Shown here: in pieces, positions 1 through 64,000 of the stretch
Layout of the letters: every line of letters begins with the position of its first letter
How positions within the stretch are numbered: position 1 is the first letter of the stretch
DNA from: Cephalotus follicularis
Taxonomy: Eukaryota; Streptophyta; Magnoliopsida; Oxalidales; Cephalotaceae
Reading direction: 5' to 3'
DNA: 64,000 bases
Assembly (NCBI GenBank): GCA_001972305.1
Contig: BDDD01001494.1
Span: 27,794 to 91,793 of the forward strand
Notes under the pieces: generated by a model
The model's input: the letters and a program-made list of their open reading frames with translations, nothing else
Told to the model about the DNA's origin: nothing
The model's database searches: none
Made by a program: the position numbers and the translations under genes

Positions 1-394
1 CGATGTCTTTCGTATGGACATCGATGTCTTTACTGATAAGCATCGATGTCATCACTCGAAATTGTCCTGTAACTTTGGCACCTAAAGACGTCGATGTCTT
101 TATGATAGGGATCGACTTCTTTCGTACGGACGTCGATGTCTTTACTGATAAGCATCGATGTCATCACTCGAAATTGTCCTGTAACTTCTGGCATGAAAGG
201 CGTCGATGTCTTCTTTAAAGGAGTCGATGTCTTTCTGTACGGACGTCGATGTTATTCCTTGAAAGTCGATGTCTTCTTCTGCAGATGGTATTTTTTGCTT
301 TGGTATTGAACTTGTAATTTCTTGCACGTCAAGTAAACTTGTTAAATGCAAATATGTTATCATCAAAACTAAGATTGAGACTAAATCGTCAACA
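1..394 (-). repeat. Sirevirus 3' LTR (truncated by window edge)
   Basis: Matches 3300-3582 closely. On the minus strand the LTR starts TGTTGACGATTTAG directly after the polypurine tract. It contains an internal duplication with a period of about 112 bp (the TACTGATAAG segment occurs at 31 and again at 143). Phased RTCRAY palindromes have cores at 20, 42, 90, 111, 132, 154, 202, 223, 244 and 265. Confidence 0.85.
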
Positions 395-421
395 ATCTCC
401 CCCTTTTTGATGATGACAAAA
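395..421 (-). promoter_or_regulatory. Sirevirus polypurine tract
   Basis: On the minus strand this reads GTCATCATCAAAAAGGGGGAG followed by AT and the LTR start. This purine run preceded by a TCATCATC stretch is a recognised hallmark of Sirevirus 3' ends and primes plus-strand DNA synthesis. Confidence 0.85.
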
Positions 422-1029
422 ATTTGCTCAAAAGGCATAAATTAACGTAATACCAATTTAAAAATATAAGTGAATACCAATAGAGACAAATTATAATGTA
501 AGCAATTGTAATGTTCATGCAATATCAAATAAGCAATGAGTAATGAGTCTTAGTCTTAATCTCCCATATCCATAAACTCAAGCATTTTGAGCCTATTTTC
601 CCAAAACATATTTCTTTTGAGCCATTAGCATTTCTCCCCCTTTTTTGTATAGTATCAAAAAGTTCTACAAAAGGAAAGAGATCATTAGCTCCCCCTTAAT
701 AATAGCAAGGGTAAAAAGAGTGAATATAGGCATTATGCATAAAAATATCAAAATATCGGCAATGAACATAATTATCGGCAATAGTTGAGAAAACACATTC
801 ATTCAACACAATTGTATCATAAATTAAATACACATTCATACAACACAATTCATAAAACTGTATAAACATCATCTCATAAACACAATTTCATAAACACATA
901 AACATTTCATTAATATCATAAATTCATTAACAAACATTGTTCTTACAAAAAAAATAAACACTTAGTTTCATTACAACACAACTAAAAACAAAAACAGCAA
1001 CAAGAAACAAAACAGAAACAACAACAAGA
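422..1029 (-). other. Sirevirus 3' untranslated region with extra PPT-like tracts
   Basis: AT-rich, no supported coding sequence. Two further purine runs on the minus strand (634-647, reading AAAAAAGGGGGAG, and 689-699, reading TTAAGGGGGAG) resemble the functional tract at 395-421. Redundant polypurine tracts upstream of the 3' LTR are known in Sireviruses. The part from 780 to 960 is a low-complexity run of CATAAACACA-like words. Confidence 0.6.
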
Positions 1030-2346
1030 TCAGTCAGCAGGAGGAGGGGCATCGGAATCGAATTCATCGCCCGAAGTCTCTTCGCAACGATCAATAGTTT
1101 TGGAATCGGCAAGTTTTCGTTCCATTCTTTTGAGACGCCTCTTAACGACTTTTAGATCGTAGTAGATGGTGTCATCAACATTTTCGAAGTCGAAATGAAG
1201 TATTTCATGATCTTTCTCCAATCTACCGAGCCGCGTGTTGACTTGCTCAAATTTATCTTCAAGCGGGGCTTGCATGGAAGCAAATTGAGAACGCATGAAC
1301 TCCATCACCCTGTCATAATCAGTAGAGGATGAGGTGCCTTGAGCTTGAGGCTGAGCAACTGCAGATTCTTCATGTGCTTCCCAAGGAGGATTGTCTTCTT
1401 GCTCTTCCCTTGCAATCCTTGGCACTTGATCAATTTTGGGGAAATAAGTCCATATTCCTTCTTGCTTTTTCCACCCCATCCGATTCAAAGTACTCTTGTT
1501 GTACGTGTGTTCTTTCTTCAATTTGGTTGCTATCTCTCCTTCTAGCCGAATATGACACTGTTGGAAGACTTTGGTAAGAATGGAGCCAAATGGTAGAACG
1601 GATTTCTTTTGTGAGAATGCTCTTACCATAGTCTTGAGCATGAGGAGAGGAAAACAAAACTCAATTTTGGAAAGGATGCACCACATGAGAAAAAATTGCA
1701 TCCTAGACAATTTTGCATACCCTACACCGGTGGGTAGAATTTGATGTACAATAAGATGGTGGAGTAGCCTATGGTCAACTGATAATCTATTGGTAGTCAG
1801 TGCCATATTTGGATGAACATTTGGATCATTTGGGTACAAAAGAGACAAAATTTGGTTAGGGTGAAAACCCTTAACCTCCGGCCATTTTTTGTGTTCAAAA
1901 ACATATAAACCGGTATGTGGAATGTGTAAGATAGATGCTAGAATCCTAGCATTTAGATAAATTCTCTCCCCTTTAACAGATGAGGACATTGCAAATTCCT
2001 CATTGGGGCTTGAAACCATTCGAAGGTTGGAGTAAAATTCCTTGACCAATTTTATGTAAAAAGGGTCAGAAATTTGAACAAGAGGGAGAAGGTGGAGATC
2101 ATCTAACCAAGAAACAAACGAAAACTCAGAAGAACAGAAATCCAAGTCGATATTTCTGCCTCCCATGACTCTTTTATCAACAAACACAACATTTCTCAAA
2201 GGAACTTGCTCTTCGGATTCGAAATCCGATTGGAGAACAGGGTCAGGAGAAGGCTCTCTAATCTCAAGCCTCTGCTTTTTAGCAGATTTCAGAGGCTGAG
2301 AGGAAGATGCAGCCTTCTTTTTGGCAGCAAGCTTTGACCTAACCAT
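1030..2346 (-). CDS. Sirevirus extra ORF, putative plant transposon protein
   Basis: Intact 438-aa ORF with no internal stop or frameshift, lying downstream of the pol stub on the same strand, in the place where Sireviruses carry an env-like or extra ORF. I chose the ATG at 2346 because it opens a lysine-rich N-terminus (MVRSKLAAKKK) typical of the family; an in-frame ATG at 2406 would add 20 residues. Residues about 60-255, beginning GGRNIDLDF, resemble the conserved domain catalogued as 'putative plant transposon protein' in many plant genomes. Residues about 345-415 (DRVMEFMRSQF to KRRLKRMERKL) look like a coiled coil, and the C-terminus is acidic. No signal peptide or clear membrane segment is visible. 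The function of the family is unknown. Intactness beside a destroyed pol is odd. It could alternatively have been captured from a host repeat. Confidence 0.7.
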   Translation of the reverse strand: MVRSKLAAKKKAASSSQPLKSAKKQRLEIREPSPDPVLQSDFESEEQVPLRNVVFVDKRVMGGRNIDLDFCSSEFSFVSWLDDLHLLPLVQISDPFYIKLVKEFYSNLRMVSSPNEEFAMSSSVKGERIYLNARILASILHIPHTGLYVFEHKKWPEVKGFHPNQILSLLYPNDPNVHPNMALTTNRLSVDHRLLHHLIVHQILPTGVGYAKLSRMQFFLMWCILSKIEFCFPLLMLKTMVRAFSQKKSVLPFGSILTKVFQQCHIRLEGEIATKLKKEHTYNKSTLNRMGWKKQEGIWTYFPKIDQVPRIAREEQEDNPPWEAHEESAVAQPQAQGTSSSTDYDRVMEFMRSQFASMQAPLEDKFEQVNTRLGRLEKDHEILHFDFENVDDTIYYDLKVVKRRLKRMERKLADSKTIDRCEETSGDEFDSDAPPPAD

Positions 2347-2932
2347 TTTTACAAACAGTTGGAGTGCACAAGAGTCAAACACAAAGAGTGATAAAAACAG
2401 ATGCATTGGACACGACGAAAACTGTTTTTGAGGGTGGAGAAGGAATCAGAGGATGTTTTACGACCAAATAGAACGATTTTTGACAGAAAAACAAAGAGAG
2501 TAGAAATTTTTGAAAACTCAGAAATGGGGGTAAGATGAGAAATGAACATGAGGTCGACGATTTTATGAAGAAGTCGATTTCTGAGTAAAAGGCGTCAACG
2601 TGATTAAAAAGAAGTCGACGCGTTCTTTAAATGAACGGAAGAAATCGATACTGAAAACGCTGCGTTTTGAAAAGTATCGACGCGTTTGAAAAGAAGTTGA
2701 CGTGTTTCAAAGAGATCGATGTTTTTCAAAATGGATCGACGTGATTTTCAAAAGTCATAAATTTTTCCAGAAAAGAAGTCGACGTTTTTGTAAAGCATGG
2801 AATTTCCAGAAAAGAAGTCGTCGTTTTTGTAAAGCAGAGCACAAAAACAAGCAAAAAACAGAACAATAACCAAAGAAAATCATCACATCAATATAACGTT
2901 CAATCAAACATATCATTCAAACATAATAATCA
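2347..2932 (-). other. Spacer between pol stub and extra ORF, palindrome-rich
   Basis: Non-coding. It lies upstream of the extra ORF on the minus strand, so it is where that ORF's promoter or leader would be. Positions 2550-2840 hold a cluster of RTCRAY palindromes (cores at 2553, 2573, 2594, 2614, 2644, 2676, 2696, 2715, 2735), mostly 19-21 bp apart, the same signal seen in the LTRs. Confidence 0.55.
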
Positions 2933-3202
2933 TCATTCAAGCTCACATAAACCTAATTCTCTTCTAAACTTAGAAAAAGAATTTTCATCTAGGGGTTTGG
3001 TGAAAATATCCGCCACTTGTTTTTTGGTGGGAATATACTCTAAAACAATATCACCACTTTCTACATGTTCTCTTAAGAAATGGTATCTAATGTCAATGTG
3101 TTTTGTCCTAGAGTGATCAACAGGGTTCTTAGCTAGGCAAATACTACTAGTGTTATCACATTTGATAGATACATCCTTAACACATACACCATAATCAACC
3201 AA
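2933..3202 (-). pseudogene. pol: Ty1/copia pol, C-terminal RNase H fragment
   Basis: Encodes about 90 residues from LVDYGVCVKDVSIKCDNTS to the stop, including the copia RNase H signatures CDNTSSICLAKNP, HIDIRYHFLRE and VADIFTKPL. It ends FRRELGLCELE, close to the natural C-terminus of copia polyproteins. The preceding QQ codons (3203-3208) are present, but one extra base shifts the frame just upstream, and the sequence then becomes LTR. This shows a deletion from the 5' LTR into RNase H that removed gag, protease, integrase and RT. It cannot encode an active enzyme alone. Confidence 0.9.
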
Positions 3203-3208
3203 TTGTTG

Positions 3209-3582
3209 CTTTCATCACATCGACTTCTTCTGTGGGAGTCGATGTCTTTTCTGGGAAATGCAGGTAGCTCTAGAAAGGCGTCGATGTCTATGGAAAGGCG
3301 TCGATGTCTTTCATACGGACGTCGATGTCTTTACTGATAAGCATCGATGTCATCACTCGAAATTGTCCTGTAACTTCTGGCATGAAAGGCGTCGATGTCT
3401 TCTTTAAAGGAGTCGCTGTCTTTCTGTACGGATGTCGATGTTATTCCTTGAAGGTCGATGTCTTCTTCTGCAGATGGTATTTTTGCTTTGGTATTGAACT
3501 TGTAATTTCTTGCACATCAAGTAAACTTGTTAAATGCAAATATGTTATCATCAAAACTAAGATTGAGACTAAATCATCAACA
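3209..3582 (-). repeat. Sirevirus 5' LTR
   Basis: Near-identical to the window-edge LTR over 3300-3582, ending on the plus strand in ATCATCAACA. The left boundary is the deletion breakpoint, placed by loss of RNase H coding. It contains phased palindromes with cores at 3219, 3238, 3280, 3300, 3321 and 3343. The element inserted into a D-type LTR that continues at 3583. Confidence 0.8.
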
Positions 3583-3714
3583 GCTGCCCTCAATCAATAG
3601 TCGGCTTCCCTCTTAGCACTCGGCTGTTTTCTCTCAATCCATGTCAATATGAGATGCAAACATATGCTCAAAAGCATCTAAACTCTTTTAGCGTCAACAG
3701 CTAACTGTAGGCGT

Positions 3715-3905
3715 CAACGTGTATAGCAACTTGTGCCCCAAAACGTAATCAGTCCCCTTTTGGCGTCAACGTGTACTCTCTACGCGTCAACGTTCAATCC
3801 AGTCACTTAAGCATCGCTCCTTAACTCTTACCGTCGTTCACTCACGTGTAGCAGTACAAAGAGTCGACGCTTCTCCCAAAAGCTTCGACTGTCTAGTGGA
3901 ACCAA
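3715..3905 (-). repeat. Phased palindrome cluster, D-type LTR
   Basis: Variants of GCGTCAACGTG and GAGTCGACGC recur here, matching the cluster of the plus-strand D LTR at 10095-10445. Decay from GTCGAC to GTCAAC is frequent. Confidence 0.6.
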
Positions 3906-4182
3906 GCATTCAGTTCTCGTATAACAGTCCATAGCTACTCACAATATGCAAGGCAGGTTAGCTACTCATAGTAACCCTAACACCAATCACACCATTCACA
4001 CACCCTGGGAAAATCATCCCAAAACATGTATGCAATTCAATCCATAATCACTCTAAAACGCGATATGCATGGCAGGTTAACTACTCATAGCAACCCTAAC
4101 ACCAATCACACAATTCAAAAACCACAAACCATGCATTTCATCAATGACATTACAACATGATTAAACTCAAACTTGCATGCAT

Positions 4183-4200
4183 AGCTTCCCCTACCTGTTA
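4183..4200 (-). promoter_or_regulatory. AGGTAGGGG splice-donor-like motif in LTR
   Basis: The minus strand reads AACAGGTAGGGGAAGCTATG. The same AG|GTAGGGG block recurs at the equivalent place in A, C and D LTRs (near 22295, 27310, 41193, 44862, 47678, 54823, 62150). It fits a 5' splice site (AG|GTA), but no transcript evidence is available. Confidence 0.35.
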
Positions 4201-5382
4201 CAAATCAGGCTACAGGTTCAATCGCCAAAAATTTCCAATTACCGTTGAACTGAAACCGGTTCTTACCAATTGATCAAATCCTCACTGCCAAATCCAATTG
4301 CCACTCACACACTGCACATACAACACATTTCCATTACGATCAACACATAGAATTCAACGTCGTCGTTGCCGAAGTTCCGGCCAAATTCTGACCAACTCAC
4401 TCAGCTTGTGAAACACCCATAAATAGGTTCCACATTGAACGGTCTGCTCAAAACCGCTCAAGACTCACCGTGACTCGGTGCCGAACACTGTGTCACCGGC
4501 GACAACCAGTTGTGACTCATTGAGTCGACTCACTCTACCTCCACCACTTTGGCCGCCACCCAAACGCCCCACAAAATCAACAGTCTTATGCGTCACTGCC
4601 CGAGGCTCAGCGCCAAATGCCGTGTCTCAGGCGGCAGTGAGTCAATTCACTGAGTTAACTCAGCCAAGTGATTCTGGCCGATTCAGGTCAAGAAACACCT
4701 CACCGATGGTCAAAATGGCCAGATCTAGCCTTCTACACAAAACCCACTCCATTCACGATGCTAACGGAGTCAAAAAATGGACGGCAGAGGTGCACAATGA
4801 CGGGAATAGAAGAGAAGAAAAGAAGAGAAAAGCGGAGGAGGAGGAAGAGTTACCAGCGGGTTGAGGTCCTGGGCTGTTCGCCGTCGTCTCCTAGTCTGGT
4901 GGCTAGCTCCGGCGTCCTCTCTCCTTCTCTCTCCCACACTCTCAGCTTCTCTCTCCCTCTGTCTTTCTTTTGTATGGGCGCACTATACGCCCGTGTGTCT
5001 CTTTCTTTTTCCTTTTATTAATTTGTTTCTTTTCTATTCTTTTGTGGTATTTATCAATAAAATATTAAGACTTGGGTCCCGTTTTTTCCGTGAATTACAA
5101 TATTAATTATCGAAATGGTAACCAAAGTAATCGTAATAATAATGCGAACACTGGGCTTTGCTGTCGCACATTAAAAATAGGCTTTATTAACCGTTTTAGG
5201 GCAACATAGTTGTGGCTTCATTGAGAAATGCCTTGAACATTTCCCATCATTCCTCTTTCGAAATTCGACTTTATAAAAGGGAAAACATCATCAGAGTCAG
5301 GAATTCCGCTATTCTCATTAGTTCCATAATAAGATTACATTTGAAATTCAATATTACAATATGCGTAAATACGGGGTTTACA

Positions 5383-5686
5383 ATTTCTTAGGGCTGAGCC
5401 CATTTATAAACTGCTAATTCCTCCTTCGAGAGTGCGAATATAAAATGTGTTTTTCTTTACAGGGGGCATGGCCCGATAAACGAATATTTCATGCCCGATT
5501 TTTGGGAGATTTTAAGAGTTAGAATATATATATATATAATGATTATTCCTCTTGCATGAGTTTGATTTAATGCTTTAAATTCATAGCCCTTTTTGGAGTA
5601 TGAATTATATGATATGAATGGATCGAACAGAAGGTATCTCACGCTTCGAGTCGTGGGGGTTTACTCTCGCAGTTTGGGGCATGACA
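5383..5686 (+). repeat. E-type LTR 3' end fragment
   Basis: Homologous to 7655-7908: both share the TTTTTCTTTACAAGGGG-like segment, the GATAAACG block, a TAGAATATATA run and the ending TCGTGGG…CATGACA. The fragment is abutted on its left by the minus-strand D LTR, marking a rearrangement breakpoint near 5383. Confidence 0.65.
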
Positions 5687-5856
5687 ATTGCAAGTCCACC
5701 TAATTCGTAAGCTCAGCTATTGACAGGTACAATATACTATACATATACCTACATTTCATATTGGGATGGATGATTGTGTGAAATGTATTTTCTGGGCTTT
5801 GCCACTATTCGTCAATTCCTCTGTGTCGGTCAACCCGTCAATAATTGGCTAAAAGC

Positions 5857-6010
5857 GTCGACACTTTGTGTGGACAAGTGGACGGTTTATACATTGCAAC
5901 TGTCGACGCCTAAGACTGGCTGTCGATGCCTTGCGTTGATCAGTCGACGCTTATGGGTGACCTGTCGATGCCAGAGTGATAGCGTCAACGCCTAGTATGA
6001 TGGAGTTGAG
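5857..6010 (+). repeat. Phased palindrome cluster, E-type
   Basis: Cores at 5857, 5902, 5922, 5943, 5964, 5984 and 6005, so the last six are spaced 20, 21, 21, 20 and 21 bp. Variants are GTCGAC, GTCGAT, GTCAAC and GTTGAG, with the sequence between them unrelated from unit to unit. Confidence 0.75.
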
Positions 6011-6224
6011 GCCTAAATGCCCTGTTTCTTATAAATCATCTGGTTTTCTACGGGTTTCAACCCCAATGGGTTCTAAGGTCATGTTAGCAACTAAGGTTGT
6101 TGAGTAGGCCATTCCTAAGGCTGCCGAGCAGATGAGGCTTGCGCGGAAGGCAGACCTCAAGAGGCAAACCATCCAAAATCCTATGGGATACATCAAATGA
6201 AGCGGCAATGAGGGCCATGGCGCG

Positions 6225-6315
6225 AGAAATGGACAAGTGATCGACCGAATGAAACAAAATGGGCAAGTGACCGACCGAACGAACAGAAATGGATAAGTGA
6301 TCGACTGAATGAGTG
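6225..6315 (+). repeat. 30-bp tandem repeat, three copies
   Basis: The block GGACAAGTGATCGACCGAAT recurs with an exact 30-bp step (GGACAAGTGA 6231, GGGCAAGTGA 6261, GGATAAGTGA 6291), and a degenerate fourth copy follows. Since 30 is a multiple of three, one reverse frame reads a 10-residue repeat, but no start, domain or conservation supports a protein. Confidence 0.8.
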
Positions 6316-6778
6316 ATAGATCGAGTGAGCCGGAAGGCATAAGTGTTTGACGGAGTGGCTTTCGTATCAGAGGACGATTGACCGATCAATTAATTAATCG
6401 ATTGAGTGGTCTAGTGGATCCTAAGATAGAACATTCAGGGACTAGCTAGTGAGTATTTGGGTGAATGATCAATTGCATAATGAATTGACCGAGTGAATGA
6501 TTGAATGTTTTACTGAGTGAATGACTGATTAAGCAGCTAAGTGAATGAACGACCGATTAAAACGAGAAGCGGTTAACTACATATATATGCTGGTATGAGG
6601 TAGTAAATATATTTAGTCAACCACTAGATGTTAACTATATATATATTTGGTATGGGACAATATATATACCTAGTCAACTTCAAGATTCCTAATAAACTGC
6701 TAAATGGATATGGATCGTATCGTTGTGGATCGTATCATTATCGAATAGCTATGAAGCGAATCGTTACAGATCATTATC

Positions 6779-6952
6779 GGACCAGGACCTTCGAGGGGCT
6801 GGGATTGTATCATTACCGGTCCAGGACCTTTGAGAGACTGGGATTGCATCATTTTGGACTAGGACCTACGAGGGACTGGTATACTGAACCAGGACCTTCG
6901 AGGGACTGGGATTGCATCATTACTGGAGCAGGACCTTCGAGGGACTGGGAAT
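6779..6952 (+). repeat. About 39-bp tandem repeat, five copies
   Basis: The word CAGGACCTTCGAGGGACTGG recurs near 6782, 6821, 6859, 6889 and 6928, with intervals of about 39, 38, 30 and 39 bp. The forward frame reads GPSRDW repeats, which I treat as incidental. Confidence 0.75.
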
Positions 6953-7367
6953 GAATGGATTATAATTGGATGGATTGTTATTTAATGGATTGTGAATGAT
7001 CGGATTGAAGGGTTACGAGTTGAACGGTTACAGATTGTACGGTTACGGATCGAATGGTTGGTTTTAAGAAATGTTATGGTTAGGGATAGTTACGGAACGG
7101 TTATGAATTGATGTCCTAGATGGTTAACTGTTTATATATGCTGGTATGGGATAGTATATATATTTAGTTAGCCGTTAGATTGTTATCAGATGAATGAGTT
7201 AGCATGTTATAAATGTGAATTGCTGATGTTGTGACTTATAAACATGTATACATTCTCATGATATATATATATATACCTACGGCATCCTTTTTATGTATGG
7301 TATATGCATATCTACTGCATTTCTATACATTCCTTGCATATGTTTATTGTACACAACCTTTGGGTTG

Positions 7368-7397
7368 CTGACCCATTCATTGTAATGGATGGGTCAG
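7368..7397 (+). repeat. Near-perfect 30-nt inverted repeat
   Basis: CTGACCCATTCATT followed by a two-base loop and AATGGATGGGTCAG: 13 of 14 base pairs match. It is far stronger than the surrounding LTR hairpins and just upstream of the presumed R/U5 part of the E-type LTR. Confidence 0.75.
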
Positions 7398-7654
7398 GTC
7401 CAGGTGACGTACAACAGTGATCAGCCAGGCTTAATCGTAGAGTAAGGATCTACATCTCCTCCGACCTACCTTGTGAAAATGTGGTTAATGTATTTGAACA
7501 GATATTGTATAAGAAACATGTTTTATTTCAGCTATCGACATGATGGCTTGTGGCAGTGCTTAAATGTATGTGTGTTGACGTATTGGATATGGATGGGTTC
7601 ATCGTTTGAGGTATGAGAATGATATGATTCTGTTTTCCTCCTACGGGAGTGAGG

Positions 7655-7908
7655 TTTGATGAGGGCTGATCCCCAAATATAAATTGCGTTTTTCTTTACA
7701 AGGGGTATAGTCCGATAAACGCATACTACATGCCTGATTTTTGTAAAATTACAAGAGTTAGAATATATACTATTGATTATTCTGCTGACATGATATGATT
7801 GATTAATGTTTAAATTTATAGCACTTTTGGAATATGAGATTAAAGGATTGAAGGGAAGATGATCATGTGTCAGGTCGTGGGCGTTCCTTCACGGTTCAGG
7901 TCATGACA
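7655..7908 (+). repeat. E-type LTR 3' end
   Basis: Ends …GGTCATGACA at 7908, homologous to the fragment at 5383-5686. It is followed three bases later by TGGTATCAT (7912-7920), which matches the first eight bases of a tRNA-Met primer binding site. Confidence 0.65.
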
Positions 7909-7911
7909 GTT

Positions 7912-7920
7912 TGGTATCAT
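7912..7920 (+). promoter_or_regulatory. Decayed primer binding site (tRNA-iMet type)
   Basis: TGGTATCAT, compared with the plant gypsy/copia consensus TGGTATCAGAG. The first eight bases match and the rest has decayed. Its place just inside the LTR end supports the LTR boundary at 7908. Confidence 0.55.
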
Positions 7921-8071
7921 ATCTGGTCTGTCGTATATGCATCATGATAGGATCTTAGGCCATTGGAATTGAAAGTGATTGATTGGATAAAGTGCTATAT
8001 TTGGAATTACTTGGAGTAGCGGATATAATAAGTGGATAATGAACCCAATCCTCTTATGCAAGGCTAAAAAT

Positions 8072-8650
8072 ATGGAAGGTCAACACGGAAGAACTGCAAG
8101 AGGTGATAGAGCCAGGCTAAAAACTTAATAGACCCGAGCTAACAGAGTTATGGAATAAGGGAATGTGGCCCAAAAGCCAGGAAATGTTGCTCTGGCTTAA
8201 GAAGAGCCTAGAGATTGATTAAAAGAGATGTTTGATATGATGGCCTACATGAATGGGATGATGCAGTGACAAGTGGCTGCAAATTGACGGTAGCCAACGT
8301 GAGGTTAAGTTTATTGAGTCATTGAGGATAGCACCTCATATGCAAGGAGAAGAAGATGGATCAAATTTTATTTAAGGCTGCGTTGCATGATCAAGATGAG
8401 TTCAAACCCGAATTCTCGATTCATGGTGATGGATTGATAATATCCCAAGGCAAAGTTGTATCTTTTACAATAAATGGCTGAAAGATGAGCTGTGATCGCA
8501 AGCCCATCGCTGCAGTTTCTCAGTACATCCGAAGATTAGCAAGATGTACCAAGATCTGAAGTCCAATCTGGTAGAATGACATCAAGAAAGAGTGGGCGCA
8601 GTTGCCTACAGGCTTGCCTTACCACTCAGCCTACGGGATCGGAACCTGCC
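8072..8650 (+). pseudogene. Gutted gypsy gag-pol internal region
   Basis: Three short homologies survive in element order. A gag start at 8072 reads MEGQHGRTARGDRARLKT and is then interrupted by stops. An integrase N-terminal zinc-binding part lies at about 8400-8567; it reads FSIHGDGLIISQGKVV, then after a stop SQAHRCSFSVHPKISKMY, so both His of the HHCC finger are present. A pol C-terminal snippet near 8605-8640 reads [14 protein letters not shown]. Everything between them is deleted. The LTR that follows starts at 8762 after the purine-rich CCAATGGGAGA. Confidence 0.7.
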
Positions 8651-8761
8651 ATGTAAGGTAAAGTATATGCCATAGATTAGAGTGGTGTAATGGGCATGCG
8701 TAATGGATTAGAATGGCAGTTGGAAAGAATATCTGCCGTTAGTAGAATTCCCAATGGGAGA

Positions 8762-11080
8762 TGTAATGTCCCAGAATTTCATAAATAATTATTGTGTTAT
8801 TGGTGCAGCGTATGGCTGTGATAAAGCTAATAGAGGCCCGGAGCAATAAAAGGCATTACGCATCGGAGCCTGAAATTATAAGCCCAAACGGCTAATAAAG
8901 CCAATTTTTAATGCGCAAAAGTAAGGCCCAATGTTCGCATTATTATTATGATTATTTTAGTGGTGGATGGATTAATTTATATTGCAAACCGTGGAGTAAA
9001 CGGGACCCAAGCCTTAATGTTTTGTTGGTAAATACCAGTAAAGAAAGGGGGAGAACCAAATAATGACAGAAGAAAGAAGGAGACACGGCCGCCTTAAGAG
9101 ACAAGTTGAGAGAGGGAGCACGAGAGAGAGAAAAGGAGAGCTGTGGCGCCAGAGACGACGCCGGGGCTAGCCACCGAACCAGAAGAGGACGACAAGCAGC
9201 CCAGGACCTCGACCTGATGGTAACTCCTTCTTCCTCTTCTCTTTTCCTTCTTTTTTTTCTCTTCTCTCTCCCCGACTCTGTGTGCTTCGGTCGTGTGATT
9301 TTTCCACCGTTAGCATCGCGGATGGAGCGGGTGTTCGTCTAGGAGGCCAGCTTTGCCCGTTTTGACTATTGTTGAGGCATTTCTAGGTCAGAGTCGGTCG
9401 ACTAAGTCAACTCAACCGTTTTGACTCGCTGCCACATGGGACCGTGTGATTTGCGTTGAGTCTCGGCGATTCTTGGACAGTGGTGTGTAGAACTGATGGG
9501 TGTGTGGCGTTTATGGGAGGTGGCCGGAGCTGTTGAAGTCTGGCGAGTCAACTCAGTGAGGTTAACTCACTACCGCCTGTGAGGCAGAGTTCGGTGTCGA
9601 GTCACAGCGAGACTTGACCGGTTTTGAGTAGATCGTTCAATGTGGAACCTGTTTATGAGTGTTGCATAAGTTGGGTGAGTCTGTCGGAATCTGGCTAGTA
9701 CTCCGATAACTCCAGTGTTGGTTTCTGTGTGTTAAGAATAGTGGAAATGCTGGTAATTTGGTTTGGCAGTGAAGGGAAGTGATAACCGACAATTGGCAGC
9801 AATTTGGAAATGTTCGGCAATTGAACCTGCAGCTCGACTGTACTGTTGCTACTGCTTTAACTGGTAGGGACTATATACTTGTATTTTTGAGTTCAAAAAT
9901 AGTGGATGTTCATGTGGTGAAATGCATGCTTTTGTGGATTGTTAATTGTACGATTGAATGCTATGGTTACCATGAATTGTTAACCTTCCATGCACGATGT
10001 ATTCAGAGTGAAAATGGATTGATTTGCATGTGTGATGTGCATGATTTCTATTGGGTTGCGACACTGGTGCATTGAGATATTGTTCTCGTTCGATAGACGT
10101 CGATGCCTAGAAGGATAAATGTCGATGGCATAGACTTGATGTTCAGGGAAGAAGACGCTTTAAGCGTCGACACCATGAGGTGACATTGATGCCTAGAGAT
10201 AAGACACTGGCGCTTAAGGTTCCTACCTTATAACGTCGATGCCAAACGAGGTAGACGTTGATGCCTAAGGTTCTTGCTTTGGAGCATTGACCCAAATGAA
10301 CGAAGCACTGACGCTTGAGAGACTGCTATACACGTTAATGCCTGACGCCCAGGAGGATTACCATGTGCGTCGACGCGTAAGTTACACGTTGACGCCTAAT
10401 AGGACTGGTATACGCGTTGACGCCCAGAGGGAACACATTGACGCCAAAAGAGTCTGTTTTGCATTTGAGCATATGTTTGCCTGCATAATTGATATGGAAT
10501 GAGATGTGATTGATTTCTAAAGTGTTTTATCAGTTTAGAAGTGCATACATTATTTTATAGCAAATCATTATTTTGCACGAAAATGTATGTTTTGACAAAT
10601 GTATATTTTCGAAGGATTGAACGTAGTTTCAAAGACTGATTACATTTTGAATAAATCTACTATTTTATGTATTTTATAACTTATAAATTCCTTGGAAATG
10701 ACTGATTTCGGATTGATTGATTGATTGTGATTGATGCCGTACTGGCCGCAGTGACGGAGTGTCGCCGATGGCTGGTGGCGGGATGTTCACCTAGGGGCCA
10801 GGAGATAGCTAGGGACTCCCAAATAAAATGTTATTAAACACAAAGTGCAAGTAACACGGGTTACCATGATTGCTGAACACTGAGTGCGGGAGACATTGGT
10901 TGGATTGATGGCCTTGCTTCATGACCCGGGAGTCGGGGGCCAGAGTAAGAGTACGACGTTGGGGCCAGGAGATGGCGATGCTCTTCGTACAGTTGATTGG
11001 ATTGATTGGTCCTTTGAGACATGATTGATGAATTGATGGTTGTAGCCACTTGGCATGGTTGCACCTATTGGCATGGATAC
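8762..11080 (+). repeat. D-type gypsy LTR, left part (split by A1)
   Basis: Starts TGTAATGTCCCAGAATTT, as does the LTR at 46464 (TGTAATGCCCTGAATTT). It continues after element A1 at 45661 and ends …GGGGTGTGACA at 46168, giving about 2.8 kb once A1 is removed. Landmarks are a GGGACCCAAGC block (9002), a GA-rich leader (9105-9145), a GATGGTAACTCC donor-like site (9217), a palindrome cluster (10095-10445), and an AT-rich part before the A1 insertion. The last five bases, GATAC (11076-11080), are the A1 target site. Small ORFs here have no domain. Confidence 0.75.
10095..10445 (+). repeat. Phased palindrome cluster, D-type LTR
   Basis: Long cluster of ACGTCGATGCC, GCGTCGACAC, CGTTGACGCC and related variants. 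Many spacings are 19-22 bp (for example 10099 and 10121; 10369 and 10388; 10416 and 10437), with one of 28. It lies about 1.3-1.7 kb from the LTR start. Confidence 0.7.
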
Positions 11081-11454
11081 TGTCACGCCCCGGTTTCAGG
11101 TAGACACACATAAGTGCGGTAAAGACAATTAACATATAAGATTCAACTTATGCAATTACCATAAAATTTAAACTTTTCAAATAAGATATTAGTAGCGAAA
11201 GCATTAAAACTCATAAGCTGAAAACACGTAACGTGCATCCCATACTGCACTCAACCCAATACATGTCTATCATAGTTAAAATCCCACAAAACGGAGCGTG
11301 ATCATAGTGCATTAACCCAAAAGTAAAGTACACCAGATAACCATCAGTACTCGTTAAAACAAACCAGCTTATTACAACCCGGGAGAACATGAAGCGAACA
11401 ACAACTAAAATAAGGCTTGTTCTTCGTCCATGCTAGTCCAACACCGGTGCACTG

Positions 11455-11505
11455 CATAAATCTGTAAAGTAGAGGGTTAGCCTTTATCCTCACTCGGCTA
11501 AGTCA
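11455..11505 (-). promoter_or_regulatory. Conserved acceptor-like block in A LTR
   Basis: On the minus strand it reads GACTTAGCCGAGTGAGGATA, then AAGGCTAACCCTCTACTTTACAG within the block, then ATTTATGCAG. The same order (CTTAGCC, GTGAGGA, GGCTAACCC, pyrimidine-rich, AG|ATT) occurs in C (28430-28470) and D (45775-45815). It resembles a 3' splice site. In the A1 5' LTR copy the AG is mutated. Confidence 0.4.
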
Positions 11506-12298
11506 TAAGAGTAAGTCAGGATCAACATTACATGCATGCTATGTGATGTATGCATAGATGATGCAGTACAGTAAAAATAACAGTTTACATATATGTGAAA
11601 AAATATATAAGTAACGGTACGGTAAAATAGCAGTTGAGGTATATATATGAAAATATATATGCATCAACAGTACAGTAGTAACCCGGCCAGGGTTCGCCAA
11701 CACCTGGCCCCACGTTACACTCCCACTTAGGTCCCTTCTCCAGGCAACCAAGCAAGACAACAGTACAGTACAGTGAGTTACCCAGCCAACTCCTGGCTCG
11801 TAGGTCAACCCTACCACTAGCCAACGCTGGCAGCCTCCGCCATGCAACTAGTGGCTCAAGCACAAACACAAAAAATTCACAGAGCAAACAGTGAAGTCAT
11901 AGTAAACAGTGCAGTAACTACAGTAAACATCATTAGATCAACAACAGGTGGTTCATTTCAAACCATTTTCAAAAGTCATAAACATTTGAAATATGTATTT
12001 CCAATAGATATAAAATACTCTAAACTGTTTTAGTAGTGGAAATTACTTTCCCAGTATGTTTCAAAATATAACAATAGTCATTTTATATTTTCCTACTCAA
12101 ACATAGTAGTTTTCAAAATCATCCGTGCATTTCTAAATTAATATAACGATTTAGAAATCATTGCATTTCATAAGCGGTTATCATACCGGTAGTAAACAGT
12201 ACATATGCAATGCATACAAATGCTCTAATACATCCTAATCGGAATCGGGATCATCTCTCATCGTTTAAGCAAGAGGAGTCCAAAACAGCAGCCTGACA

Positions 12299-12565
12299 GT
12301 CGGCTGGATTCCTTACCAGTCGGCTGTTCTGGGTCGAGCAGTACAAGGTACGGCTGGTTTCTTCTACCAGTCAACTGTCAAAAAGTCAGTCGGCTGTTAT
12401 CCTTCAATAGTGGACTATATCGGTGCAGCAGTTCATAAAATCGTTCAGATAACACTTCCTGCCATTTCCTCGGCAGGATATCACAAGCACAGTCGACTGT
12501 TTCCCTTCAACATTCGGCTGTTTTGATTTAAAAGCCGGTTGTCTTCCTTCGATAGTCGACTGTTC
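12299..12565 (-). repeat. Phased palindrome cluster, A1 3' LTR
   Basis: Variants AGTCGGCTG, AGTCAACTG, AGTCGACTG; the companion cluster in the 5' LTR is at 44265-44535. The arms are CAG…CTG, unlike element A2, which uses GCG…CGC at the same LTR position. Confidence 0.75.
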
Positions 12566-13479
12566 TGGGAAGCCAGTTACATGCAACCCAAAATATTACT
12601 CAAACGAATCATTGCAAGCAACCCACATATGTTCATAAGACAGAATATCATCCAACTGTTCTCAAAAGGTTCATAGAACACAACAGTAAACATGCATTTT
12701 ATCCTGCAATTCAACACCATCATAAAACTCAACATGCATGTACACAACCTCAATTGATTCTCGACAGTAGGCATGGAAGATGGAAAATCAGTAATAATCA
12801 TGGCACAACAACTGAAATCCACAGCTCACACAACCATGCATTTAATCACAGGACATCCAGTAACTTTGAGCACAAAATACAAACATAATGTAACACCCCC
12901 GGACGGCGGGAGTCATTACAGGGTCATATCAAACATAACATTACTTATTAAATCACAAGTTTACTTTATTAACCACAAACAGCCAGAAACGTGGCAGTCT
13001 TCTCATAACATTAAAACTTAACAATTTAACATATTAAGTGGTTGCGGAAAACCCAAAACATAATTCAGTTCCAATTTTAAAAACATAAAACATAATAATC
13101 CATGTTTCTGACCACTAAACATAACATAAGGATCACTCTCCTAAGGATCCAACACATAGGGTGGTCATCACTCAATCACACTTTCCCCCGCTGCTCCTGA
13201 AACCTGCCGCATGGAAACAAAAACGCGGTTGAGCAAACCTCAGTACGGATAAGGGAAATAAAACAGTAAACGATAATTTGAAAGCAGTAAAATCTCAATA
13301 ATAACAGAAATCATAGTAATTAGAACAATTGCATAATTGTAAAATCACATTTGTACTTTCATAATTTCCATATAACTTCGGAACAATTACGCAATCATTT
13401 CATAAAATCATTTACGAATCATACTGAGTCACATACATATCACATAACATAAATTTGGCAAGGGAGGCGCTAATTCCAC

Positions 13480-13740
13480 ATGCCCACTAGAATTGAAGTG
13501 TACGGCACTACACAAGTCAATTCTCACATACACATGTCCGATCACACCTCGGACCACATATCTGAATTCAACTCAGATCACATAAACTAGAATCGATTCA
13601 TACGCCTCTATCATACATAGCGGATCCACAAACCCACCTCATGGGATTTGTTCATACACTTAGAGACGCCGTAGTCTAGTCACACCACTACGGAAGTGTC
13701 ACGTCCCCGTGCCAGGCCCACGACGTGCCTATGGATACGC
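13480..13740 (+). repeat. Array of short hairpins in B1 3' LTR
   Basis: Successive short stems with unrelated sequence: AGAATTGA/TCAATTCT enclosing GTGT/ACAC, GTCCGA/TCGGAC, ATCTGA/TCAGAT, CCGTAGT/ACTACGG and CCTATGG/CCATAGG. Several loops contain TCACA or a similar word. The same array is present in the 5' LTR (20150-20450). Confidence 0.65.
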
Positions 13741-14262
13741 CCCATAGGTGGGTACAATACTCAGTATTTATTTCAAAGGAAAATAATTGATTTATCAAAA
13801 TCAATTTAAACTTTCATAAAATATGTTTCCTCACAATATATGTAGAAAACCGCTCACAACGGTATCATAACATATCGTATCAATTCATATTATATCATTT
13901 CATATCGTATAGATAAAGTCGGGGTCATAAACCAACTTTAAATTCAAAATGTGTCAAAACCATAAAACATTAAAATTTTCATAAACGAATAAGTATATTA
14001 AAACTGTTTCAGTTTGAATGTCAGATAGCCAATGAACAGAAAATCCGTACCTTATGCGCTCACAAAGTACTTACGAATAGACATTTTAAACGGAATCCAC
14101 TTGAAGCACAACAATCTAAAAGACATTCAAAATCATACGTGTAAGAGTCTAAGACACATCAGAAGCATTAAACAGACTCTTAACAATGTTTGGAAAAGAT
14201 TCGGATCGATTCGGGGATCAAACGACTCAAAACAGTTTAAAACAGCACATTCCAGGGCAAAA

Positions 14263-14470
14263 CAGTCGACTAAAACAGGGCTCCAGTCGACTGGGGAAGC
14301 AAGACAGCCGACTATTCAAAAGGTCCAGTCGACTACTCAAATAAAAGTGCAGGCAGTCGACTGTGTTCATCCCTCCAGTCGACTACACAACCAAGGCAGT
14401 CGACTGCATTCATGTGGCAGTCGGCTATCCAACCATTCCAGCCGACTGTCCATAGAGACAGCCGACTGTT
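14263..14470 (-). repeat. Phased palindrome cluster, B1 3' LTR (type example)
   Basis: Ten cores at 14265, 14286, 14307, 14328, 14356, 14378, 14399, 14420, 14441 and 14461: spacings 21, 21, 21, 28, 22, 21, 21, 21, 20. The core is GTCGAC or GCCGAC/GTCGGC in CAG…CTG arms. The bases between are not conserved. Confidence 0.9.
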
Positions 14471-15603
14471 CTGGGCGACAGAACAGTTGGAAAATCGATG
14501 ATTTGCTACTGAAAATGGTTCAAATGGTTTCTACATTAAACTAGAGACATATGGACATAAACATATGATCACATATGACTTGCAGGTGACATAAAAACAC
14601 AGATTTGACAAGGAAACAACCTGACAGTGATTTATCTTTCAAAAGGAAGCAAGAAGACAATGCATGTATATGTCCAGATTCTGTCTCTAATCGATTATAG
14701 ATGTTATAAAAAAAGTTTGTGATACATCTATGAGTATAAAACGTGTTGACAATATCACTAACACAATGACAACATGTTTAGGCAGGAATCAATGACCCAA
14801 AGACACCAAGAGCACAAAAACTCAAAGTCTTCCATTAGAACAAGATTATCACTAGAGAAGACGAATCTACTAACCTGTAATGATTCATAGAACACAAGAA
14901 CAGTAGAAGAAATACTAGCACACACCCACAATTCGACTGTGAACAAAAACAGAGGAAGAAGAATACAAAACCAAAACATACTTAGACATACATAGCGAAC
15001 TAAGAAAATTCAATCCAAAGAAACAACTAAAGGATCGAATTTACCTCTTCTGACTTTGAAGAATGAATTACACAGCAGCTTGTTACACTCTAACAAGGCA
15101 GAATCGGCAGTGGCTTGCAAGAAAGATGAGGGCAACATATAAAATGGCAAAGGCACTCTATGAAAGGAAAAAGGAGGAGACACAATTTGACAAAAAGGGG
15201 AAGAAAGGAGGATTTTCAGGAATTTGAAATAGGAAAAGAGAGACTTAGCATGTGATATTGATGGTTGGAAGAAGGAATTACGGGAAAAAAGGAGGAAAGT
15301 AGGAGAAAATGATAAAATAGGAAAAAGGAAAAATAAAGAATTAATAATAAAAGAAATTAAGGGATTTTAAAATAAAAGATAAATAATTTGTTTTTAATAA
15401 AATAATTTTGGATTATAATAAAATAAATAAAACCCAAACCCAACATAGCATAACATACCCAAAATTTCAGACTGGTATCAGTCAGCTCAATTCACATAAA
15501 CCCAAATCATAGGGCAACCAGACTTTTAAAATTAAACAAAATTAAAAGCCCAAAAACACATAAAATCCGAAAAAATACATTTACGAACGAGCAGGGCATT
15601 ACA

Positions 15604-15625
15604 TCCACCGCCCCCTAAAAAGAAG
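15604..15625 (-). promoter_or_regulatory. B1 polypurine tract
   Basis: The minus strand reads CTTTTTAGGGGGCGGTGGA directly before the 3' LTR. This is the expected primer for plus-strand synthesis; the equivalent in B2 is at 35699-35716. Confidence 0.75.
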
Positions 15626-15658
15626 ATTTCGTCCAGAAATCATAAACACAAACATACC

Positions 15659-16597
15659 TCAAACAAACAAGTGCGGATAACGCTCCCGAATATGCTCCTC
15701 AAGCTCCCAAGTAGCTTCATGTTCGGGATGATTCCTCCACAACACTTTCACAAAAGAAACGGTCTTGCTATGTGTCACCCGTTCCTGTCGATCCAGAATA
15801 GCCTCAGCCTCCTCGTCACAATATAAATCCTCTCGAATACTGTCCAAGGGATTGTGAACCACATGCAGGGGATGATACTGATAACCCCTCAAAAAAGACA
15901 CGTGGAACACATTATGGACATGTGCTAACTGCGGAGGCAAAGCTAACCGATAAGCAACCGCGCCTATCTTCTCCAGAACTTCAAAAGGCCCGATAAACCG
16001 CGGACTCAACTTTCCTTTCAGTCCAAAACGTCGGACTCCTTTCCAAGGTGAAACTTTCAAGAACACATGTTTGCCCACCTTAAACTCCAAGTCCCTCCGA
16101 TGTCTGTCCGCATAACTCTTCTGTCGAGATTGAGCCGCCTTCAATCTCTCCCTTGCTATAGCCACTTTCTCAGTAGTGACCTGCACTAGCTCGGGTCCTT
16201 CAATAACTCGCTCTCCAACCTCATCCCAACATGTCGGAGCACGACACCTCCTCCCATATAGAGCTTCGAATGGAGCCATACCGATACTAGCATGCCAACT
16301 GTTATTGTAGGCAAACTCCACGAAGCTCAAATACTCATCCCAGCTCCCAGTCCACTCCAAAGTACAAGACCTCAACATATCTTCTAAGGTCTGGATGGTT
16401 CTCTCAGTCTGCCCATCTGTCTGTGGATGAAAAGCTGTACTGTAACTGAGCCTTGTACCCCAAGCTTTCTGGAACCCTTTCCAAAACCTCGAAGTGAAAC
16501 GAGGATCCCTATCCGAAACAATGGATACCGGAGTCCCATGCAGTCTCACTATCTCCTGCTGAAACACCTCAGCCAAACGATCAACAGAAAAGTCTTC
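15659..16597 (-). pseudogene. pol: B1 integrase core, C-terminal domain and chromodomain-like tail
   Basis: 305-aa open piece ending RYPHLFV. It contains integrase catalytic motifs: the second Asp in VSDRDPRF and the Glu in [12 protein letters not shown]. Then follow the [20 protein letters not shown] block, the [16 protein letters not shown] linker, [12 protein letters not shown], and a tail with [16 protein letters not shown] typical of Tekay-type chromodomain-like ends. It is separated from the preceding integrase piece by a premature stop at about 16598 (LAI*EDF, CGA to TGA). Confidence 0.92.
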
Positions 16598-17548
16598 TCA
16601 TATAGCTAAGAAGTGAGCCGGTTTAGTCAATCGATCCACTACTACCCAGATAGCATCATTTCTTATGAGAGTTCTTGGCAAACCCGTAATAAAGTCCATC
16701 GATATACTTTCCCATTTCCAAACCGGAACTTCCAAGGGTTGTAACAAACCACTAGCACGCTGGTGTTCAATCTTTACCTGCTGACAGATCAAACACTTCC
16801 CAACGTACTCCGCCACATCCCTTTTCATTCCATTCCACCAGAAATTCTTCTTCACGTCTCTATACATTTTCGTAGAACCCGGATGTATAGAAACTGGAGA
16901 ACGGTGTGCCTCTGACAAAACAGCGTCTCGGATAGAAGAATCTAACGAAACACACAACCGATTACCCAATCATATCACACCATGTTCATCCATACAGAAC
17001 TCTGATTGCTTACCCTTTTCAACATTCTGGACTAAGGCCCAATGCTCACCATCGTCACTCTGAGCTGTCTTAATTCGAGATACAAGAGTAGGGTCAACAT
17101 TCATCACAGCAATACAACCTTCAGAACCCCGAACATACAGATGCAAATCCATCCGCTCCATATCGGCTATCAACTGCGGCTGAGTAAGCAAAGCCGCTAC
17201 ACTCCCTGAACTCTTCCGACTAGGAGCATCAGCTACCACATTCGGTTTACCAGGATGGTACTGAATATTCAAATCATAGTCTTTCAGAAGTTCTAACCAC
17301 CTTCTCTGACGCATGTTCAACTCTTTCTGTGTAAAGATATACTTGAGACTTTTATGATCGGTAAAGACGTCACAAGTTTCTCCATACAAGTAGTGCCTCC
17401 AAATCATCAATGCAAACACTACCGCTGCCAACTCGAGATCATGTGTAGGATAGTTCACTTCATAAGGCTTCAACTGTACTCTCTGTAGTCTATGCATAAC
17501 CTCATAGACCCATCTTTCTTCTTCACAAAAAGAACGGGAGCACCCCAC
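16598..17548 (-). pseudogene. pol: B1 truncated RNase H and integrase N-terminus
   Basis: The upstream part (16970-17548) begins in RT ([10 protein letters not shown] region) and jumps to the RNase H motif [18 protein letters not shown]. The whole RT palm with its FIDD motif and the first RNase H Asp are therefore deleted; the junction shows TTCAACT microhomology. It continues through [11 protein letters not shown] and [11 protein letters not shown] stop (CGA to TGA) near 16970 precedes the integrase zinc finger (AHRSPVSIHPGS … CLICQQVK) and first catalytic Asp (SMDFITGLP). Non-functional. Confidence 0.9.
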
Positions 17549-18306
17549 GGCGAAACACTCGGCCGAATGAAACCTCGATCCAACAGCTCTTGCAACTATT
17601 CCTTCAACTCTTGCAGTTCCAACGGTGCCATTCTGTAAGGTGCCTTAGATAAAGGTGCTGCTCCGGGAATGAGTTCGATGGTAAACTCCACTTCCCGTTG
17701 CGGTGGCAAACCCGGTAACTCCTCCGGAAACACATAAGAAAATTCTCTGACCACAGGATAGTCTTCAAGGCGAGGCTCAACCTTTGAGACATCCTTCACA
17801 ACAGCTAAGAAACCTTCAGTGCCCTTAGCCACCAATTTCCTAGCCTTCAGAACTGATATAACTTTCACTTCTTTCCTCGGCTGTGAACCCTGATAAATAA
17901 ACTCAGGACTATTCACATCCCCAAATAGAACTCTCCGAGCATGGAAATCAATCGTAGCCTGATGACGATCCAACTAGTTCATTCCCAAAATCGTATCGAA
18001 GTCATACATATCGATAGGCAAAAGGTCCGCATCACGAACCCGATCATCAAAAATAAGAGGACAAGCATAAAAGCACTCAGATATCACAACAGAAGAACCC
18101 GTAGGGGTCGAAAGAACCAAAGATGGATCAAGCAACTGGGAAGACATCCCAAGATGCCGAACAAAAGACCTCGCTACAACCGAGTGGGTCGATCCAGTGT
18201 CATACAAAACATAAGCCCTACGGTTACCAACATAAATAAAGCCCGAAACAGTACATGGTGTGTTAGCTGCCTGCTGAGTCGTGATAGCAAAGACACGACC
18301 TCCCAC
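17549..18306 (-). pseudogene. pol: B1 protease and N-terminal reverse transcriptase
   Basis: The protease part (17974-18306) has the retropepsin motif LYDTGSTHSVV and MYDFDTILGMN, then a Trp-to-stop change (TGG to TAG). The second piece (17596-17973) carries the linker [28 protein letters not shown] and the RT entry [20 protein letters not shown], ending in a CAG-to-TAG stop. Both stops are repaired in the sister copy B2, so they arose by point mutation. Confidence 0.9.
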
Positions 18307-19407
18307 ATTGCGCTATCCATGATCTACATTATCCCCTTTCCTTTCCTTCGCACGAGGGTCAGGACAATCCTTCACGAAGTGCCCTTTCTGTCCACACACA
18401 AAACAGGCCCCAATAGACTTGTAGCACACTGCCACCGGATGCTGTCTACCACACACATCACATTTGGCAATCTGGTCATCCGCAGCTCCCTGAGTCTGCC
18501 TCGGGTCATTATCGGGCTGTTGCTGTCCCCGGTTATCATTTCTCTTCCCTCGCTTACCATTCCTATTCTTATTCTGTCCAGAACCTTGCCCCTGAGAATC
18601 AACTATGTTTCTCTTTCTGTCAAACTCCTGTCGAGCAGCCTAGAAATCTAACCTTTCCAGCTCAATATTCTTAGCCGCATTAGCCACTTCACATACATCA
18701 GCAAACCTGGTGTTGAGTAATTTACCCCGGAGCTGATAATGTAACTTCCATTTGAATTTTTCTGCCTGTTCCAATGCTGTCCCTATCGCAGAACCAGCAA
18801 AACCAGCAAGCCTAGTGAAACGGGTCAAGAACTCTGTCACCGACTCTCCATCCTTATGTCTGGTATTCATAAACTCTCTGGCGTAAGCCTCCTTATCAGC
18901 GGTGGGAAAGTACTGCTGATAAAAGACCTTGCAAAACTCAGACCAGGTCAAAGTCTCCGCATAGTTGCCACCCTTAGCCAAAACCACAGCTTTCCACCAT
19001 TTCTGCGCATCACCCTCAAGCTTGTACACAGCTAACTTAATCTTCTGTTCGTCACTGCAACCAAGCACATCAAAGATCTTGTCCATATTAGCAATCCAGT
19101 GCTCAGCTTCCACCGAAGTCACGGTTGAGTTGAAAGACTGCGGTCTCTGCTTCTGGAACCGCTCTAGCCCAACATAAGTGGGCGTATCAGTCCTGTCCCC
19201 AGCATCTCTTCCCAACTGGACATCAGCTGGAGCATCATTAGCAGCAACCGGCTCCCTACGGTCCTGATTCTGATTCTGCTCACTCAACATGCGTCATATC
19301 TTCTGAGGGACTGCCAGTCGTACAAGCTCCTCCATAGTAGGCTCATTTCTAGCTTCCTGAGCCTCAACGGGTGCAGTTCTTCGAGCAGCATTCTTTGTAC
19401 GTGCCAT
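18307..19407 (-). pseudogene. gag: B1 gag with two zinc knuckles
   Basis: Starts MARTKNAARRTAPVEA at 19407, as in B2. Matrix/capsid region 18640-19290 includes GLERFQKQRPQSFNS and EAEHWIANMDKIFDVLGCSDEQKIKLAVYKLEGDA. Stops at about 19292 (CGA to TGA), 18640 (CAG to TAG) and about 18312 break it. Downstream zinc knuckles read CDVCGRQHPVAVC-like and CFVCGQKGHFVKDC, and bind RNA during packaging in the family. Confidence 0.9.
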
Positions 19408-19566
19408 CTACGAAAAGGCACCCAAAACATAAAACATCACAAGGAACAAAAACAGAAAACAGAAAACATATCAGAAAATCATAACGAAGCAGCCTAACCC
19501 AATGTCTACCCAATCTCACAGGTCAAACCTAGTTAGGTCTTCTAATGAAACAAAACCTAAACCTGT

Positions 19567-19577
19567 CTCTGATACCA
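19567..19577 (-). promoter_or_regulatory. B1 primer binding site (tRNA-iMet)
   Basis: The minus strand reads TGGTATCAGAG five bases inside the 5' LTR, matching the initiator tRNA-Met 3' end used by most plant LTR elements. The remaining leader to the gag ATG (19408-19566) is non-coding. Confidence 0.85.
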
Positions 19578-19582
19578 TAATC

Positions 19583-22281
19583 TGTAACACCCCCGGACGG
19601 CGGGAGTCATCACAGGGTCATATCAAACATAACATTACTTATTAAATCATAAGTTTACTTTATTAACCACAAACAGCCAGAAACGTGGCAGTCTTCTCAT
19701 AACATTAAAACTTAACAATTTAACATATTAAGTGGTTGCGGAAAACCCAAAACGTAATTCAGTTCCAATTTTAAAAACATAAAACATAATAATCCATGTT
19801 TCTGACCACTAAACATAACATAAGGATCACTCTCCTAAGGATCCAACACATAGGGTGGTCATCACTCAATCACACTTTCCCCCGCTCCTCCTGAAAACCT
19901 GCCGCATGGAAACAAAAAAGCGGCTGAGCAAACCTCAGTACGGATAAGGGAAATAAAATAGTAAACGATAATTTGAAAGCAGTAAAATCTCAATAATAAC
20001 AGAAATCATAGTAATTAGAACAATTGCATAATTGTAAAATCATATTTGTACTTTCAGAATTTCCATATAACTTCGGAACAATTACGCAATCATTTCATAA
20101 AATCATTTACGACTCATACTGAGTCACATACATATCACATAACATAAATTTGGCAAGGGAGGCGCTAATTCCACATGCCCACTAGAATTGAAGTGTACGG
20201 CACTACACAAGTAAATTCTCACATACACATATCCGATCACACCTCGGACCACATATCTGAATTCACCTCAGATCACATAAACTAGAATCGATTCATACGC
20301 CTCTATCATACATAGCGGATCCACAAATCCACCTCATGGGATTTGTTCATACACTCAGAGACGCCGTAGTCTAGTCACACCACTACGGAAGTGTCACATC
20401 CCCGTGCAAGGCCCACGACGTGCCTATGGATACGCCCCATAGGTGGGTATAATACTCAGTATTTATTTTAAAGGAAAATAATTGATTTATCAAAATCAAT
20501 TTAAAATTTCATAAAATATGTTTCCTCAAAACATATTCAGAAAACCGCTCACAACGGTATCATAACATATCGTATCAATTCATATTATATCATTTCATAT
20601 CGTATAGATAAAGTCGGAGTCATGAACCACCTTTAAATTCAAAATGTGTCAAAACCATGAAACATTAAAATTTTCATAAACGAATAAGTATATTAAAACT
20701 GTTTCAGTTTGAATGTCAGATAGCCAAGGAACAGAAAATCCGTACCTTATGCGCTCGCAAAGTACTTACGAATAAACAATTTAAACAGAATCCACTTGAG
20801 GCACAACAATCTAAAAAGACATTCAAAATCATACGTGTAAGAGTCTAAGACACATCAGAAGCATTAAAGAGACTCTTAACAATGTTTGGAAAAAGATTCG
20901 GATCGATTCGGGGATCAAATGAATCAAAACAGTTGAAAACAGCACATTCCAGGGCAAAACAGTCGACTGGGGAAGCAAGACAGTCGACTATTCAAAAGGT
21001 CCAGTCAACTACTCAAATAAAAGTGCAGGCAGTCGACTGTGTTCATCCCTCCAGTCGACTACACAACCAAGGCAGTCGACTGCATTCATGTGGCAGTCGG
21101 CTATCCAACCATTCCAACCGACTGTCCACAGAGACAGTCGACTGTTCTGGGCGACAAAACAGTTGGAAAATCGATGAATTACTACTAAAAATGGTTCAAA
21201 TGGTTTCTACATTAAACTAGAGACATATGGACATAAACATATGATCATATATGACTTGCAGGTGACATAAAAACACAGATTTGACATGGAAACAACCCGA
21301 CAGTGATTTATCTTTCAAAAGGAAGCAAGAAGACAATGCATGTATAGGTCCAGATTCTGTCTCTAATCGATTATAGATGTTATAAAACAAGTTTGTGATA
21401 CATCTATGAGTATAAAACGCGTTGACAATATCACTAACACAATGACAACATGTTTAGGCAGGAATCAATGACCCAAAGACACCAAGAGCACAAAAACTCA
21501 AAGTATGCCATTAGAACAAGATTATCACTAGAGAAGACGAATCTACTAACCTGTAATGATTCACAGAACACAAGAACAGTAGAAGAAATACTAGCACACA
21601 CCCACAATTCGGCTGCGAACAAAAACAGAGGAAGAAGAATACAAAACCAAAACATGCTTAGACATACATAGCAAACTAAGAAAATTCAATCCAAAGAAAC
21701 AACTAAAGGATCGAATTTACCTCTTCTGACTTTGAAGAATGAATTACACAGCAGCTTGTTACACTCTAACAAGGCAGAATCGGCAGTGGCTTGCAAGAAA
21801 GATGAGGGCAACATATAAAATGGCAAAGGCACTCTATGAAAGGAAAAAGGAGGAGACACAATTTGATAAAAAGGGGAAGAAAGGAGGATTTTCAGGAATT
21901 TGAAATAGGAAAAGAGAGACTTAGCATGTGATATTGATGGTGGGAAGAAGGAATTACAGGAAAGAAGGAGGAAAGTAGGAGAAAATGATAAAATAGGAAA
22001 AAGGAAAAATAAAGAATTAATAATAAAGGGAATTAAGGGATTTTAAAATAAAAGATAAATATTTTGTTCTTAATAAAATAATTTTGGATTATAATAAAAT
22101 AAATAAAACCCAAACCCAACATAGCATAACATACCCAAAATTTCAGACTGGTATCAGTCAGCTCAATTCACATAAACCCAAATCATAGGGCAACCAGACT
22201 TTTAAAATTAAACAAAATTAAAAGCCCGAAAACACATATAAAATCCGAAAAAATACATTTACGAACGAGCAGCGCATTACA
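19583..22281 (-). repeat. B1 5' LTR
   Basis: 2,699 bp, nearly identical to 12889-15603. It holds the hairpin array (20150-20450), palindrome cluster (20960-21145), and GAGGTAAATTC donor-like site (about 21720). The cluster lacks one 21-bp unit present in the 3' LTR copy. Confidence 0.93.
20960..21145 (-). repeat. Phased palindrome cluster, B1 5' LTR
   Basis: CAGTCGACTG-type palindromes at about 21-bp steps, homologous to 14263-14470. They lie about 1.14-1.32 kb from the LTR start on the minus strand. Confidence 0.85.
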
Positions 22282-23081
22282 CATAACTTCCCCTACCTTT
22301 TGATTCAAAGTTAGGTATCTGTAAGTCCACCTCCTTCTGTTCCCAGAGTGACGTTTTGAGCTCCCCATAAGCTTCAACTCCAATCCAGTAGCTCAAATTT
22401 GTTTCCTCCAAGCTTTCCTTTTTGGTTCTATAGTTGGACAATATCCCCCTTCCTCCTTTCTCCTCTCAAATTCTCACTGTGCTTCCTCTTTGTTCGGATG
22501 CTGCGTGAGAGAGGCGAAGGGGGAGTGTTTTTAACCAGGCTCTTTCTCCCTCCTTCCTCTTCAGCCCGTTTCCTTGGCACTAAATGCGACCCCTTTCTCA
22601 CACACTTACATGCACACACACACATGACTGATTCTCCATGTCCCATGACCTGCATGGCGCACAGGTGTTCATTCGTCCCTCTGCATTGACCACATAACGC
22701 ACAGATGGCACACCCTTTCTCCTTATTAGTCGTTGCATGTGATCTCGTCTCATGCAAATAAAACAGAGCATAATCCAGCCGGCTATTCTTCCCCAACAGT
22801 CGGCTGTCCTCTTGGTTGTGGTTGCCAGGTGGCTGGACAGCCCTCCAGTCGGCTGTTTCATCCCACCAGTCGACTATTCCATTAAACGGTCCACCAGTCG
22901 GCTGGTCCATAGTACCAGTCGACTGTACCCATCAATATTTCAACAATCATACTTCTAAGTGTTTTGATTTGATTTGCGAATCAAAATATTAGCCGGGAAA
23001 TTTATCTTTCTCATTAATTTAATAACAAGATTACATTTGGAATTCAAAAATTACAAACATGCGAGAATCCCGGGCGTTACA
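22282..23081 (-). repeat. A1 3' LTR, U3 start part (right of B1)
   Basis: Resumes A1 after the repeated CATAA, starting with ACTTCCCCTACC (donor-like motif on the minus strand), a CT-rich segment and a palindrome cluster at 22780-22925. It ends CGGGCGTTACA at 23081, which is TGTAACGCCCGGG on the minus strand. The right-hand partner is 44850-45655. Confidence 0.9.
22780..22925 (-). repeat. Phased palindrome cluster, A1 3' LTR, U3 end
   Basis: CAGTCGGCTG and CAGTCGACTG sites 156-301 bp from the LTR start. The companion in the 5' LTR is 45353-45498, with cores at 45353, 45374, 45423, 45444, 45472 and 45493. Confidence 0.8.
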
Positions 23082-23100
23082 TCCACCCCTCCTTAAAGGA
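23082..23100 (-). promoter_or_regulatory. A1 polypurine tract
   Basis: The minus strand reads TCCTTTAAGGAGGGGTGGA just before the 3' LTR, the same form as in A2 (55660-55678) and close to C1 (33512-33524). Confidence 0.8.
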
Positions 23101-23127
23101 ATTTCATCCTCGAAATTAAAAACAATA

Positions 23128-24295
23128 CTAGAACAAGTGCGGGTACCGCTCTTTGATATCCTCCTCACGTTCCCAAGTGGCCTCATCTGGTCAGTGGAAC
23201 TGCCACTGGACCTTGACCATGGAGATGGTTCGGTTCCTCAAAGTCTGCGTCTTCCAATCTAGGATCCACACAGGCAACTCCTCACAAGATAAGCCATATC
23301 GTACAGGAACAGTTTCATAATCCAGGACATGTGACGGGTCTGGGATATATCTCCTCAGCATTGACACATGAAAGACATCGAGCACGTTTGACAGTACCGG
23401 AGGTAAGGCAAGCTGGTAGGCTACCTCTCCAACTCTCTCCAAACTCTCAAAAGGACTAATATAGCGTGGAGCTAATTTGCCCTTTTTCCCAAACCTTTGC
23501 ATGCCCTTACCTGGTGAAACCTTTAAGAACACATGATCGCCAATACTGAAGGTCAAAGGCCTCCTCTTGACACTCTCCACATAGCTCTTCTATCAGCTCT
23601 AAGCAGCAAGCAGATTCTCTTTAATCATCCTGATCTTTTCTGAAGTTTCCTCCACTAACTCAGTCCCGAGTAAAGCTCGCTCCCCGACCTCATCCCAACA
23701 AACAGGGGATCTGCACTTCCTCCCATACATTGCTTCAAATGGTTCCATGCCGATACTAGAATGATATCTGTTATTATAAGAGAACTCTACCAAAGGAATG
23801 TCATCCTCCCAATTACCAGCAAAGTAAAAAATGCAAGCCCGTGGCATATCCTCCAAGGTCTGGATGGTACTCTCAGGCTGCCCATTGGTTTGAGGGTGAA
23901 AGGCAGTACTCAGGCTCAGCTTTGCCCCGAAAGCTGTCCGAAATCTCTTCCAGAAGTTGGAAGTGAAGATGGCATCTCTATCACATACGATGCTGATTGG
24001 AACACCGTGTAGCCTCACTATCTCCTTCATATACAAATGAGCCAGCTTGCCCACAAAATTAGTACCGTGTGCAGGAAGAAAGTGCGCTGACTTGGTGAGT
24101 CTATCCATGATAACCCACACGGCGTTGTGACGTTCCGAGTAAGAGGAAAACCCGAAAAAAATCCATCGTAACATGCTCCCACTTCCACTCTGGAATTGGT
24201 AAAGATTGTAATAACCCTGCCGGTCTCAGGTGCTCAGCCTCAACTGTCTGGCAAGTAAAACACCTTGCCACATACTTGGCGATCTCTCGTTTCAT
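23128..24295 (-). pseudogene. pol: A1 integrase and chromodomain-like C-terminus
   Basis: The C-terminal piece (23128-23580) ends RYPHLF and contains [32 protein letters not shown] and VKVQWQFH followed by a stop inside the EATWE motif. The upstream piece (23599-24174) has [30 protein letters not shown] and STIQTLEDM (the Glu of the ERTIQTLE motif reads ESTIQTLE). The zinc-finger region at 24101-24295 reads CFTCQTVEAEH. Frameshifts separate the pieces. It is clearly the same family as A2. Confidence 0.9.
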
Positions 24296-25490
24296 GCCAG
24301 GCCACTAGTAATCCCTCTCCATGTCTTGGTACATTTTTGTGTTACCAGGGTGAATGTTGTACTGAGATTTATGGGCCCCGTAAAGCAACTCACTCTTCAA
24401 CCCATGTTCATTCAGAAGACACACCCGTAACCGAAATCTTAAGACACCATCGGCATGTACCCAAAAATCAGAGTCTGAGTCAAGATTCTCTCAAATCTGT
24501 TGCGATTCAGGATCATGTGCTTGAGCGTTCTTTATTTCGGCAAGCAAAGCTGGCTGTACTCTCATGCTAGCCATAAAGACTCCAGGCGACTGATTAAACA
24601 GAAACCACTTTTGAAAGTCCTCTAACATTTTTCATTGCGACACAATCGCACTAGCAACCATAGCCTTGCGACTCAAGGCATCAGCGACCACATTCGCTTT
24701 TCCCGGGTGGTACTGAACGCTACAACCATAATCGTTAAAGAATTCTACCCATCTTTGTTGCCTCATGTTCAGTGTATCTTGACAAAACAGGTACCTCAAA
24801 CTCTTATGATATGTAAAGATTTCAAACTGCGCCCCATAAAGATAGTGCCTCCACTTCTGAAGGGCGAAGATGATAGCTGCAAGTTCAAGGTCATAACTCG
24901 GGTAGTTTTCTTCATACGGCTTTAGCTTCCTGGAAGCATAAGCGATCACTCTTCCTCACTGCATCAGCATGCAGCCCAAGCCCTTACCGGATGCATCACT
25001 GTAGACTGCAAAGCCCTCATTACCATCAGGTATTGCCAAGATAGAAGCGGAAACTAACCGATCATTCAGTTCACAGAAACTAGCTTCACAATCTTCATCC
25101 CAGACAAATAAGGTCTTCTTCTGGGTAAGTCTAGTCAAGGACACGGCCATCCTTGAAAAGTTCTGGATAAACCTCCTATAATACCCCGCTAATCCAAGGA
25201 AACTGTGCACTTCAGTTACGTTTCTTGGTTACGGCCAGTCATGCACAACTTCGGTCTTTGACGGATCCACCATCAAGCGTTCCCCAGATACGATGTGACC
25301 GAGAAAGATCACATGATCAAGCCAGAATTCACACTTGCCGAACTTGGCGTACAACCGATGCTCTTTGAGAACCTGCAATACCAACCTTAGATGATGAGTG
25401 TGCTCCTCCTCACTCCTTGAGTATACTAAAATGTTATCAATGAACACTATGACAACTGATCTAGGTATGGCCGAAATACGTCATTCATCT
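24296..25490 (-). pseudogene. pol: A1 RNase H and C-terminal half of reverse transcriptase
   Basis: RNase H blocks: [14 protein letters not shown] (24956-25210), [18 protein letters not shown] and ADALSRKA (24632-24949). The RT thumb reads [15 protein letters not shown] and the palm end reads [16 protein letters not shown] (25229-25447), where the catalytic second Asp of FIDD is Asn. A one-base deletion just before it (YLDQ-LS) breaks the frame. Nothing of RT upstream of [14 protein letters not shown] survives: the sequence changes abruptly at about 25500. Confidence 0.88.
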
Positions 25491-25499
25491 TGTTCATGC

Positions 25500-25815
25500 C
25501 GGGTAACTCTATGCAACTCCCCCAACTCATTACCAAAAGTTATTCAATATGAATCAATATCTAAGCAATACGATTCATATTCCTTGATAAGATCATCTGA
25601 TTTCTAGAAGCCTACTAAGTATGCGTGTGGTCCAGTACTAGCCTATTCATGTGCATAATCGTTCATTAACATAGTATCGAGAACCATCGTTCTCTTACTC
25701 GTTAGTTAGTCCCAAAAGTCTAAACTTAACATTCACTTAACCATGGATATAGTAAGGCCAACCAATTTAACAACATTATGATCAAGTATGATACAAGTAA
25801 GAGTGGAAATCTTAC
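25500..25815. other. Unassigned filler inside A1 pol
   Basis: About 315 bp where protease and the N-terminal half of RT should be. It matches neither those domains nor any other repeat in the window by eye. On the minus strand its upstream edge is AGAGGTAAGATTT and the downstream edge is TTGCATAGAGTT, so it coincidentally has GT…AG ends. It may be capture of unrelated DNA at a deletion. Confidence 0.5.
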
Positions 25816-26219
25816 CTCTCATGATGCCCTTGCCCTTGCTTCCCTGCTGCGAAGGTCCAGCTGCAACATCACTATTACTCACAGGTCCAGTAGGTATTGC
25901 TCCTTGTCTCTCTGGACAATACCTTCGTAAATGATTAGAGGCTCCACACTTTAAGCATAACCCATTCCTTTTCCAAGAATCCCTTTGAATGTGGCCTGAA
26001 TGACCACAATGAAAGCAATTTCCAGATTTCATCTTACTCCCTTGACCAGGAGTTCCTTGAGCGGCAATTTTCTGAGAGCTGTTCCTTGATGACTTGGTTA
26101 AAGAGTCACCATCTTGCCACTCTGGCAGAGCTAACCTAGTCTATTTATCTTGTTGGGTTTCAATACACAATTGCCGCATTTCTTCCAGGCGCGTCGTATT
26201 AGCAGCCATATGTCGATGG
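25816..26219 (-). pseudogene. gag: A1 gag C-terminal part with zinc knuckles
   Basis: Two CCHC-type knuckles: CFHCGHSGHIQRDS (last Cys lost to Ser) and CLKCGASNHLRRYC (intact). They are preceded by PEWQDGDSLTKSS and followed by KGIMRGKISTLT, the start of the protease region. The capsid region is deleted: an N-terminal fragment (NTTRLEEMRQL) joins almost directly to the pre-knuckle linker. The upstream end is cut by C1 at the GATGG target (26215-26219). Confidence 0.85.
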
Positions 26220-26369
26220 TGTAATAACCGTAATTTCTGTTCATGTACTTATAACCATCGATGAATAAGATAAACATTTGAAGTGCTATGTGGTTACCTT
26301 TTTAAATGAATGAAGTTGGAATACGATTCTAAAATGGAAAACTAAAGAAATGATTTCTGGTGCCAAACC

Positions 26370-26540
26370 GCCGACGCCTACAGTCACACCGTCGACACTT
26401 TAAGCCCTGTTAAGTACACAAAACGCACAGCTAAAGGTTGTGATTAGGCGCACATCGTCGACCTTTAAATGCCCAGCATCGACACTTAAAGGCGCATAAT
26501 CGCCGATGCCTAAAAGTAACCGGCGACGCTTTAGGCGTGT
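26370..26540 (+). repeat. Phased palindrome cluster, C1 5' LTR, U3 end
   Basis: Cores at 26370, 26391, 26457, 26478, 26502 and 26523, spacings mostly 21 or multiples of about 22. It lies 150-303 bp from the LTR start, the same place as in the A family. The 3' LTR copy is at 33678-33845. Confidence 0.8.
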
Positions 26541-27304
26541 TTTGGCACAAAATAGGTGTCAGTTGGAATGAAATGGCAGAGCTCACATAATGAGAACAGG
26601 GACATGCGTCCAAAGACGTGTTGGCCATGCAAAAGAGACCTTGCCAGCTATTGATGGTGCCAGACTTAAGGGTCTTGCATGTTCCTTTTCACCTACAATC
26701 TGCAACCTGCAAGAAAATAAGGAAAAGAACAATGAAAGAGTGAATGCATGTGAGAGAGAGAAGAGCACATTGAAAGCTAAAGCAGTTGTGGGAATAAAGG
26801 ACATCAAATTTAGCCTCATATCAGCTGATCCTTGAACTAACTAAGTGTTAGAAACACTGAGAGATTGAGAGACAACTTGGATAATTGTTGAAAGATTGCT
26901 AGAGGTTGAAGGAGCTTGAAGTTCAAAGGGGGAAGACTTGGAGCACCACCTGGATTTGGTAAGTAATCTGAAATTCCTTGATATAGTTAAGGTTGTTAGT
27001 GATGTAGCATACTGAGGATTGATACACATGTCCATTGCTAACAAACAATTACAGAGTAAACCTGTAATTAGAGATTGCATGGGTATAAATGGTAAAAGGG
27101 AATTTTGAAGCTTAGAAACTAATGATAAGCTATGGTTTAAGTTATAAGTTGCTACCATGATTTGATAACAAGACTAGCTCACTGGTATTAATGTATAAAC
27201 CTTAAACATGCAATTGTTTAGGCTAAATTCTGCAATATTGGGAGATTGAAAGGAGGGTGAAGAACTTGGACATAAAGTGAGAGGTCAATTCAATTTGGCC
27301 TTGG

Positions 27305-27325
27305 GATAGCAATTGAGGTAGGGGA
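27305..27325 (+). promoter_or_regulatory. AGGTAGGGG donor-like motif, C1 LTR
   Basis: Reads ATTGAGGTAGGGGATTTTG. The same AG|GTAGGGG lies in A and D LTRs. It is about 1.09 kb from the LTR start and about 150 bp upstream of the main palindrome cluster. The 3' LTR copy is near 41193, with one change. Confidence 0.4.
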
Positions 27326-27471
27326 TTTTGACATTTTTTTGAACATATAACATGTATAATATGTTGTGATGGTTTGTACTTCATTGCATGTCAAATTGAA
27401 CTGAATTGGGTTGATTGTGTGTATTCCCCTATTTTGAATCTGCTCCTGGAATTCGTATTAAAGCCAGAAGC

Positions 27472-27610
27472 GTCGATGCTTACACAGAAACTGTCGACGC
27501 TTTGGTGCAAAAATGGCATAATAAGGCTTAGAATGTCGACGCCTAAGTTGTGTAATGTCAACGCCTAGTCATTAACCGTCGACGCTTATGTAGTGACAAT
27601 CGATGCTATA
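27472..27610 (+). repeat. Phased palindrome cluster, C1 5' LTR, main
   Basis: Cores at 27472, 27493, 27535, 27557, 27578 and 27599: a 21-bp ladder with one rung (27514) missing. Arms are GC…GC (GCGTCGATGC, TGTCGACGC). The 3' LTR copy (41345-41490) keeps more intact GTCGAC cores. Confidence 0.88.
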
Positions 27611-28424
27611 GAACAGTAAGATTAGAAATGCTCAGATTGATTGATTGATTTGATTGTGGTTACAAACATCCTTGATTGGCGATCTTATAACTACTGTTAC
27701 TGTTATTTGGTGAGATTACTACTGTTATGAATACATATTCAGGAATTTTACCAACCTAATGTTTTAAGCATAAACAATGATTTTTAACGGTTTTCTAATG
27801 GAAATCTTATTGTTATATTACTACTGTTATTTTTCCTCGTGATAGAGGCACTACTACTGTTTTGTTCTCCAATTGAGAACCACTACTGAATCGATATCGT
27901 TTTCCTCCTTTGAGATGTACGATAAATGAATTGTTAATGTTTCTAAAGAAACAACCTTATATTGCACATTATACATTCGTGTGATACTCTTATTGAACTG
28001 AATTGACTGCATTGATTGACTATGTTATTGCCGATTAGTCGAGTGATGGCAAATGTCACTGGCTAACGGAGGTGGTCCTATGTGCCAGGAGTTGGCTAGA
28101 GTACACACCAAAACTGCTTGCAATGCAGAGCTTGATTGTTAAACTGCCCGCTAATGCCGGTAGTAAATGTTACCTTATCTATCATCTTCAAAGTGTAGGG
28201 TGATAGATAGGTGGTGCACAGTTGGTGCTAGGAGTTAGCGACATGTGACACCCAAACCACTGTACTGACTGATTGTACCCTTGTGCGGTATTCTTGCATT
28301 GTACTGTCTATGGCCACTTGGAATGATTTCGTATATATTGGAATACTATATATATGCCATTTCATATTAACTGTCATGCGTATTTACATTTATAGATTCA
28401 ATTGCATGCTTTATCTTCCTACTT

Positions 28425-28475
28425 AGCCAAGTGAGGACAACGGCTAACCCCTACAATTTCAGATTAAGCAAGGAC
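28425..28475 (+). promoter_or_regulatory. Conserved acceptor-like block, C1 LTR
   Basis: TACTTAGCCAAGTGAGGAC then AACGGCTAACCCCTACAATTTCAG in the same block, followed by ATTAAGCA. The matching block in A is at 11455-11505 and in D at 45770-45825. A pyrimidine-rich stretch ending TTTCAG fits a 3' splice site. Confidence 0.4.
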
Positions 28476-28792
28476 GTTCAGAATTTGTTGCTGAAGCTTG
28501 GAGAGCTTCTATTTTCGATTAAGGTTGTTATTTTATGATGTTGTACTGTATTGTAATGAATGGTTCATACCCCGTATCACTGTTGTACTTCCTTATGAAA
28601 TGAAATTTTGTTGAATTGTACATGCACGTAGTATGGGCTGCATACGGATGACTTGTATTTTATATTCCGGCTTACTGAATGCTTCCGCATATTGTTTATG
28701 AATTGTTTAATGAAATGCTGGATTATACTTATATATCTGATATCACCATGTATGCTTGTCCTAACGTAGCTGAATAACGGGGTGTGACAGCA

Positions 28793-28804
28793 TGGTGTCA
28801 GAGC
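28793..28804 (+). promoter_or_regulatory. C1 primer binding site (tRNA-iMet)
   Basis: TGGTGTCAGAGC, one mismatch to TGGTATCAGAGC, three bases inside the 5' LTR end. The leader to the gag ATG (28805-28893) is non-coding. Confidence 0.85.
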
Positions 28805-28893
28805 ATATTCCATATATGCTAAGCTGGGATAAGTTTCTCAAAATTTGAGTGAATTGTTTCCTAATGATTATGTCATTCCATATAGGAAACTGA

Positions 28894-29905
28894 ATGGATC
28901 TCCGAAGAGGAAGAAGAGGAAGGCGTAGAGCCGACGAAGTTGTCAACGCACCGTCGATACCTGGAAATGACCCGGCAGTGAATGAAGGAGTGAATGTTCC
29001 TCTAGCGTATGACGAGAGGAGTCACTTTGACGGCATGGCTGATCTCTTTCAATAGCAGATGCAAGCGAACGCGGCAAACATGGAACAGATTTGGCAAATG
29101 TACGAGGCTAACCAGACTTATCATCAGGCTCCTGACGCTTGCCATGCCGGTGGATTTGGCCGAGATCTGGAGTGGTTCATGAGACAGAATCCTCTGACTT
29201 TCAATGGTGAACTGAATGCTACTGTGGCCAAGCAGTGGATTAGAGATTTGGAGAAGATATTTGCTATCCTGGAATGTACTGATGAACAGAAGCTCAACTT
29301 TGATGTATATGGCTTATGGGGCGAGGCTACTTACTGGTGGGAAAGGACTAAAGCAAAATGGCAATCCCGTGGACTTGACCGGACTTGGGACAGATTTCAG
29401 TCTGAGTTCCTTGAGGCTTATGTGCCATAAATAGAGCGGGACCGAAGGGAGACATAATTGATGTAGTTATGTCAAGGAGACATGACGGTAGCTCAGTACC
29501 AGACCAGATTTGTGGAGCTGGCAAGACACACACCTTATCTTGTGGAGGGTGAATCCCGAATGATCCAAAGGTTCATGAAAGGCCTTCGACCTGACATCAG
29601 ATCTAAGCTGTTGATGTTGCAGCTAACTTCTTTTGTAGATGTTGCTGAGAGAGCAATGATTTTGGAAGCAGATGCGAATGAGAGAAGAGCAGAACAGACT
29701 TGAACTAATCAATCGAGGGCCACACAGTCACAAGGGCAAGGAAGTAATAATCCTGCTAAGTCAACAAAGTCTGGTAACCAGGGGCAAGGAGGTTCTCGAC
29801 GCAGTAACTCACGATCAAGGACTCTTAGCCGAAACAGTCAACAGAATGCAAGTGGATGTGCCTTTTGTGGTTGTCAGAACCATGATGAGACTGAATGATG
29901 GAAGA
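28894..29905 (+). pseudogene. gag: C1 gag (matrix/capsid)
   Basis: Starts MDLRRGRRGRRRADE at 28894. A stop at 29053 (FQ*QMQ) interrupts it; capsid blocks FMRQNPLTFNGELNATVAKQ and ECTDEQKLNFDVYGLWGEA follow (29059-29430). Stops at about 29428 and in the next 40 bases separate the part MTVAQYQTRFVELARHTPYL (29482-29703). It then continues in broken frames to a CAFCGCQNHDETE-like first knuckle before 29905. Compared with A2 gag the order and spacing are complete. Confidence 0.88.
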
Positions 29906-29907
29906 AG

Positions 29908-30675
29908 ATGGGAAAGTGCTTGAGATGTGGATCACAGGATCATATGCTGAACAATTTCCCAATGATGAGGGATGAAGCACGTGGCCAACAGGGAAGTGCG
30001 TGTGCTAGTGGTAGTGTTCGGGCAGCTCAACCGCAGAAGGATACCGGGAAGGCAATTGTGAAAGGTAGGGTCTACACCTTATCTAAAGATGATGGGCCAG
30101 AATCTACTACAGTTGTGGGAGGTACTATTTACATATCTGGCATACTAGCACATGTATTGATTGACCCTGGTGCTACACATTCATTCATCGCATCTGAATT
30201 TGCTCACAATTTGCATGGTATTACTTCTAGACTACCTTATGTATTGGAGGTGAGTACTCCTACGGGTACTTGTCTTCTATCTGATACTATTATGAAAGAC
30301 TGTGAGATCATGGTGGCTGGGATACAATTATCTGCTGACCTGATAGTGTTACGTATTCAGGATTTTGATGTAATCTTGGGGCTGGACTGGCTGTATGCTC
30401 ATCAGGCTTGTGTTGATTGTTACAACAAGATGATGACATTTTATCTTCAAGATGGGACTGAGTACAAGTTTATCAGGGAGAAGATTGTTACTGCTCCGAT
30501 CATTTCATATACTCGAGCACAGAAGTATCTCAAGCAAGGATGCGAGGGCTATTTGGCGTATGTGATTGATCATACAAAAGGTACGCCCAGCATTGAACAA
30601 GTGCTCGTTGTATGTGAATTTCCTGATGTGTTTCTAGATGAACTCACTTCGTTGCCACCGGAGAGGGATATATAG
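29908..30675 (+). pseudogene. pol: C1 zinc knuckle and protease, start of RT
   Basis: Open 255-aa piece starting at the second knuckle, CLRCGSQDHMLNNF, where the last Cys is Phe. The protease motif reads LIDPGATHSFI: the usual D-S/T-G triad is DPG, so activity is doubtful. LRIQDFDVILGLDWL is the conserved C-terminal protease block. The RT entry EFPDVFLDELTSLPPERDI ends in a stop where family members read MEFSIEL. Confidence 0.9.
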
Positions 30676-30687
30676 TTCAGTATTGAG

Positions 30688-31293
30688 TTGTTACCTGGAA
30701 CTGCTCCTATATCCAGAGCACCGTATCGTATGGATCCTGCTGAGCTGGAGGAGTTGAAAGTTCAATTGCAGGATTATCTTGACAAGGGCTTTATCAGACC
30801 GAGTGTATCACCATGGGGAGCACCGGTCCTGTTTGTGAAAAAGAAGGATGGATCGATGCAGCTATGCATTCATTATAGGTTATTAAATCAGGTGACTGTG
30901 AAGAACAAGTATCCTCTGCCACATATTGAGGAGTTGTTCGACCAATTGCAAGGCTCAACTGTATTCTCCAAACTTGACCTAAGAACAGGTTATCATCAGT
31001 TGAGGGTCCAAGAAGGTGATGTGGAGAAAACCCTGTTTCAAACAAGATATGGGCACTACGAATTTCTGATACTGCCGTTTGGTTTGACAAATGCTCCTGC
31101 AGCCTTTATGTGTCTGATGAACAAAGTGTTCCAACCTTACCTGGATTAGTTTGTCACTATATTCCTGGATGTCATCCTGATTTATTCGAAGAGCATTGAG
31201 GAACACATGCAGCATTTGAGAATTGTACCGCAGACACTAGGGAAGGAACAGTTGTAGGCCAAATTCAGCAAGTGCGAATTTTGGCTGGATCAT
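30688..31293 (+). pseudogene. pol: C1 reverse transcriptase palm and fingers
   Basis: Contains RT blocks [71 protein letters not shown] and [17 protein letters not shown]-to-TAG stop (31147) lies before the catalytic box, which reads IFLDVILIYS: the FxDD motif has lost its second Asp (Val). A second stop follows at about 31255. The RT is inactive. Confidence 0.92.
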
Positions 31294-33483
31294 GTGACTT
31301 TCCCAGGTCACATTGTGTCGAGTGAAGGATTATCAGTGGATCCTTCGAAGATTGAGAGTATTGTGGATTGGCCCCAACTGAGGAACGTTACGGAGGTTCG
31401 TAGTTTCTTGGGATTGGCTGGCTACTACCGAAGATTCATTGAGGGATTTTCAAAGCTTGCTACACCACTGACACAGTTGACTCAGAAGAAATCCAGTTTT
31501 GTGTGGGATGATTCTTGTGAGGCAAGTTTCCAAGAGTTGAAGAGCCGGTTGATTTTGGCACCAGTGTTGCCATCACCTGAGGGTAATGAGGGTTTCACTG
31601 TCTACACTGATGCTTCTGGGAAGGGATTAGGGTGCGTTCTTATGCAACATGACAGGGTGATTACGTACGCATCAAGGAAGTTAAAGCCGTATGAAGAAAT
31701 TTATCCTGTACACGATCTTGAGTTGGCAGCCATAGTGTTTGCTTTGCAGAAATGGAGGCACTACCTCTATGGTGCTCAGTTTGAGATCTTTACTGACCAT
31801 AAGAGTTTGAAGTATCTGTTTTCCCAGAAGGAGCTCAACATGAGACAGAGGCGATGGGTGGAATTCTTTAATGACTACAACTGTAATATTCAATACCACC
31901 CGAGAAAGGCGAATGTAGTGGCTGATGCGCTAAGTCACAAGGCAATGATTGCTGGAGCAATGGTTTCACAGTGGAAGCTATTGGAGGAATTTCAGAGATG
32001 GAATCCGTTCATGGTTTCCCGAGGAGTTATAGTGGCAAGTCTGAGAGCACAACCGGAACTTCTGGAGCGTATTCTGACTGCTCAGTATAGTGATTCTGAA
32101 CTATGGAGCATTCGTGAGAACCTAGACGCCGATTCTGAGTTCTCCATTCATACTGATGGCATACTGAGGTTGCAAGGGAGGATATGTGTTCCGAATGATG
32201 ACAGCATTAGAGGCGAGCTACTGCAACAAGCTCCCAAGTCAAGATACAGTGTTCACCCTGGAAGTTCCAAGATGTGGCACGACCTGAAAAAGAACTACTG
32301 GTGGAGTGGTATGAAACAAGAGATTGCTGAATATGTAGCAAGATGTTTGACCTGCCAGAGAGTGAAGGCTGAACATCAGAAACCTGCGGGACTGCTACAA
32401 TCGCTACCAGTGGTTGAATGGAAATGGGAGCATGTGACCATGGACTTCGTATCGGGATTGCCGAGGTCACGAAATCAGCATGTAGCAGTGTGGGTAGTAG
32501 TGGACAGGCTTACTAAGTCTGCTCACTTTCTTCCGATGAACATGACGTATTCTATCCAGAATCTTGGTCGATTGTTTATCCGGGAGATAGTGAGATTGCA
32601 TGGGGTGCCGGTCAGTATTGTCTGCGACCGAGATGCTAGATTTACTTCGAGGTTCTGGAAGAAGTTCCAAATAGCTATGGGAACAACCTTGAACTTTAGC
32701 ACTGCATTCCACCCCCAGACTGACGGACAGTCCGAGCGTACTATTCAGACTTTGGAGGATATGCTATGGGCTTGTATGATTGATTTTGTTGGGAGTTGGG
32801 AGGATAATCTGGCACTGATTGAATTCTCCTACAACAACAGTTTTCACACCAGCATTGGAATGGCTCCCTGTGAAGCCTTGTATGGGAGAAAATGCAGATC
32901 ACCTATTTGCTGGGAAGAGGTAGGTGAGAGACAAGTGCTTGGACCTAACTTGGTACAAGAAACCACCGATAAAGTGGAGATGATCAAGAAGAGACTGCTA
33001 GCTGCACAAAGTCGGCAGAAGAGTTATGCCGAGAGCAAGAGAAGGAAGCTAGAATTTGAGAACGGGAATCATGTTTTCTTGATGATATCGCCTTCGAAAG
33101 GGATACACCGTTTTGGCCTCAAAGGGAAGTTGGCTCCAAGGTATATTGGACCTTACGAGATACTGGAAAGAGTGGGGGAGGTAGCGTACCAGATTGCTCT
33201 ACCGCCTAGTTTGTCAGATGTGCATAACGTATTCCATGTTTCAATGCTACGGAAATACGTCCCTGACCCATCTCACATATTGAGCTACGACCCTGGATTC
33301 ATCAGTCCCAGACTGACATATGAGGAAAGGCTGACAAGAATAGTGGATCGAACGGAAAAGGTTCTAAGGAACAAGACCATTCCTATGGTAAAAGTGCTGT
33401 GGCATTTTCACGGAGCGGAGGAAGCTACGTGGGAGCGTGAGGACGAAATGAAGGAGACATTTCCCCACTTGTTCGGAATGTAA
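31294..33483 (+). CDS. pol: C1 RNase H-integrase-chromodomain-like polyprotein segment
   Basis: The longest ORF of the window (729 aa), open from the RT thumb to the natural pol stop. Order: RT thumb (residues 1-60, [15 protein letters not shown]); RNase H (about 105-220: [42 protein letters not shown], all four acidic positions kept); integrase zinc finger (about 315-365), where the first His reads Pro ([13 protein letters not shown]); integrase core with [16 protein letters not shown] and SERTIQTLE, so the D-D-E triad is intact; linker with [18 protein letters not shown]; and a tail [16 protein letters not shown] typical of Tekay-type ends. There is no independent start site, so it is a surviving part of a broken polyprotein rather than a separate gene. 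Confidence 0.9.
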
Positions 33484-33511
33484 AGGCTAAATTCGAGGAC
33501 AAATTTTCTTT

Positions 33512-33524
33512 AAGGAGGGAGGAA
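33512..33524 (+). promoter_or_regulatory. C1 polypurine tract
   Basis: AAGGAGGGAGGAA immediately before TGTAATAACC of the 3' LTR. Confidence 0.88.
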
Positions 33525-34207
33525 TGTAATAACCGCAATTTTCGTTCATGTACTTGTAACCATCGATGAATAAGATAAACTTTTAAAGTGCTATGTGGTT
33601 ACCTTTTTAAATGAATGAAGTTTGAATACGATTCTAAAATGGAAAACTAAAGAAATGATTTCTGGTGCCAAACCGTCAACGCCTACACTCACACCGTCGA
33701 CGCTTTAAGCCCTGTTAAGTACACAAAATGCACAGCTGAAGGTTCTGATTAGGCGCACACCGTTGACCTTTAAATGCCCAGCATCAACACTTAAAGGCGT
33801 ATAAGCGCCGATGCCTAAAAGTAACCGGCGACGCTTTAGGCGTGTTCTGGTGCAAAATAGGGGTTAGTTGGAATGAAATGGCTGAGCTGACATAATGGGA
33901 ACAGGGACATGCGTCCAAAGACGTGTTGGCCATGCAAAAGAGACCTTGACAGCTGTTGATGGTGCTAGACTTAAGGGTCTTGCATGTTCCTTTTCACCTA
34001 CAATATGCAACCTGCAAGAAAACAAGGAAAAGGACAATGAAAGAGTGCATGCATGTGAGAGAGAGAAGAGCACATTGAAAGCTAAACCAGCTGTGGGAAT
34101 AAAGGACACGAAATTTAGCCTCATATCAGCTGATCCTTGAACTAACTAAGTGTTAGAAACACTGAGCGATTGAGAGGCAACTTCGATAATTATTGAAAGA
34201 TTGCTAG
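33525..34207 (+). repeat. C1 3' LTR, left part
   Basis: Matches 26220-26905. It includes the U3 palindrome cluster (33678-33845). The last five bases, GCTAG (34203-34207), are the target site of B2. Confidence 0.95.
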
Positions 34208-35698
34208 TGTAACACCCCCGGACGGCGGGAGTCGTCACAGGGGCATATCATAACATAACTCAACTTAACAAATCATAAGTTTGCTTTATTAGCCAATAAC
34301 AGCCAGAAAACGTGGCAGTCTTATAAAAAATTTAAAACTTAACATTTAAACATATTAAGTAGTTGCAGAAAACCCAAAACATAATTCAGTTCAAATTTAA
34401 AAACATAAGACACAATAATTTATGTTTCAGACTACTAAACATAACATAAGGATCACTCTCCTAAGGATCCAACACATAGGGTGGTCATCACTCAATCACA
34501 CTTTCCCCCGCTGCTCCTGAAAACCTGCCGCATGGAAAACAAAAACGCGGCTGAGCAAACCTCAGTACGGATAAGGGAAATAAAACAGTAAACGGTAATT
34601 TAAAAACCTTAATAATTCAATAATAACGTAACAGAAATCCTTAACAGATAAAACAGTTTAATCATATTCAAATGACAATTTCATATATTTTCGAAACAAT
34701 TACGGAACGTTATAAATCATGGTTCATAAAACATACTGAGCCATATTCATATCACATGTCATAAATTTGGCAAGGGAGGCGCTAATTCTACATGCCCACT
34801 AGAATTGAAGTGTACGGCACTACACACTGACAACACATTTAGGCAAGAATCAAAGACCCCAAGACACCAAGAGCACAAAAACTCAAGGTAAGCCATTGAA
34901 ACAAAAATATAATTAAAGGGATGAATCAACTGACCTGTAGTGATTCCCAGAACACAGAAACAGTAGAAGAAACACTAGTTTACACTCACAATTCGGCTGT
35001 GAACAAAGACAAAGAAAGAAGAATACAAAACCATAGTATATTTAGACATACATAGCAAACTAAGAGAATTTAATCCAAAGAAACAACTAAAGGATTGAAT
35101 TTACCTCTTCTGACTTTGAAGAATGAATTACACAGCAGATTGTTACACACAACAAGGCAGATTTTGGCAGTGGCTTGCAATAATGATGGGGGTATCATAT
35201 AAGGCAATGGCACTCAATAAAGGAGAAAGGAGGAGACATGATTTGACAAAAAGAGGAAGAAATGAAACTTTTCTAGATTTTGAAATGGAAAAAGGAGAAA
35301 CTTTAGCATGACATTTGATGGTGGGAGGAAGGAATTTGCTGGAAAGAAGGAAGACGATGGAAGGAAGTAGGAGAAAAGTGGGAGAAAATGTTAAAATAGG
35401 AAAAAGGAAATTAAAGAATTAATAATAAAAGGAATTAATAATAAAAAGGACTTAATGGATTTTAAAATAAAAGGTAAATAAATTGATTTTAATAAATAAT
35501 TTTGAATTATTATAAAATAAATAAAACCCAAACCCAACATAGCATAACATACCCAAATTTTAGGACTGGTAACAGTCAACTCAAACCACATAAACCCAAT
35601 TCGTAGGGCAACCGAACTTTTAAAATTAAACAAAATTAAAAGCCCAAAAACACATATAAAATCCGTAAAATATATTTACGAACGAGCAGGGTATTACA
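34208..35698 (-). repeat. B2 3' LTR, internally deleted
   Basis: 1,491 bp against about 2.7 kb in B1. The deletion joins the first hairpin of the array (GTGTACGGCACTACAC, about 34826) to sequence equivalent to 39892. The rest of the hairpin array and the palindrome cluster are removed. Confidence 0.92.
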
Positions 35699-35716
35699 TT
35701 AACCCCCCCTAAAAAG
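35699..35716 (-). promoter_or_regulatory. B2 polypurine tract
   Basis: The minus strand reads TTTTTAGGGGGGGTTAA next to the LTR end at 35698, comparable to B1 at 15604. Confidence 0.7.
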
Positions 35717-35752
35717 AAGATTTCGTCCCGAAATCACAAACACAAACATACC

Positions 35753-37417
35753 TCAAACAAACAAGTGCGGATATCGCTCCCAAATATGCTCCTCAAGCTC
35801 CCAAGTAGCTTCACGTTCGGGATGATTCCTCCACAGCACTTTCACAAATGAAACGGTCTTGCTACGTGTCACCCGTTCCTGTCGATCCAAAATAGCCTCG
35901 GCCACCTCATCACAAGACAAATCCTCACGAACACTGTCCAACGGATAGTGAACCACATGCAGAGGATGATACTGATATCCCCTCAGCAAAGACACGTGGA
36001 ACACATTATGGACATGTGCTAACTGCGGAGGCAAAGCCAACCGATAAGCGACCGCGCCGATCTTCTCCAGAACTTCTCTCTGACGCATATTCAACTCTTT
36101 CTGTGTAAAGATATACTTGAGACTCTTATGATCGGTAAAGACGTCACAAGTTTCTCCATACAAGTAGTGCCTCCAAATCTTCAACGCAAACAATACCTCT
36201 GCCAACTCGAGATCATGTGTAGGATAGTTCACTTCATAAGGCTTCAATTGTCTCGAAGCATAAGCTATCACATGACCGTGTTGCATCAGAACACAACCCA
36301 AACCTTTCTTAGAAGCATCGTTGTACATCTGGTATCCACCCGACCCAGATGGTAAATGACGGATTGGTGCTGACACAAGACCGTTCTTCAATTTCTCGAA
36401 GCTTCCTTCTCGTTCTTCGTTCCATTCAAACTTCGCTCCCTTCCTCATAAGCTGAGTAAGTGGTAGGGCTTTAGAGGAAAAACCTTCCACGAACCGCCTA
36501 TAATATCCGGCCAAACCCAAGAAACTCCTAACCTCCGTCACTGTGGTAGGTCTAGGCCATTTCATAATAGCCTCAACTTTAGCAGGATCCACACAGATAC
36601 CTTCAGCTGTAACCACATGACCCAAAAACGCCACCTGTTCCAACCAGAACTCACACTTCGAGAACTTCGCGTATAACTGATTCTTCCTCATAATCCCCAA
36701 CACAATGGGAAGTTGTTCTTCATGCTCTTCCTTCGACTTGGAATACACAAGAATGTCATCAATGAACACTATAACAAACTGATCCAAGTACACATGAAAA
36801 ACACTGTTCATCAAATCCATGAAAACTGCCGGTGCATTAGTGAGTCTGAAAGGCATCACCAAAAACTCATAATGCCCATACCGAGTACGGAAAGCAGTTT
36901 TAGGAACATCTTCATCCTTTATCCGAAGTTGATGATATCCCGATCTCAAATCGATCTTCGAGAAATACCGAGCACCTTGGAGTTGATCAAATAAGTCATT
37001 AATCCTAGGTAGCGGGTATTTATTCCGAACAGTGATTCGGTTCAACTCTCTGTAGTCTATACATAACCTCATAGACCCATCTTTCTTCTTCACAAAAAGA
37101 ACCAGAGCACCCCACGGCGAAACACTTGGCCGAATGAAACCCCGATCCAACACCTCTTGCAACTGTTCCTTCAACTCTTGCAGTTCCAACGGTGCCATTC
37201 TATAAGGTGCCTTAGATATAGGTGCCGCTCCGGGAATGAGTTCGATGGTAAACTCCATTTCCCGTTGCGGTGGCAAACCCGGTAACTCCTCCGGAAACAC
37301 ATCAGAGAAATCTCGTACCACAGGATAGTCTTCAAGGCGAGCCTCAACCTTTGAGACATCCTTCACAACAGCTAAGAAACCTTCAGCGCCCTTAGCTACC
37401 AACTTCCGAGCTTTCAT
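35753..37417 (-). pseudogene. pol: B2 pol: RT and RNase H fused in frame to C-terminal tail
   Basis: 554-aa open frame. It starts in the protease-RT linker ([19 protein letters not shown]) and contains a complete RT with [35 protein letters not shown] and the catalytic box [10 protein letters not shown] intact. RNase H follows with [10 protein letters not shown] and [11 protein letters not shown], up to LNMRQR. It then jumps in frame to [17 protein letters not shown] and the tail ending RYPHLFV. The last RNase H Asp and the whole integrase are lost. The junction shows CTTC microhomology. The intact RT frame contrasts with the broken frames elsewhere. A frameshift at about 37415 separates it from the protease. 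Confidence 0.92.
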
Positions 37418-38022
37418 AGCGGAATCACTTTCACTTCTTTCCTAGGCTGTGAACCCCGAAAAACAAACTCAGGACTATTCACATCCCCAAACAGAACTCT
37501 TCGAGCATAGCAGCCGATCGTAGCCCGATGACGATCCAACCAGTTCATTCCTAAAATCATATCGAAGTCATACATATCGATAGGCAAAAGGTCCGCATCA
37601 CGAACCCGATCATCGAAAACAAGAGGACAAGCATAAAAGCACTCAGATATCACAACAGATGAACCCATAGGGGTCGAAAGAACCAAAGCTGGATCAAGCA
37701 ACTGAGAAAACATCCCAAGATGCCGAACAAAAGAGCTCGCTACAACCGAGTGGGTCGGTCCAGTATCATACAAAACATAAGCCCTACGGTTACCAACATA
37801 AATAAAGCCCGAAACTGTACCTGGTGCGTGAGCTGCCTGCTGAGTCGTGATAGCGAAGACACGACCTCCCACGTTGCGTTGTCCATGATCTGCATTGTTC
37901 CCCTTCCTTTCCTTCGCACGAGGGTCTGGACAATCCTTCACGAAATGCCCTTTTTGTCCACACACAAAACAGGCCCCAATAGCCTTATAGCATACTCCAA
38001 CCGGATGCTGTCTACCACACAC
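37414..38022 (-). pseudogene. pol: B2 zinc knuckle and protease
   Basis: 202-aa open piece: CGRQHPVGVC and CFVCGQKGHFVKDC knuckles, then FAITTQQAAHAPGTVSGFI, the retropepsin motif LYDTGPTHSVV (DTG kept, the following Ser reads Pro), and MYDFDMILGMNWLDRH. It ends by frameshift into the RT frame. Confidence 0.9.
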
Positions 38023-38973
38023 GTCACACTTGGAAATCTGGACATCCGCAGCTCCCTGAGTCTACCTTTGGTCATTACCGGGATATTTTTGTCCCCGGTT
38101 ATCATTTCTCTTCCCTCACTTACCATTCCTATTCTTATTCTGTCCAGAACCTTGCCCCTGAGAATCACCTATGTTTCTCTTTCTGTCAAACTCCTGTCGA
38201 GCAGCCTGGAAATCTAACCTTTCCAGCTCAATGTTCTTAGCCACATTAGCCACTTCAGATACATCAGCAAACCTGGTGTTGATCAATTTACCCCGGAACT
38301 GGTAGTGCAACTTCCACTTGAACTTTTCTGCCTGGTCCAATGCTGTCCCTGTCGCAGAACCAGCAAAACCAGAAAGCCTAGTGAAACGGGTCAAGAACTC
38401 TGTCATCGACTCTCCATCCTTCTCTCTGGTATTGATAAACTCTCTGGCGTAAGCCTCCTTATCAGCGGTGGGAAAGTACTGCTGATAAAAGACCTCGCAA
38501 AACTCAGACCAGGTCAAAGTCTCCGCATAGTTTCCACCCTTAGCCAAAACCACAGCTTTCCACCATTTCTGAGCATCACCCTCAAGCTTGTACACAGCTA
38601 ACTTAATCTTCTATTCATCACTACAACCAAGCACATCAAAGATCTTGTCCATATTATCAATCCAGTGCTCAGCTTCCACCGGAGTCACGGCTGAGCTGAA
38701 AGACTGCGGTCTCTGCTTCTGGAACCGCTCAAGCCAAACATAAGTGGACGTATCAGTCCTGTCCCCAGCATCTCTTCCCAACTGGACATCAGCTGGAGCA
38801 TCATTAGCAACGATCGGCTCTCTACGGACCTGATTCAGATTCTGTTCATTCAACACACGTCGTATCTCCTGAGCGACTGCCTGTCGTACAAGCTCCTCCA
38901 TAGTAGGCTCATTTCTAGCTTCCGGAGCCTCAACGGGTGCAGTCCTCCGAGCAGCGTTCCTTGTACGTGCCAT
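38023..38973 (-). pseudogene. gag: B2 gag
   Basis: Starts MARTRNAARRTAPVEA at 38973, with MEELVRQAVAQEIRRVLNEQ. One CAG-to-TAG stop (38611) splits the capsid; a long piece (38116-38595) then reads VYKLEGDAQKWWKAVVLAKG to NRNGK, followed by two more stops before the knuckles. Otherwise collinear with B1 gag. Confidence 0.92.
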
Positions 38974-39144
38974 CTACGAAAAGGCATCCAAAACATAAAA
39001 CATCACAAGGAACAAAATAGAAAACAGAAAACATATCAGAAAATCAAAACCGATACAGCCTAACCCGGTGTCTACCCAATCTCACAGGTCAAACCTAGTT
39101 AGGTCTTCTAAGGAAACAAAACCAAATTTTCTGATTCCACAATC

Positions 39145-40774
39145 TGTAACACCCCCGGACGGCGGGAGTCGTCATAGGGTCATATCATAACATAACTCAA
39201 CTTAACAAATCATAAGTTTGCTTTATTAGCCAATAACAGCCAGAAAACGTGGCAGTCTTATCAAAAATTTAAAACTTAACATTTAAACATATTAACTAGT
39301 TGCGGAAAACCCAAAACATAATTCAGTTCAAATTTAAAAACATAAGACACAATAATTCATGTTTCAGACTACTAAACATAACATAAGGATCACTCTCCTA
39401 AGGATCCAACACATAGGGTGGTCATCACTCAATCACACTTTCCCCCGCTGCTCCGATCCAGTCGACTGGGGACGCTTGGCAGTCGACTGTTCATATGGTC
39501 CAGTCGACTACACAACCCAAAATGCAGGCAGTCGACTGTGTTCTTCCCTCCAGTCGACTACACAACCATTCCAGCCGACTGTCCACAGAGACAGCCGACT
39601 GTTCTGGGCGACAGAACAGTTGGAAATCCGACGATTTGCTACTGAAAATGGTTCAAATGGTTTCTACATTAAACTAGAGACATATGGACATAAACATATG
39701 ATCATATATGACTTGTAGGTGACATAGAAACACAAATTTGACAACGAAACGACCTGTCAATGATTTAACTTGCAAAAGGAAGCAAGAAAACATTTATACA
39801 TGGGTGTCTAGATTTTGTGTTTTATCAAATACAGATGTTATAAACTCAGTTTGTGACACATATATGAGTATAAAACGTGTTTGAAATATCACTAACACAA
39901 TGGCAACACATTTAGGCAAGAATCAAAGACCCCAAGACACCAAGAGCACAAAAACTCAAGGTAAGCCATTGAAACAAAAATATAATTAAAGGGATAAATC
40001 AATTGACCTGTAGTGATTCCCAGAACACAGAAACAGTAGAAGAAAAACTAGTTTACACTCACAATTCGGCTGTGAACAAAGACAAAGAAAGAAGAATACA
40101 AAACCATAGTATATTTAGACATACATAGCAAACTAAGAGAATTTAATCCAAAGAAACAACTAAAGGATTGAATTTACCTCTTCTGACTTTGAAGAATGAA
40201 TTACACAGCAGATTGTTACACACAACAAGGCAGAGTTAGGCAGTGGCTTGCAATAATGATGGGGGTATCATATAAAATGGCAATGGCACTCAATAAAGGA
40301 GAAAGGAGGAGACATGATTTGACAAAAGGGGGAAGAAAGTAAACTTTTCTGGATTTTGAAATGGAAAAAGGAGAAACTTTAGCATGACATTTGATGGTGG
40401 GAGGAAGGAATTTGCTGGAAAGAAGGAGGAAGATGGAAGGAAGTAGGAGAAAAGTGGGAGAAAATGTTAAAATAGGAAAAAGGAAATTAAAGAATTAATA
40501 ATAAAAGGAATTAATAATAAAAAGGAATTAATGGATTTTAAAATAAAAGGTAAATAAATTGTTTTTAATAAATAATTTTGAATTATAATAAAATAAATAA
40601 AACCCAAACCCAACATAGCATAACATACCCAAATTTTCGGACTGGTAACAGTCAACTCAAACCACATAAACCCAATTCGTAGGGCAACCAAACTTTTAAA
40701 ATTTAACAAAATTAAAAGCCCGAAAACACATATAAAATCCGTAAAATATATTTACGAACGAGCAGGGTATTACG
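39145..40774 (-). repeat. B2 5' LTR, internally deleted
   Basis: 1,630 bp. A different deletion from the 3' LTR: sequence jumps from CCCCCGCTGCTCC (39454) to the CAGTCGACTGGGG cluster, losing the hairpin array but keeping the palindromes. The primer binding site next to it (about 39125-39140) is decayed. Confidence 0.92.
39455..39605 (-). repeat. Phased palindrome cluster, B2 5' LTR
   Basis: CAGTCGACTG/CAGCCGACTG series collinear with 14286-14465 of B1. It includes a rung (GGCAGTCGACTGTTCATATG, near 39478) that differs from B1 outside the core. Confidence 0.85.
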
Positions 40775-42668
40775 GCTAGAGGTTGAAGGAGCTTAAAGTT
40801 CAAAGGGGAAAGACTTGGAGCACCACCTGGATTTGGTAAGTAATCCAAAATTCCTTGATATAGTTAAGGTTGTTAGTGATGTAGCGTACTGAGGATTGAC
40901 ACACATGTCCATTGCTAACAAACAATTACGGAGTAAACCTGTAATTAGAGATTGCATGGGTATAAATGGTAAAAGGGAATTTTGAAGCTTAGAAACTAAT
41001 GATAAGCTATGGTTTAAGTTATAAGTTGCTACCATGATTTGATAACAAGACTAGCTCACTGGTATTAATGTATAAACCTTAAACATGCAATTGTTTAGGC
41101 TAAATTCTGCAATATTGGGAGATTGAAAGGAGGGTGAAGAACCTGGACATAAAGTGAGAGGTCAATTCAATTTGGCCTTGGGATAGCAAATGAGGTAGGG
41201 TATTTTGACATGTTTTTGAACATATAACATGTATAATATGTTGTGATGGTTCGTACTTCATTGCATGTCAAATTGAACTGAATTGGGTTGATTGTGTGTA
41301 TTCCTCTATTTTGAAACTGCTCCTGGAATTCGTATTAATGCCAGAAGCTTCGACGCTTACACAGAAACTGTCTACGCTTTGGTGCAAAAATGGCATAATA
41401 AGGCTTAGAATGTCGACGCCTAAGTTGTGTAATGTCGACGCCTAGTCATTAACCGTCGACGCTTATGTAGTGACAGTCGACGCTTTAGAACAGTAAGATT
41501 AGAAATGCTCGGATTGATTGATTGATTTGATTGTGGTTGCAAACATCCTTGATTGGCGATGTTATAACTACTGTTACTGTTATTTGGTGAAATTACTACT
41601 GTTACGAATACATATTCAGGAATTTTACCAACCTAATGTTTTAAGCATAAACAATGATTTTTAACGGTTTTCTAATGGAAATCTTATTGTCATACTACTA
41701 CTGTTATTTTTCCTCTTGATAGAGGCACTGCTACTCTTTTTTTCTCCAATTGAGAACCACTACTGCATCGATATCGTTTTCCTCCTATGAGATGTAAGAT
41801 AAATGAACTGTTAATGTTTCTAAAGAAACAACCTTATATTGCACATTATACATACGTGTGATGCTCTTATTGAATTGAATTTACTGCATTGATTGTCTAT
41901 GTTATTGCCGATTAGTCGAGTGATGGCAGATGTCACTGGCTAACGGAGGTGGTCCTATGTGCCAGGAGTTGGCTAGAGTACACACCAAAACTGCCTGCAA
42001 TGCAGAGCTTGATTGTTAAACTTCCCGCTAATGCCGGTACTAAATGTTACCTTATCTATCATCTTCGGAGTGTAGTGTGATAGATAGGTGGTGCACAGTT
42101 GGTGCTAGGAGTTAGCGACATGTGACACCCAAACCACTATACTGATTGATTCTACCCTTGTGCGGTATTCTTGCATTTTACTGTCTATGGCCACTAGGCA
42201 TGATTTCGTATATATTGGAATACTATATATATATGCCATTTCATATTAACTGTCATGCGTATTTACATTTATCGATTCAATTGCATGCTTTATCTTCCTA
42301 CTTAGCCAAGTGAGGACAACGGCTAACCCCTACAATTTCATGTTAAGCAAGGACGTTCGGAATTTGCTGCTGAAGCTTGGAGAGCTTCTATTTTCGATTA
42401 ACGTTGTTATTTTATGATGTTGTACTGTATTGTAATGAACGGTTCATACCCCGTATCACTGTTGTACTTCCTTATGAAATGAAAATTTGTTGAATTGTAC
42501 CTGCACGTAGTATGGGCTGCGTGCGGATGACTTGTATTTTATATTCCGGCTTACTGAATGCTTTCGCATATTGTTTATGAATTGTTTAATGAAATGCTGG
42601 ATTATACTTATATATCTGATATCACCATGTATGCTTGTCATAACGTAGCTGAATAACGGGGTGTGACA
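40775..42668 (+). repeat. C1 3' LTR, right part
   Basis: Resumes at GCTAG after B2 and matches 26901-28789, ending GGGGTGTGACA, followed by the GATGG target duplication. The main palindrome cluster is at 41345-41490. Confidence 0.95.
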
Positions 42669-42673
42669 GATGG

Positions 42674-42846
42674 AAATGGTCATTTATGCGATCCGTGTAC
42701 CATCACTGCATGTCTACTATGTTGACCGCATCCACAGCCATCTGCTATTGAAAGTAGTCGGCCATTCGATCCAGTGGGTCTTTCCCGTCATTTGTTCCAT
42801 GAGGAGGACTCCCCTCAACAACCTTAGCTCTTCCTCTTCCGTCCAT
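42674..42846 (-). pseudogene. gag: A1 gag N-terminus
   Basis: Starts MDGRGRAKVVEGSPPHG at 42846, followed by DPLDRMADYFQ and a stop (CAG to TAG, as in C1), then QMAVDAVNIVDMQ. It is cut by C1 at GATGG and continues at 26219. Confidence 0.85.
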
Positions 42847-42924
42847 ATTGTTTCCTATAAGAAGGATGACTAACAATTGATTAATTGCCAAGGAAAATAT
42901 CCTAGCTAAGCATATATGGAATAT

Positions 42925-42936
42925 GCTCTGATACCA
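42925..42936 (-). promoter_or_regulatory. A1 primer binding site (tRNA-iMet)
   Basis: The minus strand reads TGGTATCAGAGC exactly, three bases inside the 5' LTR. The leader (42847-42924) is non-coding. Confidence 0.92.
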
Positions 42937-44264
42937 TGTTGTCACGCCCCGGTTTCAGGTAGACACACATAAGTGCCGTAAAGACAATTAACATATAAGA
43001 TTCAGCTTATGCAATTACCATAAAATTTAAACTTTTCAAATAAGATATCAGTTGCGGAAGCATTAAAACTCATAAGCTGAAAACACGTAATGTGCATCCC
43101 ATACTGCACGCTACCCAATACATGTCTGTCATAGTTAAAAGCCCACAAAACGGAGCGTGATCACAGTACATTAACCCAAAAAAATTATAGCAGATAACCA
43201 TCAGTACAGTACATAAGTACTCTTTAAAACAAACAAGCTTATTACAACCTGGAAGAACATGAAGCCAACAACAACTAAAATAAGGCTTGTTCTTCGTCCA
43301 TGCTAGTCCAACACCGGTCCACTGCATCAATATGTAAAATAGGGGGTTAGCCTTTGTCCTCACTCAGCTAAGTCATAAGAGTAAGTCGGGATCAACATTA
43401 CATGCATGCTATGTGATGTATGCATAGATGATGCAGTACAGTACAATTAATAGTTTACATATATGTGAAACTATATATATGTAACGGTACGGTAAAATAG
43501 TACTAGAAGTATATATATGAAAATATATATGCATCAACAGTACAGTAGAAACCCGTCCAGGGTTACATCACAGGCACAGTAGTGTCTGAAAAGGACTAGC
43601 AAGCAATACAGTAAGTTCACAAAGGGACCACAAATAGGCAGGCAGTATGTGCAACACCGCCAACTCCTGGCCCCACGTTACACTCCTACTTCGGTCCCTT
43701 CTCCAGGCAACCAAGCAAGACAACAGTACAGTACAGTGAGTTACCCAGCCAACTCCTGGCACCTAGGTCAACCCTACCACTAGCCAACGCTGGCAGCCAC
43801 CGCCATGCAACTAGTGGCTCAAGCACAAACACATAACATTCACAGAGCAAACAGTGAAGTCACAGTAAATAGTGCAGTAAACAGTACAGTAAATATCGTT
43901 AGATCACCAACAGGCAGTTCATTTCAAACCATTTTCAAAAGTTGTAAACATTTGAAATATGTATTTCCAATATATAGAAAATACTTTAAACCGTTTTAGT
44001 AGTGGAAATTACTTTCCCAGTATGTTTCAAAATATAACAATACTCATTTTATATTTTCCTACTCAAACATAGTAGTTTTCAAACTCATATGCGCATTTCT
44101 AAATTAATATAACGATTTAGAAATCATTGTATTTCATAAGCAGTTATCATACAGGCAGTAAACAGTACATATGCAATGCATACAAATGCTCTAATGCATC
44201 CTAATCGGAATCGGGATCATCGAGCATCGTTTAAGCAAGAGGAGTCCAAAACAACAGCCTGATA

Positions 44265-44535
44265 GTCGGCTGGATTCCTTACCAATCGGATATTCTGGGT
44301 CGAGCAGTACAAGGTAGTCGGCTGGTTTCTTTAACCCGTCAACTGTCAAAAAGGCAGTTGGCTGTTATCCTTCAACAGTCGACTGTATCGGTGCAGCAGT
44401 TCATGAAATGTTCAGATAAAACTTCCCACCATTTCCTGGGCAGGATATCGCAAGCACAGTAGACCGTTTCCCTTCAACAGTAGGTTGTTTTGGTTTAGCA
44501 GTCGACTGTCTTCCTTCGACAGTCGACTGTTCTGG
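44265..44535 (-). repeat. Phased palindrome cluster, A1 5' LTR, main
   Basis: Cores at 44265, 44285, 44317, 44338, 44357, 44378, then after a gap 44459, 44480, 44501 and 44522: spacing 19-21 within each run. The gap of 81 is close to four steps. CAG…CTG arms. Confidence 0.85.
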
Positions 44536-45352
44536 GAAGCCAGTTACATGCAACCCAAAATATTACTCAAACGGATCATTGCAAGCAACCCACATATATT
44601 CATAAGACAGAATATCAACCAACTGTTCTGAAAAGGTTCAAAGAACACAACAGTAAACATGCATTTTATCCAGCAATTCAACACCATGATAATACTCAAC
44701 ATGCATGTACACAACCTCAATTGATTCTCGACAGTAGGCATGGCAGATGGAAAATCAGTAATAATCATGGCACAACAACCGAAATCCACAGCTCACACAA
44801 CCATGCATTCAATCATAGGACATCCAGTAACTTTGAGCTCAAAATACAAACATAACTTCCCCTACCTTTTGATTCACAGTTAGGAATCTGTAAGTCCACC
44901 TCTTTGTGTTCCAACAGTGACATTTTGAGCTCCCCAGAAGCTTCAACTCCAATCCAGTAGCTCAAATTCGTCTCCTCCAAGCTTTCCTTCTTGGTTCTAT
45001 ATTTGGACAATATCCCTCTTCCTCCTTTCTCCTCCCAAATTCTCACTGTGTTTCCTCTTTGTTTGGATGCTGGGTGAGAGAGGCGAAGGGGGAGTGTTTT
45101 TAACCAGGCTCTTTCTCCCTCCTTCCTCTTCAGCGCGTTTCCTTGGCACTAAATGCCATCCCTTTCTCCAACACTTACATGCACACACACACACACACGT
45201 AATTGATTCTCCCTGCCCCATGACCTACATGGCACACTGGTGTTCACTCTTCTCTATGCATCGAACGCATGACGCACATATGGGACACCCTTTCTCCTTG
45301 TCAGTCGTTGCATGTGATCTCGTCACATGCAAATAAAACAGAGCATAATCCA

Positions 45353-45498
45353 GTCTGCTGTTCTTCCCTGACAGTCGGCTGTCCTCTTGGCTGTGGTTGC
45401 CAGGTGGCTCGACAGCCCTCCAGTCGACTGGTTCGTCCCACCAGTCGACTGTTCCATTAAACGGTTCACCAGTCGGCTGGTCCATAGTACAAGTCGAC
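45353..45498 (-). repeat. Phased palindrome cluster, A1 5' LTR, U3 end
   Basis: Cores at 45353, 45374, 45423, 45444, 45472 and 45493; spacings 21, 49, 21, 28, 21. Confidence 0.82.
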
Positions 45499-45655
45499 TG
45501 TACCCGTTAATATTTCAACAATCATACTTCTAAGTGTTTTGATTTGATTTGCGAATCAAAATATTAGCGGGGATATTTATCTTTCTCATTAATTTAATAA
45601 CAAGATTACATTTGGAATTCAAATATTACAACGTGTGAGAATCGCGGGTGTTAAA

Positions 45656-46168
45656 GATACATACATATATATATATATATATACTGTGATATATTATGTA
45701 TTGCATCACAAATGCATTTATTTCATGGAATTCATTATCGCTGACCCCAAAGTGCATTTATATTTTCTCTACTTAGCTAGTGGATTCGGCTAACCCTATC
45801 AATTTTAGATTGATGCAGTGGACTTGACGTCGTTCAAGCATGGGGAAAGCAAAGCGAAGATGGAGTTGTATTTCTTTTGAGAAATGGATTGTTGTAATAA
45901 AGGAATTTTGTATTGAGAGGATTATTGATGGATTATGTTTTGATCATGCTCCATTTGTGGGCAATTAACAATGTTGGTATTGTGTTATTGTTAAATATCG
46001 GTGACATGTAGTATGAGATGCATGTTACAGTTCAATTCGGCTTATGTTTAATGCTTCCTCACTGATTATACATGTTTGGAATGTTTTAAATTTTGTGTAT
46101 TTTTATATAAGCTGAATATTTGTTGATTATCGCAACCTAAGGATTATATATGGAAACGGGGTGTGACA
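45656..46168 (+). repeat. D-type LTR, right part (after A1)
   Basis: Starts with the GATAC duplication and a TA-rich stretch (45661-45682), and carries the acceptor-like block CTTAGCTAGTGG…GGCTAACCC…TTTTAGATTGATGCAG (45775-45815). It ends AAACGGGGTGTGACA at 46168. Confidence 0.75.
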
Positions 46169-46463
46169 GGAGATCATATATTGCATGATGTGTTTCATGT
46201 CTCAATACTCAGCAAATATTCCATAGATCTTTCTCGCGTGCTACAATTTGAGCCGTCAAAGTCAAGGATGGATGTGAACTTTGAAGATATGGATATCTAT
46301 CCAGATTGTCGATTGTCGAATCAAATAGTTGAGAAAGAAGGACATTTCATTGATGGAAGATTGAGAAAGCCACATGGGATATGAGGAAGAAATGGAGGCA
46401 TTGTGCCCTCACATGTTTTAACCTAGGGAATCTCAGAACGAGATTTCTCTAAGGAGGGGAGGA
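46169..46463 (+). pseudogene. pol: D element pol C-terminal remnant and polypurine tract
   Basis: 46169-46384 reads DHILHDVFHVSILSKYSIDLSRVLQFE, the linker between integrase and tail in gypsy elements, ending with a stop. The untranslated part ends TTTCTCTAAGGAGGGGAGGA (46444-46463), a polypurine tract directly before TGTAATGCCC. No primer binding site or gag follows the LTR end at 46168, so all of gag and most of pol are deleted. Confidence 0.8.
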
Positions 46464-47235
46464 TGTAATGCCCTGAATTTATAGCAATAATTATATAAAT
46501 AATTGTGGTATTATATGGCATAATGTCTTGCTGTAATAAAGCCCACAATTATAAAGCCCAAAATGGCTGATAAAGCCTATTTTTAATGTGGGCCTATTAG
46601 GCCTAATGTTCGCATTAATATCATGGTTATTTAATGGGCGATTGGATTTAATTGATATCTCAATTATGGAATAAATGGGACCCGAGACTTAATATTTTAC
46701 TGGTAAAAGATACCAGAAAGGCTAAGGAAAATAAGAAGAGGGAGAGAGCTCATGGGCTCATAAGGAACCTGTATGAAGAAAGAGAGGCGGGAGCACGAGA
46801 GAGAGAGAAAGAGAGAGCTGTGCGCACCGGAGAAGGAGTAGTCGGACGTTGCACGAGATGCCGGGAAAGGAGTGCTCGCTACCCGGAGCTTCCATTGTCG
46901 ACGGTAACTCCTTTTCCCCTTCTCTTTTCTTCTCTCTTTCTCCCTGACGCTATGTCGTCTACCATGAGTTCCCGCCACCGTTATCGTCGTGGGTGGAGTC
47001 GGTCTTTGTCTAGAAGGTTAGATCAGCCCATTGAGATGACCGTTGAGGCGTTTTTAGGTCGGAATCAGCCCAGAATAGTTGACTGAGTCAACCAAGTGAG
47101 TTCGCTGCCTGCTGTGACTGCCCATTCCTTTGCGACTCATGGAAAGTTCTGGGCAGAGACGCATAGAACCGAAGGTTTTGTGACGTTTTTGGGAAGTGGC
47201 CAGAGTCGTTGATGATCGACTAGTTAACTCAGGAC
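46464..47235 (+). repeat. D-type 3' LTR, truncated
   Basis: Starts TGTAATGCCCTGAATTT after the polypurine tract and matches 8762-9545. It includes the GGGACCCGAGAC block, a GA-rich leader (46790-46820) and a donor-like GACGGTAACTCC site (46899). It breaks off near 47235, where the sequence inverts. The ORF spanning 46652-47086 has no domain and lies in LTR sequence. Confidence 0.75.
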
Positions 47236-48855
47236 TCTAAAGCGTCGACGTTTTTTTCCTTAGGCGTCGACGCTTATGTCCCTTAAGCGTCGACGTTCAG
47301 TCCCATAGCATCAGCGCTTTCAGTGTCTGGGCGTCGATATCTCCTCCCATAGACGTCGACGTTTAAAGCGCATTCAACATATAAAATGCAGTTCACAGTA
47401 CTAAGTGTCAACGCTTACCAAAGGCGTCGACGGTTTCAAGCAGCAGTCGTCTTCTTCCTCACGACGTGACCAAACAGTAACAATTTCACCATAAGAACAA
47501 GTAATCCAACATGTATAAAGCTCAGTAAACTGACATGCAACATCATATTACACATCCAGTATAACATAGCATCATTTCAGCGATTAAAAACAGTTCAGCA
47601 GGCCATGCAAACTATGCATAAACATGATTGAACAAACACAAATTATTGAACACAAAATACAATTATGGCTTCCCCTACCTCTGATTCCAAGTTTGGAATC
47701 GCAGTAGCAGCAGCATAGTCAAACCACAGGTTCAATTGTCGAACCTTTCCCTGTAACAGTTGAATCAAACCCGGTTCTCGCCAACTGATCAATTCCTCAA
47801 TGCCAAATCCAATTGCCACTCACACACTGCACATACAACACATTTCCGTTATGCTCGACACACAAAACATTGCCGTCACCGAAACGCCGACCAGATTCTA
47901 GCCAACTCATCCAGCTTATGAAATGCACATAAACGGGTTCCACATCGAATTGTCTACACAGAACTGCTCAAAACTCTTCATGAATCGGCGCCAAACGCCA
48001 CGCCACGGTTGGAAGCGAGTTATGACTCACTGAGTCAACTCGTCGGACCTCAACAGGTCCGATCGCCACCCAAAAATGCCACACATTCACCAGTTATGCA
48101 CACCACTGCCTGAGACTCGCCGAGACTCGGTGCCAAACGCCGTGTTTCAGGCGGTAGTGAGTCGACTTGCCGAGTCTACTCGGCCAAGTGATTCCAGCTG
48201 ATTACTGCCGAATCACGTCTCACCGGTGGTCAAAATGGCTAGAGCTAGCCCTCTTCACCAAAACCCACCCACTCTGCGACACTAACGGCGTCGAAAAACG
48301 CCGGTGGATGTTACGCACAGTAACGACAGAGGAGAAGAAAAAAGAAGAAGAAAGGGAAGGGGAAGGAGGAGTTACCGTCCGTTGGCGTGCGTGGGTTGAC
48401 CGTCGTGCTCTCCCGGTCCGGTGCTTAGCTCTGGCGTTCTCTCCCGTCCTCTCTCCCGCTTTCTCTCCCAATCTCTCTCTCTGGCGCGGGTGCACAGAGA
48501 GCCTGCTGCCTCTTTCTTGCATGGGTGCATGATGCTCCCGTGTTTCCCTCTCCCTATCTCATAACATTGCCTCCTCCTTAGTATTTTCTGGTAAAATACT
48601 AAGGTATGGGTCCCGATTATTCCGCGAATTGTGACATAAATTATCCGAACAGCCACCAAAATAATCGAAATAATATTTTTAACATTGGGCTTTACTGTCG
48701 CGCATTAAAAATAGGCTTTATTAGCTGTTTTGGCCAACATAATTACGGCTTCATGCGTAATGCCTTTTTATTACTCTGGGACTCTATCCGTTTTATTTAC
48801 GATCATACATGCACCAATTTCAATATAATTATTTACGAAATTTAGGGGCGTTACA
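47236..48855 (-). repeat. D-type LTR fragment, minus orientation
   Basis: Homologous in the same orientation to 3710-5382 and inverted relative to 46464-47235. It contains a phased cluster (47244-47440), donor-like CCTCTGATT/AGGTAGGGG motif (about 47670-47690 on the minus strand), a CT-rich leader (48420-48560), and ends GGGGCGTTACA at 48855. ORF-like stretches (for example 48167-48532) have no recognised domain. Confidence 0.75.
47244..47440 (-). repeat. Phased palindrome cluster, D-type LTR
   Basis: Cores at 47244, 47265, 47289, 47310, 47333 and 47355; spacings 21, 24, 21, 23, 22. GCGTCGACG arms. Confidence 0.8.
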
Positions 48856-50172
48856 TAAATACTCCAATTGGAGACTGCTTGTTGACTGACACAGTAATAA
48901 ATAACTGTGAAATCATGATATCTTGAGTTCAACTATTCGTTGATCTGATTGTATTGCCGATCCAAGATTTCAATGTCATCTTGGGGATGGATTGGCTCTA
49001 TGTCCATCGGTCTTGTATAGACTGTTATAATAAGGTGGTGACTTTCTATCTGTCAGATCAAACTGTATTCAATTTCATGGGAGAGAAGAATATTTCTGCT
49101 CCGATTGTCTCTTATACTCGAGCCAATAAATATCTCGAAAAAGGGTGTGAAGGTTACTTGGCTTATGTGGTGGACGAAACAAAAGATATGCCTAGTTTGG
49201 AACAGATTCTGGTTGTTTGTGAATTTCCTGATGTGTTTCCAATAGATTTTGTTTCATTACCACAGGAGAGAGATATGGAGTTCAGTATTGAATTAATGTC
49301 AAGAACTGCTCCTATTTTTAAAGCTCCATATAGAATGGCTCCTCCTGAATTGAAAGAGTTAAATATTCAATTACAAGATTATCTCGACAAGGGATTTATC
49401 AGACTGAGTGTATCACCGTGGGGATCACCGGTATTGTTCGTAAAGAAGAAGGATGGATCGATGAGATTATGCATTGATTATGGGCTATTGAATCAAGTGA
49501 CTGAAGAACAAGTATCCTCTTCCACACATTAAGGAGTTGTTCGATCAACGACAAGGCTCAACTGTGTTCTCTAAGCTTGACTTGAGGACAGGTTATCATC
49601 AGTTGAGAATTCGTAAGGGCGATGCCGAGAAGACTGCTTTTCGAACTAGATATGGGCAGTATGAGTTCCTGATATTGCCGTTTGGTTTGATGAATGCCCC
49701 TGCAGCGCTCATGTGTTCAATGAACCGGGTATTTCAACCCTATTTGGATCGGTTTGTTGTGATCTTCTTGGATGATATTTTTATATATCCGAGGAGTATT
49801 GAGGATCATATGCGACATCTAAGGATTGTGTTGCAAACTCTTCGGAAGGAGTGCTTATTTGCTAAATTAGGTAAATGTGAATTTTGTCTAGATCGTATGA
49901 CTTTTCTTGGTCATATTGTATCTAGTGAATGGTTATCGGTGGATCCTTCAAAGATCGACAGCATTGTGAATTGGCCATAATCGAAGAATGCGGCCAGCAA
50001 TTATTGAAGAATTATTGAAGGATTTTCCAAGATTGCTATTCTGTTTACCCGTTTGACTCAGAAGAAGTCAAGTTTTGATTTGGAAAACGCTTGTGAATCA
50101 AGCTTCCCGGAATTAAAGAGTCGGTTGATTTCGGCTCTGGTTTTGACATTACCAGAGGGTAATGAAGACTGT
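48856..50172 (+). pseudogene. pol: Gypsy protease-RT fragment, plus strand
   Basis: Protease end [18 protein letters not shown], linker with [25 protein letters not shown] text, then RT ([33 protein letters not shown]). A two-base deletion near 49500 shifts the frame; the second piece (49537-49980) has [15 protein letters not shown] and the catalytic box [11 protein letters not shown] with both Asp residues. A stop (CAA to TAA) at 49978 and a short tail of RT thumb follow until A2 cuts the sequence at 50173. Closest in wording to C1. Confidence 0.9.
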
Positions 50173-50951
50173 TGTCACACCCCGTTTTCGACAAACGCAC
50201 ATAAAGGTGATAAAGGAAATTAACATAAAGATTCAGCTTATGCAAAAACCTTAAAATTTAAACTTTTCAAATAAGATATCAGTTGCGGAAGCATTAAACT
50301 CTTAAGCTGAAAAACACGTAACGTGCATTCCATACTACACGCAACTCAAAACAAGTCTGTCATAGGTAAAAGCTCACAAAACGGAGCATGATCCATATTA
50401 TATTTTTACAACCCATCGTTGAAAAAAACTAGATTATTACGAAGCATAAGAATATAAAACCAACAACAGCAACATAAGGCTTGTTCTTTGTCCAAGCTAG
50501 TCCCACCAGTCCACTGCATCAATCTGTAAAGCAAGGGGTTAGCCTTAGTCCTCACTCGGCTAAGTCATAAAGGTAGCTCGGGATCAATATTAAATGCATG
50601 TCATGTGATGTATGCATAAATGCTGCAGTGCAAGAAATACTAGTTTATATACATATATGAAAAATATATATATAATAGCAGTACAGTAAAAATAACAGTA
50701 GGGATATATATATAAAAAATATATGTATGCAATAATAGTACAGTAGTAGTCCGGCCAGGGCTACATCAACAGGCACAGTAATGTTTGAAAAGGACCAACA
50801 TGCAGTACAGTAAGCCCGTAAAAGGACCTCAACAGGCAGGCAGTATGAGTAATGCCGCCATCTTTTGGGACCATGTTGCACTCCCACTTCGATCCCCTGT
50901 CCAGGCAACCAAGCGAGCCAACAGTACAGTACAGTGAGTTACCCAGCCAAC
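50173..50951 (-). repeat. A2 3' LTR, terminal part
   Basis: Starts TGTCACACCCCGTTTTCGAC. It matches 60368-61145 and ends at the CCAAC target of the solo LTR (50947-50951). Confidence 0.88.
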
Positions 50952-51796
50952 AGTAGTGCCCCCGACCCGAGTCCGCTTTATGCTCAAAGCGAGCTCTGAA
51001 GATCGGTGCGTTACGTGGGTGTGACCTCTGACCGTCAAATCATATAACCATTTAACGATCCATTTCATGTCATTTAATCTTGTCTTAGATTTAAAACCTA
51101 ACATTATTACTTAATAACTTCACAGGATCGCATATGCTTACATCTTTGAAACTCCAATTTCAAAATATCATTTTCTCATTATCATGATCATTTCTAATAC
51201 CTTTGCATTTGTACATCACATAACATGTAACCTTACATAGCGGAAAAAAAACATAATCTTATCATATCATAAAACAATCATATACTCGCCTTTACCATTA
51301 ACATCTCATACACTCAAGTATGTTCAATAACTTTTGATATCATCATCTTACATAAAAACATCATAACCTATAGCATTCATTTCCTTACTTTAACATCTAT
51401 ACATCGTTTATCATAAAACATTACACAGCGGAAAACATTAACATATGACATTAAAACATAACTTCATAGCATATCATACTTCCTTTCCTTACACTTCTTT
51501 TGCGAACTCCCTCTAAACCTCGCAACTTCACGATCAACGGTTCCTGGAAGATTTATTTGAAAACAAGACATTGAAAAGAGTGAGGTTTAAAGAGCTCAGT
51601 AAGAATCATAGTCATAAAACATTATCGAAACCCGTTATTTTTTATAATCTTTATCAAAATGTTTCCAGTTCATACATTTCAAAACGTCGTTGAAAACCAT
51701 CTTCTCGTTTTATAAAACTAGAACATTTCACTATCAACATACTCTTTTCTGATATCTTTCATAAAATCAGAACATTTCTAAAATCATACATTTTCT

Positions 51797-52605
51797 GGTG
51801 TATCACACCGGCATACTTGAAAACAATCAAAAACGTTTTCCTATCATACTTTCTTTTGGCTTGTATCACAGCCATACTTGAAAACATCAGTAAAATCGTT
51901 TTCTTCACATTCATAAACAAAACATCTTTAAAACACTTTTTTTTTCTTTTCATATCTCATGAAACAGAACATTTCATAAAACTTGGTGGTCGTGAACCTC
52001 TAATGAACCCTTTACACCGCTTCACCGGGGCATTGTGCACTCCCCGGCTACTATCCTTACATCACATGCATGTCCGTGAGCACGCTCGGCTTCATTAACA
52101 TTGAGCATCTCGCTCCATTCCCCTTGGATCACAATCCAAGGGTGGTTCATTCATTAATCTTTTACTAGATTAATCCTCACTGGATCACAATCCAGTAGCT
52201 GTTCATGCCATAAATTCATTTCATAAAACATTTCTTAATACTTTGAGTGACCAGCTCAAAGAATTCATAAGACATTTCTCTTCATTCGAGTAATTAACTC
52301 AAATGCATTCATAAAACATTTCTCTTAATTTGAGTACTTAACTCAAATACATTCATAAAACATTTTTCTCCATTTGAGTACTTAACTCAAATGCATTCAT
52401 AAAACATTTCTCTTCATTTGAGTACTAAACTCAAATGCATTCATAAAATCTTTCTTAATACCTTGAGTGATCAGCTCAAAGCATTCATAAAACATCATCG
52501 TAAAAAATTTCTAAAACTGGTTTTCCATATACAAACCTTCATTTCATTTCATTTCACAATCATCAAACATTTCTCATCACTTTGAGTAACTTAACTCAAA
52601 ACCTT
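51797..52605 (+). repeat. Hairpin array, including a 44-bp tandem repeat
   Basis: At least a dozen short inverted repeats with different stems. Examples: GGTGT/ACACC (51797), CCTTGGAT/ATCCAAGG around CACA (52122-52141), ATTAATC/GATTAAT (52153-52174), ACTGGAT/ATCCAGT around CACA (near 52179-52196), CTTTGAG/CTCAAAG (52241-52261) and TTTGAGT/ACTCAAA (near 52328, 52372 and 52416). From 52220 to 52497 the unit repeats with an exact 44-bp step: TTCATAA at 52264, 52308, 52352, 52396, 52440 and 52484. Confidence 0.85.
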
Positions 52606-53358
52606 CATAAAAATAATTTTGCACAACCTTTCTAAATCTTGAATTTCATGGGGAAATAAAAACTTTCATAGAAAACTTAAAAAATAAATATTAAAGTAGA
52701 CATCTTAAAGAATTCATCGAGATAAAAATCATAAAATTCCATTGAGAAACGAAGCTGTAATGAATTTTTAAAGTTGTAGTTTCCTTTTGAAAAGGGGACC
52801 TGAGCAGTAGAAGAAAACATAGGTTTTCATCAAGAATTCGACAGAATTTTGAGATGCATAAAACATAACAGTTAAAGTAGACATCTTAAGGTTTTCAAAA
52901 CATTCAACCATTTAAAATTTCATCTCGAAACGAGCAAGATATGAATTAAACTATCTGCTGCATAATTTTAAATTAAAACAGAGGAAGCTTTGACATAAAT
53001 AGGTATAGAATTTCCATACCTCACTTGATCTCCTTCTCTTCTTCTCTCCGAAGCATCCTCCTCTATAATCTCAGCAGAATAGCAACCCCTTCATCAGCTG
53101 AATTTACACATATCTATATAGGAGAGGCAAACTTGGAGGCCAAGCTTGCATGGTGTCATCCATGACCTCACCCATGTGAGCTTGCCTCCTTAGCAGCCCA
53201 TGTGATGGAATTCCATCCAATCCAATGATTCCACCTGCCCCTTTCTAGCAGAAAAACATAAGTCTTCCATCCCTTGCTTCACACGTGTCCTACAATGCAT
53301 TTAAATCCTCCTAAATGGGATAAAAAGCTAGAATTTTGCACCTGACACAGGGCAAAGC

Positions 53359-53575
53359 GTCGACTCTTTCTCCCTAAGCGTCATCGGTCACATGCTTATC
53401 CTGAGTTCTCCAACTTCTATCCCGACTAAAGAGCTGACGCTTTCCTACAAAGCATCGCCACTTTAAGTCTCCACTAGGTCAACCTCAATACTTGATCTCG
53501 AAGGGTCGACTTTTACATTTGGAGCGTCGTCGGTTGCCTCTAAAGCGTCGACTCTTTACTTGGAACCGTCGGCGC
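53359..53575 (-). repeat. Phased palindrome cluster, solo LTR
   Basis: Cores at 53359, 53380, 53434, 53454, 53478, 53505, 53525, 53547 and 53568. Many are degenerate (GTCATC, ATCGCC), but the 20-22 bp step is retained at both ends of the cluster. Confidence 0.72.
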
Positions 53576-54326
53576 TTTAGACATTTCCAGCACAACACAA
53601 TAACCAATTTCTGTTTTCTTCCAGGGGCGCTGCCTCCGAGCCCCTGCCCGCTGACCGGACAACTAGACCCCCCGTCCGCTAACCGGGGAGCGGAACCCCC
53701 GAACCCCCCGAGCGTAGGGTCATACTACGGGTCCCTTGAAATATTTGCCAATTACACAATAGGAAATCATCTTTCCATAATTAATATCTTTAATGGAAAT
53801 TCGGGTCATTACACCAACTCCTGGCTCCTAGGTCAACCCTACCACTAGCCGGCGCTGGTAGTCTCCGCCATGTAACTAGTGGCTCAAGCATAAAAACAGT
53901 AATTTCACAGAGCAACACAGTGAATTGATACAGTAAACAGTACAGTAAATAGTACAGTAGTGATTGTTTAGATCGACAACAGGCAGTTCATTTCAAAATA
54001 GTTTTTAAGCTGATAACATTTGAAATGTGTATTTCCAATAGATAGACAATACCTTAAACAATTTAGTAGTGGAAATCGCTTTCCAAAGATGTTCGAAAAT
54101 ATAACAATATTCATTTTATATTTTCGTACCCAACATGGTAGTTTTCAAGTCGTGTATTCACTTCTAATATAACAATACTTAGAAATCATAATCAAATTAT
54201 AACCAGTGAATAACCAGCAGTAAACAGTGCATATGCAATGCATACAAATTCTTAGATGCTACACAATAGGAATCGGGATCGATTCGTATCGTTAAATAAG
54301 AGAACTCCCAAACAATACAAGATGGC

Positions 54327-54605
54327 GTCGATGTCTATTATTAGGCGTCGATGTCTTTGTCCATCAGCGTCGACGTTCAAGTCCTTAGTGTCAGCGCTTT
54401 CCACTGTTTGAAGATGTCAATGTCCGTCTTTATATGCATCGATGCTCAAGGTATGGAACCTTAAACGTCAGTGTATTGCTTAAGGCGTCGACGCGTTAAG
54501 GTAGGAACCTTAGGCGTTGACGTGTAATACATCAAAATCAAAGCAGATAACCCAAGGGCGTCGATGTTATTTAAAGACGTCGACGTGTTTCGAACCCCAG
54601 TCGTC
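54327..54605 (-). repeat. Phased palindrome cluster, A2 3' LTR, main
   Basis: First cores at 54327, 54347 and 54369, then continuing with GCGTCGACG, GCATCGATGC and GCGTTGACG variants. It is at the same LTR position as the CAG-armed cluster of A1, but with GCG/ACG arms. The 5' LTR copy is at 61650-61930. Confidence 0.8.
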
Positions 54606-55338
54606 TTCTTCCTCATGACGTGAAAACAGTGACCATCAAAATCCACATTCATGTAAGATAACATGTAATCAAGGCAGGAAACCAACATGCAGATACATAT
54701 CACATATCTAGCATAACATGTCATTGATCTAGTGATGAAACAATTCAATAATCATGCAATCTATGCACCAAAACCATAATCCAAGCATGAACATCAATCT
54801 CAAGAATACAGTTATGGCTTCCCCTACCTTTTGGTTCCAAGTTAGGAACTAGAAACTCCACCTCTATAAGTCCTAGAATCAGCCACAGTAGCTCCAAGGA
54901 TCGTCCCATTGCTGCTAGCCCACAACTTCAAGTTCCAAGCTCCAAAACGCTCAACAATGTGGTTCCCTTCTCTCTTTAACTTTCTGTTTCTTATTTTGGT
55001 GTTTTAGCCGAACCAAGGATGAAGAGAGGAGCATTTATGCTTTGGGAACCCTCTCTCTCCTTCTCTATATCTGTTGCATGCACCCTCTCTTGTGTCCTCC
55101 ACCTTCACTTACTGGTTTTGTCCCTTTTCTCTTCATTTTTTTAGGTTACAGGTCATGAAGGTTCAGCCCCCTTGCATGCCAAAGGTTGAGGGAACGTTTT
55201 GGTGCATGTTTGGCATCGGGCCGCATGGCCAACACGTTGCATTTGGTGCTCCTAGACGCCTGCAAGGTGATCCAGAATTGTTTCCCTTAGCACGTTAATT
55301 TATCAGCAGAATAATGTGCCCGTCATTCGATGTTACGC

Positions 55339-55490
55339 ATCGACGTCTTGTTTAGACATCGATGTCTTTTCCCCTTTTTACACGAGGGCGTCGATGTTCT
55401 CACTTGCATCGATGTGCATGTGCTTGCAGTTACGTGTGTCTCTCTGTTCCAAAGGCATCGATGCATTCAGAAAGGCGTCGACGCGATTTC
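55339..55490 (-). repeat. Phased palindrome cluster, A2 3' LTR, U3 end
   Basis: GCATCGACG, ACATCGATG, GCGTCGATG and GCGTCGACGC sites at about 18-21 bp steps (for example 55339, 55358, 55390, 55408, 55457, 55477). The 5' LTR copy is at 62660-62815. Confidence 0.75.
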
Positions 55491-55659
55491 CCCAAAACAG
55501 CACCGTTTTTCATCAAATTTGCCCTTTTTACATTTGTTTAACATTTTTTATCCCAAAATCAATATCATTAGAGTTTGGAAAATCCATCATATTATTAATC
55601 CCATAATAAAAGTACATTTACATCGTGAAATTATAACATATAAAATCTCGGACGTTACA

Positions 55660-55678
55660 TCCACCCCTCCTTCAAGGA
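55660..55678 (-). promoter_or_regulatory. A2 polypurine tract
   Basis: The minus strand reads TCCTTGAAGGAGGGGTGGA next to the LTR end. Confidence 0.8.
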
Positions 55679-55704
55679 ATTTCGTCCTCGAAATTAAAAC
55701 CATA

Positions 55705-56900
55705 CTAGAACAAGTGCGGGTAACGCTCTCGGATACTCTCCTCGCTTTCCCAGGTTTCTTCGTCCGGTCGGTGGAAATGCCATTGAACCTTGACCATGGA
55801 GATGGTTCGGTTCCTCAAAACCTGCGTCTTCCACTCTAGATTCTGTATCGGCAACTCCTCACAAGATAGGTCAACTCTTACCGGAACAGCCTCATAATCA
55901 AGGACATGTGATGGGTCCGGGATACATCTCCTCAGCATAGACACATGAAAGACGTCATGCACATTTGACAGTGCAGGAGGTAAGGCAAGCTGGTAGGCTA
56001 CCTCCTCAACTCTCTCCAAAATCTCAAAAGGACAAATGTAGCGTGGAGCTAATTTTCCCTTATTCCCAAACCTTTACACGCCCTTTCATGGTGAAACCTT
56101 GAAGAACACATGACCACCAACATTGAAGGTCAAAGGCCTCCTCTTGACACTGTCCACATAGCTCTTCTGCCGACTCTGAGCAGTAAGTAGCTTTTCTTTG
56201 ATCACCTTGATCTTTTCTGAAGTTTCTTCCACCGACTCAGTCCCGAGTAAAGGTCTCTCCCTGACCTCATCCCAACATACAAGAGATCTACACTTCCTCC
56301 CATACAGTGCTTCAAATGGTTCCATGCCGATACTGGAATGATAGCTGTTATTATAGGAGAACTCTATCCAAGCAATGTGATCTTCCCATGTACCAGCAAA
56401 GCCAATAACGCAAGCCCGTAGCATATCCTCCAAGGTCTGGATGGTACGCTCAGACTGCCCATCTGTCTGAGGGTGGAAGGCAGTACCCAGGTTCAGCTTC
56501 GTCTCGAAAGCTGTGTGGAATCTCTTCTAGAAGTTGGAAGTGAAGATGGCATCTCTATCACATACGAACACCGTGTAGCCTCACTATCTCCTTCACATAC
56601 AAACGAGCCAGCTTGCTCGCAGAAACAGTAACGTGTGTAGGAAGAAAGTGCGTTGATTTGGTGAGTCTATCTATGATAACCCACACGCATTGTGGAGACT
56701 CCGAGTAAGAGGAAAACCCGAAACAAAATCCATCGTAACATGTCCCACTTCCACTCTGGTATTGGTAAAGGTTGTAGCAACCCTGCCGGTCTCTGGTGCT
56801 CGGCCTTGACTGTCTGACAAGTCAAACATCTTACCACATACTCGGCGATCCCTCGTTTCATACCAGGCCACCAGTAATCCCTCTTCATATCTTGGTACAT
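55705..56900 (-). pseudogene. pol: A2 integrase and chromodomain-like tail
   Basis: The tail (55705-56019) contains [21 protein letters not shown] and VKVQWHFHRPDEETWE, ending RYPHLF. A stop near 56076 (GV*RFG) and a frameshift separate it from 56086-56433 ([38 protein letters not shown]). The core around 56434-56666 has frameshifts and lacks 12 bases (near 56571) that A1 keeps. The zinc-finger part reads [21 protein letters not shown] and [12 protein letters not shown] (56667-56900). Confidence 0.9.
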
Positions 56901-57648
56901 TTTTGTGCTACAGGGTGAATGCTGTACTGAGATCTATGAGCCCCATAAAGTAACTCACTCTTCAACCCAGGTTCATTCGAAAGACACACACGTCCCCGAA
57001 ATCTTAAGACACCATTGGCATGTACCCAAAAATCAGACTCCGAGTCCAGATTCTCTAAAATCTTTTGCAATTCATGATCGTGTGCTTGAGCGTTCTTTAT
57101 TTCATCAAGCAAAATAGGCTATACCCTCATACTAGCCATAAAGACTCTAGGTGACTGATTAAACAGAAACCACTCTTGGAGGTCTTCTAACATGTTCCAT
57201 TGCGACACCATCGCACTGGCAACCATAGCCTTGCGACTCAAGGCATAAGTGACCACATTTGCTTTCCCTGGGTGCTGCTGAACACTGCAACCATAGTCGT
57301 TAAAGAATTCTACCACCTACGTTGCCTCATGTTCAGTGTATCCTGACAAAACAGATACCTTAAACTCTTATGATCTGTAAAGATCTCAAACTGCGCCCCA
57401 TAAAGACAGTGTCTCCACTTCTGAAGGGCAATGATGATAGCTGCGAGTTGAAGTTCATGTGTTGGGTAGTTTTCTTCATATGGCTTTATCTTCCTAGAAG
57501 CATAAGCGATCACTCTTCCTTGCTGCATCAGCACGCAGCCCAAGCCCTTACCCGATACATCACTGTAGACTGCAAAGCCCTCATTACCATCAGGTAATGC
57601 CAAGACAGGAGCGGAAACCAACCGATCCTTCAGTTCACGAAAATTAGC
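56885..57648 (-). pseudogene. pol: A2 RNase H and RNase H-integrase linker
   Basis: 57310-57621: [43 protein letters not shown] one-base deletion shifts the frame to 57119-57316, where the family motif ADALS reads TYALS, so an active-site Asp is lost. 56885-57112 contains the linker and [13 protein letters not shown], where a one-base deletion breaks the HPGSTKMYQD motif. Confidence 0.88.
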
Positions 57649-58314
57649 TTAACAATCTTTATCCCAGACAAATAATGTCTTTTTCTGGGTTAGTCTAGTC
57701 AAGGGCATGGCTATCCTTGAAAAGTTCTGGATAAACCTCCTGTAATACCCCGCCAAGCCAAGAAAACTACATACCTCCATCACATTCTTCGGTTGTGGCC
57801 GATCTCGCACAACTTCGGTCTTTGACGAATCCACCCTCAAGCCTTCTCCAGATACGATGCGACCAAGAAAGATCACATGATCAAGCCAGAATTCACAATT
57901 GCCGAACTTGGCGTACAACCGATGTTCTCTAAGAAACTGCAATACTAGCTTCAGATGGTGAGTGTGCTCCTCCTCAATCCTTGAATATACCAGTATGTCA
58001 TCAATAAACACCATGACAAACTGATCCAGGTACGGCTGACATACGTCGTTCATCAATGACATGAAAGTTACGGGCGCATTGGTAACACCGAATGGCATCA
58101 CCAAGAACTCGTAATTACCATACCGTGTCCGGAAGGCAATCTTCTCAATGTCTCCTTCCCTTATTCTCAGTTGGTGATAACCCGATCTCAAATCGAGCTT
58201 GGAAAACACCCTTGATCCTTGCAACCGGTCAAACAACTCCTCAATGTGGGGTAAAGGATACTTGTTCTTGATAGTTACCTTATTCAACATTCTGTAGTCG
58301 ATGCAGAGCCTCAT
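57649..58314 (-). pseudogene. pol: A2 reverse transcriptase core
   Basis: 221-aa open piece with [48 protein letters not shown] and the catalytic box [10 protein letters not shown] with both Asp residues, then [15 protein letters not shown]. It ends in a GAA-to-TAA type stop (DC*ANF) and is preceded by a TAG stop (KKDG*MRL). This is the domain missing from A1. Confidence 0.92.
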
Positions 58315-59252
58315 CTACCCATCTTTCTTCTTGAAAAATAACACCGGCGCACCCCACGGAGAAACACTGGGTCTAACAAAACCCTTATAAATCAGGTCTT
58401 GTAACAGTAACTTCAGCACTCGTAACTCGGTAGGAGCCATCTGATAAGGTGATTTAGAGATAGGAGTCGTTCCAGGACCAAGTTCAATAACGAACTCCAT
58501 ACTCTTCTTCGGTGGTAAAGATCCCAAGTCATCAGGAAATACATTCGGAAATTCAGACACCACTGGAATCTCTTCCACGCTCAACCCCTTTTCTTTCCTT
58601 TGATCGATTACATAAGCCAGGTATCCCTCACATCCCTTTCTAGATACTACAATGCTCAAATAAAGGATATGATCGATGTCGAGAACCCTTTGTCTCCCTT
58701 GAACTGGAATTTCATTCTGTCGGGTAGACAAAAATTCACAGTTTTATTATAACAATCCATGCAAGCATGGTGTGCTGAAAGCCAATCCATCCCCAGTATA
58801 ACATCGAAGTCACGGATAGGCAGTACTATCAAATTTGAATACAAAGGAATGCCTGCCATAGACATCTCGCAACTCCTATATATGCAGTCAGTGTACATAG
58901 AAGTCCCAGTCAGTGTACTCACATTAAGCATATATGACATACAGTCAGGGGTGACATCTAAACAAGATGGAAAACGTGCAGATATAAAAGAATGCGTTGC
59001 TCCAGAATCCATCAACACTCTAGCAGAAAAACCATATATATACAGAGTACCTCTAACAACAGAAGTCGACTCTGGAACCTCTGTCTGAGCAAGTACAAAA
59101 ACTCTACCATTTGCGACGCCCTTGCTAGTGTCCTTCCTCTGTGACGGTCTCGCCGCCGTACCACTACTACTTCCTGGCCCAGTAGGCGCTGTAGCTGAAC
59201 TCTTTGGACAGTCTTTCACTGAATGACTAGGTGCCCCGCACCTCAAGCACAA
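58315..59252 (-). pseudogene. pol: A2 zinc knuckle, protease and start of RT
   Basis: 58656-59252: knuckle CLRCGAPSHSVKDC, then KGVANGRVFVLAQ, the retropepsin motif LMDSGATHSFIS intact, and [22 protein letters not shown] frameshift around 58700 leads to 58315-58731 with the linker [43 protein letters not shown] and [17 protein letters not shown]. Confidence 0.9.
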
Positions 59253-60255
59253 ACCATTAAACCTCTAGATATCTTTCTGTTGGTGTCCCGTGCGACTACA
59301 ATAATAACAACCTCCGGATATAGCATTACTCCCCTGGCTGGGAGAACCCTGTGAAGCTGTCTGCTGAGACTTGTTCTTGGATGACTTTGTTGGAGAACCA
59401 CCATCTTGCCATTTCGACGATGCTGGTCTGGACTGTGTAGGACTCTGTTTATTCTGCTATGCGCGAGTTCTCTCAGCCCGGTCTCACTGGATATGGTCTC
59501 CAGTAATCTTACTTTCTGTGCAACCTCCACAAAAGTCCCCAGTTCCATGGCCCTAATTCTTGATCGAAGGTCCTGCCGCAGACCTCTCAGGAATCTCCAT
59601 ATCTTCTTCACTTCATCAGCTACCAGATAGGGTGAATGTTTGTCTAGCTCCATGAACCTTGCTTGATACTCTGTCACCATCATCTCTCCCAGTCGCAACT
59701 CCAAGAGCTTCGTCTCCCGGCGCTCTTGTTCAATTCGTGGAACATATGTCTCCAAGAACTCTATCTGGAATCTTCCCCAAGTACTGTCAAGCCTCTGAGA
59801 TTCCCATTTTTCTTCGACCATCTCCCACCAATGAGTGGCCTCACCCACAGACGGTATACAACAAACTTCAGTTTTTGATTATCAGTACAGTCCATTACTT
59901 CAAAGATTTTCTCCAAGTCCTGCATCTATCTCTCAGCAACGATAGCATCAGGTTCCCCCCGGAAACTGGGTGGATTCAGCCTCATGAAACTTTCAATGTC
60001 CCTCCCAAACTGGCTACCATCCTCTCCCGGGCAGTGGTCGGGAGCTCTATGTTGCGGCAGTGCTTGCGCGTAGTACTGGCGCATCTCCTCTGAATTAGCC
60101 ATATTAAAGGCCATCTATTGCTGAAAATAATCTACAATTCAGGTCATCGGATCTCTATCATCCTAGAGGACATTCATCCCTTGCGGGACATTCGTTTCCT
60201 CTGGGGCATTGGCTCCAACAACTCTAGCCCTAACACGTGTTCTCCTTCGGTCCAT
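59243..60255 (-). pseudogene. gag: A2 gag
   Basis: Starts MDRRRTRVRARVVGANAPEE at 60255 and breaks after MNVL. It resumes at MAFNMANSEEMRQYYAQALP (59926-60114) with FMRLNPPSFRGEPDAIVAER, then GEATHWWEMVEEKWESQRLD and MVTEYQARFMELDKHSPYL (59243-59848). The first knuckle near 59290 is frameshifted. It is the most complete gag of the A family here and shows what A1 has lost. Confidence 0.88.
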
Positions 60256-60351
60256 TGGTTCCTATAAGAAGGATGACGATTAGTCACGACTTTAGGAAAA
60301 CAATTCACTAATTGCCAAGGAAAATATCCTAACTAAGCATATATGGAATAT

Positions 60352-60363
60352 GCTCTAATACTA
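60352..60363 (-). promoter_or_regulatory. A2 primer binding site, decayed
   Basis: The minus strand reads TAGTATTAGAGC, compared with TGGTATCAGAGC in A1. Two changes, both transitions (G to A, C to T), fit deamination. Confidence 0.7.
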
Positions 60364-61649
60364 TTGTTGTCATACACCGTTTTCGACAAACGCACATAAA
60401 GGTGGTAAAGGCAATTAACATAAAGATTCAGCTTATGTGAAAACCGTAAAATTTAAACTTTTCAAATAAGATATCAGTTGCGGAAGCATTAAAGTCATAA
60501 GCTGAAAAACATGTAATGTGCATCCCATACCACACGCTACTCAAAACAAGTCTGTCATAGTTAAAAGCCCACAAAATGGAGCGTTATCCATAATACATTA
60601 TTACAACCCATCGTTGAACAAAACCAGATTATTACAAACCAGAAGAATATAAAACAAACAACAGCAACATAAGGCTTCTTCTTCGTCCAAGCTAGTCCAA
60701 CCAGTCCACTAGATCAATCTGTAAAGTAGGGGGTTAGCCTTTGTCCTCACTCGGCTAAGTCATAAAGGTAGCTCGGGATCAACATTAAATGCATGTCATG
60801 TGATGTATGCATAAATGATGCAGTGCAGGAAATACCAGTTTATATATACATGAAAAATATATTTACAATAACAGTACAGTAAAAATAACAGTAGGGACAT
60901 ATATATGAAATATATATGTATGCAATAACAGTACAGTAGTAGTCCGACCAGGGCTACATCAACAGGCATAGTAATGTCTGAAAAGGACCAACAGGTAGTA
61001 CAGTAAGTCCGTAAAAGAACCTCAATAGGCAGGTAGTATGTGTAAGGCCGCCATTTCCTGGCCCCGCATTACACTCCCACTTTGGTCCCTTCTCCAGGAA
61101 ACCAAGCGAGGCAACAATACAGTGCAATGAGTTACCCAGCCAACTCTTGGCTCCTAGGTCAATCCTACCACTAGTCGACGCTGGCAATCTCCGCCATGCA
61201 ACTAGTGGCTCAAGCACAAACACAGTAATTTCACAGAGCAACACAGTGAATCGATATAGTAAAAGTGCAGTAAATAGTACAGTAGTGATCGTTTAGATCA
61301 ACAACAGGCAGTTCATGTCAAAATATTTTCAAAGGTGCTAACATTTGAAATGTGTATTTCCAATAGATAGACAATACCTTAAACAGTTTAGTAGCAAAAA
61401 TCGCTTTCCAAAGATGTTCGAAAATATAGCAGTATTAATTTTATATTTTCGTACCCAACATAGTAGTTTTCGACTCGTATATGCACTTCTAATGTAACAA
61501 TACTTAGAAATCATAATCAAATGATAAAGAGTCAATAACAAGCAGTAAACAGTACATATGCAATGCATACAAATGCTTAAATGCGTCCCAACAGGAATCG
61601 GGATCGATTCGTATCGTTAAATAAGAGAACTCCAAAACAGTACAAGAAG

Positions 61650-61930
61650 GCGTCGCTGTCTATTATTAGACGTCGATGTCTCTGTCCCTCAACATCGACG
61701 TTCAAGCCCTTAGTGTCAGCGCTTTCCACTGTTTGAAGACGTCGATGTCCATATTTATATGCATCGACGCTCAAGGTATGGAACCTTAAACGTCAGCGTA
61801 TTGCTTAAGGTGTCGACGCGTTAAGGAAGGAACCTTAGTCGTCGACGTGTAATACGTTAAAATCCAAGAAGATAACCCTAGGGCGTCGATGTTATTTAAA
61901 GACGTCGACGTGTTTCGAACGCCAGTCGTC
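61650..61930 (-). repeat. Phased palindrome cluster, A2 5' LTR, main
   Basis: GCGTCGCTG, ACGTCGATG, GCATCGACGC and GTCGACGCG variants matching 54327-54605. Confidence 0.8.
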
Positions 61931-62659
61931 TTCTTCCTCACGATGTGATAAACAATGACCATCAAAATCCACATACATGCAAGATAACATGTAATCAAGG
62001 TAGGAAACCACCATGCAGATACATATCACATATCCAGCATAATGTGGCATTGATCCAGTGATGAAACAATTCAATAATCATGCAATCTATGCACCAAAAC
62101 CATAGTCCAAGAATGAACATCAATCTCAAGAATACAGTTATGGCTTCCCCTACCTTTACGTTCCAAGTTAGGAACTAGAAAGTCCACCTCTTTAAGTCCT
62201 AGAACCGGCCACAGCAGCTCCAAAGATTGTCCCAATGCTGCTAGCCCACAGCTTCAACTTCCAAGCTCCAAAACGCTCAACAATGGTGGTTCCCTTCTCT
62301 CTTCCATTTTCTGTATCTTATTCTAGGGTTTTAGCCGAACCAAGGATGAAGAGAGGAGCATTTATGCTTTGGGAACCCTCTCTCTCCTTCTCTATGTCTA
62401 TTGCATGCACCCTCTCCCCTGTCCTCCACCTTCACTTACTATTTTTGTCCCTTTTCTCTTCATTTTTGCAGGTTGCAGGTCATGAAGGTTCAGCCCCCTT
62501 GCATGCCAACGGTTGAGGACACGTTTTGGTGCATGTCTGGCATCGGACCGCTTGGCCAACATGTTGCATTTGGTGCTCCTAGATGCCTGCAAGGTGATAC
62601 AGAATTGTTTCCATTAGGACGTTACTCTTTCAGCAGAATAACGTGCCCCTCATTCGATG

Positions 62660-62815
62660 TTACGCATCGACGTCTTCTTTAGACGTCGATGTCTTTTCCC
62701 CTTTTTACACGAGGGCGTCGATGTTCTCAGTTGCATCGACGTGCATATGCATGCAGTTACGTGCGTCTCTCTGTTCCAAAGGCATCGATGCGTTCAGAAA
62801 GACGTCGATGCATTT
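62660..62815 (-). repeat. Phased palindrome cluster, A2 5' LTR, U3 end
   Basis: GCATCGACG, ACGTCGATG, GCGTCGATG, GCATCGATGC and ACGTCGATGC sites. Two sites that read ATCGAT in the 3' LTR read GTCGAT or ATCGAC here, showing independent decay of the two LTRs. Confidence 0.78.
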
Positions 62816-62904
62816 TCCCCAAAACAACGCCGTTTTTCTTCAAAATTGCCCTTTTTACATTTCTTTAACATTTTTTTATCCCAAAATCAATATCATTAGA
62901 GTTT

Positions 62905-64000
62905 GGAAAAACCATAAAATTTAAACTGTTCAAATAAGATATCAGTTGCGGAAGCATTAAACTCATAAGCTGAAAAACACGTAACGTGCATCCCATACTA
63001 CACGCCACTCAAAACAAGTCTGCCATAGTTAAAAGCCCAAACAACGGAGCGTGATCCATAATACATTATTGCAACCCATCGTTGAACCAAACCAGATTAT
63101 TACAAAGCAGAAGAATATAAAACCAACAACAGCAACAAAAGGCTTCTTCTTCGTCCAACCTAGTCCAACCGGTCCACCGCATCAATCTGTAAAGTAGAGG
63201 GTTAGACTTTGTCCTCACTCGGCTAAGTCATAAAGGTAGCTCGGGTTAAACATTAAATGCATGTAATGTGATGTATGCATAAATGATGCAGTGCAGGAAA
63301 TACCTGTTTATATATATATGGAAAAAATATATATAATAGCAGTATAGTAAAAATAACAGTAGGGACATATATATGAAAAATATATAGTCTGGCCAGGGCT
63401 ACATCAACAGGCACAGTAATGTCCGAAAAGGACCAACAGCCAGTACAGTAAGTCCGTAAAAGGACCTCAACAGGCAGGCAGTATGTGTAATGCCGCCGTC
63501 TCCAGACCCCACGTTACACTCCCACTTCGGTCCCTTCTCCAGGCAACCAAGTGAGGCAACAGTACAGTGAGTTACCCAGCCAACTCCTGGCTCCTAGGTC
63601 AACCCTACCACTAGCTGGCGCTTGCAGTCTCCGCCATTCAACCAGTGGCTCAAGCACAAACACAGTAATTTCACAGAGCAACACAGTGAATCGATACAGT
63701 AAATAGTGTAGTGAACAGTACAGTAGTGATCGTTTAGATTGACAACAGGAAGTTCAATTCAAAATATTTTCAAAGGTGATAACATTTGAAATCTGTATTT
63801 CCAATAGATAGACAATACCTTAAACAGTTTAGTAGTGGAAATCGCTTTCCAAAGATGTTCGAAAGTATAACAATATTCATTTTATATTTTCGTACCCAAC
63901 ATAGTAGTTTTCAACTCGTACATGCACTTATAATATAACAATACTTAGAAATCATAATAAAATTATAACCAGTCAATAACAAGCAGTAAACAGTACATAT
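62905..64000 (-). repeat. Further A-type LTR, fused to A2 and cut by window end
   Basis: Starts within the LTR at ACCATAAAATTTAAACTG, equivalent to about 60445, and is homologous to 60445-61540. The first ~75 bases of this LTR and the last ~75 bases of the A2 LTR are missing. The junction lies in AAAACCATAA-like microhomology. It has the same hairpin-rich block (63400-63650) as the other A LTRs. Confidence 0.85.

Follow-up and report, generated by a model that had tools for sequence, protein, structure and literature searches.

The sequence analysed here raises the question of why retrotransposon LTRs should repeat one short palindrome at a step of about two helical turns. The window, that is, the whole stretch of 64,000 nucleotides from Cephalotus follicularis (the Albany pitcher plant), had been annotated as carrying more than twenty clusters of a 6-bp palindrome, RTCRAY, stepping by 20–22 bp. 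Twenty-four of the 30 core positions listed in that initial annotation read RTCRAY exactly, and six do not: four in the B1 LTR are GCCGAC or GTCGGC (14307, 14420, 14441 and 14461), 6005 is GTTGAG, and the Sirevirus core given as 244 lies one base further on, as GTCGAT at 245. The clusters themselves are confirmed. With a strict cluster defined as at least three RTCRAY sites at steps of 19–23 bp, the window contains 16, whereas none of 50 first-order random sequences contains any, and a looser rule yields 23 chains. The commonest distances between RTCRAY sites in the window are 21 bp (24 pairs), 22 bp (16) and 20 bp (13), with 0–3 pairs at each distance from 8 to 18 bp and 0–4 at each from 23 to 40 bp. 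Twenty 10-kb stretches drawn at random from the genome hold 13 strict clusters, and each of 20 matched random sets holds none. Clusters at steps of 9–13, 14–18, 24–28, 29–33 or 34–38 bp number 0–1 in the window and in this genome sample, while double steps (39–43 bp) give 7 and 6, respectively.

The phased palindromes are real across the whole 1.58-Gb genome. GTCGAC pairs at a step of 21 bp number 105,145, as compared with 1,224 for the reversed word and a chance expectation of about 240 per step; there are 68 at a step of 16 bp, a ratio of roughly 1,500-fold, and 1,396 for steps 9–12 summed. Over steps 12–42 the totals are 253,230 for GTCGAC and 4,319 for the reversed word. The stronger claim that all sites face one side of the DNA did not hold, and helical phasing in its strict form is only partly supported: in the first 100 genome pairs among the matches listed, 28-bp steps interrupt the runs in 7 cases and a step of 31–32 bp occurs in 1. 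A search of genome contigs from other species returned five loci, all in bacterial records, and a search of a viral contig collection for cross-species relatives found none.

Although the RTCRAY core is present, the motif is longer. Palindromy reaches past the 6-mer in two types that seldom mix: type I, CAGTCGACTG, and type II, RCGTCGACGY, which has longer arms that are AT-rich in their outer part. Among typed arrays, 55 of 58 are of one type only (a set that leaves out loci L121–L128, which overlap or were chosen via the motif), and no mixed cluster was seen among 48 clusters of exact GTCGAC pairs (first 100 among the matches listed). Genome-wide, T..C inner flanks at a step of 21 bp occur 4,576 times, whereas 13,943 are expected.

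Type I arrays in the window lie on the minus strand, in the LTRs of gypsy families A and B. The A1 LTR, with a mid array at 12299–12415 and a 5' array at 22778–22923, is split by a nested gypsy B element (12889–22281, minus strand; LTRs of about 2.7 kb, target-site duplication CATAA) that itself carries the B1 array of 10 sites (14265–14466) and the B2 array (20962–21142). B4 (39461–39599) and the A2 LTR (mid array 44299–44527, with one site typed II; 5' array 45423–45498) complete this group. Type II arrays are found on the plus strand in family E (5857–5989), C1 (5' array 26370–26483, mid array 27472–27604) and C2 (mid array 41349–41481), and on the minus strand in D (47244–47451), in a solo-LTR-like insertion at 50952–53813 (array 53505–53573), in A4 (mid 54327–54605, 5' 55339–55482) and in A5 (mid 61672–61930, 5' 62666–62809). 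A- and C-family LTRs occur as both types, with arrays at corresponding positions, and the two versions have differing arrays between alignable flanks. The two arrays within one LTR are of the same type in A1, A2, A4, A5, C1, L129 and L146 (mid array of L146 typed by eye). Array pairs 550–1300 bp apart agree in type in 15 of 16 cases and those 2.5–9 kb apart in 42 of 70 (p 0.009); clusters 700–1500 bp apart comprise 7 I–I pairs, 2 I–II pairs and 2 pairs with an untyped member (first 100 pairs among the matches listed).

The copia element of the window, on the minus strand, is assigned to the Sireviruses by its anatomy: a copia-like RNase H end (by eye), a polypurine tract, an LTR start TGTTG near 394, after that tract, and a PF20167 gene, the ORF of 438 aa in 'ENV' position (1033–2346). 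Its LTR array (20–270) has 10 phased sites, 9 typed II and 1 untyped, and a minus-strand LTR fragment with a type II array lies at 3219–3582 (3274–3582 being 95% identical to 84–394). The gypsy hosts are not Sireviruses, since their pol domains are of gypsy type; these domains were found in B and C ORFs, together with a chromodomain in the two B-type ORFs. Sharing by unrelated elements, as first proposed, is upheld between copia and gypsy LTRs. Within gypsy it does not hold as stated: the pol-region DNA compared, from families A, B and C and from a fragment next to D, is 69–76% alike, so that sharing among these is not independent.

Nor are the arrays restricted to LTRs. Upstream of the window PF20167 ORF lies an array (2553–2822, minus strand) whose 8 phased sites, at 2553–2740, comprise 7 of type II and 1 of type I. 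Type I arrays precede all 18 fetched genes of one PF20167 lineage (L122-type), 7 of these promoters including one type II site each. In two other lineages together, 17 genes were usable and type II arrays precede 16 of them, namely 14 of 15 usable lineage-2 genes, the window gene and the L148 gene; phased sites are absent upstream of the one remaining gene, of lineage 2. Since copies within a lineage are related, these promoters, numerous as they are, represent about three lineages. In the Sireviruses examined, the LTR and the PF20167 promoter share a single palindrome class. One locus, L156, at first appeared to join a lineage-2 gene to a type I array but was dropped: its alignment to relatives ends inside the gene, and its upstream part resembles, by eye, the beginning of a gypsy LTR of C-like type.

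The arrays are probably cis-regulatory binding platforms for one or more putative dimeric factors, with two recognition classes and the class retained per element. Each palindrome would be the site of one dimeric, sequence-specific DNA-binding factor, and the step of about 21 bp would allow several dimers to bind next to one another, within a run mostly on the same face of the DNA. The two palindrome types would be two recognition classes, of which an element keeps one, in both LTR arrays of gypsy A and C as in the LTR and PF20167 promoter of Sireviruses; a lineage switching class would switch its arrays jointly, as if tracking the specificity of the factor. The sites would probably activate or derepress transcription. 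A platform for a dimeric host factor had been suggested at the outset; recurrence at about two helical turns, the unrelated type I spacers, copia–gypsy sharing and signs of selection (see below) fit that suggestion. Strict same-face phasing, gypsy families without mutual relationship and confinement to LTRs found no support as stated, so that the earlier interpretation as a whole is partly supported.

Which protein might bind is the next question. A host transcription factor, DREB/AP2-like or from another family reading RYCGAC, recruited convergently by several LTR lineages, is a serious candidate, though short of an even chance. The presence of arrays in both copia and gypsy LTRs speaks for it, and the observed variants GTCGAC, ATCGAC and GCCGAC fit the barley HvCBF1 consensus, (G/a)(C/t)CGAC. 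However, palindromy beyond the 6-mer is not needed by a monomeric site, and two non-mixing types would demand two factors. In addition, a passage of PMC5209670 states, as 'data not shown', that Arabidopsis CBF3 is not recruited to two GTCGAC elements.

A somewhat unlikely alternative is that the element-encoded PF20167 protein, annotated ENV, itself acts as the factor; it would bind its own promoter and LTR arrays and be exploited in trans by gypsy elements. The promoter arrays of the three lineages favour it, and the protein has a basic N-terminus, without a hydrophobic one, and a helical, coiled-coil-like tail (a score equalled by 10 of 300 shuffled tails). According to the portions of Bousios 2010 (PMC2829016) drawn on here, among 13 Sireviruses bearing the palindromic 'RM box', the nine with ENV have RMs in the linker and the four without ENV have none. 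Against this, linkage alone would make gene and promoter cosegregate, no DNA-binding domain was recognised in the protein, and the AlphaFold2 model is unusable (mean pLDDT 38; 50–70 in most blocks of the tail helices, 340–413, alone). Literature searches returned nothing on a Sirevirus envelope-like protein with both DNA binding and nuclear localization, and nothing useful on DUF1985/VANC. A fuller version, which I regard as speculative and doubtful, is that PF20167 proteins are dimeric nuclear factors, not envelope proteins, reading arrays at their own promoters and in LTRs for activation or anti-silencing; the protein lineages would have diverged with the palindrome types, and gypsy elements would repeatedly have acquired the matching type to exploit them. 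If so, this would be regulatory parasitism between retrotransposons of two superfamilies.

It is improbable that the arrays act as RNA or single-strand hairpins giving siRNAs, as discussed for maize Sirevirus palindromes, which are reported as sRNA hotspots (Bousios 2016, as cited in a passage of PMC5311732). RNA of the B1 array does fold much better than shuffles (z −8.3), as do the C1, A4 and S arrays (z −2.5 to −3.6). Yet when the spacers were shuffled and the sites retained, 13–85 of 100 controls folded equally well in six of seven arrays, the exception being the array before ENV (1 of 100), which indicates that the sites by themselves yield the fold; the hairpin is thus not favoured as the selected feature.

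Function-free minisatellite growth with recombination between LTRs is also a poor candidate. TRF reports some arrays as 20–23 bp repeats, and type II spacers, contrary to the claim that spacers are not conserved, are partly alike beside the core: at most offsets, agreement is somewhat higher between neighbouring sites than with those of other arrays (0.51 vs 0.28 at −6 and 0.60 vs 0.44 at +10, for instance). The claim stands for type I, where neighbours agree at 0.22–0.41 and sites of different arrays at 0.23–0.33 (32 pairs), that is, at background. This comparison left out L123, L124, L125 and L127 (overlapping, or chosen via the motif), and L126, which overlaps L127, was left out of one locus set. 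As only about 10 bp repeat while the spacers are unrelated, type I arrays are not an ordinary satellite, and a 21-bp satellite conserved over its whole unit is rejected for them. The occurrence of one type in separate arrays of an LTR also argues against minisatellite growth, as does retention. In eight older pairs, chosen by hand, with families in common and with an aligner that may lock onto cores, core CpG bases are retained at 125/139 vs 176/247 elsewhere (p 1e-5) and core non-CpG bases at 183/196 vs 797/980 in spacers (p 1e-5). The excess is absent in four younger pairs, where core non-CpG bases are slightly less retained (112/122 vs 6666/6938 in the rest, p 0.03). Cores outlasting other DNA in diverged copies would be signs of selection. 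Recruitment of a host repressor or methylation machinery that marks elements for silencing is very improbable: every ideal core holds a CpG, but elements should lose such sites, and core CpGs outlast other CpGs in the older pairs.

The Sirevirus part of the pattern is the known RM box. In the sections of Bousios 2010 (PMC2829016) considered, this box is palindromic, present in 8 to 32 copies upstream of the TATA in the LTR and also upstream of ENV, specific to Sireviruses among the Ty1/copia elements compared, and mostly of CGG–CCG signature, which the Tnd-1 RM lacks; a common binder could not be named there. The window Sirevirus likewise has a repeated palindromic LTR motif and further copies upstream of ENV (2553–2822, the ORF starting at 2346); its core, RTCGAY, differs in lacking CGG–CCG. 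The same sections give the Vitis RM form as CGGTCGACCG, with a core identical to that of the arrays here, so a GTCGAC-centred Sirevirus repeat was already in print. What extends the RM box is the sharing with gypsy LTRs, which arrays with steps near 21 bp also fill, the concerted types and their link to PF20167 lineages. A literature search returned no paper on GTCGAC palindromes in LTR retrotransposons and, judged by title or abstract start, nothing relevant on palindromes in Tekay or gypsy LTRs. Maize Sirevirus LTRs, in the passage cited above, also have a palindrome-rich, fast-evolving region; the fold control does not favour a hairpin role here. The VANC targets of Arabidopsis VANDAL elements, as described in parts of Hosaka 2017 (PMC5735166), are similar in being a short motif, YAGTATTAY, repeated in non-coding parts and varying between related elements, for which coevolution with a protein of the element has been proposed. 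However, VANDALs are not LTR elements and their motif is a non-palindromic tandem repeat, whereas here palindromes with unrelated type I spacers are seen, and the binding protein is putative.

The same sites occur in two retrotransposon superfamilies, a single spacing accounts for more than 100,000 pairs, the two types are clean and one protein is an obvious candidate, so that the binder and its specificity are directly testable. If the platform interpretation is right, the LTR elements of one genome would compete for, or parasitise, a single regulatory code.

The initial annotation had described helically phased RTCRAY palindromes common to copia and gypsy LTRs. Of the 30 core positions it listed, 24 are RTCRAY exactly at the coordinate given, and the clustering proved non-random: strict clusters (at least three sites in steps of 19-23) number 16 in the window, 13 in a random genome sample of 200 kb and 0 in first-order random sequences. 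In that sample only TATATA and ATATAT, of the 64 palindromic 6-mers, form more pairs at 19-23 than GTCGAC does. Throughout the 1.58-Gb assembly (9,746 contigs; the window is contig 1494, 27794-91793), GTCGAC pairs number 253,230 over steps 12-42, including 105,145 at step 21 and 68 at step 16, and 1,396 summed over steps 9-12; chance would give about 240 per step. Among the first 100 listed pairs, all on a single contig, the steps were 21 (45 pairs), 20 (18), 22 (7), 28 (7), 42 (6), 19 (5) and others. This distribution indicates a unit of about 21 bp and favours neither one turn nor three. The unit step claimed earlier stands; strict helical phasing is not supported as stated, since 28-bp steps break the phase. 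The control word CAGCTG, with 1,224 of 4,319 genomic pairs (steps 12-42) at step 21, may form arrays of this kind too, and TCGTTT and ATCGTT, which form 28 and 25 pairs spaced by 19-23 bp in the random sample L129-L148, perhaps represent a satellite.

The window contains nested LTR elements: gypsy A, B, C, D and E, a solo-LTR-like insertion, and a Sirevirus. Gypsy B (12889-22281, minus strand, TSD CATAA) is inserted in an A element, a second B-type copy sits within C, and additional A copies are present. The left-end element is probably a Sirevirus, judging by anatomy (an RNase H end recognized by eye, polypurine tract, LTR start and PF20167 gene) rather than by a phylogenetic tree. At 3205-3582 a Sirevirus LTR piece, running from the LTR 5' end (3582), abuts copia-like RNase H coding sequence at its end, and pol is therefore truncated at this point. 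The solo-LTR-like insertion contains a 44-bp tandem repeat (52212-52495, 6.4 copies). Pieces 49-65% identical to the gypsy pol query within bacterial genome records (L149-L152) are perhaps contamination.

The core lies within two longer palindromes. A site was typed I when A precedes and T follows the core, II when C precedes or G follows, and otherwise left untyped. Type I is CAGTCGACTG, outside which neighbours are no more alike than sites from different arrays (32 pairs). Type II (RCGTCGACGY) extends through weaker arms to about 16 bp; its neighbours are somewhat more alike than non-neighbours at most offsets (65 pairs), which implies some tandem duplication. In the window, A1, A2 and B carry type I, and the Sirevirus, A4/A5, C, D, E and the solo LTR type II. 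Fifty-five of 58 typed arrays (window plus sample) are pure, and genome-wide the inner flanks at step 21 are T..A 71,026 times, G..C 12,540, T..C 4,576 and G..A 4,663.

Type also agrees within an element. The A and C LTRs bear two same-type arrays, one lying about 100-300 bp and the other about 1.0-1.4 kb past the LTR start, with one odd-type site among the arrays of A2; the mid array alone was seen in B, the 5' array alone in the solo LTR. This agreement, noticed in the window, was then examined in C-like LTRs elsewhere with mid arrays already assigned to type I: L129 and L146 have type I arrays at the 5' position as well, and the 5' array of L128 was not visible. LTRs of A1/A2 and A4/A5 match at 73-80% past the mid array and along a short segment before it, with arrays between these parts that differ in type; C1 and L146 align at 72-78% on both flanks of arrays of different type. 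Arrays 550-1300 bp apart share their type in 15 of 16 pairs, against 42 of 70 at 2.5-9 kb (p 0.009, related copies included), and a weaker test on the genome pair list gave seven I-I pairs, two I-II and two with an untyped member. That the two types are rarely found together, and that separate arrays within one element match in type, suggests that the arrays of an element would track the specificity of a trans factor. A splice-donor-like block with GGTAGGGG lies upstream of mid arrays in A2 (~44866), A4 (~54828), C1 (~27317) and D (~47679); mid arrays of A, C and D may lie within a leader intron.

In the window Sirevirus an array precedes the ENV-position gene, whose product is a PF20167 protein. 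This ORF (1030-2445, minus strand) has 349 relatives; of the best 120, all but one bear the name Cephalotus follicularis (identity up to 93%), and the remaining one is a 100% match to the window's own protein. The window is accordingly taken to come from Cephalotus (Oxalidales). The protein has a basic N-terminus, which is not hydrophobic, and a coiled-coil-like tail; Pfam gave no further domain, and the structure model is unusable except for the tail helices, themselves weakly supported. Among the window and loci L121-L148, tblastn placed the gene in the window Sirevirus, L148 and L122-L124 only; the gypsy elements seen therefore do not encode it.

Type II predominates upstream of the window gene and that of L148. 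A second lineage, sharing about 35% identity with the window protein, was represented by 16 genes (from 150 scored of 13,073 candidates), less L156, interrupted by an apparent gypsy LTR. Phased upstream sites occur in 14 of the remaining 15, all type II save one untyped site in L160; the cores upstream of L154 are unphased. A TATATAA box starts 20 bp past the start of a phased core in 11 of 13 second-lineage genes with an identified ATG, an arrangement that is promoter anatomy but does not demonstrate activity; a search by the same pattern gave no box upstream of either the window gene or the L148 gene. In L193, the sole downstream stretch examined for this lineage, type II accounts for 14 of the 15 phased sites, and at ~1560-1720, beyond the array, lies an apparent inverted copy of the gene tail (by eye), so two tails may face one array. 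A third lineage was found via L122, whose protein is 23% identical to the window's and whose gene lies beside copia gag. All 18 copies fetched (from 150 scored of 11,556) have type I arrays, mostly at about -124, -145, -164 and -185 from the ATG, with a single type II site also in seven. Four of five downstream stretches, each with an LTR start, hold phased type I arrays; the other has a single type I site, which is unphased. In L122 (Pfam), L178 and L182 (by eye) a copia gag region leads directly into the array and a PF20167-like gene, and no intervening pol was seen; these elements look Sirevirus-like.

Conservation was assessed in eight older pairs (below 90% identity, hand-chosen from alignments) and four younger ones; the same families recur among the pairs, and the alignment method may be biased towards cores. 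In older pairs, CpG bases were kept at 125/139 in cores versus 176/247 elsewhere, and non-CpG bases at 183/196 in cores versus 797/980 in spacers. In younger pairs the difference is gone or reversed (CpG 83/98 versus 326/393; non-CpG 112/122 in cores versus 1402/1492 in spacers and 6666/6938 overall). Such a contrast would be expected if cores are maintained while a lineage is active and decay once a copy has inserted.

A palindrome at fixed step with free spacers argues for protein dimers that would occupy the sites along the DNA. Sirevirus palindromic repeats upstream of the TATA box and of ENV are already published, and a Vitis form among them shares the core; their authors found no common binder (PMC2829016). 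No account of the motif in gypsy LTRs turned up in listings of the open-licence literature. Among working systems the nearest analogue is VANC (PMC5735166). As the initial annotation proposed, the trans factor could be host-made, the sharing of the motif then reflecting convergence on a host factor, which I regard as possible though short of probable. That the factor is PF20167, a Sirevirus factor then being exploited by gypsy elements, is rather unlikely, its odds lowered by the mention of six ENV-containing Sireviruses without repeats (PMC2829016). A role of RNA folding is not favoured, the sites alone accounting for the fold in 6 of 7 arrays. Returning to PF20167, the fuller proposal, doubtful as it is and likewise weakened by those six Sireviruses, would make it a dimeric nuclear factor that has diverged together with the palindrome types and that gypsy elements exploit.
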